Both the position numbers and the translations under genes were made by a program. From Asterochloris sp. CNOR1 (Eukaryota > Chlorophyta > Trebouxiophyceae > Trebouxiales > Trebouxiaceae): DNA of 64,000 bases. The stretch covers positions 620,001 through 684,000 of the forward strand of contig OZ017763.1 of assembly GCA_963969365.1 (NCBI GenBank), in the 5' to 3' direction. Each line of letters starts with the position of its first letter. The stretch's first letter is position 1. The notes under the pieces are model-generated. The model was not told where the DNA came from. It saw only the letters and a program-made list of their open reading frames with translations, and did not search any database. Of this stretch, positions 1 to 64,000 are shown one piece after another.

Positions 1-149
1 ATTTTGCAGGCCCTGAGCAGCTCCTCTCAAAAGCGTTGGGTGAGGAGCTGGCTGCCAGGCACATTGTTCTTTGGCGCGTGATACATTTGCTGGTGCCAAA
101 GCAAGCTGCATTAAATTACTCTCACAAAGCTGCGGCACAGCTTGTCATT

Positions 150-3100
150 TCACATCTGGGAATGCTCCCAGCCAACATACATGAATTTGCGGTTGTAGTA
201 GTTGACAGTCCTGACTGCAGCCCCACAGGCAGCTGCCAGAGCTGCCAGCAGCAGCACCTGGACAGAGAGAGGCTCTGCCCCTCGCCCAAGGCAGGCTGAC
301 ATGCCCAGGAGGCTGGCCACTCCTGTCCACGTGGCAGCTTGTTTGGCCGTCTGCAGCTGCCTCAGTGTCTGCAGCGCAGCCGAGATGTGGTGTCGGGCAA
401 CAACACAGGTGGACATGGACAGTCGGCTTGCTGAACACCATGCAGGACTAGTTGACTGTCTAGTGACAGGTAGCAGACTTGATGTGCAGCCGATCAGGTG
501 TGTGTGTAAGGGCCCAAGACACCCAGACCTGCCGCAGCTGTCTCCCTGGTATCTGGTGTGAGCGCCTCAGAAGCTCATTCCTTTGCAGCAGCTGCAGTAA
601 GCAGTGTGCTGCACAAAGCAGTCCAGAGCAGCCAGCCCCTGGTGTGGGCCCCTTGTTTGGGCCCGACAAAGAAGCTCACTGCCTGGCAGGTGCTGCACTT
701 CACAGTCTGCCTTGCATAGTGTAGTACCTGCGTTGTCAAACAGCTTGAAGCCAACCAAAACACAAACGGCTCATTGGCTAGAACGCGACGCTGCAGTGCG
801 CAGTATGCTGTATATTGCAGCCCATGGCAGCACAACTTTGGGAGTCAGCCTGCCAGCCATTCAAAACAAGCTCACCCCTCACCAGGCGCTGTGGTGTGCA
901 GTGAGAAAGGTCTCCCTCTCTGGCGGAGACACACGCACAGTGCAGCTGCTGCCATGTGCAGACAGCTGGGAATGCAGTCAACAACACACCACCACCTGAC
1001 TGAGCCTTAGATCCTGACTGAGAGTAGAGAAGACAGCAGCTCACCGCTTGGCAGGCGCTGCAGTGTGAAGTGTGCTGGGCATGCCTGTTCAGAATGGTCT
1101 CCCGGTCTGGCAGACCTGACACAGGGTGCCTCAGCGGCTCAGCCACAGCGCCGGCTCCCTGGTAGCGGGGGCCACCGCCGCCAGTGGTCTCCCACCATCT
1201 GCGGAATGCCGAGCTGCCCCTGCAGGGGAACAGGGCGCTGCAAGCCACTCTTGCCTTGCAGTGAGCAAGTTCCTCTACCGGAGTCTGAAATCATCTGCCC
1301 AAATGCTGTGCTGCCACTGCAGGGCCACATCTGTACTTTGAAGGTCTTCCTTGGCTTGTTCACTGGTGATGTCCACACCTCACTGATGTGCAGAGCTGCA
1401 TCTGGAGTGGCCGCAGCACAGCGCATGTCTGGCACGGGCACAAGTGCATGCCCATGCAGGTGCATGCTCTTTGGCTCTGATTGTGATGGACTGTCCATCG
1501 TCCAAGTGCGATTCGCGGCCAGCCGCATAGGCCCACAGCATCAAGCACACCCCGTGGCCAGAAGCGGAGCCTGCTCTGTGCTGCAGCTCACCTGTCAGCA
1601 CTGGCAGGCATGTAGTACAGGCGGCTGAAGCTGCCAGGCTGCAGCCTCATGTCGGCTGCGCGGATGGCTTCTGCCTGGGAGTGCAGGAATACGCAGTCCC
1701 CGTCAGTCACGTTGTGCAGGTGAAGGTGCCCTGCAGTCCTGCAGGTAGGTGAGAGGTGACATAGGAGTGCTGGGCTGAAAGGAGGGCCTGTTACAGCATA
1801 CGGTGTGCCGCTTGAGGTATCATGCTGCGCTGCGGGCAGAAAGCAGTGTGAGCAACGGTGGAGAGGTGCTGCTGTAGGGTGATGTCTGCAGGTGCACATC
1901 TTGGGCAGGAGGCAAATGTGCAGGCCTGCAGACTGCAACAGGCTCAGTGTGAGTGATGACGCAGAAGGGCAGCAGCAAAGGGCATTCAGCGACACAGGGC
2001 TGGCGCGGGTGGCCAGCAGTCCTGCAAGCAGTTGAGTCGACTTCATGGTGGCGAGGAGTCAGCACCCAAGATTTGAGATGAGCATGGAGTGGCGCTGATC
2101 CTGCAGGCAACATGGTGCTGAGATGTGATTACTGGCAAACATTTGCTGCCGCGGGTCGGCAGTGCTCAATATTGGGCCAGTATGCAGCTCCGCTGACCGC
2201 AATGTTGTCAAGCAGGTACTTACGCTACTGCCTTGTGGCAGCTCTACATGGCATGGCCTCTGCAGTGCAACTCTGCACACAGCAGGGTCCCCCTGCTGCA
2301 GGACTGCAAGCTGGTGCCCTGCCATTGTCAACATGCTGCCAAAGAGCTTGATTGCACCACAGCTGCCGGGCTTCTGCCTTCTCATTCTTCCAGTACAAAA
2401 CTGAACCGGGAAGGCTCACACTTGTAAGTCAGAATGCTTCCCCAGGCAAAAGGCGTTCAGCACCCTGGCACATGCAGCCTGAGACTCCACCTGAGCACAT
2501 GGCAGACCAGGCCGTGTACTGAGGACTTGTGCCTTTGGAGCTCACCTGAGCAGCCCCAGCGGCTTCTGCAGCTTCTTCTTCCAGTCCAATGGGAAGCCCT
2601 GACCCTGGTCAATCCCCGCGCAGATGATCAGCCTCGTTGAATTGGCCGTTGTGGGTGTGGCTGCAGGCAACCGTAATGTGAACATCAGCCACTCTCTTGC
2701 GGGCAACATGTGGGAGGTTGCAATTTGCAGTCCGACGTTGGGATGAAGCCAGCACAGCATGCATTTGCAATGTTGTGCTAGTGCGACAAGGTTAAGCCCC
2801 AGTGGAGGACGAAGCACCAACACCATCCTTTGCTGACTGCGCAGCATCTGGCAGAGCTTGGAGGGCTCCAAATTTCAGCCTTTCAGTGGGCAACTTTGTG
2901 CTCAGCAAGGAGTCTTGCTGCTCACCATAGATCCATAGCTGATAGCTCTGCACATCACCTGAGGAGAATCTGCAGGGCAGTGAGAAATCCAGCTGCGCAA
3001 GTGAAGAGGCTGGGAGGTACATAGCGCAATACCTCGTTTCATGTGCTGGCACAAGCAGCATGCAACAACAACAACAGCTGCACTGTGTGCAGGTGCAGGA

Positions 3101-6100
3101 ATGGCTCGCTGGGGCCCCTAAGAACATGACATCAACAGGACAGGGCTGACCCTGAATGAGGTGTCACATGTACAACTAAGCACGCGTGGCAGGATAACTG
3201 GCAGGGTGACTGGCTCCATCTATTGGAGCCGGCATCCTGCATTGCTTTGCAGCCACAACAGGAAGACTGCCAGATGAAAATCGCACTCTGTGAGAGCAGG
3301 GGGCCTGAAGTGCAGGCGAGCGTTCTGAAAGACGAGCTTCCCCGTACTCGAGACGAAGTCAAAGTCAAAGCCACCATCCGCATTTGGACTGAGACGCTTG
3401 CCAGTGGCCAGTCCTGCATGCGGTCCATGTCTGCAGCAAGCGCAGCACATGTCACACCTTGAAATATATTGCAGATGTGTGTGCTGTGCAGATGGGAGAG
3501 CTGTGGTGAGATGGCAGGGGTTGTAGTCTGAGCAGAGCTGCAGCGCCCACGCGTGGTGCCTCTCAAGAAGCTGCTCTGGGAGAAGCTATGGGAGCTGAGA
3601 CACTGCAACAATTGAGCGGACTGCAATGCTGCTGCCAGTGCAGGCAGCCGCCACTGCAACACCGTCCAGCATGTGCTGCTGCAGGCCCTGATCATGGAAA
3701 GGCTCACCTGTCGGTGGATACCACAGAGTGAGTGAAGCAGGCATGGGACTGGTCTGACTGGTTCTGCAGCGTGCCAGTAAGAAGAAGTCAGCGTGCAACA
3801 GGGCTGCAATGAGGAAGCCTGCTGCGCATGCCAGGACGCACACCGCCGGTACCTTTGTCTTGACATTCGAAAATGGTGCGCAAGCAGGCACGGATGCTCA
3901 TGCCTGCGAGAGGCATGGCAGAGTGAGCATCACACCTCCATCCACACATCAAAGCTGCCTGGCACATCGCGTACGAAGTGCTGGTAGGTCCACAGCCACT
4001 TGTCTGCAAGGCAAGGTGCACCAGGGTGAGCAGATGATGATCGCCTTGTGGCAAAGCAACGTGTGCCGCTCATCAGTAGGAGGTAAAACCTTCCTCACAC
4101 AAACTGCAGGAGCCTCTTCTGCAACACTGGCCTGCACAAGCCTGCATCATACCCAGGTGGGCTGCTGGGCCAGAACTGTTCTGCAATTTGTTTCTTTTGA
4201 AGCAGTGCTGGCATTGGACTGCATTGCAGATGGCTAATGCAATCACAAGATGAACCCTCAAGCTACACCACCCCCTCACCAGGACGGGTCTCTGACAGGA
4301 GAGTGCCCAAAGCGGGCGACTTGCCAAGACTCTCCTCAGCCGCACCAGGGCCGCTCTCAGGCCACACCCAGATCAGGTCCTGCTGTACCTGCAGGTGCAC
4401 CATGTCGCTGTTGCAGTCTGCTGCAGGGACAGGGCAGGCCACGCCTGGTAGCGCTGCCTTGCTGGAGCAGATGCAGATCACCTGTGGAGCTGACCTAGCG
4501 CCCACAGACACCTGGGCAAGGGCACCAAATCTAGCACCACAATGCATTGTTTGGTCAGAGTCAAGTTCAAGGATGCCCAGCCTTGTTGGGACTCGGTGCA
4601 CTGACTGGGGCCCCATGCAATTGCACACACCTGGAAAGGACACGGGGCACTGACTCCGACCCCATGCAATCACACACACCTAGGCGAGGGAGGCTGGGCA
4701 GTCACCTGGACCCCATGCAATTGCACACACTTGGGCAAGGGAAGCTGAATACTGACCTGGAGCCCATGCTACTGCACATACCTGACAAGGAAAGCTGGTG
4801 GCGCAGGCACGCTGGTTGGCACACGCTACCTGCTCTGCCTTCTTGTCTGTGCTGCCAATCTGCGGGATGACCACCGCCTGCCCGTCTGGGCCAAACTGCC
4901 AGCCTGCATGGGGAGAAGCTGGTGACAGCCATGATCCTGCATGGTTACTTTTGACCAGGCGACCTGTGGAAAGGACATGGTGCGGAGACACATGCAGACA
5001 GTCAATGACCGCAGCATTTATGCCCTGCTCACACTTGAACAACGCTGCAGCGCCGAAGCGGGGTCATGCAGAGACAGCACTCTGCAGAGCACAGTGACAG
5101 CGAAGGACTCTGGGCATGCATCCAGCTTCACATGCGCCCTAACACGCAAGTAGGCTGTATGCACATTGCAAAATCAGGTCGCTGATGAGCACTTGAGAAG
5201 CGCCTTTTTGACATGGTAAGCACACTTCAGCAAATTGCTGTCTTGCTGGACGCAAGCAGGCTGCAAGCGGGCTGACGGTGGGGTGATGTTGTTCTGCTGA
5301 GCTATACATGTCTGTTCTTACCATGATAGGCACACTCCAGCGAGTTGCTGTCCTGGTGGACGCGGCCCTCTGAGAGTGGCACCTTCCTGCACAGCAAGCC
5401 ATGGAGCACTGCTATGTTGTGCACGCAGCAAGAGACCAGCGCAGCAGCTAAGCTTGAGCTGGCAGCAAACAATCTGCTGCCTTCCTGTGTGGCCGTTCCC
5501 ACCATTGCAGCTGTTATGCCTGGCATCTTTGAGCTGTCATGCTCAGTTGCACAGGTGGAGATCAAACCAACTAAAATGCTCGCCTCTGCAGCCTGTGGCG
5601 CATGTGGAAGCACATGCTGTGCCTGAGACCTGTTGCCTGTAAGGTTCCATACTTCAGACGCTGCTTGGCGTTGCCAGGGCACAGCACGGTCCTCAGCAGG
5701 TACTGGCAGATGTCTGTGCTGGGCCAATGCGCTCTGCAGGCGATGCATGGCGGGTACTGATGCCTGGTGGCAGCCCGGTGCTTACCTGTGGGGGCACAGA
5801 TCCTGAAAACAGCGCCACTGCTTGCTGGAGTCCTTCCACAAGACAAGCTCCATGCCTGCACACACGAGCAGACAGGTCTCTGCTGCACTCCCCCAGGCTG
5901 CACTACCCCAGCTGCACTCCTCCACCAGGTGCCCCGCTGCGTGGGGCCAGGGGGTCAGAGAAGATGGGCAGCACCGTATGCCTGCCATCAGGAGCGCATA
6001 GGACTGATGCAGGCAGGCAGGAGCAGACTTTGCCACAGACACAATGTCACTTATGTCTTGCTGATGGTACTGGTGCTATGCCATGCTTGCTGTGGCACAG

Positions 6101-6247
6101 CTGAGATCTGGCCAGCATGCAAGCCGATCTCATGGGCTGGCACACACCCATCAACATAACAGCGTGAGGCCTGGAATCGTCCAGGTCGAAAGTGCTGGCG
6201 ACAGGGTACCACTGCTTGGTCCAGCTGAATTGATTCTGGGCGGCTTC
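150..6247 (-). CDS. PAO/TIC55/PTC52-family Rieske [2Fe-2S] oxygenase, 5' end unresolved
   Basis: Resolved exons: 6247-6148, 5855-5786, 5386-5322, 4903-4782, 4388-4280, 4003-3936, 3763-3708, 3430 to about 3300, 2660-2546, 1738-1592, 1219-1045, 368-150. Phases agree at every join except around 2.7-3.3 kb, where one exon is unresolved. The protein opens with QWYP, then a Rieske cluster site (CPHR, then ECAYHGWQF), a DQSH(x4)H segment standing for the mononuclear-iron DPSHVPWSHH motif, TDGDCVFL, FRRWW, a C-terminal CSAC (CxxC) and a hydrophobic C-terminal helix ending in YYNRKFMYVGWE. That order is the plastid PAO/TIC55/PTC52 family: inner-envelope or thylakoid oxygenases, PAO opening the pheophorbide ring. 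Which member this is cannot be decided by eye. The transit-peptide exon should lie upstream of 6247 and was not found. Several introns carry copies of their own splice junctions. Confidence 0.88.
570..1080 (-). repeat. ~100-bp array of donor-junction copies in the last PAO-like intron
   Basis: The true exon end and donor lie near 1035-1080 (plus strand AGCTCACCGCTTGGCAGG). Diverged copies follow near 867-904, 769-812, 670-715 and 570-615, spaced about 96-100 bp apart apart from one 170-bp step. Several keep GTGAGC or a one-base variant. The copied segment encodes the CxxC end of the upstream exon. Confidence 0.8.
4612..4785 (-). repeat. ~50-bp array of donor-junction copies in a PAO-like intron
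   Basis: The plus-strand motif CCATGCAATTGCACACACCT starts at 4612 and recurs in variant form at 4662, 4712 and 4764, giving spacings of 50, 50 and 52 bp. The 4764 unit is the real exon end and GTATGT donor (exon 4903-4782). The other three are intronic copies. Confidence 0.85.
5211..5255 (-). repeat. Intronic copy of the Rieske CAYHG exon end
   Basis: The segment around CACACTTCAGCAAATTGCTG (5221) matches the real exon end around CACACTCCAGCGAGTTGCTG (5331) at an offset of 110 bp. The copied reading still gives LKCAYH, but the GTAAG donor has decayed to GTCAA. Confidence 0.8.
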
Positions 6248-9017
6248 CTGCAGACAAGCAGGGAATCAATTGTTCAGAGCGCAACATAGGCTGCAGCACA
6301 CAGCAGGCATGGAGCAGGCAATGCAGGCACCTTGGAATGCTTGATACAGCTGCAAGCAGCTGCAAGATCAGATTCTGTTCAAAGCCCTGCTTGCTTGAGT
6401 GTCCAGCACCACATCCGCTTCAACCATGCAGCAACACCTCGCCGTGCAGGCGGAGCCCTGCTGCGCAACGGCCTGCCGCATGAAACCGTTTGACGGGCAG
6501 GGCATTGCCCTCAGTAAGATTGCTCTCTGTGCCATGAGCACTCGCCTGCTTGGGCCATATCTCCAGTCATTAGCATAGACGCCAGTGTGGCAGGCTTGCA
6601 GGAGCATGTGGCTGGGAGGCAGCATGGGTGTGCACTGCTTGCAAGGGTGGTGTGAAACCTGAGGGCACGCACAGCACAAGGCAGCTCTCAGCTCGCTACA
6701 ACAGCAATGGCCCAGCAGCTAGCTCGCATGCTTGCAAGTTGACCTGCTGCACAGCCTCATCTGTCTGGGAAGGCACTGGCCGCTGCTGCTGTGGGGCTGC
6801 TCGTCCTGGCGGAGCGGCCACTGCCCTGGCTGCTGTGTCACGCGGCTGTGCAGCGCAAGACACCGACAGGGATGTTCTGCCCCTCAGCCAAGCCGTGATG
6901 TGTGGGGTGGCCTGCAGGGAGACTGTCTCCGTGCAGGCAGGCTGGCCCAGAGCATTCGTGCAGGGAACTGCTGGCTGGGTGTGATGGGCCAGAGCCTTGG
7001 TCAAGGTAGACACATCAGGGGCACGATGAGTCGAGAGAAGCTTTCTGTTGCAGCTCACTGCCTGACATGCATTTGCGGTCCCATGCTGCGAGGTGTGGCG
7101 TGCCATATCAGCTGCAGCTAGTCTGCAATGTGGAATGTTTCTTGTTGCACTTGCACAGTCACACCAGGCTTGCCTGCTTCAGATGACCAGGACGCAGCAC
7201 CTGTGAGTGCCTGGCAGCTGGTGCGTGCAGCTCTCCAGTCCTCATTGATCTACAGTCAGATGCCACAACAGATGCTGAGAGTGAGAGAGCAATACAAATC
7301 AACTGTGTCTTGGAGGGACACAGCTCCTCCGATCGTTGTCACTTCAAAAAATATGTGCCCTTCCAATTCAATGCAGCTTGTGCTTGATGTGGTCAGCGAA
7401 TAGTGGCTGACGAGGCTGCATGGTCCGTTTTCTTTCTCCCAAAGCTGCTGGCATGCTGTGAAGGTGAGGCTAATTTTACAGGTTTCGGATCTGTATATGT
7501 ATGCAGTACTATGCAGTGTCTGTAGGGCTTGATTTGCCCAAATTGTGCTGTGCCTATTTGCATACCATATATCAGGGATTAGGCCAGGCGCTGTAGGAAA
7601 CTCATTTGCCAACCGTGGAGCAGCAGGCATGATGCTTCCATGCACTATCCACTGCCTCACAGCTCAGCCCCTCTGCTGATGAGCAGTGCCTGCAGCAGCA
7701 CTGCAAGGGGACTGCTGGGCTTGCCACTGTTCAGCCCAGTGCTGCTGCTGGCAGCTGCTCTTCAGGCTGCAGCGGTCAGGCCTGTCGCGCAGGACACCTG
7801 CGTGAACCTTCAGCCTGCCTGCTCTGCACACTTTAGCGTGGCACCAAGCAGCACTCATCCCACAACACGGTGGAGTCCTGCACCTATGGGGTTCGGGCTG
7901 CCTCGGCACATATGGCATGCAAAAGTACAGACGCTAACCCTTTACAGTGCACGTCACGTGTAGGACCAGGTGTCGCCAGACCCCAGCTGCAAGAGCAAGC
8001 AGTCTCTTGGCTGCTGCCAAGGCATCACTGACGCTTTGCAGCTGGTGTCCCAGCTGGTGACACCAGAACCCCCTGGCGTAGGAGCCAGGCATGCAATAAT
8101 TGCCAGACACTGAAGCTGCTGGGTGAACAAAGCTACTGATGAGGGGCCAGGCATGCTGCCTGAGGGTGAAAGGCATGCCATTGAAGCTGCAAGCAGAGCC
8201 CGCCCTATTAATTGATCTTTCCCAGCTGATGCATTGGCACTGCTTACAAGCGAAATGGAAGTCAGCACCGCCTCTGGAAACACATGCAATAATACTCACA
8301 CGCTCAGACTTCATCCTCTGGTTCATGAAACCCGTGATGGGTGGCTGAAGCTCCTGAGATGTGGCAGATGCTTGTCTTAGAGCGAGGGGAGGTGTGTCTG
8401 TGCATTTGGATGGCTGTCATCACAGCAGTTCCAGCATCTGCAAACTTTGAGTGCTCACTGCAGAGCATTGCAGATCAACCCCAGTGAGTGCTGCTTTGCT
8501 TCTCACGCTGGTGAAGTGTCATGATGAACGCCTTCCTGGGCTTGAGTCGATGGTGATTCATGTGTGACCTATTTTGCCCCAAGGCAGGTGAGCTGCCACG
8601 CCATGCACCACTTCCTTTCTCAAAACATACTTGTCATTCAGCAGTCCCCGACCATTCCCTGCAACCAGCAGTCATCAGAGCACATCAACGCTAATCAATT
8701 GCATCAGCGCAGCCAACGGTGAGCCTCGTTGCAAACATGCTTGGGTCTCATCCATCCTGATGCCACGGGATGGCTGAACCAATCACAGTATTGCCTCTAG
8801 AGACGCCACTTAGATCGCCGATCAGGCTTTTGGACAGCATGTGGTCTCTGCTATGCCATGCATGTGGACCTGAACCCCAGCTGTGTGCCCAGTCTGGTTT
8901 GCACTGGATGTTGCCAATTGTGCAGCTACTTTCTGGAGTCTCAGTTGCAGGCAGGAAGGCAATGCGACATGCATCAGCTCTGAAGCTGGCCTAATCATTC
9001 ATGCTGCGCTTGTCTGA
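6248..9017. other. Divergent upstream region of the PAO-like and PSBS genes
   Basis: No homology-supported exon is visible. The first exon and transit peptide of the PAO-like gene are expected just above 6247, and the PSBS promoter just below 9018. No convincing TATA box or other element was picked out. The 7.0-7.1 kb stretch has a weak resemblance (GCAGCTCACTGCCTG) to the junction repeat of the PAO-like gene. Confidence 0.5.
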
Positions 9018-11432
9018 ATGCAGATCATGCAGGCAGTTCAGAACCTGAGCAGCAAGCAGGCCATCTCAGGCATGGCCCCTAAACTTTCAGTTCCACAGCT
9101 TGCCCAGCGTCAGCAGGTCTTGACAACCACAAGGGCTGCAAAGAACCCCCTCAAAGCCCCCTTCAAGGGCAAGGTGTGCATGCACTTGGGGCTCACACTA
9201 CTGTTTGTAAGCCTGTTGCGACTGGAGCGCTGCATGGCAGGTCTTCAGTGGATGTTGTCTGTGCTTAAGCCATCAATCTGCAATACTAGTATTGCATGTT
9301 GGCTTCTGAGCTTGGCAGCCATGAATCCCACCAGCTAAAAGCAGCTGCCATTCCTACAGCTCTCCTGTGTCTGCAGGCTGAGTACGATGGCAATGCCTAC
9401 AAGACCAACCCTGTACAGAGCGCTTTCACACGGCGCAGGGAGATTTTCGTGGGTAAGTTTGAGAGCAGTCTGCAGGCTGATTATTGCCCAGATTGGCGCT
9501 GTGCCACTGCCTCCAAGCTCAGGTCTGTGCGCTGCTCAGGCATGCTTCAACGAGGTCTATGTGTATGATAGCCCACCTCCATACTTTTGCATTTCCTGCT
9601 ACCGAGCAGTGCTGCAGCCTTTTCCTGGCCTACACCTGGCCCTGTCTTTTGTGGTCAGGGCAATGTGTCTCCAAGTTGCATTGCTGTCCGGCACTTTGCT
9701 ACAGCAGCACTGCCATGACTGCCACTTTCTGAGACCATCACTCGAGTGTTGTGCTGTTGCACACTGTGGCGGCATTGCCAGACTGGTCCTGTGTCACGCC
9801 GGGCTGCCTGCTTCACTGCTGCGTGTCCTGTGCTGCAGGTATACCTGAAGCACAGGTGTCATCTGTCAGCACGACCTCCTCTTTTGTAACATACAGCCAT
9901 CTTGCTCTCCTCATCCCTGTCTTACATCATGCTGCAGGCTGCACAGCTGTGAGCTCTTTCCAGCCACCATGGCATGAGGCTGACCATGTGCGAGGGGGTT
10001 CTGAGGTTGCCACAGCTCATCATTGTGGTGCCTCTGTACAGTCATGCTCAAGCAGGGCTTGTAGCCATGTTCAGTTGTCACTCGCCTGGTCTGCAGGCCG
10101 CACAGCCATGACCGGCTTCTTCTCCGCCGTCATTGGTGAGCTCCTGACAGGGAAGGGTGTCATCGGGCAGCTCAACCTCGAGACCAGCCTGCCCCCCTAC
10201 GTCATCAAGGGCCTGATCGCTGCCATCGTGGGCTTCAACCTGGTAACCGCGCTGCTGCCCAACGCGACCTTCTCAGAGGAGAACCAGCAGGATGTCAGGA
10301 AGAGGCCTGCTGGTGAGAGCGCCTGTCATGCTGTTAAGGGAGGTGCAGCTGGGCAGCACACATCTGGCTGCAGAGAACATCTGCTTTGGCTGGTGCCAGT
10401 GTATTTGCTCTGGGCAGGCCCTGCTGGTCAGGGGATTGTCAGCAGCTGCAGCTGGCAGCACTGATGCAGTGGGCCTGCTTGGCAATGCTGGTGGATGGCT
10501 GCATGCATTGCCTGTTGTGTATTCAAGTTTGGGCCATGCAACCTGTTGTCAGAGTGTGCTATTGGGCTAGGCCTTCCGAGCCTTCACCAACTCAGCATGC
10601 AGCCTGTGAAAAATCTGCAACAGCTACTGATTGCATCAAGATTGCAACAGCTGCTCTTCTGGAGGGGCGGGCTGTCTCAGTGACCCGTTGTATGTGTTTG
10701 CTGACAAATGTGTGGCTGCCAAAATGTGTTGTGGTGGCGCCAAGCCAGTGTGGACCTTGTATATCCCATTGCAGCCTCCAGCGCTTCTGCCACTCATGCA
10801 GCCTCCAGAGCTTCTGCCACTCATACCTCTGCAGGCGGCGTGCAGAAGCCTGGGAAGGTCAACTTGGCGCAGGACCCCGCAGGCACCCTGGGTATTGACA
10901 AGGGCGGGTTCGGCTTCTCCAAGCAGAACGAACTGACAGTTGGCAGGGTGGTGAGTTCAGTTTGCTGGTAGCATGCCACTGTTGGCTTGACTGTCATTGC
11001 CATGTTGTATTGCTGCTCAGCTCTGGCAGTGAGGCACTCAACAGTGGGTCAACAGCACTGTGGTTGCTGGTAGCAGTGTGCCACAGCGAGCGTCTCAGTG
11101 CACTGCAAAATGTCTGGCAATACTCCTGTCCCTCATGGGCAGCCTCTCACTCGCACCACTAGCCATAGGGCTCCACAACAGTGTGTGGCATATATGGGAT
11201 ACGCGTGTTTTCTTGTACCATGCAGGCCATGCTTGGCTTCGCAGCTGACCTTATCGGCGAGCAGCTCACAGGCGGCAAGGGGCCTCTGCAGCAGATTGGT
11301 CTGGGCATTGGCCAGCCCCTCAACCCTGATCTGGCTGGCTTTGGCCTGGCCGTCTGGATTGGCTTCTTTGCTCTGGCAGCCGTCGGCTTTGGCAAGCTGG
11401 GCCAGCAGACTGGTGGCAACGACATCTATTGA
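9018..11432 (+). CDS. PSBS: PsbS-type photosystem II 22-kDa protein (nonphotochemical quenching)
   Basis: Five exons (9018-9173, 9377-9452, 10097-10312, 10835-10950, 11226-11432) join in phase to 256 residues, close to the usual size of PsbS precursors. The first exon is Ala/Lys/Thr-rich, as expected of a transit peptide. The mature part has two LHC-superfamily halves: REIFVGRTAMTGFFSAVIGE with LLTGKGVIGQLNLET, and NELTVGRVAMLGFAADLIGE with QLTGGKGPLQQIGLG. PsbS is a four-helix thylakoid protein that triggers qE by protonation of lumenal glutamates, one per half. The first-half glutamate (NLET) is present. In the second half the matching segment reads IGLGIGQP, without it. The start is the first ATG in frame; ATG at 9027 is an alternative. 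A TGTAA lies about 200 nt after the stop. A divergent PsbS-like paralogue is possible. Confidence 0.9.
9931..9976 (+). repeat. Intronic copy of the PSBS exon 3 acceptor junction
   Basis: GCTGCAGGCTGCACAGCTGT mimics the real junction TCTGCAGGCCGCACAGCCAT at 10090, and the similarity continues for about 45 bases, into GCATGAG versus ATTGGTGAG. Confidence 0.75.
10771..10825 (+). repeat. 27-bp tandem duplication abutting the PSBS exon 4 acceptor
   Basis: CAGCCTCCAGCGCTTCTGCC is followed immediately by CAGCCTCCAGAGCTTCTGCC, each ending in ACTCAT. The second unit runs into the functional acceptor at 10834. Confidence 0.85.
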
Positions 11433-12358
11433 CTGAACTTTAATGGCACCCTGCGACCCTCTGCAGACACAGTGTGAACCAAACGCAGTGACTGTCAAAG
11501 ATGTGAGAAACAGTATTGTGGTGAACCCCATTTCATGAGAATTTCGGTGAACTGCTTGATGATGCAAGTAAACCCAGCAATGTACTTCTGCTGGCTGATG
11601 ACATCCACATCAACATCCTGGGTCAGTGCCACAAGCTGTAAACAGGACTGTTGGGGGAAAACTACTTTGATTGAGAGTGATGCAACAGCAATAGTCAACT
11701 GGTTGGCACCCTAATGGTGACTCACCTACAGCCACCACACTTCAAATCTCAGAACTCCAGAAGCAGGGAGCAATAAAGTGACAAGCTTATCTGCAACATG
11801 CAACTCACCTACCAGATTAGGAGGGGTCTTGTCTCCACTGATCTGGCTGGAAAGTTGACCACGCGAGGCTGGGGTCACGATAATACTGACAAGCTGACCG
11901 TGCATTGCAGACTTGCGGGCCTATCAAATTGATGTGCTCCTGTTTGCTTATTGCTATCAGCCCTGTTGGCTGTACTAATGCAGCACTGCCCGGCAGGTGA
12001 CCTGTGCACATGTAGACATCGCTGCTGCCAGTTCTGCAGCAACAAGCTGCCTCCCACTTGAGGTTGCAGCAAGTCTTTTTATGGAAAATCCCTCAACAGG
12101 CCTCATTGCTTGCCACCTGCTTGCAGCAAATGAGGCACTTGAAAGGCAAAAGGCCTTGCAGACTTTGACAGATCTGCACAACATGCATACGCTTATAGAT
12201 GAAATGCAGCAGGGGCCCCTCTATGCAAAGAGGGGCCAAACAACAAAGAGGGGCCAAAGCTCTTGACGTGTACTTCACAGGTTAGACGACACAAAACATG
12301 ATGCTGGACGCAACAAGCAATGGCTTGCGGTCTGGCAGCCAAGGGCAGCCATAGTCCA
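11433..12358. other. Convergent 3' intergenic region (PSBS / PLPBP)
   Basis: It holds the 3' UTR of PSBS, with the chlorophyte-type polyadenylation motif TGTAA at 11637-11641, and the 3' UTR of the minus-strand PLPBP gene. No other gene is apparent. A short duplicated AGAGGGGCCAAA motif lies at about 12230-12260. Confidence 0.55.
11637..11641 (+). promoter_or_regulatory. TGTAA polyadenylation signal of PSBS
   Basis: TGTAA is the canonical poly(A) signal of chlorophyte nuclear genes. It lies 205 nt after the PSBS stop codon. The assignment is by position and motif only. Confidence 0.5.
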
Positions 12359-15055
<2,697 letters not shown>

Positions 15056-16376
15056 GCGAGCACTTGCCTTGAAATGCAGGTTGCTGGAGAAGGCAAGTAG
15101 ACCCAGAAGGCCAACGTGAACAGCCAGACACTGATTGACAGGGCCGCTCAGCTATGCCCAGAAGCAGATCATCACGTAGAAAGGACATTAGCTATTGGGT
15201 GACTCCCTGGCAGAGCAAACACTGCATGCCCAGCAGGCAAGCAGACAGTCCACCCCTGTATGCTGTGACTGACATCACGGTTGGCAAACAGGCCAGATCA
15301 GGAGCGGCAAAGCAGAACGGGCTGCCTGAGCCAAATGAGCGAGCACGTCAACAAGAGGGCCTTTCCAGGCAATGCAGGCAGCAAACAGACAGCAGACCTG
15401 CCTGGATCAGCAAGAAACGCAAGGTAATTAGGCTGCAATCCTGTTGCACCACTGCTCATGCTCTCTGCTGACCTGCAGAGTTGGGCTGCCTGCAAGCTGC
15501 ATTATGTGGTTTGAGTTCATGATGCTCCTGGCAGACCTAGAGGTGCACACACTTGCAGACACCAGAGGCAAATGGCAGCACTCGCAGGCAAGGTGAGCGG
15601 GACGCCCCACTACTGAAAAGCCCACAGCAAAAAGCAGCTGAGCACGATGGGCTGGACCAGTCAGAATCAGGGGCTGCCAGCCAGTGCCAGAACCCCCCAG
15701 CAGAGCCAGCGCTGTGCATGGATGGCGCTGCCTGCATCGCTTTCCTGCCAGACGGCAGCCTCTCAGGTTAGGCATGTGCAGCACTTGGGTTGGCATCTGT
15801 GCCACAAGGCCTTAGAGACAGCCCCAGCGCCAGTCCCTTGAGGCTGCCTAGGTCAAGAAGGTACCAGATTGCTCACACATCTGCTCCAAACAGTGCTGTG
15901 CAAGACTGGCCCAGCACAAGCTCGCTGCGGCGCAGAGCATGCCCCTGGCCTGTTGCTTATTGGTGGGTGGGGCCTCAAAGGACTGTGGCTGTGCTGAACC
16001 CCTTCAGCACAGCGTCCCTGCCTGCACATGGTGCCAGAGCCACACAGGACGCCTTGTCAGGCACAAGCCCACTATCTCAAAGTCCGAGGGCAGCGGCCTG
16101 CTGCACATGGCTGCTGTGCAGGCCAAGATATGAAGGAGCTGCCAGCACCACCCGAGCATCTTGCACCAGCCCCTCTGCTCAACCTGTATGGGCCGCCATG
16201 CAGGCCAGCATGATGGACGCATTACAGCGCACCTTGCAGTGCGCATGCATTGCAGAGTCATACAGCCTTGCCGGTGTGCCGTGCAGACAACGTGGTGACC
16301 AATGCCTGCACAGTCATAGCTGCTCTGCAATGTGCCATTGGGATGGCTCCATTAAAAGCAGGTCGATGCTGTGCAG
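15056..16376. other. No assignable gene; short coding-like patch near 15.6-15.8 kb
   Basis: A plus-strand patch reads CMDGAACIAFLPDGSLS before a possible GT donor near 15769, but no family could be recognised and no connected exon chain could be built. Confidence 0.3.
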
Positions 16377-17512
16377 GCCACGTGGTGGACAGAGCCACAC
16401 GGCGGTGCCTGGGCATCATGGGCCGCCAGATCACTGAGGACAGAGAATGCCAGCAGGGGGAGGACTGGCATTTGCTGCACCTCACGCTGATCGACTTCAC
16501 TTCAGGCAGGTGCGCCCCAGTAGCAGCTGGTGGTAGGCTCCAGATTTTGTGACCTGGCTTTCCCCTCAGCAGGCCGGAGGCATTCTGGGGAGAATCATGT
16601 CACAGGGTGCTGCCTTGTCACTGCTGCAGACCACAATGATCTGGCTACATACAGCTCTGAACGGTGCTGTGCAATCCCGCCAATTCCTTCTGCTCAAGGT
16701 TGCCTGATGGCTGAACGACTGCCACCTGCGCAGGTCCACTGCCAGGGGCCAGGCCAAAGGTGGCATGGTCGAGCGACTGCAGGTGTACTGATGCCTGATG
16801 CCTGCAGAAACAATGTGCGCAGCACAACCACAATGCCCAGGTCAAACACTCTGCTGTGGCTCCTGCCTTCCAGTGAGACAGCCTAGTTTGCAGAGGTTTG
16901 CAGTGGGTGTGCATGCAACGCTGTTGCTCTTGATCAAATGGCTACCCTGCAGGATGATACTGTGCTTTGCTTTGCAACATGTCAGCATGTAGGCACACAC
17001 CCCTGCCTTCAGCTGCATTGTTGTGCTGCCCTGCAGGGGGTGAGCTGAGCCGCAGAGCACATGGGCAACAGATTGAGCATGCCCCGCGGGATGACTACCC
17101 TGAGATTGCCCTGCAGGGATGTCACCCTTGCTGCAGAGAAGGTGGGGGGCGATGCAGCCCGGCTTCACGGCCCCCTGCCAGAGCTGGAGTCGGGGGAGCT
17201 GCAGCTGCCAACAGGGGCTGAGCCAGGTTGCCTCCATGGCGGTGTGGCGCTGGACTTTGCCTGCGAGGTCATCCTGGTGGGTGGCTACAGTCTGAGGTGG
17301 ATGTACTTCTGGAAGGTATTGTTGCTGCTGCTGCTGGGGGGCCAGTACTGAGCTGCAACTGCTAGGAAGGGCTGCAGAAGGTGCCTTACTGGCAGCGTAG
17401 CCCTCAAGGTCCTCCTGTTGAGTTCCTGCTGCACAGTCTTCATGCAGGACGGAAGTGACTGCCGCACAGTCTGGGGGTGGGAGGCAGACAGCATCTTCCT
17501 GATCAAGGGTAA
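16377..17512 (+). CDS. Unidentified gene, partial exon set
   Basis: Three plus-strand patches look coding. 16377-16509 reads VVDRATRRCLGIMGRQITED and on to LLHLTLIDFTSG. About 17110-17317 contains ELESGELQLPTGAEPG and GGVALDFACEVILVGG, ending FWK before GTATTG. 17447 to about 17509 contains TVWGWEADSIFLIKG. The splice phases between the first and second patch do not join, so at least one exon is missing or the model is wrong. I do not recognise a family. The Trp-rich end suggests a globular domain, nothing more. Confidence 0.35.
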
Positions 17513-19576
17513 CTGTGAGGCTTTGAGAGCATTTCTGGATGGGCGCTGCTACATAGCCTTGAGTGCATCTGCCTGTTGGGACTTTGGAACAGCCTGGGGA
17601 GTGTCTACCTTGTGCGGCAACTGGGTGTGACTTCATGATGCGGCTCTGTTGAGCAAAGGACAGGTGATACACAGGCACACGACCTCGTGCCTTCCAGTGT
17701 GCTGTGATTGACCGCTTCACAGCCCTGCGACTGCTTGCCTGGGCGGTCTTTGAAAGAATACATGCCCAAGTCCACAGCCTCGAGGTTGCCTGCCCGGTGA
17801 CGCACTGCTTGATGGTGGCTGCTGCACAGCTGTGAGGCTGCCTTTGTGGTCACTAGAGGTGACAGGTGCACAGCCATGAGGCTGCCCGCCCAGTGACGTA
17901 CTGCCAGGTGAGTGACTGCTGCCCAGCCGCAGGGGCTTCTCACTGGAGGGTTAGTCCTCAGGGACGGCCACGCATAGCCCCGAAGGAGTCGTCTTTCCTT
18001 GCATCATTGGCATACTATGGGATTTCTGCAGGGGCAGGTGCATCAGCCTCTGGTCTGTAGGGTTGAAAGTGCCTGCCAGGTAATGATGTGCCCTCTGGCC
18101 GCAGCAGAACGCAGTAGATCTTATGCCAGCCACAGTAATGCCCAATATTACTATGACTTTCGGCCATTGCCTTGTTGGCAAAGCCAACCTGGCTGCACCC
18201 CATGCGTGCAGGCAGACAAAGCAGCAGAGCTCCACCTTGCCCAGGCAAATGCTGCACTTGTGGGATGCAATGCGATTGTCAACAAGGGCCGCTTAACAGT
18301 CACAGCCCTGGCGTGGGAGCATGAGAGGCCCAAGCCATGTAAGAGTGGTGCAGCAGCCAATTTGTTCACACCAGCTGGAGTGCAGGCCGGGTGACTGACA
18401 TGACAATGACAGAGAGCAGCCCGCCACTCAATAGCAGAGCAGAGCTGTTCTGGACCCCTGGTGCCTTTGGAGGCATCACTGTTCTGTATAGTCTCTGCGT
18501 GAGCGTGAGCACCCTGTTCAACTCCTCTGTTGCATGCGGAACAGCTTACTAAAAGCGTGACCAGAATGGGTGGAGTGGAATGATCATTGATCAAGGAGCT
18601 GGGGCTAGACTGCCAAGAACTGACACAGAATGATTTCTTGCAAGTCGATCTGTCTACAGCTCCATTGATTAGGTTACGGCCTGATGGTCTCATGCAGCAG
18701 GCGATTGTCAGGCTGGATTGCAGTGCATTTGAAAGTGGCAGCCTTGATCTGGCTGCTGCTGCAGGCCTTCGCTGCTGCCCGCAGCACAACGCCCGAAAAG
18801 CGAGGGGGATCTCCCAAAGGGGTCAATGCGTGGGTGGCTTCAGCTTGCAGCACCTGCTTTGCAAATCACGTGCCAGCCCTTGATGACTGATACTGCCCAC
18901 TGTCAGACGTAACAGGTCTGCAGACTCCACCCATGTGTGTATTTAATGCTGGCACTGCCGCAAAGATCTGGGCACAGCTGCGATCTGGATCCTTGGGAGC
19001 CGGGATGTTTTGGCAGGAGAGATCTGCACAACCCTGGACATGACTGGGACAGTTGAAATGGCAGAGGCCAGGCTGACATGCCAAGCAGAGGGCAGCCCCA
19101 GCCCAGCAGCACAGACCAGGAGTCCCACACCCCCAAAGCGTGAGCAGCAGATGGTCCATGCCAGATGTCTCTCATGCAAACACTACCCCTTTCAGTGAAA
19201 GGATGCTGCAAAGTGGGAAGGGCAGCAATCCAATCATCAGGCTCACTCTCAGCCTGTGATGCCGCAGCACTGGTTTCAGATCGGCCGGTGCCTGGCAACC
19301 ATCAGGCCTCACGTTGTGAGAGAGAGGACGCCAATGCTGTCAAGACAAATGGCGTGGATGGGAGCTCTCTTAAGGTGAGGGACTGTCTGGTCAAAGACAT
19401 TGTGGAGGCTGCATGCAAAGTCACAAGATGCTTGATCTGCTTCTGCAGTACAGTATTCTGTGGCAGGTGAGATTGCCGTTCCTTTGCAACCACCCGCAAT
19501 TGTACAAAGCGCGCAGGTCGCGGTAAGCACCCTCAAAGTCTTCGTCACCTGCTGAGGACATGATTTGCAGGGATCC
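17513..19576. other. No firm gene; possible minus-strand exons
   Basis: Minus-strand readings around 18.85-18.68 kb (SGVVLRAAAKACSSSQIKAA), 19.05-18.9 kb (DLSCQNIPAPKDPD) and 18.08-17.95 kb (TFNPTDQRLMHLPL, ending at a stop at 17951) have coding-like composition. I could not connect them or name a family. Alternatively this is intergenic DNA upstream of the ankyrin-like gene. Confidence 0.3.
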
Positions 19577-20302
19577 ATGGATATAGTCCAGACGCAACTT
19601 TCACACACCTCGCAAATGCCTCAGCAATTGTCCTTCCCTCCCGACATCATTCACCGCCATCTAGCACAGGAAGGATGCCAAACCCACATGTTGGAGTATA
19701 TTCGTGCTCATCACCCCCCTTGTGACTGGAGCGCGTGGACATGCGTAACAGCTGCTAGAGGAGGCCACCTTGAAGTTCTGAGGTGGCTGCGAGCCCAGGA
19801 GCCACCATGCCCTTGGGACGCCGTCACCTGCTCCGCTGCAGCATCGGCTGGGCATCTGCCGGTGCTGGAATGGCTTCGCAGCCAGGCGCCTCCTTGCGAC
19901 TGGGACGAGTGGACATGTGCTGGTGCAGCTAGAGGAGGTCATCTGCAGGTGCTGGAGTTCCTTCGCAGCCAAACTCCGCCATGTCCATGGGACCCGAACA
20001 CATGCGAAGCTGCAGCTGAGACTGGCCATCTGCCAGTGCTGAGGTGGCTCCGCCGCCCCCATGCGCAATGCCCCTGGGACAAGAGGACATGCTGGGCAGC
20101 AATCTACAGAAAGCACCAGGATGTGATGAGCTGGTCCCTCCTCCATGACTGTCCCGTGGATGAGCATCCAGGTCTGATGAGGCTTCAGAGGCGACTGACC
20201 TTCTTGGCTTGTGTGTGCCATGGGGGAAACCCTTCCCAGCGCATGGACCCCTTCCGCAGATGCCCCCGCGACATCACTCTTTTGATTGCTCGTTACCTGT
20301 AG
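19577..20302 (+). CDS. Single-exon ankyrin-like repeat protein
   Basis: An uninterrupted 241-residue ORF from the first in-frame ATG. Five consecutive 29-residue repeats have the pattern CPWDxxTCxAAAxxGHLxVL followed by WLRxxxPP: CDWSAWTC, CPWDAVTC, CDWDEWTC, CPWDPNTC and CPWDKRTC. Units starting CDW and CPW alternate in the first four, and the fifth is degenerate. The GHLxVLxWL core is that of ankyrin-type helical pairs found in large families in algae, oomycetes and large DNA viruses of protists. They are thought to act in protein binding, with no known partner here. The C-terminus (CPRDITLLIARYL) is hydrophobic. The absence of introns stands out in a window where every other resolved gene is split into many exons, and suggests recent arrival or retroposition. 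Confidence 0.85.
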   Translation: MDIVQTQLSHTSQMPQQLSFPPDIIHRHLAQEGCQTHMLEYIRAHHPPCDWSAWTCVTAARGGHLEVLRWLRAQEPPCPWDAVTCSAAASAGHLPVLEWLRSQAPPCDWDEWTCAGAARGGHLQVLEFLRSQTPPCPWDPNTCEAAAETGHLPVLRWLRRPHAQCPWDKRTCWAAIYRKHQDVMSWSLLHDCPVDEHPGLMRLQRRLTFLACVCHGGNPSQRMDPFRRCPRDITLLIARYL

Positions 20303-21085
20303 AATGGCTAGATTGCCGTCATTACCATCTGACACCATGCCCATGCCCACGACCTTGCTGACCTGAAACACATCCTTACCGCCAAATTGGATTTGTAGAG
20401 CTTGCATCCAAGTCGCAGGCCACTCAGCTGGGGAACCTTTTGTGCATCAGGCGTCATGCAACATGAAGCTGTTTGTTAGGAATGAGATGCCTGTTCATCG
20501 TTGTGTGACTTTAAATTGCTGGATTGCATAGAATGGCAGGCTCGATCAGTGCCCTTCTGTGCAGGTAGTGTGCTCGAGTCTCCCTGTTGCTTCCCCTCTA
20601 GCCCTCATGGTCAGATGAGGCAAACTTCATGGGGCAGCCCGCAACTCTGTTATGCCTTTCATTGACGATTGCGCTGCACTATGCACCTTGCTCCGTGCGG
20701 TTAGTGCACAGCTCCTGCAAGGCATTCCCATGACGCCTGCTCACTGACGGCACCCTGCAACGTTGCCAGATACCGCAGCTGTGGTCAAACCTCATGGTCG
20801 GACACATTTGCTGCTCTGTGCGCACGTATACCTGCTAATAAGTTGAGCAAGAAGGTACGCGCGTTGCCTGAGCATTGCATGTCCATCACATGCACAGCCT
20901 GCAGCCATGAATACCGCCATGGACACCCCTTGCACCATTGCACCCTGGCATGCCAATTCATATCTGTCTAGCAAGAGCTTCCAGTTGAATATAAACGGTC
21001 CGAGCAGGAAGCCCTATGTACTCCAGCTCGCACATGACCTGCCTGCAGGAGCTAGGAAAGTGCAGGTGTTTCTTGCAACCACATC
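20303..21085. other. Intergenic region
   Basis: It contains the ankyrin-like gene's 3' flank and the upstream flank of the next plus-strand gene. I see no exon, repeat or RNA gene in it. Confidence 0.5.
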
Positions 21086-24000
21086 ATGGAGGTCCAGGAC
21101 CTGCGTGAACTGGCTGGCCAGTTCTACAGCGGGGACCTGGACTTCAATGGGCTGAATGAGCGTGTTACTACCTGCCTGCAGCAAAGCCCAGCCATCAGCG
21201 GTAAGTTGACAACAGCCTGCGCAGTTCTGAGCTGGTTGCAGAACACGCCTGTAGCAGGGCATGACAACCGGCGGGCGGATTTGATAGAAGCCTGTGCTGC
21301 CTTGAAGCAAGCCAATGGCAGCTGGTTTTCAGCGGGTGGCAGCTCGCTTGCCGTAAGGCATGGTAGATTGTGTTGAGCTGGCAGCAGCCCTGCGCTACCC
21401 TGAACAGTTCTGATGGCTGCACAGTGACCTCTGCGATTCTGGCGTGCTCCTGTTGGCACAAATCCCACTTGAACCCTTCATCTCTAGCCCTAAAGTCAAG
21501 TACTCTCCGTTGTGGCGCATGTGTGCTGCATGCACTCCTCAGAGCCGGCCCTCGTCGCTTTGCATGACACTCAGGTAACATGCAAGCCTCGGGCCAGTTG
21601 TGGCATCTGTGCGTCTGCCTGCTGTACTGGGTGGAGCTCTGGCCGCATGTCTGCACCCCATTGTCAGGCACAAGCCATCCTTTACAACACCAGCACCAGC
21701 TGTTGAGTATCTGTTTCAGTTGCTCGTTTGCTGGGCATCAACCAGCAACCTCACACAGACCTCTCTGCACTTCCCTCCCTCTCACACATAGGTCACTAAG
21801 CTGGTCCGCGGCAGACTTTGGCCTGCACTGACCATCTGCACTGCACGTTGGCCCTGTTGCAAGAACCCTGATTTTGTGCTTGCTGCAACAGGCGCTTCAT
21901 GCAGCCACACCTACCCAGAGCTGAGTGCCTGCGGCACTTTCAGCAGCATGCAGCGTGCTCCTGCCCGCAGTTGCTGCACTGTCTTTGTCCAGCCCTGCAT
22001 CCCTTTGTACAGCCCCGCATCCTATCGCCAGGTTGCAGTCTCTTTCTCATCAGCTCTGCACGCACGTTGCCCTGCACCAGATCCTCTCAAAGTGTCCTGC
22101 AGGCTTACGTGCAGCATTCAGCCTCAGCTGACTGCAGTGAGCGCTGCAAACCCCCACTCCTACCCTGCACTGAGGTGCACTCTGCCCTGCTCTGCAGGCT
22201 TCTACTGGGCATCTGGGCTGCCCTCACTGGTCTGGGTGCTGCACCCACTGGTCAGTGTGAGACTGGTCAACAACTATGGTCGAGGATGGTGCGGCGACCT
22301 AACCCTGATTAGCATGTGGCATGCCCGGAGAGGAGGGCCATTCGCACACCACGGAGCCCTCAACCTGTGGTGGCACCCCTCGCCTGGGGCTTGTGCCATC
22401 GAGCTCAGGCGCCAGGCAAGAAATCCAAGACTGCTGGCTCAGTACCTCGCTGAGCACAACAGTGATGCGGATCAGGTGCAGGGTGCACTGGCCAGCCTGC
22501 GGCAGGTGCTGACCTGGGACGGCTCAGAGGACTGGAGCCCCATGTGAGTAGGCGTGGCCAGGGACGTCACCGTTTGGAGTTGCTGCTGCGGTGCCTGTGC
22601 ATTCCTCTGCGCTGTGCTGCCCCTCCCTGTGTGGCCAGGTGGCAGTGGCAGCAGCTGAATGCTGTCGGGCACATCCTGTTTGGGCGGGGGAAGGTGCCTA
22701 CCTGCATCTGCGCTGGCTACAGCTGCAGAGTCACGTCAGACGGTCAATCTGGTCAAGGAACAGGCTGAGTCCTGCACCCTCAATTGCAACGGACCTGCCT
22801 GGCGCCCTGTACGTTCGACCGAGCTGCAGCTAACATTGTCCCACCCATGTCTGTGAATCGCCCCCAGGTGACAGGCCTTCCCGCCCACTAAAGCTGCTAG
22901 CGCCCCAAGTCTGCTCACATGCCTGCAGGTGGCATGATGCCGCATCCCTCACCTATGTGGGGAACCTCATGGATGCACAGCTGCTGGTGCTGAGCACCAA
23001 TCTGTCTTGCCATGAGGTGGCACAGCTCACAGGCATGGGCGTCGAGGGGCCAGACTCACGCGTCATCCGCTTCAGTCAGCTGCTCACACTGTGCCAGGTG
23101 GGCCCCATTGCACCTGACGCCTGACATCTGCAGGTGGTGACGGACTGTCACGCAGCTGCACAGTCACCTAAGCTGCAGGTGGAGGGGCTGGCATGGCTCG
23201 TCAAAGCTGTCGCATGCGCACCTGTACCTTCTGAGGTGCTGAAATCCATGCTGCCGGCGTCCCAGAGGGGACCCCAGACATTGCCACACCTGCCTGCCGA
23301 CAAGGGCTTTGCGCACTTCAGAAGCGTTGCCTGGCTTCACCCCTGCTGACTTCTCACCTGGGACCCTTGGCAGCGTGGGACTCTGGCCCAAGTCTTGCAC
23401 AGCTGTGAACCGCATCCTGGACGCTGTCAGCTATCAAACTGTGTCTGCTGCATGCCTGTTTGCAGGTAGAAAGGATGTACACGATGGGCAGGGGGCAGGT
23501 CAAGGGCGTCGTCCTGAACATCCAGAATGTGCACTGGGTGTTGGTGGACTTCTGGGGCTACAATCTGCAGGCCGAATGGGCCTTCACCGACAGCGTCCTG
23601 TGGGCACTGGCGCTCATGTACCAGCCAGCTGCTGGACTGCAGGTGAGCTGTGATGCTGCATGTTGTCCAGCCGGCAATGCCTTTCATGCACAAGCAGGCC
23701 GCGATTGGGCAGCAGGGGGCTGCCCAGTGCTGTGCAGGGTCTCATGAGCGCTGCCCAGCCTGCACCAGGAGGCTGCAGACGAGGAGCAGGTAAGCTGCAG
23801 GGCTGTGTGCCATCCGATGGACGCTGCCCTCAACATATCAGCAGGAATGCACTGGGCGACATCTGGGTTTTATGTGTGCTATCATGGGGACGCGCCGCCT
23901 TTCCTGCTACTGCTGGGCAGCGCTGGGCTGCTCATGAGTCAGGCAGGCTGCCATCTTTTGACACTGACGGTCACCCACAGTCAGGACAGCGTGGGGCTGA

Positions 24001-24096
24001 TGGAGGGCTGCATGGTCCTGCCTGCTGACGGGGCCCTCTGCCCTCCTGCAGCAGGATGACCAGCCTGGGGCTGAGCTCCATGACTTTGCCGAATGA
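21086..24096 (+). CDS. Unidentified multi-exon protein
   Basis: Exons that look secure are 21086-21200 (MEVQDLRELAGQFYSGDLDF), about 22195-22543 (ALASLRQVLTWDGSEDW), 22639-22693 (QLNAVGHILFGRGK), 22929-23097 (NLMDAQLLVLSTNLS, then RVIRFSQLLTLCQ), 23134 to about 23300 (VEGLAWLVKAV), 23466-23642 (VVLNIQNVHWVLVDFWGYNL), a 21-nt microexon at 23769-23789 (EAADEEQ) and 24052-24096, which ends in TGA after GAELHDFAE. Most junctions agree in phase; one exon between 22.69 and 22.93 kb and one between 21.2 and 22.2 kb are missing from the model. NVHWVLVDF faintly recalls the histidine motif of Ulp1-type peptidases, but no catalytic cysteine motif was seen, so no function is assigned. Confidence 0.6.
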
Positions 24097-24283
24097 GCAG
24101 AGGGGGCTTTGGCAGTTGGCAGACCCCGTTCTTTGCTGCCACAGCTTTGTGCAGCTTCAGGGGTCCAAGTGAGCAGTGTTGCAGCAGCATAGCATTTCTG
24201 CAATTCAGATTTTGACTCTGCTGCTCCTGCAGTGTACTGCTGCCTTGAGCTGTCTTCTCTGTTTGACGCTTGTGCCACCGCCC

Positions 24284-27200
24284 ATGCAGGCATGGGAGGG
24301 ACCAGATGACCCTATCATGCAGGCACTGAGGCAACTCCAGCTTGTTGCTGCTGCTGTGCCGGCTGAAGAGGTGAGCCCCTCGCCACCAGGACAGCTGCTT
24401 GTGCAATTTGCCTATCACATGTCAGGCAGCATCCAGCTGCAGAGGCTATCTCAGGGAGGTGGGGCAGCTGCATCTGCTGAGGAGGTGAACAGCCAGCCAA
24501 TCACCGCCCATCTGTGGCCAAGTATGGCTGCCCTGTGGGTGTTGCAGTGCTCTAAAGTCATGCGGTACCTCGCAATTGTAAGACTGACAGACCAACCCTG
24601 AGGTGTGTCTCTCCTTGGGCGGCAATGCGTTGCATGTTGCTGCCTAAGTGGGAGCCTGTCTGACACAGGAGAGTGAATTGTGCAGGAGCAATACAGCCCC
24701 GGCTGGCTGCTGGAAGCGATGGATGGCTACCGCATCGACAGAGTCACTTGCGTAGCCTTCGAGGCTCTGCAGCTGCACCGCCAGGAGCGCCAGGCTGCAG
24801 CCACAGAGGCCGCAGCATGCCTGAAGGCGCTGGTGCTGAGCATGACCCAGCGGGGCGCCCTGCAGGTCTGGAGTGCCCAGGTAGGACTTGATGAGAGCTG
24901 TCAGATTCTGTTGGACTTCTGGTTGCAATCAGCAGCAGAATCTTGCAATTTTTAAAGTTTTCCAGCTCCTCCGTGTCTTCACGCAGACTCCTTCTGAAGC
25001 TTCCTGGCGTTGCCTTGCTTTTCAGCAGCGATGAACCCAGCAACGCCTGGAGCGTGCTTGGCTTGGCTGTGTGAAAGCTGCAAGCGCTGTGCATGGACCA
25101 TGCTGTTTTGCTGCAGGTTGCTGCTGCAAAGCGCACCAGGGCCCTTCAGCAGCGGGCAGATGCCTTCTGGCAGGCCAGAAGGGCTCGCCTAGTGGTTGCC
25201 AGCTGGCTGCGGCGCTGCCAGGAGACCAGGGCAGATGCTCATGCCCGTGGCAGGAGGGGCCTGAGGAGCCTGCTGCCTGGCAGGCTCAGGTGAGGTACCT
25301 CTGAGGAATGCTGCTTACTTGTAGTGTCCTGGGTGCCGAGCAGGTTGGCATACTTGCCTGTCAGGTATTGTGGTCTGCCCGTGGGCATGCTGATGTCAGT
25401 GTGCATGCTGATCAGTGAGCATGCTAATCAATTCTGATGGTACCAGACTACCATGCTTGCCTGGGGTCATGCTGATCATGCCCTGTTGGTTGCAGGCTGC
25501 ATCAATGGTTGCATCAATGGCAGCAGTACGCAGGACAGCAGTGCTGCAAAGGGTGGTGCGGGCCTGGGCTGACCATGAAAGTCACCCTTGGGAGCGTCCG
25601 ACTGCACCTGCGCAGACCAGTGGTCAGGAGTGCCGGGAGTCTAAGCCAATATGGCTGATGAACCGCGGTTGCTCCAGCTTTGACTGATGCCAGAGATCAA
25701 GCAACTTTCACATGCTGCAGGTGGCTGTGGAGCGTGGCCTTGCCCAAAAGGTCAGCGCCTTCAGGCTGGCTCGTCAGCAGCGTCTCAAGCTGCCTCTGCT
25801 CCGCAGCGCGCTTGTCGCCCTGCGGCTGTACAGCAAGGGCCACAAGCTGGCCAGGGCTGCTGAAGCACTTGCCAGCAGACAGCTCCTCAGCAAAGCGCTG
25901 CGGCGGTGGATGGCAGCCAAGGTGAGGATCCGGCAGCAGTCAAGTTTTGCTACATATAAATTGGGAGTGCATTCACATGGGTCTGCCTGCTGCGTTGCCC
26001 CAAAATCTTGGATGAGCCTCCTATGACGTCATGCAGGCGGCCTGCAGCACTATGCTTCGCTCTCGCGCTGCATTGTGTCTCTCCTTGCTGGTTGTTCTGC
26101 CACTTCACAGGTGCTCCCACACTCCAGTTGTGCCCTGATGGTGCTCTTGCTGCTGCAGGTTGCCGCTGCACAACGCGCGGCGCTTCTTGAGCACAGGGCT
26201 GAGGCCTTCAGGGGGGCCATGACAGCCCGAAGGGTGATGTACATCTGGCTGATGAGCTGCCAGGAAGCAAGACTGATGAGCAGGGCGATGGCACAGGCCC
26301 GGATTGGTACTCTGCGGAGGGCAGTGCATGTGTGGTCTGCTCTGGTGAGACGCTTAAGTGCACTCCTGAGTGTTGCTGGTGATGAGACTGTCCTCAAGTC
26401 ACGCTCGACTGTCAGACTGCTGTGCATGATCATGTCCTGTTTGCTAAGCGGGTGTGCGGGTGTGCCGCTGAGCAAGGTGCTCTAGATGCCTCTGGCTAGC
26501 CCATATGTAAGACAGCTAGCTCAGCATATGCAACTTAGACAGCTTGCTCAACTCAGCGGCGTGCTCAAAACACCTTTGCTCTGTAAAGCTACATGGCTGA
26601 GGATTTCCTGATGGCTGCAGGTGGCCAAGCAAAAGAAAGTTTTGGAGATGGTCAGAACCCTGCAGGAGCAGCACACCCTGCAGAGGGTGCTGCAAGCCTG
26701 GGCTGGCCAGGTGAGCTGATGTCCACTGCTGAGCGGGCTGCTGTGTTGACCTGAACTGTTGCAGGTGGGGTCTGCCAGCTAGTGAAATTTTGCAGCAATG
26801 TGTTGCAGCATTGCTGTGAGATGACCTGTTGGTGTGCCTCCCTGTGTGGGCTTGCTGCGGGCCGCAGTTCATCGTGTGCTGGCAGACGAGCAGTCCTGCT
26901 GGCTGCAGGTGGCTGTGCAGCATGCTGTTGCGCAGAGTCTTGTGGACTTCAAGAGGGCTTGCGACCTGGTTGTCGCTCGCAATGTGGTCGCCGCACTCAA
27001 GCTGGAGCGTCAACATGCTGCAGAGGCTGCAGCGGCTGCAGACCGCTTTGCAGCAGGGCGGCTTCTCAGCGCAGTGCTGCAGCAATGAGCGGCAGTCAAG
27101 GTGAGCAGCCAAGACCATGTTCCCCCTGACAGTGCAGCCTTTGTGAGTCGCTGCACAAGGAGACTGGCAGACCAGGCCGCTTGCTGCTTGTGGTGTCTAT

Positions 27201-30200
27201 GCCTGTCTTTTAGGTATGTCTCACCTGCCCCTGTATGTCAACCAGGTCCCCAAAGCTGCAGCCTATAGCTCAGCCACAAGTGCTGTTACGTGATGTATTG
27301 ACAGCTCACTGCAACCCTTGTGGCTGCTGTAGAGGGCGCCTGCCTGCTTCTGCAGCACGAAGCTAATGGCATTCCTGGGTGTCAGCGGTGCCTGCAAGCA
27401 CGCTGCAGCCAGGTCAGCACTGCTCAAGGATGCCCAGCGCACCCTGCAGGCCCGCCGGAAGGTGCTGCGCCCTGCAACCTTCAAGGTGTGGCGTGAGCAG
27501 ACCCTGCGCACCCTGCTGTGGCGGCGCGCGTACAGGGCCGAGCTGTGCCATGCCATGGCGTGTACGCAGAGGCTGGCTGTGCAGGAACAGCTGGTGCGGG
27601 TGATTGCTGTCCGCAGCGCTGTCGGGAGCATCTTTGCGCAGGTGGGCTGTCCTGAAAGGCAGCTGCGACAGTGCATGTGGTATTTTTCATGTGTGTATGT
27701 GTCTGTGTGTAGGGTCTATCTGGGGGTCTTCACTACCTGCACTGGCATGGGTGACATGCTGGGCTGTGCTTGCACATCTGTGTGTGGTGACATTGCTGTG
27801 GCAGGCACCCTCACTTGGACTGGCTGGCCTGAAAGCACCTGCTGCTGTGCATGAGGGCCTGGTGGTGGTCTGCACAGGCCGCACGGGCATGGGTGACAGT
27901 AGGAGCAATGTGTGAACCCTCCTGTGATTGCACCATACTGTCTATGGAGCTTCTGCTAGCCCTAGTGTTTGTGATATTGTGGCAGGCATCTTGGAACAGG
28001 CTGAGAACAGGTCTCTGTTGCGTCGCATGCGTCCTGCTTTTGTGCATCAGGAGCTGGTTCGTGTAATTTCTTCCTGCAGCACTGCTGTGCCCGGCTTGGT
28101 GGCCAGTTCAGTAGCTACTGGGCCTGCTGTGGTTGCGTCGCGCCATCCCAAGTGGCTTTTCTGGCGCCACAAGCAGCTGCGTGGGGTTTGGGTAATGCAC
28201 AGGAGGGGAAGGGGGGGCCACAGGGGAGGTAGAGCAAGTTATAGAATGCTTTGCGATTTATCAATGTGTGCTGCCAGCAGCTGCAGTGGCACCCTGGCCC
28301 TTGCATCATGCATCTGGAACCCATGCAAGAATGTATGCCTCCCTAACTTGGGCCAATTGACAAGTTGCCAGAGCAGAAGCTTGAGTGCTTTGTCCGCTGT
28401 CAAGTGATCTGCTTGCAGGGGGTTCCCGCTCTACATGCTGGAGTCAAGGCTTTGAAGCTGTGTGCAATGCCTTTCTGACTATGGTGTGCGCGCCAGCAAT
28501 GCATGTGAGCAGTCCAGCCTTCTTCCGGAATACTACCAAAGCCTACCTGCATTTCTGATGTTGACCTGTCACTCACTCAGGTCACTGGCTGCTGTGCAGG
28601 TGGAGGCATCTCTGAAGGACAGGCCTCACGAGCTGGCCAGCGCACTGACTGTGCAGGCCACCCATGATGCCAGTGCGGCCCACCAGGTGCTGCAGGGCAA
28701 GTTGGTCCGCAGCACCACCAGTGGGGCCATTGCCAAGGGTTGCGGGCCTTACACTGAACAGGCAGAGGGCGCAGTAGTGTCGACGCTGATCAAGGCAGTG
28801 TGGTCCGGGCAGGCTGCGGGCCAGTGGGGTGACCCGGCTGCTGAGGCCATGCCTCTGCTGCGTGCCACCAGCGTGGCCAGCTCAGAGGGCAGGAGGGACA
28901 GCATGGACAGCCTGCGCGGCAGCAGCAGCAGCAGCGGTAGCAGCAGAAGCTCGCGGGAGCTGGCTGTGCTTGTGAATGCCCCTATGGGCCTCACCATCAG
29001 TGATGCCAGCAGCGCTGGCTGGCTTGGCAGCTTGGGTGTGGAGGGATCCAGGGGCGTCAGCCTGGCTCCATCCAGAGCCCACACACGCGGCGGCAGCAGC
29101 CAGCTGCTGCAGTTCCCATCTGCAGCTGCTCTGCTCAGCAGTAGTGCAGCATTTCACCGCCGCCACGCTTCAGAGGCCAGCCCTGGAGATGGCAGCCCTG
29201 CAGGGGGCACAGGGATTTGTGGCAATGCTGCAGCTGGGCACACTACCCCAGCTGGAATGTGCGGCAGCGGGCCAGGCAGCGGCCCGTCGCAGGTAAGATG
29301 CCTGTGTGCAGGTGGCCCATCAGCAGCTTCAGAGCCGCACTGTGCCAATGGTGGCCTGTCCTGGCCCCAGTGCTCAAACTGCTTCCTTGTATTAATTTAG
29401 TATCTACAGAGGTGCAGGCTGCTCATAGCACACCTTGTCACTTGCAGGCCAGAGATGCGCAGCAGGTGAACATCCTGCGGAGTGTCATCTGGGAGACTGC
29501 TGCCAGCAGCCATGTGCAACGGGCTGCAGATCTGCGGCAGTGGCTCATGCCTTTGGCTAGGGGGACAGTGGACAGCCAGGGCGCTGGAGGAGCAGAAGAG
29601 CTCTCCCAGACTGCCATGAATGGGGCTGACAGGGCCACTGCAGCAACCCATGCTGCTCGGCACTTCAGCGGCCTCAGCAGCACCGCCACAGACAGCTCTG
29701 CTGCAGCCAGCAGCACTTCTGCAGCTGCCAGGCAGCCGGCCCAGGACAGCAGGCAGGCCCCAGAGAGCGCTATGTGGGCTCTCAGCTGTTGAGGGAGCAG
29801 CAGCATCAGGCCGAGCGCCAGCTGCAGCAGGCAGTTATCGACACTTTGGAGGTGAGACCACTCTGCTAGTACAGAGCCTGCCCTGCCTTTCTATGTGGAG
29901 GGCAATGTGACCTTGCTGCGCTGCGGCTGTGCCACCACCAAACAGCAAGTGTGGCAGTCCAGCACAGCAGCCTGCCAGACAATGGGCCATTCAAGCAGCC
30001 AGACCTGCCTCTCTGTGCTGATGTTCTGCTAATAGTGCACAGCTGTCACCTGCTGTCTAGCACCTGCTGTGTTGCACACCAAGCTGCTTGTGAAGGCTGC
30101 TTTCGCTGTGCTCTGGCACATGCACAGTGTCTGGCAACGCAGGGCATCAAGCTGCTCTTCATGGCAGCAGTGCAGGCAGCTTGCTGGAAAGCTCATCAGT

Positions 30201-30803
30201 TGATCTATACATCTGCTTGATGAAAGCCTGGCCAAAGGCCCCAATCACAAGGCTTGACCTGCAGACTGCTGCAGGCCGTCAAGGATTTTGAATGTCCTCA
30301 GTCACCCTTAGCTCCTCGGCCAGGCAGGGCAGAACCCCCCCGCACCAGCAGACTGCCCTCAGCAGCTGCAGGGCAGGCTGGCCAAGTTGACTGCCCTGGC
30401 TGACGCTGCCATGGTCCACGTTCCAGCGGCCAGCACAGCAGGGGCCACCGTGGGCTGCCGCTTCTTGGGGGGCGCCAGGGCTGGCATGGCTCGTGGCGCC
30501 AGCATCCTCCTGTGGGGCAGCCCAACAGCTGCAGCACCAGCGGCAGACATCAGCAGCCCTCTTGGCAGTGTCGCCAGCGCCCTTGCAGGCAGGCAACAGG
30601 CCTGCCGGCAGGCTGCTGATGACCTGGCAGGGCCGCAGCCCAGCAGCTTTGCTGCAGTCGGGGAGATGCTGGGGCTGCACCTTGCGGGCGCAGCCTGTGC
30701 AATGGCAGCGCTGCCCTTTCAGAGGGCGGACGTGGCGGTGCAGTCGGCCTCGGCGGCGGCTTGGCAGCTGCTGAGCTGCGGCAGCCGGGGCCGCTGCCCA
30801 TGA
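24284..30803 (+). CDS. SFI1-like centrin-binding-repeat protein, with in-frame TGA
   Basis: Phase-consistent exons are 24284-24370, 24686-24880, 25117-25289, about 25497-25580, 25721-25921, 26159-26344, 26621-26710, 26909-27100, about 27357-27641, 28600-29292, 29448 to about 29790, and 30377-30803 (stop). Exons 24.7-27.6 kb encode Ala/Arg/Gln-rich helices with a Trp near every repeat end: ALQVWSAQ, VVASWLRRCQE, VVRAWADH, KALRRWMAAK, AVHVWSAL, VLQAWAGQ, TFKVWREQ. That is the SFI1 repeat pattern (L/F-x2-W). SFI1 proteins bind centrin along a long helix in centrosomes and basal bodies. In exon 26909-27100 the repeat Trp codon is TGA (27086-27088) although the exon keeps phase to its donor. The C-terminal third is Ser/Ala-rich. 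The start is uncertain, since that ATG overlaps an acceptor-like CATGCAG. Several joins remain unresolved. Confidence 0.7.
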
Positions 30804-33706
30804 GCCCTCGAGGGCGCCCACGCACCTCCAGGCAAGGAGAGGGTTGCACTGTCAGAGCGAGGCTTTGGTTGGCAAACCAGTGCTGGCATTGAGATGACGA
30901 TTGAGAGCTGGGGCTGGTGTGGCTGCCGTGAAAAACATGCACAAAGTGCCTGACCACTTTTTGTAGCTATGCCCTGTAGGGTACAGCTTTGCAAAACAGT
31001 TTGCCACTATGCCAAAGCCATCTTGCTGGGTAGCATGTACTGCAGTCAGGTCCTTTATTCAGTCTGCATATATTGCTGGACTTGTGGCAAGTGGACTTTA
31101 TCTGCAGGTTTGGCCAACGCGACCCTCTTGCTGCAGGAGGTGCATGAGACCCCCACACAAATGAGGCCCCCCCGCAATGGGGATCACACGCCTGCAAATC
31201 GGCCTTGACCAATCCCATGAAAGCGTTTGTCAAATCAACTGTAACAACAATGTGTGGCATGCAAGGTCTCTTGGCAGCTTGCCAGGAGTCTCGGGCCGAG
31301 CCAAGAATCATACAGCGGGGATGATCTCCACCAAAGGAGACCGGCCCCCTCAACACTGTGATGGCAAGCACCAATTTGAAACGTGCCTGACTTTGACAGT
31401 GCCACATGTTTGAACCTGACTGACGTAGACGACAACCTCAGATCTTTGTCTGAATGCTGAAAGTGTGTCTCCAGCAGTGCAGCATTGCTTGTCACACTGA
31501 ACTTCACATCACAGCTCATCATTACCTGCTCCATCATTATCCGACTTTGGACAGCAAGCAGTAAGAGCCTAAACGTCTCATTACAGCGTAAATTTCTTTC
31601 CCTTTGGTGACGTAAAGCACGTCGTTACCTGTCATGCATCAGAGCTGACTTCATGTGATTGCTTTGAGAATCAGTCTGCAGCTTTGTCAGGTGACAGTGC
31701 AAGTTGCCTCACTGTGCACGTCAGGGAGACACAGGAACTGGCGCACACTACAGCCGCATCTGAAGGCAGCCAAGTGCCAGACCTCCCTGGTGCCTCGTGC
31801 ATCCAAGGCCTGCAGCGCCCACTTGCAGCTGTGAGCCAGGCGCTGGCTGTCAGGCCATGTGCCTCTGCACTGCCGATGGGGCACACGATGCAGCCAGCCC
31901 ACAGTTGGGAAGCTGGGCATGCCCAGTCCTGCCTTGTTGCTGTGGGCGGCAGCGGTTACTTTGATGCTGCCAGCCAGGTGTCCGCCATCAATCCACCAGG
32001 TCTTGCAGACGACTGGGCCACAGGTGAAGCACGCGCTGCAGCCACGGTCGGGTCTGGGGGTACTCGGCCGCGCCGAACCAGCTCTGCTGCACAGGCGCGG
32101 GGCTGCTGCCCCACCCACCTGCAGGTGCGGGCGTGAGTCATGCTCTCAGCAGATGGGGGGGGGGGGGCGGGGGTTGGCTCACCTTGCAGTGGAGGTTGGT
32201 GAGGCCTGAGATGCCTGGGCGCCCTCTGACCTGGGGGTGCCAGACAGGTGCCATGCTGAAGAGTGCTGGCACCAACCAAGCAAGCTGAGTGCGCAGGCGG
32301 CAAGCATGCTGGTCTGTCTGGGGAGCCTGCACTCTCTATCCATCTGAAATTGCTTCAGACTGGCTTAGATACTGAACAAAGGGCAGAAATCGTGCCCATG
32401 CTGAGGTCCAGTTTGGCTGTACGTCTTGGTGACTGTGACAACTGCGCTGTGATGTGTTGCCACAGTGGTGCTGGCCCTGACACGCATGCCGCCAATGGAA
32501 GCAGAAGTAGACAAGTCTCAGAAGCAAGTATTGCTCCAGGACTTCACCTTCCCCAACAAGTGGTTGTGGCAGGCAATGTGCTTGCAGTGTGCAGCGCACC
32601 GGCAAAGTGCACCCAGGCCGGCGGCTGGCACTGGACGGTGACGGCGCGCTCAGGCGCCCCTGGCACCAGCTGTTCACGCAGGCTGGCACTGTCAGCTCTT
32701 GGTGCTGGCCATGCTGTGGTCTCAGATGTAGCGTCACCGTTGCTGGCTGGTGTCAGGCCATTGCGAGGCGAGTCTCTGCACAGCAGGATGCCCTGAGCGG
32801 TGCATGATGCTGCAACACCAACCATCCAAACATCCAATCAATGGCAATCGCTGCAAGCCTGGCCCCCAGCTGTGCCCACAAGGAGACACATGGCTCCTCA
32901 AGCAGCACACTCGAGCTGGAGCAGGCCCCAGTGGGGCCAGACCTCTGTGGGCAGGCCTCTGTGGAGCAAAAGGCAGTTCACTAGTGACGGCTGCGCAAGC
33001 AGGTGTCTCAGGGGACCTCTGTGGACTACCAACTTGTGCATCTCTTCTGCACGGGCAGTCAGTGCAAGCGCTGCTGCAGCATGCAGCCCCATGCTGCAGC
33101 CGGCCACGCATTGCCAGCCGTCACCCTGAGATCCCTGAGCATTGCTTGAAAGCAGGGCTGCCTTTGTGGCCATGCCGCACAGGCGCCCAGTCCACCCCTG
33201 CCTGCCTGCACAGGGTTGCAAGCCAGCCCCTCAAGCTACCGCTGACACTCTGGCGGGTCAGGCAGGTTCCTGCACCAAGCCATCCAGCAGACCAGACACC
33301 AGCATCTCAGACGTCACCACCCCCAAAGGCATGATCTGGCGTTTACACGCAACTACACTCGCTCTGGCGTGTGCCTGCAGATGTGCTGGGGCCAGCTCAC
33401 ACGATGCAGGTGGCGCTCCAAGCAGGGCAGGCAGGTCCACTGGTGACAGCCTCGTGATGTACCATCCCATCAGCTCAGCCGCCAACAACCTCACAGGCGG
33501 CCTCAGGCGTGGTTTCAAGCTTGTGCTTTGGCTGCCGCTCGGCTGGCTAGCCCTGCCCTGCTTGCCTGTTCAATCGCTGCAGCAAGCCTCCTGCAGTTTG
33601 CGTCGTACTCCAAGCAAGACATGTATGCCCCAGGTCAAACCATCTAGCTTACTAAACCCCATCAACTCTGCAACATACAAATCAGCTTGCTCAGAATTGA
33701 ACAGAC
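30804..33706. other. No firm gene
   Basis: Between the SFI1-like stop and the last resolved VPS62-like exon. Any C-terminal exons of the VPS62-like gene should be here. Minus-strand patches such as QLVPGAPERAVTVQCQPPAW (about 32.6 kb) and CGPVVCKTWWIDGGHLAG (about 32.0 kb) are coding-like but unassigned. A run of 13 G lies at 32155-32167. Confidence 0.4.
32155..32167 (+). repeat. Poly-G tract (13 G)
   Basis: An uninterrupted run of 13 G followed by CGGGGG, directly visible. Such tracts are prone to slippage and assembly error. Confidence 0.95.
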
Positions 33707-36107
33707 CTGCGCTTGCTGGGCCCTCCTGGCCGGCCCAGCCCCATGTGCCTGCACAGACGCTGCAGCCAGCTGCCATGCTGCAGCTGGCGCTCCAAGCGGG
33801 GCAGGCAGGAACCACGAGAAGGCACTGTGAGGACTGGAGCCATCAGGATGCACTGCCGCGCCCGCCAGGCTGTGCCTCTGGCGCTGCAGTGGTCGTTCAC
33901 CACCAGGAAAGCACGTCTGTGTACACCAGGCTGCAGCAGAGAGAATGTGCATCTGAGTCAGGCCCTGCAGACAGTGAAACTGTCAGAACAAGGCTGATGG
34001 CAACCCTGGCGCATACTGTGTTACAGGCCACGAGCATACTCAACAATGTGAGCCAGGGAGGCGCCCACCTACCGTCAAAGCGTGGCTGCTCACACATGAG
34101 CCTGTCTCTTACCATGCAGTACAGCCCATGGGCATGCTTGGCAACGTATGCCAGGGGAGCGCCCTCCTCCGACAGAGGGGTGTGGCTGGCAGGCAGCCAC
34201 TGCCCATCCTGGGGGCGGTGGGCATGGAAGTAGCAGCCCACCAAGGCACCGGTGACAGGATCCAGCCTGCAGGCACAGGAAGCGATGTTGGCTGCTGGCA
34301 CGGCTTTGCTGACATGCTGTCCCTGTTGCCATGCAGCCGACTCTTCAGCTGCAGCAGGAGACTCCCTCAGCCAGGGTCCACAGTGTACAACGTCTGCCAC
34401 ACCTGGCCCGTGGCACCCTGAGATGTGACAAGCGATCGTAACAATATTTATCAGCCACAGCGTGTATATACATCGGGCCAGCCGCCACATGCTTGCAGCA
34501 GGGGGAAAGGGCGCCAACAAGTATGGGGAGCCTCGCCTTGTGTGTTGCCAGACCCAGTGCTGAACCCTCACCTCAATAGGGTGAGGCCCCAGCAGACACA
34601 CAACAGAACTGCACAAACCACACCCCCACTGACACTGGAGTGGTGAGCCTTCCTTCACACACCACACACAAACAGCCTATGGGACCCAACCAGACAACAA
34701 ACGACCCCTAGACCCTGCACATCAGACACAAGCCCTGATGCAGGCACACAGAGCGCAGCTACTCTCCTGCAGGAGCCACACCTGACAGTGAAGTGCTCCC
34801 AGTCCCCGTCGTGAGCCCCAGCCTCGAAGCAGAAGGGCTGGCAGCAGCCAATGCTGTAGGGGCCGTTGAAGGCGTAGAATGTTGCGTACGTGATCTCCAG
34901 GGCGCAGATTGAGCCATCTGCTCGCTGGACGCGCTTGAACAGGACGTACAGGGGCACCTGATTTACATCGGCCTGCAGCGCAAGGGAGGGCCGTGCTGAG
35001 TGCTGTGTGAGGTGCTCTGTGCAGTCTTTGCACTCTCACCTAAGGGGGGATCCAGCATTGCCAGGCTCTAAGCTGAGAGCTGCACACATACCCACACTTG
35101 CAATTGTGGGTCGTGATGCACCGTCACCTACAGGAGAGCAACACCTACAGCCCACTGAGCACTGCACATGCGCAAGCGCCCGCACCTGTGAGACACCCAG
35201 CCTCGCCAGGCTGCTGGCGAGGACAAGACGCAGCCGAGCTCCTGCATACTCCTGCTGCGCCTGTAGAATGGTGTGCTCCGTCACATCCCCCTGCCGCAGC
35301 AGGCGGCGACGAGGTCCCTCAGCCTGCAGCAGAACGCGGTACAACACAGGGCACACTGTGACGGCCCGACCATGCTGCATGCATGAGAATATCGCCTTGT
35401 TCCTGCGCCGGCAGAAGCAAGCGCAATAAGTCTGCAGGCTGGCCTGCCTTGCGGCATCCCTTTGTCGCTGCAAACCCAGGGGCCCTGCCTGCAGGACCAG
35501 CGCAGCTGACTCTGCATGGTCGGGGGCCAAGCGCCCACAGCTATTTGGCCATACTTGCTGCATGTTTGCTCTGGTGTAGGTTCTGACAAAGCGCCCTTGC
35601 ACTGGTGTATGTTGCTTGACATCTCCATGAATGTCATGCTGTGCCCTTGCCGGTGCATGGCACGCACAAGGCCGACCCTGCCTCAACCTGCCTCTGCACA
35701 GGCACTACCGCCACAGAATGTTCACCGGGCGCTCCCATGAAGTTGCACTGCGGCAGTTCAGGGAGAGCCACCCCTCAGCGAGATGTGCAGGCCGGCAGAA
35801 GCGACTGCGCTCTGCCCCGCGCGTATGTTCACAGCTTGCAGTGCTGGAGGTCCCACCCCACAAAGCACCTCAGGGTGCCACGACGCACAAGCACGAAGCC
35901 GCAGGCACCCTGCCGGCCTCTTTGGCCTCATGTGACACTGCTCATGCAGATGACCACAGTCACCTGATCCGGCGGCAGTGCCCACAGCTCGCAGCACTGC
36001 AGGAACCACTCCACAGAGCAGGGGAAGTAGCGCTCCCGGTGATGCAGCATCAGCACAGGGCAGTGCTGGGCAACCAAGCGTTCCACTGCTGCCTTGTTCA
36101 ACTCCAT
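33707..36107 (-). CDS. VPS62/DUF946-like protein, 3' end unresolved
   Basis: Exons 36107-35964, 35323-35186, 34972-34782, 34266-34113 and 33930-33707 join in phase to about 285 residues. Family marks in order are CPVLMLHHRERYFPCSVEWF (the PxxYFHPxExYLPSSVxWF motif), GDVTEHTILQAQQEY, ITYATFYAFNGPY, GAHDGDWEHFTVR (the EHVGDWEHVTLR signature), AYVAKHAHGLY and RRAFLVVNDHCSARGTAWRA (NDxTxxGxxW). VPS62-type proteins are implicated in vacuolar protein sorting in yeast; plant members have no settled role. The ATG at 36107 is the first usable start. The fifth exon ends in phase 2 at a GTCTGT donor, so at least one more exon is expected below 33.7 kb. A partial copy of that exon lies near 33.43-33.48 kb. 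Confidence 0.85.
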
Positions 36108-36732
36108 GCTGAGCGCTGCTTGACTGCCACCGGAGGTAGGTCGTGCGGCACGCACTGGCAGGACTTGATTGCCTGTGTCGTCGGTCAGTCAGTGCAGCAC
36201 ACTTTCATCTGAGTCTCGCCCTGCAGGTGGCAGATTCAGAGTGTCAGAAGCAGCACATCTCAGCCAAAGGGGTGGAGGGGTAGCGCCAGCAGGGCCCTCT
36301 TCTAAACCATGGTATGCATGCAGCCAGCACACGTCATGTTCAGAAGCAGCACGTCAGAGCCACAGGGCATAAGGGACAGCACTGAGTGGAGCACTGCTTC
36401 CATCTGAGCTGGGCCTGAAGGAGCAGGACACAGTCAGATCAGCACTCTTGCCTGGGCAACGGCCTGCATGAGCAGAGGCACCATGTCAGGCACGTGTGGA
36501 TCTGAGGCCGCTCAGCACTGAACACTGCCATAGCAGCTGGCTTCAGGGACTGGCAGTTTAGCTGCTGGACACAACACTGCAGAAGCGGTAATGTCCGCAG
36601 TTCGAGCCACATGCTTTACATGGGCAGCTGCCAAGCAAACGCAGGAAATTTGCCCAGAATGTATGTGTGTTTTGGGGAGTGGGGGGGACTAGCACTGAGT
36701 GAGAAAAGGCTCTTTGACCTGGAGGAAGGCAC
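36108..36732. other. Intergenic region
   Basis: Lies between the start of the VPS62-like gene and the end of the twin-CX9C gene, both on the minus strand. It should hold the former's promoter and the latter's 3' UTR. The motif CAGAAGCAGCACATC / CAGAAGCAGCACGTC occurs twice (about 36247 and 36341), otherwise nothing is seen. Confidence 0.45.
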
Positions 36733-37572
36733 TCATCCTGCACCGCGGGCCCAGCCTGGAACACCTGGCGTCATAATGGGCACGTTGCTCTGTGCGAGCC
36801 TGGGCAGCTGACCTGAGGGGGTTCCATTTTCTTGGCTCTCAGGGTGGACCCCCCTAGCGTGGTCACGGGCGCGTTGCTCTGCTCGAGCCTGGGCAGCGCT
36901 GTTGCTGTGCTCCTCCATCCTCAGAGAAGCTGGGGACTGGAGGCTGGCAAACCACTCCTTGATGGCTGCCCCCACGGTTGTCTTGGTGGTGCGCTGCAGT
37001 GGCAGCATCAACTGTCCATAGGTTTCTGAATGGTGCAGTTCCCAGCAATGCGGCTGCCTCCTGCCTGAAGCTGTCTGCGGGGCCGCTTCACAAGCTAGTC
37101 TCAATGAGCTCCAATCCAAGGCACTGGGGCTGCAGGCAAGACTACCAGCGGTGAAGAGCAGGGAGCCAGGCTCCGCTCTGCATGACAAGCCAACAAAGGC
37201 TCTGATGCTGCAGCATGCACATGTTGTGGAGGCCAGCCTCTCACAACGTATGGCCAGGCCATCACGGCCCAGGACGCCTTCACAGTGCACACTGACGGTC
37301 CGACACTGACAAAGACTCACTCTATGATTCTTGTAGCAGGCCCAGAATGCCTCGTGCTGCTCTTTGCAGGGCTGGCCAAAAATGGCAGTGTGGTCTTTGT
37401 AGCACCTCAGCAGGGCAACTGCATTGACAATGCCAGCACTGATACATAGCACTGATACATGCATGTGGTATGCATAACCCTTCAAGAGCTTACTGTGTTG
37501 ATCTGTGCAGGCGGCAAGAGCCTCCTCCTTAGACTTCTGCTCAGCTCTTGGACTGCCAGGATCCGTGCTCAT
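36733..37572 (-). CDS. Twin-CX9C (CHCH) mitochondrial protein
   Basis: Three exons (37572-37494, 37418-37321, 36993-36733) join in phase to 145 residues. Splicing of exons 1 and 2 creates ACTDQHIALLRCYKDH, whose two Cys are nine residues apart. The second pair is CKEQHEAFWAC, again C-x9-C. This twin CX9C helix-loop-helix is the substrate of the Mia40 disulfide relay, and such proteins serve in the mitochondrial intermembrane space, often in cytochrome-oxidase assembly. Which member this is cannot be told. The third exon (TVGAAIKEWFASLQSP, then an Ala/Arg/Glu-rich stretch) is a tail without a known domain. The first Cys pair exists only after splicing, so the unspliced ORF over the region is misleading. 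Confidence 0.82.
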   Translation of the reverse strand: MSTDPGSPRAEQKSKEEALAACTDQHSKLLKGYAYHMHVSVLCISAGIVNAVALLRCYKDHTAIFGQPCKEQHEAFWACYKNHRVSLCQCRTVSVHCEGVLGRDGLAIRCERLASTTCACCSIRAFVGLSCRAEPGSLLFTAGSLACSPSALDWSSLRLACEAAPQTASGRRQPHCWELHHSETYGQLMLPLQRTTKTTVGAAIKEWFASLQSPASLRMEEHSNSAAQARAEQRARDHARGVHPESQENGTPSGQLPRLAQSNVPIMTPGVPGWARGAG

Positions 37573-37893
37573 GTGCTAAGTGTGCAGCTTGAGGTCTTCG
37601 GGAGAGTGCATGGAGACCATATTGATCAGACTCTGCCAGGAGCTATGCATGCTAGGTCAAACTCTAGTGCCTGTTGACGATCCTGCCCTGAAGAGTGGTT
37701 TGTTTAGTGATACCAATACAGTCAGGTCCTGAATACAAGGAGGGATCCAAAGGGCTCCATGCCTGTGAACAGGCAGGCATTGCTAATCACACAGAGTTCA
37801 CTTGGTTGATGTAGTTCAGGGCAGTGTTTGCATGTCATCACTGCTTGTGCTGCAAGGGCACACTACTTCTCCTAGTTGACGCCAGCAACCAGC
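37573..37893. other. Short intergenic region
   Basis: Upstream of the twin-CX9C gene and downstream of the asparaginase stop, both on the minus strand. No features are seen beyond the expected promoter and 3' UTR. Confidence 0.45.
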
Positions 37894-40800
37894 TCAGCAT
37901 TCGCCAGCCAGCGGCACCCCAAGAGGTAGGTCTCGATACTTGAGGTGCTGCATGAGCTTCACACTGGCACACTCAGGCGACATGCTGGGCCCCGCCTCAC
38001 AGCCCATCTCCATGGCTGCTGCCCCGCTCTGATACAGGTCAGGCTGCAGGCCGCCAGTCGTGCACTGCGTGGACAGGAGCACCTGCAGTGGACACAGCCA
38101 CATGGGCCGTCGCCAAGCCTGTGGGAAAACAAGAGCACCTGCCGAGAGGAGTGCTGGCCTCTTGAGCGCCTGTTGAGTGCCAGGCGCCTGTATCTCAGAT
38201 GTGATTCTGGGAGATGCTTTCTGCTGGAAGGCAGCAAGTTCAGGGATTTGGGAGCACCAGCCACGCTGCTCACCTGCAGCCCCTTCTTGCGTTGCTGCCT
38301 CAGCCAAGGCATCCAGCCTTGTGCAGGCAGGTCTGGGATGTTTCCAGCGCCGAATGCCTCCAGGACAATGCCCTGTACACAGCACTGCATGGTGAGGATG
38401 TTGAAGACGGCCTCAGATCAGCAAACTGTCAGGTCTTGCATGCCACGAGGCAGGACCATGCAGAGTACTAGCTCAGCTCCTCAATCAGGTGAAGGTGAGC
38501 TTGGACTCTGAAGTCATGGCCCAAGAGGTGTGGCGTTTCGTGTGTTGACCAACTGCTTTGGGCCAACGACTCAGAGCCTAACAGAGCTAGTGAAGGGTGA
38601 GCGCCAGTCTTGGCTTGCAGGTTGCCAGCGCATTGCAGCCCCTCTGCAAAGCCAGGACAGCAGCATGGGCTTGCCACCACCCAGACACATGACACCACAC
38701 CAAACCATTCAACTAGGCTGTGCGTTTGAGGCTTACTGCCAAGGGAAGGCAGAGCCTCAGCACAGGCGCTTGCTGCTGGCCGCCCAGCATGCAGAGTAGC
38801 AGCCTGCAGAGGGCTAGAGCAGCCCAGACCGCACACAATGCACAAAGGCAGACACAGCATCCCTGGGCCAGGCACCTAACACGCATGCCCTTGCCGCTTC
38901 TGGCCTGTTCACGGTGCAGGCCCAGACACAGGCAGTCGCAGCTTACAGACCTTCACGCCTCTGCCAGCCACATCCCCGTACAACTTCCTTGGGTCGGCGC
39001 CCGGGACAACAGGAATCCGAACGACGCTGTTGTAATCAAGCTCAAAGCGTGGCCTGTAGGTGCCCTCCACCTGCAGGCCAGCACGAAAGGGCTCAAACAG
39101 GTTGCACAACAAGCCTTTACAATGGTATGGATTGACCAAAATGGCCAGGTCTGGTGAACATACCAGGCAGGACCCTGTCAACTGAGAGCTTTTGATGGGA
39201 GCAGAGGGGAGCTTGATGCCGTGAGCAATACTCACCCAGCAATTGAGGAGGGCAGGCAACAGTCCTGCAGGACGCTGCAGAGTCCCACACTCTGCTCACA
39301 GCTGCATTCACAGCGTTCGCGCAAGCAGATGGCCTCATGAGACACTGCTTTTGAGTACTGAGCAGACATGCGCTGCACTCTGCCATCATCGTACCAACGC
39401 CTGAGCAGGCAGGTTGGGCTCTGACGCACAGCAATGCTATGCTGTGCTGCTCGTTTCTTGGCAGCTGTGCAAGCATTCTGGCTTTTCAGCCCAGCTGCAG
39501 CACAGCCTTTGTGCAACGACCTTGCCAGACCAGCCTCTGCACAGGCTCCCTGGCTTCCTTGCTCTCATGTAGCACAGCAATGCAACCGTGCCATACCTGC
39601 CCCTCAGCTCACCTGTAGCAGGTACTTGTGCTTCCAGCCCACGTCAATGCCCAGGACGGCCAGTGGGGGGTAGCTGGGGCTGTCAAATGCTTGGTAAGAG
39701 GAGCTGTTGACCTTCTGGCACCTGCAGCAAGACATCCTGAGGAAGTGAAGCCCTTTTTGCACATGCTGCTGTGAATGAGGAGCTGAGCTGGCACTCTGCA
39801 TGCTGCTGCCCTGTGGCATGCAAGAGCTGGCAGGTGGTCTGGCAGCGATGCCATACAGCTCAAGTTACAAACTGGCGGATCAGTGGGAGAGCTCAGCAGA
39901 ATCAGGAAACTAAGCTAGATCATCCACAGACTGGATAGAGCTGTATGTGACGGACAGCGATGTTGGGGAGGTCAATTGTTCTGCAAAGCAAATGCACAGC
40001 AGCAACCAATGTTGCATAACAAAAGTTGGTTTGCCAGGCTGGCAGCTGCCCTAAACGCAGATGAAGGCAGCACAGGAATGCCACGGCCCCTCTCAGAAAC
40101 ATGCTGTAGAGCAGGCACAGACCAGCTGCAGCGTACCAAGACACCCCTCAGCTGGCCAGAGAGCAGACCTGTTTGCGGCACTCAAGCCCCTCTAAACATC
40201 ACAAAGGCTGGCTGCAGTTTCAAGTGCACAGCAGCAGCAGCAGCGCGCCCAGGGGGCAAATTTCAGGCTGGCGAGGGCTCACACCTGTTGCCGCGCATGA
40301 GCTTCCCGCCAAAGCAGATGGCCACTTCTTGGAGGTACACATGGGGTGGCTGGAAGAAGGCTGTGGCGCAGGTGACGCTGTCAATCAGGTTCTGCCGGGC
40401 ATCTGACCGCGGCTGGAGCAGGGGCAGCTGAGAGCCTGCAGGGGTGGTGATGGAGGTCATGTTGCGGACGACCTGCACAGGTAGCTACTGATAGCACTCA
40501 CGGTCCTTGAGACGTTGAGCGTGTGCTTCAAGTAGTGAGGGGTGGCACAGAAGGGCTTGCACAGGCACCACTGCTGGCAAGCAGGTGCAGCTGCAGGGCA
40601 GCTGGTGTCACAGCACAATCAGCACTCTGCTGCAGGAGGGGCCGAGCAGGTCAGGTGTGCTTCCTGTGCCAAAGATGAGGGGTGTGCAGCATGTGCCCAA
40701 AGATGAGGGGTGTGCAGCGTGTGCTGCTGTGCAGGCAGCTGACCTGTCATGACGATGGGCTTCCTGAAGCCCAGCAGCATGAGGGACAGAGCAGATGCTG

Positions 40801-42473
40801 TGTAGGCCATGGTGTCCGTGCCATGCACGACCAGAAAGGCGTCGTACTTCTGCCTGCAGCAGGGCAGGTGAGCTCAGGCTGCCATGCTGACTGAGCTGCT
40901 GAGACGCATCAGATGTCCTGCTCATGACAGGCCGCCAGTGCAAGTGCCTGCATTGTACCTTTTGTGCAGCAGCTTGGCAGACTGCTGCCAGTGTGCCAAC
41001 ACAGTAATTGTTTATCTCCAGGCCCATCGATGACAGATGTTGTGCTGTGCTGCTTGACCTGTTGCGGTGAAGGAGCTTGGCAAGCTGCTGCCACTGCACA
41101 GGCCCCACACGGCTGGAGTCCTTGTTGAAGGCCACCTCCAAGTGAAGGTTGGCAAAGGCGCTCAGCTCGGGGACGACGTTCAGCAGGTTGCCCAGCATCT
41201 CACCTGCACGCACACCAGTCTGGAACTTGAAAAAGGGCCAGCATGGTGGCAGCCAATCACTGTACTGCCTCGATGGCATGCACAAGGCTGCCTTCCTCCC
41301 TTGATGTCATGCTGCCAAGACTCTTCAGAGCTGGCATGGGACCTCAGCTTGGGGACCACTGCAGCCGACTGCCAGCGTTTATCCTGCACAGTTGTATGGG
41401 AACACACACATGACAGCAGTGCAGGGGGCCAGGTAGCTAGACAGCCTGGCCAGCTGAGGCCTGCCCACACGGCCCTAGAGGGCCTGGGGAGATCCTGCAG
41501 CGCTGATGTCTCTGTAAGGGGACAGTCAGGAGGCTGTCATCAGGCACAACCAACACTCTGACGCCCGCAATGCGCCGCCGAGCACACCACACATGCAGAC
41601 TTCCCAGATGCTGCACGCTGACCTGCCTGCTGTGTGAGGGACTCGCAGCCACTGCTGCTTGCTGGGCTGCAGAGGCCAGCAACCATGGCCCAGCAGCGCT
41701 TGGCTTGAGAGTGCCCTCTCAGCAATGATTTGGGTGCTGCATGCCGGGCAGTGGCAGTGGGACAGGTTCAACTGAGACCAACCATTTGCATGCCCTTCAG
41801 CCAGCCCTAAAAATTCATAAGCAGCCCTGGCGTAGCTGCACCTGGCTTCAGAGTGCCCTTGAAGTTGCCCCCTGTGCCTGGCCTCAAGGTGACAGTGCCA
41901 TCTGCTTCTGTCTCAAATGACTTGTCCACATCCATCCCTAAAGTGCCTGTAGAGAGGCACAGTCTGGGCTGAGGCAAAGTTTTGCCAGTGCTGAAGCAAT
42001 ACTTGTGCCCAAAGTGCCTGCAGAGAGGGCACAGTCTTCGTTGAGGCGACACATGCCAGACCCGAAGTAGGGTTTTGCACATCCAGGGTGCCTGCAAGAC
42101 AGTGTCTGAAATGCCAGCCACTTGCCCAGGGAGGCAGTCAAAGCTCTTGTTCAGAAATCCTGTAGGCACGCCAGCAAAGTTGCAAGCATTTGTGTGCCTC
42201 ATCAGCAGTGATTGTCTGTATGCCGGAGAGAGAGCCAGCATCAACACAGAAGCAAGAACCGCAGGAGGCAGAGGTCTGTCATCTGCAGGTGAGGGGTGCT
42301 GCTGGTGGTCTGCCAGCAGCGCCAAGCTGTGATGCAGCTTGCCCGTGGCTTAGATTGACCTGTCAGCCTGGCACTCGCCACTCAATGAGGCTGCCAAGTC
42401 ATGCTGTTGTCTTGAACAAAGCCTCACCTCCAGTGTGAACAAGTAGCACTCGGGGGAGAGGCTTGCTGATCAT
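37894..42473 (-). CDS. Type I L-asparaginase (AnsA/60-kDa-lysophospholipase type)
   Basis: Nine exons (42473-42428, 41946-41842, 41203-41059, 40853-40744, 40435-40285, 39721-39613, 39070-38951, 38372-38274, 38082-37894) join in phase to 357 residues, a normal size. It hydrolyses asparagine to aspartate and ammonia. RVLLVHTGG spliced to TLGMD supplies the first catalytic Thr, and [16 protein letters not shown] supplies the second Thr-Asp pair. [47 protein letters not shown] and [10 protein letters not shown] are further family signatures. The model starts at ATG 42473, but the frame stays open above it to an acceptor-like TTAG near 42531, so an N-terminal exon is possible. The first intron carries acceptor-junction copies. 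Confidence 0.93.
42005..42115 (-). repeat. Acceptor-junction copies in asparaginase intron 1
   Basis: The real minus-strand junction is CCTCTCTACAGGCACTTTAG at about 41955. Copies read CCTCTCTGCAGGCACTTTGG (near 42010-42035) and TCTTGCAGGCACCCTGGATG (near 42080-42105). Each joins an acceptor to the start of the TLGMD exon. Confidence 0.8.
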
Positions 42474-43310
42474 GAGCAGGGGCCCTGCAGCAGCTTCACA
42501 GCCTTTTGCCGCCTTTTCGGCAGCCCTAAGGGTTCAAGGGGCTAAACTTGTTCTGCATGCTGGGGCAGATGTCACACTGGGCGTCAACAGCAAAGCTTTG
42601 GCTGGGCATGCAGCGCACCAGATGCTGCAGCCAGGGCTGCTTTGCGGCTTGCTGCTGACTGCCCTGCGGCGACGAGGAGAAGGCTCGTCATGGGAGTGGC
42701 AAGACAGCGCGATTGGAACAGTGTGTTCCTCAGCATAGGTCAGGGCCTGCAACGCACCAGGTGCTGGCGCTGGGGTTTGGGATGCTGGCTGTGCAGAATT
42801 GGTCCCAACATCTGTGCTGGCAGCTTGGCTGCGTGCAGGCCATTTGCGCCTGCTCTTGGCTGCTGTTGATCTGTGGTGTTGTGGCTTTGACCGCCAGCAG
42901 AAAACACTGGACCCAGAGACTAGACTCTGCCTTTCCAAGGTGACGCCCGTCTCCATTGCATGCCACAGCCGGTTGGCTTGAAGCTAAGTCAGCTCCAAGA
43001 AGGCGAAAATTCTTCAAGAACTCGAAAGGGTCCACAGCGCAACCTCTGCATCCCGCTCCCTCAGGAGAGTGTGGTGTCGCAAAGCGTGGAAAGGGCCTTC
43101 AGCGTGGCCCACTTCTGCTGCCCATGTCTTTCACGCTGTAGTTCGCCTACCTGTGTGCCAATGCTGGCTGCCCATGCCTGCCCGCCGTTGGGGGACGTGT
43201 TCGGCCAGCAACAGACCAGCTCACAGCTCTCAGGAGCGGAGGCAGCCATGGTTAGGGAGTTCCCTGCCGCTGCAGTGGGCAACGCGCTGCTGCTGCTGCA
43301 GTGCGCCAGC
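42474..43310. other. Divergent upstream region (asparaginase / SnRK2)
   Basis: Shared 5' region of two divergently transcribed genes, so a bidirectional promoter is plausible. A possible extra N-terminal asparaginase exon (AAEKAAKGCEAAAG, about 42530-42474) and an in-frame upstream ATG for the kinase (43248) lie here. Confidence 0.45.
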
Positions 43311-46300
43311 ATGCAGCCGTGGCAGAGGCGCTTTGGCCACTATCTGCTGGTGAGTGACCAGCATTGCAAGGCCAAACAACGCTGCTGGGTCAAAGATTGC
43401 TGCTGGGAGGCCAACTGCACTGCTGTGTATGGCAGGCAGCAGATCTGGATGCCAGACAGGCAGCATCTGCCTGGCCCTGATGTTGCATGCGTGATCAGGG
43501 ATGCTGCACCCTTCTTTAAACTTTCATGTGTCAGGCGGCATGAGTCATGTCCCGCTCTTCTTCGCAGCACACAGCAGCATATCACTTGCACTGGCAGCAG
43601 GCCCAAGCCGTTGTTGCACGTGCTTGCAGCTCGTGCACCCTATAGCTGGTCTGTGGCACCTGTTGCAGCTGCTTGCAGCGAGCCCACACCTCTGCTGCCC
43701 CCTAGCTCCATGCCTCCGCTGTTGCATGCCGCTTCTTGGCTGATGTATGCTGCTGATGCACCTGGCTACAGCTGGACCGACTGGGGGATGGCAGCTTTGG
43801 GCGCGTGGTGAGGTGCGTGGACGAGCGCGACCTATCTCAAGAGGTGGCCATCAAGCTTCTGCCCAGAGGTGGGGCTGCATGCTGTTTTTGCAGCGCAAGT
43901 GCAGAGCTGGCAGTCAGATGCTCTGCTGAGACATGAATGTGCCTTGTTGCACTCCGCTGGTCCCCATATCAGAGATGTTGCCCAGGAGTGGTGTCCCACC
44001 AGTGCAAAGGCAGCCCATCTGAATGTGCCATGCCTCACTGAAGTCAGGGGTGCAGGCACCATCTGCAGCGCTTTGCAAAAGGAGCCGTCACACATCTGTT
44101 CCAGCACTTCCTTGCGCTGCTGTTCTGCTGCCTAGACATTCCCTCAGCATGCAACCTACTCACCCTGGCACGCAGACTATTCACCTTGTGCTGGAACGCC
44201 CAGGGCCTTGGTGGCCACAGGCACCTGCATGTCTGCACTGCCGTGCTACCATGGCCTGGCACACACAACAGCAGACAACAGCAGTGCTCTACTGCTGGCG
44301 TCCATCCAGAAGCAACACTCTGCTAACGCTGCCTTGCACCCCACAAACAGCACCATTGACTCCTGCTCGTTGGCTGCTACCAGGCGATCGCATTAGGGAC
44401 CACCAGACCAACGTGAAGCGGGAGATCATGCACCAGGGCTGCCTCAACCACCCCGTCATTGCAAACCTCAAAGAGGTGAGCTCTCTGCAAGACAGCAAAG
44501 GCAGAGGAAGTGGTCCGTATGAGCGCTGCCAGCTGCTCCCTGGCTGACAATGGAGGGCCTGTCTCACTACCAACCCTGCCAGCGGCGGCGCACGCAGGGG
44601 GCCTCAACTGCCTGGTCTCCTGCAGCGCTGGTAGCGTGGGCACAAGCATGGGTCGATGCCACAGCCCGATGAATTCCAGGGAGAGGCAGTGGGCTTGGTG
44701 CAAAAGCAGTACGTTGCTGCAAAAAGGATGAGGCTGTGGCCGAAAATGAGGCCACAGCCTGGCAGTTCCAGAGGCAGTGCAAGTGCAGCCTGCAATGCAG
44801 GGCAAATGCCTTATAGCCTGGCCAGCTTACGGGGCAGCAGGCTCCCTGTCAGACACACAGCACATGGGCAGGCATCTTGTGTGGGCCAGTAAGAGGTGGC
44901 TGACAGGCCTGCCTTTCCCCTGTGCTGCAGGTGTTGCTCACCAATGTCCAGACTCCTGCAGCCTGCTCACGCAATCTGTCAGGCCTGCCTTCTCCCATGC
45001 TGCAGGTGTCGCTGACCAATGTCTAGACGCCTGCAGCCCGCTCAGGCAACCTGTCAGGCCTGCCTCATTCCCGTTTGCAGGTGTTCCTGACCCCGCACCA
45101 CCTCGCCATTGTGATGGAGTGCGCCAACGGGGGGACCATGAGGGATTACCTCCTGAAGCAGCCCAACCACCGCCTGCCAGAGGTGCTTGGCAGGTGGATC
45201 TTCCAGCAGCTGATCATTGGGCTGGACTACTGCCATACACGGGTGAGACCTGCTGGCTGTCTGTCTGGGCAGGCATCGAACCCCCTATCAGGATGTACAA
45301 ATTGTCGGCCGCATTGCCTGCCATGCTAAGCAGCTACCGTCAGCATGCACCCATGGTGCAGCAGCTGGTTTTCAAGCTACACTACTGCCACACTCACGTG
45401 AGATGGCAGCTGTGTTCATGCTCTTCTATGAAGTGCACCTGCAAGGTGTACCCGCCATGGGCAACACGCCACTATGGGTTTTGGCCTGTCGCAGTGGCCT
45501 GTGGTATGTCAACAACATTTCTGCAAGGCAGCTGCATGCTGCCACCCACATAGGCACCATGGCTGCTTCGCAAGCAGCCGGCTGCAGTGACTGGTGGCAT
45601 TGCCTTCCACTAACACCTCAGCAGGAGCAGCAGGTACTGCCTTGCCACAGAACCTCGGCAGCCAGCCACTGAGACTGGAGGCAGCTGCGCACCTCAGCCA
45701 GGGCCTGCCTGGCGCAATGCCCGCTTTGGTTGTGCTGGTGCACTGCTGAATTCGTGTCAGTCTGATCGAGGCGCAGCAGGGTTGACCGCAGGGCACAGCT
45801 GATGGTCGTGAGTCTGCAGCTTGCAACAAGGCGGCTCTGGCTGCCAAGCCAGAGTGTTGCCTGCAGGGTGTGACCGACAGCAGCTCAACAGGCTCCAGCT
45901 GTCGAGAGACTTTGCACTGGCTCACGCTGAGCCCTTCTGGTGTGCAGGGGGTTGCGAACCGGGACCTCAAATTGGAGAACCTGCTGGTTGTGAAGCGCGA
46001 AGGGGAGGGTGCGCGCCCTCTGCTCAAAATCTGCGACTTTGGCTTCTCCAAGGTGGGGCCTGGCAGCGTTACATTGTTGGCACTGCCCACGTTCCGCACT
46101 GCTGCCCGTCACAGCGCAATGGGGCGGGCGTGAGCCCGCTGCTCGAGGCGTTCAATTCTGGGTTCCTTCAGGGGAAGCCTGGCAGCATTAAGTCCTTGTC
46201 TGCCTGTTTGTGTACTGCAGCTGCCCATGACACAGCTTGCAGCGGCAGCCTGTCCGCAGCACAGCTTCTGTGGGTGGTGCACAAGCCTGAGATGGCACAC

Positions 46301-48206
46301 AGTCCCAAAGGCAACAACAGAGCCTCCAGCTTCCCCTACAGCATGGCCCCCGTTTTGAGGGCTGGCGATGCAGTGCTCCGCCTCTGACAGCCGAGGGACA
46401 GAGCAGAGCTGTGTTTGTGTGATGGTCACTGAGATGACTGCCACTCCATGTCCCCTGAGCATAAGATCACAACAAATTGAATGCATATAACAAGCCCCAA
46501 CTGCTCGAGACTGGCCAAGTGTATCTGCTGAGAGCGCGCCCTTCTGCCTCTGCAGGACGTGGCTAGGTCTGGGACAGCCAAGACTGGCAAAGTGGGCACA
46601 CCTGTTTACATGGCGCCTGAGGTCGTTCTTGGCAGCAGCAAGTATGATGGCAAGGTGAGAGGGCTGGTGCTTCTTTGCTGCTGTCCCGGCCCCTCCTTGG
46701 TCGTACGGCTCTTCTGTGCCGGGGTGTCTGGCGCCTACAAGGTGCCGCGCCTGCAAGTGTGCCAGGCCCAGGGATGGGTCACAGGTGGGGCGCTGCAGTC
46801 TTGGCCATTGAGCTTTGGGATTGTTCCTGGCAGCAGCACATGTGACAACAAATGAGGGCAAAACTTGTGCATGCTGGCTGTCAGTGTGCCCTCATGCATC
46901 AGAGGTGATTGACCCCAGCTGCTGTCCTGTGCTGGTGCCTGCCACGCGCGACGCCCCAAGAGGCTGGTCTAGAGCTGGGCATTGCAATCCGGACATATAA
47001 GCTTGGGGTGTTGTCTCTAGCAGCAGCAAGGGGGCTCGTCTCTAGCAGCAGCAGAAGTGGTGGCCAGTGCGGCAGCGTGACAGCTGACGCCTGGGTTGCC
47101 ATGCAAGCAGTCAATAAGAGACTCTGCTGACAGCAGTGAGCAGACCTTGACCCTCACATCAGATCAACCTGCTTTGCTTGTTGTGCCTTGCAGAAAGCAG
47201 ACATCTGGTCGTGCGGCGTGATTCTGTACGTTATGCTCACTGGCCAGTACCCCTTCAACACCCGCGACAGAAATCATTGTGTCAACATCGTCAATGCGCG
47301 ATACATGCTGCCGACAGATGTGGAGCTGTCTGAGAGCTCCAAGGATCTCATCCGTGGAATGCTGACTCCCAACACAGTCAATGTGAGTTGCTGCACTGCG
47401 TGCTGGTGATTGATGCTTGGCGGCTGGTATTCTCCTTTGCTATCGCTGCTATGCTGGGTCTTGCACCAGAGACAGACGTGGCTCCAAACACCGTCTCGTG
47501 GCCCGCTGACTCCATGCACAGTCAGTGTGAGGTGCGAATCATGGGCTGCTCGTGTTGCAATTGGACCATTGTTTGGAGGGCCTGTCATAGGGCAAGTGCT
47601 GGCCTGTGCATATATCGGAGGTGGAGTTGTGCCTGCTCCTCAGGCTGTTGGCCAGCTTAGAGCTTTATTTTAAGCTGTTCAGGTATCCTGGAGCGACGAA
47701 TCAGTGCTGCCTCTACCCAGGCTCACAGTGGGTGCTCCTGCTGTTGCAGAGGTTTGGGGTAGCAGACATCAAGCAGCACCCCTGGTTCCTGGAGGATTTG
47801 CCTGATGGCGCTCTGGACATGAACAGCACCCTGATGCAGCAGGCACACAGTTTGGATGAGGTGGGGAACTTGCCTTAGTGAATGTATTGTTGAGCCCATT
47901 ATGATGCAGCAAGAGCCAGAGCCTGGGGCATTGTTTGACACCCAGTGACGATGCAGACCTGCGCCTTGGTGTGCTTGTACTGTGTCACAGCCGTGTGGTG
48001 CAGCCAACATGCTGCTGCCACCACCTTGAGATGCGTAGTTTCAAAGTTGTCGCAGCAAGCGCAGTCGCTGCTGCAAAAAGCTCAACAGCCCTTCGTCTCT
48101 AAAGCCTCCTGTGCTGCAGAAGGAGGCACTTGTGAACAATATCATTCAGCAGTCATGTCATCTCGGGCACAAGGGTGAGCACCTCCCTACTCTCACTGTA
48201 CCGTGA
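43311..48206 (+). CDS. SnRK2-type serine/threonine kinase
   Basis: Nine exons (43311-43349, 43772-43868, 44384-44475, 45081-45242, 45948-46052, 46556-46654, 47194-47382, 47750-47860, 48120-48206) join in phase to 326 residues, close to plant SnRK2s. Kinase landmarks are the Gly loop GDGSFGRVV, VAIKLL, NVKREI (αC Glu), LTPHHLAIVMECANGGTM, CDFGFSK, VGTPVYMAPEV, DIWSCGVILYVMLTGQYPF and the SnRK2-typical IKQHPWFLEDLP. SnRK2s act in osmotic and nutrient stress signalling. The catalytic loop reads NRDLKLEN instead of HRDLKLEN. The ATG at 43311 gives an SnRK2-length N-terminus; ATG 43248 is in frame. The last exon may instead splice at 48175 (GTGAGC), which would replace the short tail. Four or more introns contain junction copies. 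Confidence 0.92.
44901..45080 (+). repeat. 75-bp tandem acceptor-junction repeat in SnRK2 intron 3
   Basis: Acceptors CTGCAG end at 44930 and 45005 and the functional TTTGCAG at 45080, exactly 75 bp apart. Each is followed by a version of the exon start: GTGTTGCTCACCAATGTCCA, GTGTCGCTGACCAATGTCTA and the real GTGTTCCTGACCCCGCACCA. The unit 44931-45005 is open in the exon frame; the next has TAG at 45024. Confidence 0.92.
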
Positions 48207-48717
48207 ACCGCAACATGCGCCTTGAACTGCAAGACTCAGAGGCCAGGAGCCTTTTGAGGCCCAGGCCAGTCTCTGAGTGGAATTCGGCCAAGCTATCACT
48301 GTCCATCCATGGCCCAGCAATGGCTCTTTGTCAGCGGCAGCAGCAGCACCACTCTGCCAATTCTTACAGTAACAATTTGCTTTTGCCTAGCTATGGCCCT
48401 TTTTCCTCTGATCAGATGCCTAGCCCAGCATAGCGCCAGCTTGTGGCCCCCATCCCCGCACTTCAGATCAGGCCCTCGGACGTGTTGAGTCTACATGAAG
48501 AACAAGAGCACTTGGGTTGAGTCTTATGCGCCAATTGTACCCAATTGTTCTCTGATTTCTGTATGTGGCCAACAACAGACCCCTTTTGAGGTTGACACCG
48601 ATTGTAACTCAAGGTTCAGAGCTAGACATGGGGTGTTTGCCCTGAAGCAGCACTGTACCTCTGCACAATTCAGAGACAGGAGCAGCAGTATCACTTGATG
48701 CAAGCATGCAGTGGGTG
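48207..48717. other. Convergent 3' region (SnRK2 / NOT3)
   Basis: It holds both 3' UTRs. A plus-strand TGTAA lies at 48603-48607, and a minus-strand TGTAA (TTACA) near 48365. If both are used the two transcripts overlap by about 240 nt. No other feature is seen. Confidence 0.5.
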
Positions 48718-51700
48718 TCACATATCCACGTTAGACAATCTCATGACAGCAGCATGTGGCTGCAGCTGAGGCCCCCACCCATACAGATGACTGGCGTTGT
48801 GCATGAGCGGAATGCTGGGAGGGTTGCAGGCATGTCCCTCCATTCGCAGCGCAGCCTGCCCCATGAAACTCAGCTTCAGCTCTGGCTGAAACACGATGAG
48901 GCCTCCTGGCCAAGTCAGACTGTCGCCAACAGGCTCGGGTACCTGCAAGGCAGCACAGGCCGTCAGCAATGGGCTTTAGGGCGCAGAGCGGCTGCTTCTG
49001 ATACCATGATACTAACAAAGACAGTGATTGCTGCATGCAATGCATTGTCAAGCCCACACCTAGCGTATCCTTGCGCTGAGTGTTTTAGTTTTGCTCACAA
49101 CACCCAGCAGCAAACGATCTGGCAAAATAGACTGCCAGGCAGGGAGCCTGCACCCTCACACACTATGAAGCAATGGTGCACCATCTGGCAGCACAAAGTG
49201 TGCTGAGATGGTGCTCTGCCAGCGGTGCAGCATGCTGTGAGGGTGCCAAGAGGATGCCGAAACGGTGCAAACAAGGAATGGTGCAAGGCAGCAGCACCAT
49301 TACCCCAAACGAGCTTGCCTTCCCCAAGCACCAGACCCCTGCTCCCATGACACCTAGCAGCAGGCTATCATCTAATGGATGTACAAGGCCAGCTCACCTC
49401 AGCAGAGCCCTTCAGACCCAAAGGCCAGAACCAGTTGCCACTGTCCTTGTGGAAGACCCAGCCTGCCAATTTCAGGAGCTTGGCAGCTATCAGCTGCTGG
49501 GCAGTGCCCTGCAGACATCATGGATTGCAGTGTTTTGAAGATGCTGCAGCAGGGCACCAAACTACTGGGGACGCATGCTGAGGGCCACGCCTGGCACTCA
49601 AAAGTGCAAGGCTGCAGGTGAAAAGTGGACACCAAGAGCTGTACATGGCGGTGACATTGAACAGGCAGGAATGAGCCCATGCAGACTTGAGTGCAGCATG
49701 CTGGTCACCGATAATCAAAGAAGCACTGCTTGGGGCACTGCCAACACTGTAGAAGGCGCAGGCAGGCAGAGGGAGCTGTCACAAGCAGCCAACAAGGCAG
49801 GCCTCACTGGCCTGGACTCAAAGGCACAAATAAGGAAGCGCAGCCACGGGATGCATGGCTGCCTTGCTGCTCATGGAGGGTTTTGGGGCAACCCTCCCAT
49901 TGCAGACACTGCTATGTGAGGCCTGACCAGATTGGTTTGCAGAAGCAGGCAAACATGAGCAAATCCAGCCCCATGCAGGGTTATGTGTGACCCCCATTGA
50001 GCACACAGGCTCTGCGAGAGGCCTCACCGACTCAAAGTAGAAGGCAAACATCAGCATGTCCAGCCCCGCATGGGGCTTGCGCGCCACCTTGCGCCAGAAA
50101 GCTGCAGACTGGAACCTCTCGGCGTCCTGGGCACTCAGGGGCAGCTGAGGGAAGCCACGCCTGCAGTTTTAGCAGTTTCATTAGCAGCCAACACATGAGC
50201 AGGTCGGCCGCCCAGACCGCCTGGCATTTTGCATGCAAAGAAAGTTGGGCAAATTAAGGCCTGCAGTGGTGAGAGTGTCAGTAGAGGCCAGACTGCAAGA
50301 CGCTGTTGTGCACTTGGAGGACAGCTTGAGCCGCGACCTGAGAAAGCAAGCGAGAGCTCTGATTGCTGCAGCAGGCCGGCTCAGTGCATTGCTTGAGGCT
50401 CACCGGCCACACTGGCCCAGTCGTGCCTGCACTTGAAAGATAGTGCTGTTCTGTGAGACAGACAGCCGCATTGTTGCACGCAAGGCCAGCTAGGGTGACC
50501 ACATCCTATCATCTGCAAGACCGGCCTCTAATTTTGCCACTGTTCCTACTGCTGCGCAGTGGAGGCATACAACCCCACAGCTGGGCCTGGTACAAGGGGG
50601 CAGCAGAACACAACACTGCTGCAGCCTGCCCAGTAACCTGAAGGTGGCACGCCACAGTGCACAACCTGCAGTTGCGCAGACAGACTGCCTGCGTACCCTG
50701 CGGCAGGCCTGACATGAGCGCTGCCCCAGAGCAATCAGACCAAGTGCCAGGGCGCCCCCAGCCTGCACTCACACTGACAGCCATGGTGCCGTGGCAAGCA
50801 TCACCTGAGGGCTGCATACTTGAGCCGCAGGGTCGGCGGCTGGTCCAGCGAGGCGTGCAGCGGCGGCAGGGGCAGGCGCATTGGGTCCACTGCAGACCGT
50901 GGCAGCCTGCAGGGCAGAATGGAGGCGTCTGCAACAAGTGCGCAAGTAGACATGTCTGCAACAGGTGGATGACTACTTTTGTCGCAAGCTCTGTGGCCCA
51001 GGACTAGAGCCGAGAGGGGCCCTGTGGACACTGCCTGCATGCACTGCTCAGCAGAGTTGGCATACAGAGCAAGAACAAACAGGGTCGATTTCAGCATTGA
51101 CAGATGAGCAGCGCCAGAACGTCCATCAGGTGGGTAAGCTGTTGCACAGGCATGCCTGACACATCCTCACAGGCACGGTCTCCTGCTGTAATCAAGGGCC
51201 TTGAAGCAGCAGGTGGATTCCAATAGACCGTACCTGCTGCGCTCAAGAGGCCCCTCCTCTTGCGCTCGCAGCTGTGCCACTGTGCTCAAGGTGTTCCTGC
51301 GCACGCCGTTTCGCCGCAGGCAGCCAGTCAGGTGGATGCACGAGTCCTCTGGCAGGACGCTGCACAGTGCAAGGACAGGGCAGCCAGTCAGGTGGGTCCG
51401 GGAGTCCTCTGCCAGAGCACTGCACAGTGCAGGGCAAGGAACACACCAGTCAGCTGGGTGCACAAACGCTGCGGCAGGGCACAGCCACGCTGTCTTGCAG
51501 CAGGGCGCCTGTCAGGTGGGTGCAGAGCTCCTCCGCCATCGTGTAGCATAGCGCAGGACAATTGTACGGCATTCAGTCTAGGGTTGGGCACTACACAGCA
51601 TAGGTCAAGCAAACAGCAGCCGTCGTGTGGGTGCAGGAGCTCTTATGCTGGGAACTGCACAGCACATCACTACTGCAGGGCTTCATTGAAGCAGGCAGGG

Positions 51701-54700
51701 AGGTGCCGTGCAGTGCAAGACAGATAACTTGCCTGCCAAGCAAACAGAAGGCATGGCCAGCCAGGTGCTTTTTGGCCAGCCAATGGCATGCAAGATGATG
51801 CCTTGAGCAGCCAATGCAAAGTGCAAGAAGCGACAAGTTGGCCTCCCATGAGGAGGTCCGATGCTGGGCTTGGTGCTGGCAGCTAGCAGTTGCTCATTCA
51901 GTTGACAACAACAGAGAGCAGGCTAGCCACACAGCAGCCCAACTTCACGTGATGCTGGCAGCCAGCATCAGATCAGAAACAGGCACCAGCAGGCCAGACG
52001 ATCAGCTGTAAGCCTCACATCACGCTGGCAGCCAGCACTCGCTCTGCTGCCACTGCCTGGGTCTGTGCCCGCCTGAGGCGCTCCTGGGGGTTGGCATTCT
52101 CTGCAGGGGCGTCTCCTGCTGCAACTGCAGCAGATAAGGTTGCTGGTGAGTGCTGTGTAGTGTGGGAAGTCCTTTGAGTGACAGTGACCCCTGTTGCCAA
52201 TGCTGCATCACAGCAGACTCTCCAAGTGCTGCCTCTGTTGTTGCCTGTGGTGTTTGACCAATGCAAGCAACCCAAGCCATGCCAGGCCTGGGGCAGCACA
52301 AAAGGTAGCCTGTGGCCCACGTGGTGCAGCCCGAGCACAACAACATCCCCTGTTCCCCAAGCTGCAGCCGAACAGGTGACCAAGACTCAGCAAGCTCGGC
52401 AGAGGTCAAATCCATGCTTTTGACACCTGGCGAGCTCAAGCACGCAGCACATCGGCATGTGTTGCTGCCTGAGCTGCGCAGCACAGCGCAGCAAATGGGT
52501 TAGATAACCTATCACACCTTTTGCTTGGGATTGAATACTTGGCCAGACACATGGACCACTATAAGCTGCAGGTGCACCATGCTCAAGCTGGGATCCTTTC
52601 TTGGCTGAGTTGGAGCAGGCCCCACTTGGACTGCCTTAGTCTGCAGGCCATGTCCCTCACCCACATCATCTCGTGACTCGCACACCTTGGGCTTGGCTGC
52701 CTCCCTGGGCTGGATGTTGAACCATCTCATCATCAGCTCTCTGTCTAGTCAAGGCACTGGGCCTGCCCAGCACCCCCACATTACCTATCCTCAGGCAGCG
52801 CATTGGGCAGTTTTGCAACGCTGCTGGCTCAGACAAGGACCCAAGGGCCTTCCAAGCACCCCTTTGAGACTCCCAACTCTCACCTGCTCCCTCAGATGAT
52901 GTGCACAGCAGCCCCTCAACTGCGCTGAAAGCCTGCTTGATCTGGGGCGACCCAAGTGCATGCCAGCAGCCTTCCTCTGGGCCTGCAGGGGACCTTGAGG
53001 GTGAACATCTGGTTGAGGGCCTGGCTGAGAGGCTTGTGCACTGCTGAACCTATGGTCAGGCAACTTGTGCACTTGTCAGCACCATTTCCTTGGAACGCAC
53101 AGAACAGTGAGCACTGGAGGAACAAGACTGCGCTCTGCCTCAGCGGGTTTGAAGATTTCTGCGACAGCAGGCCATCAGTGTTCATCACATGCTGTGCCAC
53201 CCACATAACATGCAGCCTTGACAAGCCATCAGCTGTGGAGCTCACCCCGCAGCTGTTCCACTGGCTCCTTTGGCAGGCACTGCCATAGCAGGTCCGCCAG
53301 AGCAGGCTCAACATCTGCTCCTGCCACAGCAGCTGTCACTCCCAGCCCTGCCTCTTCTGGCAGCGCCTCAGCTGCTCTGCCTTCCTCAGGCTGCTGCAGC
53401 AGCACGCCACCAGCCTGGGAGACTGCGCTGGGTGCCTGCTGCGGTGCAGGCTGTCCCTTCCAGTGGGCTGCCTGCGAAGCTGGCGCGAGGGACTGCTGGC
53501 TGGGCAGCGACGCCTGAGGAGCATGTGAGACAGGAGCAATAGTCCTGGTGCCCACTGGGCTGTTCAGCTGGCCTGCACCGGTAGGCTGGCCCTGCCCCAG
53601 CGGTGGCTGCCCTGGCATAGCACCCCTGGGCGAGGGGGCTGCCACCCCTGCAGCTGCCACCTGCTGCCACCATCCAGAGTGCAACTTGGCCATGGCCAGC
53701 TGCTCCGGATCCTGGCTGGCTGCCTGGCCTGCTGCAGGCTGGCCCCCACCAGTCCCCTGCTCGAAAGCAGGGCCAGGATTGGTCACCGCATTATGCAGCA
53801 ACGTTTCAGCAACTGAGATGTTGCAAGCACCCTCTCGAAGCTGCAGCTCTACAGCAGCGGCAGCTCCTGTCTCGTCCCTGTGCTGACTCTGCTGGCACAA
53901 GTCCTGTGCAGCAGCCGCCAGGTCGCTGCTGCCTGCCCTGTGCAGGCACAGATCAGCGCTGTTCCTGCCACCCATCTGCGGCATGGGGCCCATCTTGTGG
54001 CCGTGCTCTGCTGGCGAGCCATGCCTCTTGCTGTCATCAAAGGCGCAGTGCAAAGTTCCTTCAGAAACTGCGTGGGGAGCTCTTTCCACAGCCCCTGCAG
54101 CTGCTGTCGCCGCTGAGCCCTGGACGTCATTCAGGGAAGAGCTGTGGCGCTGCTGCTGTGCAGCAGCAGCCACAGACTGGTCGTGCCCTGCCTGATGCAG
54201 CGCCGCAGGCACCTCCTGTGGGGTCAGGGTCTGCTCTGGCGCGGCCTTGCTCGGCCTGCCAGCCTGCTGCTGCAAGGTGCTGTGAAGCTGGACCGCCCTC
54301 TGCTGCATAGAAGCCTGCGGGCCAGGGCAGCCAGGCAGCCTTGCAGGCACCTGCCCTGCTGCCATGCTGCTGTTTGCTGGACAGCTCGTATCAGAGGGGC
54401 CTGAGTCGCGATTGTTGTACGGGATACGGTGATCTCCAGCTAGCAGCTGGCCAGCGCGCCCTGGCCTGTCCTGCCATTCGGGACGAGGACTTTGGTGGCT
54501 GGCCACCCCTTGCTGGCGGAGGCTTGGCCCCGCTGCCACGTGCTGCCCCAAGGGCCCAGCAGGGCTGCCGTGAGCAGCGGCACCAGCCATCGCGCCTGCT
54601 GCAAACTTGCTGTGACCAGGGTCAAGCTGCTGCAGCACAGCCTGTGCAGCAGGCGGGAGCCCGCTCAAGGCCTGCCCTGGGCTGCCTGCCACAGGTTGCC

Positions 54701-57700
54701 TAACCTGGCGGCTGGCCGTCTGCTGGTACTGCATGGCGACAAAGAAAGGGAGCGGGGCCCACTGCTGGGGGCCCCCTGGCTGCTGCCCTTGTGGTGGGGC
54801 AAAGCTGAAGGCCTCCTGGGCAGCGCTGACCTCGGCAAGTTCCCTGGCCTGCGCCTGCGCTGCAGGCTCCCGCGTCGCAGTGCCCGGAGGTTGCGCCGGC
54901 TGGTGCCAGGCAGACAGGGAGGCACAAGCGAGCTGTGGCCATGGAGACCGCGCCTGTGACTGTAGTGGATGTGGGGAAAAGCCTGCAGGCACCTGGCCTG
55001 CTGCAGGATGCACCCCTCCTGTGCCCACACTTTCCTCAGGCTGCCCAGTGTCCCCGCGCTGCAGCGGCCGCAGCCCCGGAGCCTGCTGGGGCCCAGCAGT
55101 GCCCCTCTGCATGCTCAGGCGTGGTGGCTGCGCAGTAAGCAGCGGGGCAGCCGCTGGTGTGAGGCTGTGAGGCGGGCCTGGTCGCTGCTCCAGTGAGGCT
55201 GCTGCTGGTGGTGCCCGCAGCTCTGTACCCTGTTCAGGCTGCTGCAGCGCTTGCGCTGGGTCATGTGCCTGGCTCAGACCAGCGTCAATGCTCTGCCTGC
55301 GGCCTAAAGTTGACACCACCTGGTGGTGCTGGTCCAGCATGTCTGGAGAGGCGTCAACAGGCACGTGTGCAGAGATTGCTGGCACGTCCTCGTTAAGATT
55401 TCTGCACCAGGAAGATGAGAATTGGGTGAGCTAAGGCGTGTGAGTAGAGACACTGAGGCATATGATTAGCAGGAATCTGAGGTTGTGCAGAGCCCAAGTC
55501 TGAGTTTGAGTTGGTTGTGGTGGTTGGAGATCGACCAGCTTGCTACAACGTCCGGGCACAGTCACCTTGGGGTCAGCTGTGTTGGCATCCATGCGCTGGC
55601 CTCTCTGCATCGCACAGCTGCAGAGCTTGTGGCCCCCTGAGGCCTCTCCTGTCCAGCAGCAGCCGGGGACCAGGAGGCAGTGCCCAGGCTACTGGATTTC
55701 AGGCTGCCGGCTGTGTGCCGATGCTCACTGGAGGGTGCAGGGGACTCTTGGCCTTGTAGAGCAGACGTGCTAGCGGGCTGGGGGGCTGGCGCCACATCAC
55801 AGGAGCGCACAGAGGACGAGTTGTCAGTTCCAGCCTCTAAGCTAGGGCTTGAGCGCGCTGCCACCTCTGCGGCAGCCCTGCCTGCAGTTGACAGCTTGGC
55901 AGGCCGCACTGGCCCCTCTGACGTACCTTGGAGCAGTGCTGGCTCTGTAGCGGCAGCCTGTGCAGCGGCCTCCTTTGCCGATGTTACAGGGTCCGCTGGG
56001 CTTGCTGTCGCTGGCGCAGCCTCAGCCTCAGCAATAAGCGGTGCTGGCGCCGCAGGGGTAGGCTGAGCAGCAGTCTTTGATGGCTTTGCGCTCACCGCTG
56101 GCACTGTCACAACGGGCTGTGCTTCAGACGTTTGCACTGACTCCGCAGAGGCAGATTCCTCAGCAGGATTTTGCATAGACACTACAGCAGCGGCTGGCAC
56201 TGCAGCAGCAGGCTGTGCAGCAGCTGTTTGGTCTGGCTTTGCAGGCGATGCTGAGCTTGCTCGAGCTGGAGCAGCCTTGGCCCTGACAGCCAGACTTGCC
56301 TCCAGCCGGTCACCAGCCCCGCTAGGCTCAGCACCCTGCACAGCAATGGCACGAGCCCTGGCAGGGGCTGGCGCCGCTGTGCTGCTGCTGTCAGGCAGCG
56401 GGTCTGCCTCAGTAGCGGCAGCCACAGCGGGTGCAGGCTGCTGGGACTTGGGCATGTGAGCCTTGATCTTGCCTTTGTCCTTGCCCCCTTTCCCTGCAGC
56501 ATCCAGCAGCAGTGATTCAGCCCTGGAAACTCTCTGTATGGCAAAGATGCTGCCTCCTGTCAGCTATGATGTGTGACCCTTGTCGTTGAGGCTTCCCAAC
56601 ATGCAAGAGCATTGGGCTGCAGGCATGCTCCTGCCCTGTGGGTCAGGAGCGTGGGGCAGGAGAGTGGGTTGGGAGGCATGCATGTGCTTTCTCACGCTCC
56701 CTGCCTCCATATGATGAATGTCTGCCTGGCCGCCTTGTCCAGCTTGTGCATGTGGCTGCAGCAGCCCAAGGGATGAAGCTGGCGATAAAAACAGCCGTGA
56801 AAAGAAACCTATGCATCCAGCAGTCATGGCACACTTGTGACTTGACAGCCCTTTGACCTGCTGGCTGCTTGGGTCTCTTGACTGGTTTGGTCTTCCTTGG
56901 CACCTCCAGCACTCTGATGTTGTCCAGCACCTCAGGCTCCTGCATGGGCATGTGCTGGGTGTCAGCATGCCATGGGCGCAGGCAGCACAGCTGCAACACT
57001 GCTGGTGGTGCGCGCAGGGACGGCTATGCCAGCTTTCCAGCCTGCCAACTTGAGTTTGCAGCCTCACAAAGGCTGCACTTCGTGATGCAAATGCAAGGAG
57101 TGAGCGGTTTGCGCTGCACAGGCCCACCAGCCTCTGTGAGGTGATTGATACGCCTGCCACCTTGCCTCTGCGACCCCGCAGAAGGATGCACAGGTGCGCC
57201 TTAAACAGGCAGGGCTGCAGACTGTCCCTCATGCAGGAGCAGCCTGAGGCTGCTCTGCCCAAAGTGAGCAGTGGGGCCCTCAGCTCACACACGCTGTGCT
57301 GCAATTGCCAACTTGTTGCCTGCCTGCTTACTGTCCGAGACTCAGACTCAGGCTGCCAGTTGGCCAAAGCATGGGCATATCCAAAAAGCAGTTGTGGCCA
57401 GCACGATGACCTGCCTGTGGTCTGTGCACCTTGCTTGTGCAGAGCAAGGCTTGCGTCTGCATGAGATGGTGCGAACGCCGGCCAGTGGACTTTGCAGTCA
57501 GTCAGCAGACTTGCCTATTTTGCGAGCAACGCCCTCACACCATGGTGCTGCTTGAGGTGCGGCACTTCGGCGCCGATGCCCTTGCAAGCCCGGCCGGCTG
57601 CTGCATGAGCCCCGACCGCATGTCACCTCTTGACTCTGCTGCAGATTCGGCCCCCATGCATCCCATGACCAGCAACGTGCGTGGCTCCTCTCACACTAGC

Positions 57701-60700
57701 CATGCCCTGCAGCTCACCTCTTGACTCTGCTCCATCAGGTAGTGCACGTGGGCACCGATGAGGCCCACCATGCTCACCCCCTCGGGCAGCAGATCATCAA
57801 ACATGCCTTCGTCCTCCACAAAGTCTGAAGCCATGTGTGTGGGCAGCTAAGGTAGACAGGGGACTGGACATAACTGTCAAAGAAGACCTTAGATGCACAG
57901 AGGCCTGCCAGTGTGCACTAGGGGCCTTGGCAGGCACCAGCAGGACAGCGTGGTCGGATGCAGGATGTCAAAGGGCTCATGTGTGCAGAGGCCGATAGCA
58001 GCGTGGACAGGCCGCTGGCACAGGCTGCTCTTTACAAAAGCTCCTGGATCAGCACGAAGTTGACAGGCCGCTGGCAGAGCCACCCAGTGGAGCTCCAGTA
58101 GCTTTTTTAGGTGATGGACAGGCGATTGGCATATGCATCACCTGGTTCACGGGCTCTCTCCAGGTAGTCTTTCATGCTGTCCTTCAACCTCTGCTGAATC
58201 TGCTCAGGCGTTACCTGCATTGGCCATGTCACTTTGAGCAGGTGAGATTGCTGGCATGGTCCGTCTATGCACTCCCAGCTTTGTCGTGCAGGCCACGGCC
58301 AGCACCTGGTTGTGGTGGCAGCAAGCTCAATCAGACAGGGAATTGCCTGTGCCAGCCCTTGATTCCCCTGTTACAGTACAGGGCGCCCCTATGCTTTGCA
58401 GCACGCCCCAGCAGCACTACATCGCCCATCAGTTCTGCCAGTTCTCCAAGCCAACTCACCTCATCATTGTGCAGCAGGCGCTGCACCTGCTCTAGGTGGG
58501 TGATCTGAAGCTTGTGCCTTGTCGCCAGCTCGTCAAGTTCTGCAGCCCTGGAGGGAGGCTTTTTTGAGTCAGCTTTGGATGTCAGCTGCTCCATGTCAGC
58601 CTACATGCATGGTGGCAAAGTCTCGTTGAATTGGCCCAGATGTCTTGAGTGTGTACAGAGCTGTACCACCCTGAGTAAGCCTCTTGGTCCCCCTATTGGC
58701 CTGCGAGTGTGGACAACAGGACCTTATGTGGCTGTGTGTCATCAGGCCCACCCTTTCAGACGCCTTGACCTCAGCTCCTCAACATGTCAGCCTGCATGCA
58801 TGGCGGCAGAGCCTCCTCACTCTGGCCAATGTGCTTTTCCCTTGGACAGAGCGGATGCTGTACTGGGGAAGCCTGCTTGTTGGCAGTCTATGACCTCTGC
58901 TGCTGAACATCAACTGCATGATGGCACAGCCATACATCAGAGACACCTGTGGCATGCCAGGCACAAGCCTGCAGCTGAGACTTTGCTGCATTCTGAGGTG
59001 AAAGGAAACCAGATCTCCAGACCTTGGGGCTCACTGGCTCACCCTGCTTGTCCTGTCAGTCTTGACATGCAGGGAAGCCTGACAAATGAGCAGAAACACC
59101 GTCTCAGTGATTCCCATGCCTGCAGCTCCCTCACCTCAATCAGCTCAATCTGCTCTGTTAGCTGGCCCTTGACCCGCCTCAGCCAGTGCTCGCTCTCCTC
59201 CCTGGCCCTCTCCTCTGCCGACTGCTCCTGCTGCTGCCCCAGTGTGGCCTGGCTGAAAGGCTTGACCTTCAGGGATTTCTCCAGTTCTTTGAAGAGCTCC
59301 TGAAAGGTGGCAGCTGGGCGCATTTAGAGAAAGCATGTCAGCAATTTGGTAGGACAGCAGACGAAGTTTGCACTTCAGGGCCTTGTCCAGCTGTCTGACG
59401 TCAAGTTCTGAGGCTATCGTGGAGTGCAAGATTCCCTCTGAGGCCAGCACAAGAAACTTTTTGCAGCGGAGTATCTGGGCTCCTGATGCTGACTCAGTGT
59501 AGTGCAGGCAGAGGTCTTGAGCCCCAGTAACTCCTTATGTCTTGAATGCATGTGTGCAGGGACAAGGCAGCAAGTTGAGTGGGCCATGGGCCGCAGGCCC
59601 ACATCCCACCATCTGTGCGAGCCTCGCAGGTGGCTGGTGCCAGGGTTAACTTGAGCACAGCACTGTGATTCACAAAACTTGACGCTCTGGGCTGCACACG
59701 GAGAGACCACCATCTCAGACATTTCGTCGGTGTCAAGCCTCCAGGATGATGCTAGTGGCATGGCAGCTCATGACCAGCAGACTGCCTGACTGGTGAGCTG
59801 GGCTGGTCATTGCAGAGCTTGATGGTCCTGCTGATGCACAAGCTGACAAAGGCCACCACTCACCATCAGTCCCCACAGCACGACGAGCCTCCCAGAGAGT
59901 GTCAGTGATGCATCACACGCTTACATCTGGCTGCAGCAAAGCCCAGTAGCCAGCACCCACCGGGAAACTGAGCTCTGGCCTAGCCAATTTGCGGCATAGC
60001 ATCTGGATCAGCCGTTGGCCATGGGCTGCAGGCCTCAACCATCATCTCAATCTCTACGGCACGCCAAGCCTCCAGGAGCATGTTGATCCCATAGCAGCTC
60101 ACCATGCGCACATCAGTCTTGGGGATCGGATGCCTGGGCTGGCACGTGCAGGGAGTGGCGGTCCTGTGAGCATTAAGGCTGCAGACTACAGGGCTCACCT
60201 TCTCAGTCTATAGAGCATGCTGAGCCTCCCAGAGCATGTCAATTTGCCTTGGCAAATCACATCATGCCTGAGCTGGCTAGTGCAGAGCAGGTCCTCTTGA
60301 GCTCTGAGCTTCAGACTTGAAGACTCACCATCTCAACCTCCACATCGCGGCGGGCCTCCAGAAGCATGTCAATGTCCAGGTGCTTCTGCCCGCTGTCGAC
60401 CCACTCCCTGACTTGGTCACGCAGTCGCTGCGGAAAAAAGCGGGCCAGATGTCATGCCGAATCCAGCTTGATGAGGTTGCAGGACAAGACGCAGCAGCTT
60501 GAGACGACGCAGCTGAGAGCTTGGCTGCAGCTTGTGGCAGCAGCATGACTCAGTTGCTCTGCTGAGGCCAAAATCAGCCTGCCCTGCAGTGTACCAGATC
60601 CCAGTGGTGAGGTCATTGACACCACCTGGAGCCACTGGGGCCGTCACCTGAAGCTTCTTCAGCTCTGACTTGGCCTCAGACATCCATTTGTCCTGCTCCT

Positions 60701-61122
60701 TGGGTGTCTTGCAAAGCAGAGAGACGGGCTCAGACGCACTCAAACGGGGGAGGTGCGGGGGCTGGACATTGCCGGTCGGCCCAAGTGGGCTTGGCGGTGG
60801 GCGCAGCCTGCTTGAGCAGCCAGGGGCAGTGCATTGTGCAAGCACCTTCATGCAGCTCCTGCATGCAGGCCCAGGTGCACTGCAGGTGGTCCCGCACAGC
60901 CTGCCTGTTGCGGCAAGGAGATGCCAAAAGCTTGACAAGGTACAACACTTCAAAGAGCATCATGGCTGTGCACTGGTCAAAGAGCAGTTGCTGAAGCTTT
61001 CCCACCTGTGCTGCATCCATCTTAGCCAGGTTTGCGCGGAACCTCTGAGCACCATCATGAATCTTCTTGACACAAATCTGAATATCATGCTCCTGCTTGC
61101 GCTTGGCAAGGGGGTTCAGCAT
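48718..61122 (-). CDS. NOT3: CCR4-NOT complex subunit NOT3/5 (CNOT3)
   Basis: Sixteen exons: 61122-61006, 60707-60648, 60427-60329, 59299-59135, 58600-58460, 58214-58142, 57824-57718, 56939-56858, 56556-55566, 55401-53246, 52118-52019, 51359-51234, 50906-50805, 50160-50028, 49508-49398, 48942-48718. Phases join throughout to 1,595 residues, roughly twice the usual length. N-terminal Not3 coiled coil: DIQICVKKIHDG, SELKKLQRLRDQVREWV, MLLEARRDVEVEM, FSQATLGQQQ, RHKLQITHLEQVQRLL, VTPEQIQQRLKDSM. Residues about 280-1330 are Ala/Pro/Gln/Ser-rich. The C-terminal NOT box reads AFWRKVARKPHAGLDMLMFA then FYFESGTAQQLIAAKLLKLA and WVFHKDSGNWF. The subunit scaffolds cytoplasmic deadenylation and mRNA decay. 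The NOT-box end is divergent: the EQGTYxYFD segment is replaced by PGGLIVFQPELKLSF. Two weak junctions are acceptor AAG at 60708 and donor GTCAAA at 56857. Confidence 0.9.
51323..51550 (-). repeat. ~60-bp array of acceptor-junction copies before a NOT3 exon
   Basis: Plus-strand units beginning CAGTCAGGTGGATGCACGAG (51323), CAGTCAGGTGGGTCCGGGAG (51383), CAGTCAGCTGGGTGCACAAA (51448) and CTGTCAGGTGGGTGCAGAGC (51509) are 60-65 bp apart. The first belongs to the real exon; the others are intronic. Confidence 0.85.
59708..60374 (-). repeat. Array of degenerate copies of the NOT3 LLEARRDVEVEM exon
   Basis: The real exon end occupies 60374-60329. Copies of its 3' part and donor lie at about 60194-60245, 60038-60090, 59859-59908 and 59708-59758, 130-180 bp apart. 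Plus-strand cores are GCCTCCAGAAGCATGTCAAT (real), GCCTCCCAGAGCATGTCAAT, GCCTCCAGGAGCATGTTGAT, GCCTCCCAGAGAGTGTCAGT and GCCTCCAGGATGATGCTAGT. Confidence 0.88.
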
Positions 61123-62720
61123 GCTGCTGGGTGTGCTGCGTACCGGCGTGGCCAGTCAGCCTCTCACTGCAGTGCACAGGGACGCAAGTGACGAGCCAGG
61201 CACCTGACTGTGATTTGCGCAATCCAAATTCTCCCTGGTATGCTGTAATCGGCGCAAAGTGGCTGTTCAGCCAGCACCCCCAGCACCTAAAAGCTGGTCA
61301 GCCTTCTAAGGCATGCTGCGTAATCAGCATCGAATGTGCGTCAACTGCATCCTACAGCGCCAAGTCGCTCTTGAATGTGCTGTAACATGCTGGGCAGTAA
61401 AGCAATTTTGGCTTATAGCTATCTCTTGTGACACATCTGCATTTCTCAGGCGTGCCGTGGGTTTTGCGGCAACTGGCATGTCAGCAAGTCCTGCAGTGCG
61501 CCTGGATGGATTGGTGTGCAGGCGCCTGAGGTAGCTGGCAAGCTGATCAAGCTGACCATATATGAACTTGTGCCAGTCAGGATGCATAGCACAGCAGATG
61601 CTTTGCCACCAATGCCCTGCACTGTGCTGATGGCCCACCCAGCACCACTCGAGATAATTAAGTGCAGCAATCAAGCCTGAAGTGGATCGGACAGTCTTCT
61701 CCCGGCAGCAGGCAGTTGTGGCAGGCCGATGCACTGATTCCAAAGAGCGAAGTCGCACCTGACAAGAAATCCATTCCTGCCTGCAGGGAAACCTCGATGC
61801 TCTCTGATCAGCTGAAGACCCCCATCAGGGCTGCATGCTGGACAGAAAGTGGCAGCGCCCTCTGTGACTCTCTACACCCCCTACTGCGGCAGACGGGTGT
61901 AGCCTGGGAGCTTCCAGTTGCTGTATGCCAGAGGTTGAGAAGGCGCCGGCCAACAGTCCGGCATGATTGCATGGCAACGTCAGATGCATGGCGACATTAG
62001 AGAGCCCAATGCATGGTCAGGTCAGCGCCTGCATGAGATGGCTGTGTGGCGTCATCCCATGGGCAGCCACAGCTCAGCAGAGCTGCCTATCACCCAGACC
62101 GGTCAGCTGTAGGCACAGATGTGGCAGAGAACCTGATGATGACAAGGCAGAGGTTGCCGTTAGTGTATTGATCAGTCTATGGAGGCACTTGTCATTTCAT
62201 GTGCTGCATGGTGGTGCCGAGGTGCAGGGAATACCAGACTGCACAATTGGAGGTCATGTGTGATGGTGCCTTCTAGGCGAGGGCATTGTGGTCAGGTGGC
62301 AACCAAGCAGGGGCTGGACCCAAGCTGAAGCTGTGCCATTGGGGCTTCCAGTACCCAGCAGCACGGCAGAGGGCTACCTGGACCCACATTGAGGCAGTCA
62401 GACCGCGCACCAGGCAGCACCCCGCAAAAGCTCAGCAGTAGTCTACTGTATAGCCTGCCCAAACCATGCCATGCGCTGCTTCCCTTGACGTGACTCTCAG
62501 GCTGCTGCCTTGAATTGTCAAATAAATGCAGGCCCAAAAATGCAAGCCCTGAACAGACAGGTAGCTGCTGTCCCCAGACAGAAGAGCGGTGCATCTTAGT
62601 GACATTGCAAATTAAAGTTCAATTTGTTCAAAACTGACTGCTACACAAAACTTTGTCTGAGGCCAGAAGGTTCAACAGATGTTCAGAAGCATTACAAGAC
62701 ATCAATGTGATGCCAGAAAA
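61123..62720. other. Intergenic region (NOT3 upstream, MPV17-like downstream)
   Basis: Expected to hold the NOT3 promoter and 5' UTR and the 3' UTR of the Mpv17-like gene. The motif GATGCATGGCGAC and related GCATGG words recur near 61970-62030. No exon with recognisable homology is seen. Confidence 0.45.
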
Positions 62721-63700
62721 TCAGGCAATGGCACGTCGGCTGCTCACATTGCTAAGGTACGCAGACCAGCCAATTTGCACAGCGTTTATGTACAGGATGC
62801 GTTGCTTGCTGGGGATCAGCCTGCACAGGTAGGAGGGTCAGGCTCAGGCTGCAGTGCAGGCTTAGTATGATCTGCATACATCTCAGGGCTGCCATGCACA
62901 AGCTGCCTAACCATGGCAAGCTTACTTGAAGTTAATCAGGTGCGCCACTGGCCACAGAGCATAGTTGGCCATCAGCACAGGTATCAATTTCTGCTGGATG
63001 TCAGGAATGATGTTCTGAGGAGCCCCCTGCAGAGAGTGGCAGATGCATCAATCAATGAGCATGTCAGCAGGCAGGTCTGGCCAGTGTACCAATGCTGAAG
63101 TGGCACATGCCACGACAAATGCAGCCTAGCTCGATTGCAGAGCTCGCTCGTGCATGTGTGTGGACAGTCAAGCCAGCAGCATAACACATATGCACAAGAT
63201 TGCGCCTTTGGAACCTGAGCGCATAGCAACTAGCTTCGGCGACTTGCCTGTAGCACGTTGATGACCGTAAAAAATATGCAGCTGAAGAACGGTGCCCACA
63301 GGAACTGGTCTGCCATCATCTTGAGCACGACTGCCTTGTTCGACTTGGGGTTGTCTGGCATGACCTTGCTGTCTAGGAAAGTGTACCAGAGGTGCCCTGC
63401 AGCACAGGCACGGCAAGCATGGAAAGAGGGCCCGATGATGCAATGATAAAAATAACAATTAGGGCTGTCCTGCAGCCAGGTGATACCGCAGGCATGTAGA
63501 GGGTCTGTGAACTGTCTCTAAGGTTGCATAAGAGAAGAGGCCACATGCAAAGCAGGCAGGTGTAAAGCCTGAGCAGGCAACTGCGATGAGAAACGCTGCC
63601 GTGCTACATGTTGACAGCAGGGCTGACTCACCAATGGGCCCATCCATGAGCATGCCAAAAATCACCAGCCTGAGAGTCCGGAAAGCATCGTAGGACATGC
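62721..63700 (-). CDS. Mpv17/PMP22-family membrane protein, 5' end outside window
   Basis: Four exons (63700-63632, 63396-63248, 63026-62926, 62820-62721) join in phase and encode the C-terminal 138 or so residues. Signatures are DAFRTLRLVIFGMLMDGPIG spliced to HLWYTFLD, the family's RxxRxxxxGxxxxGPxxHxWY; then MMADQFLWAPFFSCIFF, NYALWPVAHLINF, and RILYINAVQIGWSAYLS before the stop. The family comprises four-helix proteins of peroxisomal, mitochondrial or plastid membranes, some forming channels; the location here is unknown because the N-terminus is missing. The first exon in the window starts in phase 1, so at least one exon lies at or beyond 63.7 kb. The 63247-63027 intron starts with GC (CTACAG then GCAAGT), a GC-AG intron. 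Confidence 0.9.
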
Positions 63701-64000
63701 CTGCAGCATGGGCTGGGGGCTTTACCGGGGTCAGACTGGAGTGCCCCTTTCATCAGGCTGCCCCCTGCGCACAGAGGTGTTGCAGCGCAGACTGAGCTGG
63801 ACAGCGACACAATGGATCCACCGAGTTTTAAGCTGGACAGCCAAGACAGGACAGCCTACGGTGTGTGGCCTGCCCATACATGACAAAATGAGGGAGAGTC
63901 TGCCACGCAGGCACTCTGCAGGTGTTGGGCGCCAGGCATGGAGAGGCAAGTCGTCTGCACCTCACACTGTGAAGAGATAGGACGGATACCTGTCAACTGC
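63701..64000. other. Intron or 5' part of the Mpv17-like gene
   Basis: No exon with recognisable Mpv17 N-terminal homology was found up to the window edge, so this is probably intron. Confidence 0.4.

Follow-up and report, generated by a model that had tools for sequence, protein, structure and literature searches.

Introns in our sample from a green-alga-like genome commonly hold diverged copies of their own splice junctions, and these copies are genuine products of a common local process. At score ≥16, a copy of the intron's own donor or acceptor junction is present in 38 of 317 introns, against 2/317 (donor) and 3/317 (acceptor) in swapped-junction controls. The process is probably not aimed at splice junctions but consists of ordinary tandem duplications that splicing filters. 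The sample comprises 314 kb, namely the window (the whole 64-kb stretch of DNA under analysis) and five 50-kb blocks. All exon and intron calls are based on ab initio models from our own gene finder, and the median intron length is 218 nt. Junction tests covered introns of up to 1200 nt with both flanking exons above 4 in the coding model (282 of 640 introns in the first models, 317 of 764 after refitting of the models).

With the refitted models, copies were found for 24 donors and 20 acceptors among the 317 introns. With the first models the figures were 23/282 and 17/282, against 0/827 and 1/820 in the swapped controls. These copies lie almost exclusively on the intron side of the junction; exon-side copies were found in just 1/281 donor and 1/280 acceptor cases (p = 2e-6 and 1e-4, respectively). 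The window by itself shows junction copies in 5 of 39 introns. The corresponding figure is 3 of 43 for block C9, which was fetched after the test was set yet used in model refitting; both swapped controls gave zero in each case. Introns with copies are longer (median 375.5 versus 204 nt), in line with the lengthening proposed in the initial annotation, but this comparison is confounded because long introns offer more room.

Among the six stretches, exon-intron pairs are densest in the window, which has 18 in 64 kb versus 48 in the other 250 kb (Table 1). Junction copies had been claimed for at least six of its genes. Five of the six named (PAO-like, asparaginase, VPS62-like, SnRK2 and NOT3) do carry exon-to-intron copies. 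PSBS shows an intron-internal repeat; exon-intron pairs scoring ≥16 are absent from it between spacings of 30 and 299, and its one borderline pair has a spacing of 301. The tandem periods first described, of about 50 to 150 bp, were recovered as 51, 75 and 60 bp by Tandem Repeats Finder and as pair spacings including 89, 97, 103, 110, 144 and 155 bp, and duplicated units spanning existing junctions are indeed present among the pairs. The phenomenon affects about half of the gene-finder models (20 of 39) rather than most genes. These models are not equivalent to genes, since two may be mergers: one joins asparaginase and VPS62-like sequences, the other NOT3 and an Mpv17/PMP22 match (Pfam). Pfam was applied to six of the seven window models (g3 was left out). 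It places a Rieske domain in the PAO-like model and an Asparaginase_C match ending just before the end of exon 36813-36993.

Table 1. Repeats and exon-intron copies in the window. Coverage is the share of the spacing filled by gapped homology.
Gene model	Feature	Position	Strand	Evidence
PAO-like	acceptor and exon start (1220) copied 97 bp upstream into intron	1187..1329	-	score 18, coverage 0.47; mimic AG kept
PAO-like	51-bp intron array reaching donor 4782	4589..4788	-	Tandem Repeats Finder, pair search
PAO-like	end of exon 5322-5386 and donor copied 110 bp into intron	5144..5363	-	score 29, coverage 1.00; mimic GT lost
PSBS	27-bp tandem repeat in intron just before acceptor, not spanning the junction	10770..10824	+	Tandem Repeats Finder
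VPS62-like	end of exon 34096-34266 copied 98 bp into intron	34005..34168	-	score 23, coverage 0.78
Asparaginase/VPS62-like	end of exon 36813-36993 copied 89 bp into intron	36752..36897	-	score 29, coverage 0.64
Asparaginase	exon end (donor 41059) copied 103 bp into intron	40938..41096	-	score 20, coverage 0.54
SnRK2-like kinase	75-bp tandem array, 2.6 copies, across acceptor	44900..45092	+	Tandem Repeats Finder, sequence
SnRK2-like kinase	same array: real acceptor 45080|45081; exon-like part of two upstream copies starts at 44931 and 45006		+	
SnRK2-like kinase	exon end and donor (45242) copied 155 bp downstream into intron	45204..45403	+	score 21, coverage 0.29; mimic GT kept
SnRK2-like kinase	exon end and donor (46052) copied 119 bp downstream	45981..46190	+	score 28, coverage 1.12; mimic donor GG
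SnRK2-like kinase	exon tail copied 198 bp downstream into intron, weak	46609..46845	+	score 16, coverage 1.07
SnRK2-like kinase	exon end and donor (47382) copied 144 bp downstream	47336..47535	+	score 23, coverage 0.53; mimic GT kept
NOT3	exon end (donor 50028) copied 95 bp into intron	49873..50067	-	score 22, coverage 1.37
NOT3	60-bp tandem duplication across acceptor 51360	51319..51439	-	Tandem Repeats Finder (51319-51431), score 39, coverage 1.02; mimic AG kept
NOT3	exon end and donor (52019) copied 70 bp into intron	51910..52037	-	score 17, coverage 0.83; mimic GT kept
NOT3	exon end and donor (57718) copied 91 bp into intron	57551..57734	-	score 20, coverage 1.02
NOT3	exon end and donor (60329) copied 130 bp into intron	60130..60373	-	score 26, coverage 0.88

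Direct copies inside single genes exceed chance, as is characteristic of internal duplication. At score ≥16, the 314 kb contain 317 local direct pairs compared to 14 and 24 at far-spacing controls; between spacings of 15 and 149, 163 pairs were observed where far spacings predict 0.8-4.6. The spacing is 50-249 bp in 157 of 186 arrays (the search being limited to 30-299). Identity falls between 65 and 85% in 133 of the 186 pairs, and most copies are too diverged for breakpoints to be read; it reaches at least 0.9 in 23 pairs versus 0.8-0.9 in 65.

We consider it likely that these copies reflect background tandem duplication, in which the outer splice sites keep working and introns consequently grow. 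Short direct tandem duplications would arise genome-wide, presumably by staggered-break fill-in and end joining. When a duplicated unit straddles either kind of splice site, the first donor and the last acceptor (the outer pair) would stay in use and are presumably the ones spliced in RNA. The copy lying between them, junction included, would become part of the intron and lengthen it by one unit. The protein would be unchanged, since continued use of the outer pair leaves the inner copy intronic. The swallowed copy would then drift, its copied donor usually being lost, while duplications within exons would survive almost only in frame. Of the three SnRK2-like acceptor copies, the third alone continues into the kinase domain (alignment to SAPK10). 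Same-exon spacings are a multiple of three in 16/18 cases versus 20/66 for exon-to-intron spacings (Fisher p = 1.7e-5). A duplication thus appears to be tolerated across an exon edge, though almost only in frame inside an exon, because the intron swallows the copy; this contrast in frame shows, independently of RNA data, that splicing can shelter tandem duplications. Two factors may make junction-spanning copies common. Introns are only about twice as long as the units, so that random events often cross an edge, and the copy of a frozen exon would remain recognizable for longer than two drifting intron copies.

The initial annotation regarded the junction itself as the duplicated target. Exon ends would then be hotspots of breakage or re-copying in this lineage, through splicing-coupled R-loops for example, or through a motif such as CAG|GT, CTGCAG|G or CTGCAG|GT, and they would provide the main route of intron lengthening and of mimic-site shedding. 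This is unlikely, although it is the best of the alternatives. Placement was analysed at score ≥16 with one pair per array, at spacings of 25-399 (first 264 kb) or 30-299 (314 kb), and is near random. Among the 186 arrays, 66 exon-intron pairs compare with 53.6 ± 6.1 under random placement (about 2 sd above) and 81 intron-internal pairs with 85.0 ± 6.7. In the first 264 kb, 72 copies hold a junction versus 49.6 expected. Simulation of uniform duplication with outer-site use gave exon-intron to intron-intron ratios of 0.57-0.74, all three below the observed 0.81; its settings were not fitted to the data, and 4065-4184 of 6000 events per setting were skipped, being neither wholly intronic nor across one junction. 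Because these three comparisons all point in the same direction, a mild junction preference may exist. However, the simulation nearly reproduces the ratio without any targeting, and random placement combined with splicing and selection nearly matches the counts, leaving a mild excess; the claim of a targeted junction was therefore not upheld.

Copy coverage also peaks at exon ends (~0.10, against ~0.045 within exons at a depth of 60-90 nt, 0.05 at the intron margin and up to 0.016 in the far-spacing control). Such a peak is expected under background duplication because conserved exon sequence stays detectable, and coverage shows a second rise, to 0.11, some 130-150 nt inside exons. A comparison of segments at score ≥12 (introns of 150-800 nt, 426 of 640; 165 exon-interior and 347 intron-interior segments) gave 6.3% (22/347) for intron interiors, 8.7% for donors and 7.0% for acceptors, with nulls of 0.76, 0.57 and 1.22%. 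Exon interiors show little excess (4/165 versus a null of 1.0%). The contrast with controls and exon interiors that the initial annotation had proposed is thus present, but intron interiors nearly equal the junctions, which argues against targeting.

As a point against background duplication with selection, exon-only pairs are not depleted (22 versus 21.2 ± 3.9 in the 186 arrays) though selection should remove many of them.

Local insertion of short templated segments, of the polymerase-theta-like type, could account for part of the pairs, but this is slightly less probable than targeting. Gapped homology fills at least half of the spacing in 43/66 exon-intron pairs but less than 0.4 in 18/66. 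The latter share is much the same among intron-intron pairs, compared to only 2-7% of simulated tandem pairs. Some low-coverage pairs may therefore not be simple tandem copies, or may have been cut by later indels. Templated insertions of this type are expected in both orientations, and a small inverted excess does exist (9 pairs versus 0 and 2 in controls at score ≥20). At score ≥16, however, 31 inverted pairs (controls 14 and 13) stand against the 317 direct ones, which is too few for templated insertion to be the main route.

It is also improbable, and more so than templated insertion, that the copies are alternative ends or cassette exons kept for function. Intact mimic sites do occur: the SnRK2-like copy 44931-45005 is open over 25 codons with an acceptor and a donor-like CAG|GT, and was called as an exon by the gene finder. 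Copied acceptors retain AG in 15/17, 6/14 and 15/21 cases in three analyses, of which the gapped one (15/21) may favour common AGs; consistent loss of copied acceptors was not found. However, the second SnRK2-like copy includes an in-frame stop. The exon-to-intron copies ignore frame, and the acceptor-like TGCAGG is rarer on the sense strand within introns (237 versus 322 antisense). Moreover, GT is kept in just 7/42 copied donors compared to 0.49-0.58 in simulations; the loss is milder in gapped alignment (13/41 versus 0.50). It is not specific to GT, since adjoining bases are also eroded and whole copies are more diverged. In exon-tail copies, the match is 0.52 over the last four exon bases (0.68-0.73 simulated), 0.32 on the intron side of the donor from +10 to +30 (0.41-0.45 simulated) and 0.73 overall (0.79-0.80 simulated). 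The profile obtained around donors by gapped alignment, which had no null, was kept out of the evidence for intron-side homology. Of the mimic splice sites that duplication was proposed to add, copied donors thus seem short-lived, while acceptors show no consistent loss.

Chance similarity due to a CTGCAG-rich composition and to the CAG|G motif common to donors and acceptors is very improbable: swapped controls do reach 12.5% and 19.7% at score ≥8, but at score ≥16, where this explanation is ruled out, hardly any matches remain in either the swapped-junction or the far-spacing controls. An introner or transposon family inserted at junctions, which might have explained why so many models are affected, can practically be dismissed since the copies match their own exon, all three units searched against the 56.4-Mb genome matched only themselves (very common words were skipped) and only 7 similar pairs were found among 731 sample introns; the sequences are gene-specific and point to a process, as originally proposed.

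Background duplication of this kind would offer introns a concrete and countable way to grow and would let competing splice sites arise briefly. It also carries a warning for gene finders, as the copies can be called as exons.

Several known systems share features with the one described here. Introners, as outlined in PMC9860276, likewise change introns across many genes, but no intron family appeared among the 731 sample introns and the three genome-searched units. PMC8355091 attributes small tandem duplications to break repair that combines fill-in by Pol alpha-primase with end joining, and ranks them as the commonest kind of short insertion (<100 bp) in the human genome. Such repair would also depend on CST and leave a signature at breakpoints. 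The copies observed here are mostly direct as well and may likewise lie in tandem. Unlike those duplications, as far as PMC8355091 describes them, many have spacings above 100 bp and most are too diverged for breakpoint analysis. Gene-internal duplication, in the outline given by PMC4974935 and PMC3443670, is similarly common, direct and able to change exon-intron structure; here, however, an existing intron appears to absorb the copy and grow, and no new intron is needed. In the Rogers model, as presented in the same two sources, exon sequence is duplicated and the stretch between two AGGT copies becomes an intron. Tandem duplication, preservation of the coding sequence and the production of splice-site copies are common to both. 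In contrast to that model, the duplicated stretch lies across an existing junction, and exon-intron spacing has a median of ~0.39 of intron length. The spacing lies within 10 nt of intron length, as expected of a new intron the size of its unit, in only 2 of 62 exon-intron pairs with an assigned intron.

Segment pairs matching in direct orientation (ungapped, +1/-1 scoring, score of at least 16) are far more frequent at short than at long spacing. Across the 314 kb sample, which combines the window with five 50-kb blocks of other contigs, 317 such pairs lie at spacings of 30-599, against 14 at ~6 kb and 24 at ~12 kb. For spacings of 15-149 there are 163 pairs where far-spacing rates predict 0.8-4.6, and for 150-499 there are 137 where they predict 2-12. 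Inverted pairs in a comparable range number 31 versus 14 and 13 in controls (9 versus 0 and 2 at a score of at least 20). Few pairs appear young: identity reaches at least 0.9 in 23 of 186 and 0.8-0.9 in 65 of 186, which may reflect either rapid loss of fresh tandem copies or waning activity.

Gene models came from a small hidden Markov gene finder trained on the same sample; they are ab initio, and some fuse neighbouring genes. They include 764 introns (mean 260 nt) and 804 exons, with learned splice sites CAG/GTGAGC (donor) and CTGCAG/G (acceptor). A Pfam scan of 6 of the 7 window models identified Rieske in one model, with a PaO match slightly below cut-off, a chlorophyll a/b-binding domain in the PSBS-like gene, Ala_racemase_N, Asparaginase with a Vps62 match slightly below cut-off, a protein kinase domain, and Not3 together with Mpv17_PMP22 and NOT2_3_5_C. 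The kinase can be aligned to SAPK10 and SRK2E. The assembly comprises 21 contigs (56.4 Mb), and the window lies in contig C18 at 620001-684000; TTTAGGG repeats occur at both ends of contig C1 and the start of C2, among the assembly's listed places. GC is 54-63%; the published Asterochloris description gives 56 Mb, GC of 56-62% across 98% of the genome and 9 introns per gene (PMC6652019). Genes of plant type, together with size, GC and abundance of introns, are consistent with a trebouxiophyte alga of this kind.

Each junction was compared with its own intron, using swapped junctions from other genes as control and restricting the test to introns with both flanking exons well scored. At a score of at least 16, donor copies occur in 23/282 own introns (swapped 0/827) and acceptor copies in 17/282 (swapped 1/820). 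Models refitted with block C9 give 24/317 against 2/317 for donors and 20/317 against 3/317 for acceptors. The initial annotation had described introns of most window genes as built from diverged copies of their own splice junctions. The presence of own-edge copies is confirmed far above chance (38/317 introns have a donor or acceptor copy, with swapped controls near zero), but their prevalence is lower, at about half of the gene models. Copies occur in 5/39 introns of the window alone and in 3/43 of block C9, which was added after the test had been fixed yet forms part of the refit. The window is the richest stretch, with 18 of the 66 exon-intron pairs. In block C1, 60 exon bases plus the donor recur 152 bp into the intron with 73% identity, and the NOT3 acceptor is spanned by a 60-bp repeated unit (82% identity). 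In SnRK2, three copies of the acceptor together with the start of the exon follow one another at 75-bp steps. The first and last copies match the same few SAPK10 residues; since only the last continues into the kinase domain in the SAPK10 alignment, it is the real one; the gene finder had called the first an extra exon.

The junction itself is mostly not special. When 186 collapsed arrays were each moved randomly within their own block, exon-intron pairs were 66 observed versus 53.6 +/- 6.1, intron-intron pairs 81 versus 85.0 +/- 6.7 and exon-exon pairs 22 versus 21.2 +/- 3.9. A first version (264 kb, 178 arrays) gave 72 junction-holding copies versus 49.6 expected, or 101 versus 91.3 with mixed pairs added. 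A simulation that placed duplications uniformly, kept the outer splice sites in use, held exons constant and let all other sequence drift gave exon-intron to intron-intron ratios of 0.57, 0.70 and 0.74 under three unfitted settings, against 0.81 observed. At a score of at least 12, copies accompany 37/426 donor segments (8.7%, null 0.57%), 30/426 acceptor segments (7.0%, null 1.22%) and 22/347 intron-interior segments (6.3%, null 0.76%), so that intron interiors show an excess similar to that of junctions; exon interiors stay at 4/165 (2.4%, null 1.0%). Copy coverage peaks at exon ends (~0.10) and again ~100 nt inside the intron, the pattern expected under conservation of the exon copy; at 130-150 nt into exons, coverage likewise reaches 0.11. 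There may be a mild residual junction preference of about 1.2- to 1.5-fold.

Spacing is divisible by three in 16/18 same-exon duplications, versus 20/66 exon-intron ones (Fisher p 1.7e-5); some of the 16 in-frame cases may be protein repeats. Exon-side copies of the same junctions are rare (1/281 and 1/280). This frame contrast and intron-side bias suggest, from pattern rather than RNA, that splicing excises the copy and the outer sites (first donor, last acceptor) are the ones in use. Introns with copies are longer (median 375.5 nt, n=58, versus 204 nt, n=703), although long introns offer more room. The copies are real, but the initial annotation partly misread them: the data come close to random tandem duplication that splicing and protein frame then filter.

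Mimic donors tend to erode. In 42 donor copies picked on exon similarity alone, GT is kept in 7 (chance ~2; simulations 0.49-0.58). However, match is also low in the last four exon bases (0.52 versus 0.68-0.73 simulated) and at +10 to +30 of the intron side (0.32 versus 0.41-0.45), and the exon part is somewhat more diverged (identity 0.73 versus 0.79-0.80), so the loss cannot be pinned on GT itself. GT is kept in 13/41 by gapped alignment (0.50 for nearby exon dinucleotides) and in 13/27 of a set selected across the junction (versus 0.634). Acceptor copies show no consistent AG loss across the three selections: 15/17 across the junction, 6/14 by exon similarity (simulation 0.48-0.59) and 15/21 by gapped alignment. 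The mimic sites envisaged in the initial annotation look transient in the case of donors. Within the sample's introns, the acceptor-like TGCAGG occurs less often in sense (237) than in antisense orientation (322; p 4e-4), which suggests selection against decoy acceptors; GGTGAG shows no significant bias (46 versus 62).

In 43/66 exon-intron pairs, gapped homology extends over half or more of the spacing, and in 18/66 it reaches 0.8 or more. It falls below 0.4 in another 18/66, against only 2-7% of simulated intron tandem pairs; these could reflect later large indels, or some events may not be simple tandem copies. As initially proposed, this is a process and not a transposon family: three units searched genome-wide match only themselves (the search skips common words), and 731 sample introns yield 7 similar pairs, several of which join neighbouring introns. 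The most similar pair (block C4, near 22.5 and 27.3 kb; 331 nt, 80% identity, same orientation) possibly comes from paralogous genes.

Other repeats in the window
Feature	Window position	Identity	Remark
Direct repeats, ~87 and 174 bp	19715-20100	67-69%	look like a repeated protein motif, which may resemble ankyrin-type repeats
Inverted repeat, 62 bp, 1.4 kb apart	38426-38487 and 39772-39833	85%	asparaginase/VPS62 region
Palindrome, ~30 bp	9827-9856	near-perfect	
Palindrome, ~30 bp	6910-6938	near-perfect	

Titles and abstract openings, with subscription journals mostly outside their scope, contained no report of junction-spanning duplication as intron lengthening or as an algal-genome feature. 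Small tandem duplications arising from break repair are described (PMC8355091), and an 83-bp duplication within an intron is mentioned with details omitted as gene structure was unaltered (PMC4974935). Intron gain via tandem duplication is an established model with in vivo support (PMC3443670, PMC4974935) and with Drosophila cases (PMC2891723). In our sample, 2/62 exon-intron pairs have a spacing that differs from the intron length by no more than 10 nt, and these two fit the pattern expected of introns newly created via tandem duplication.
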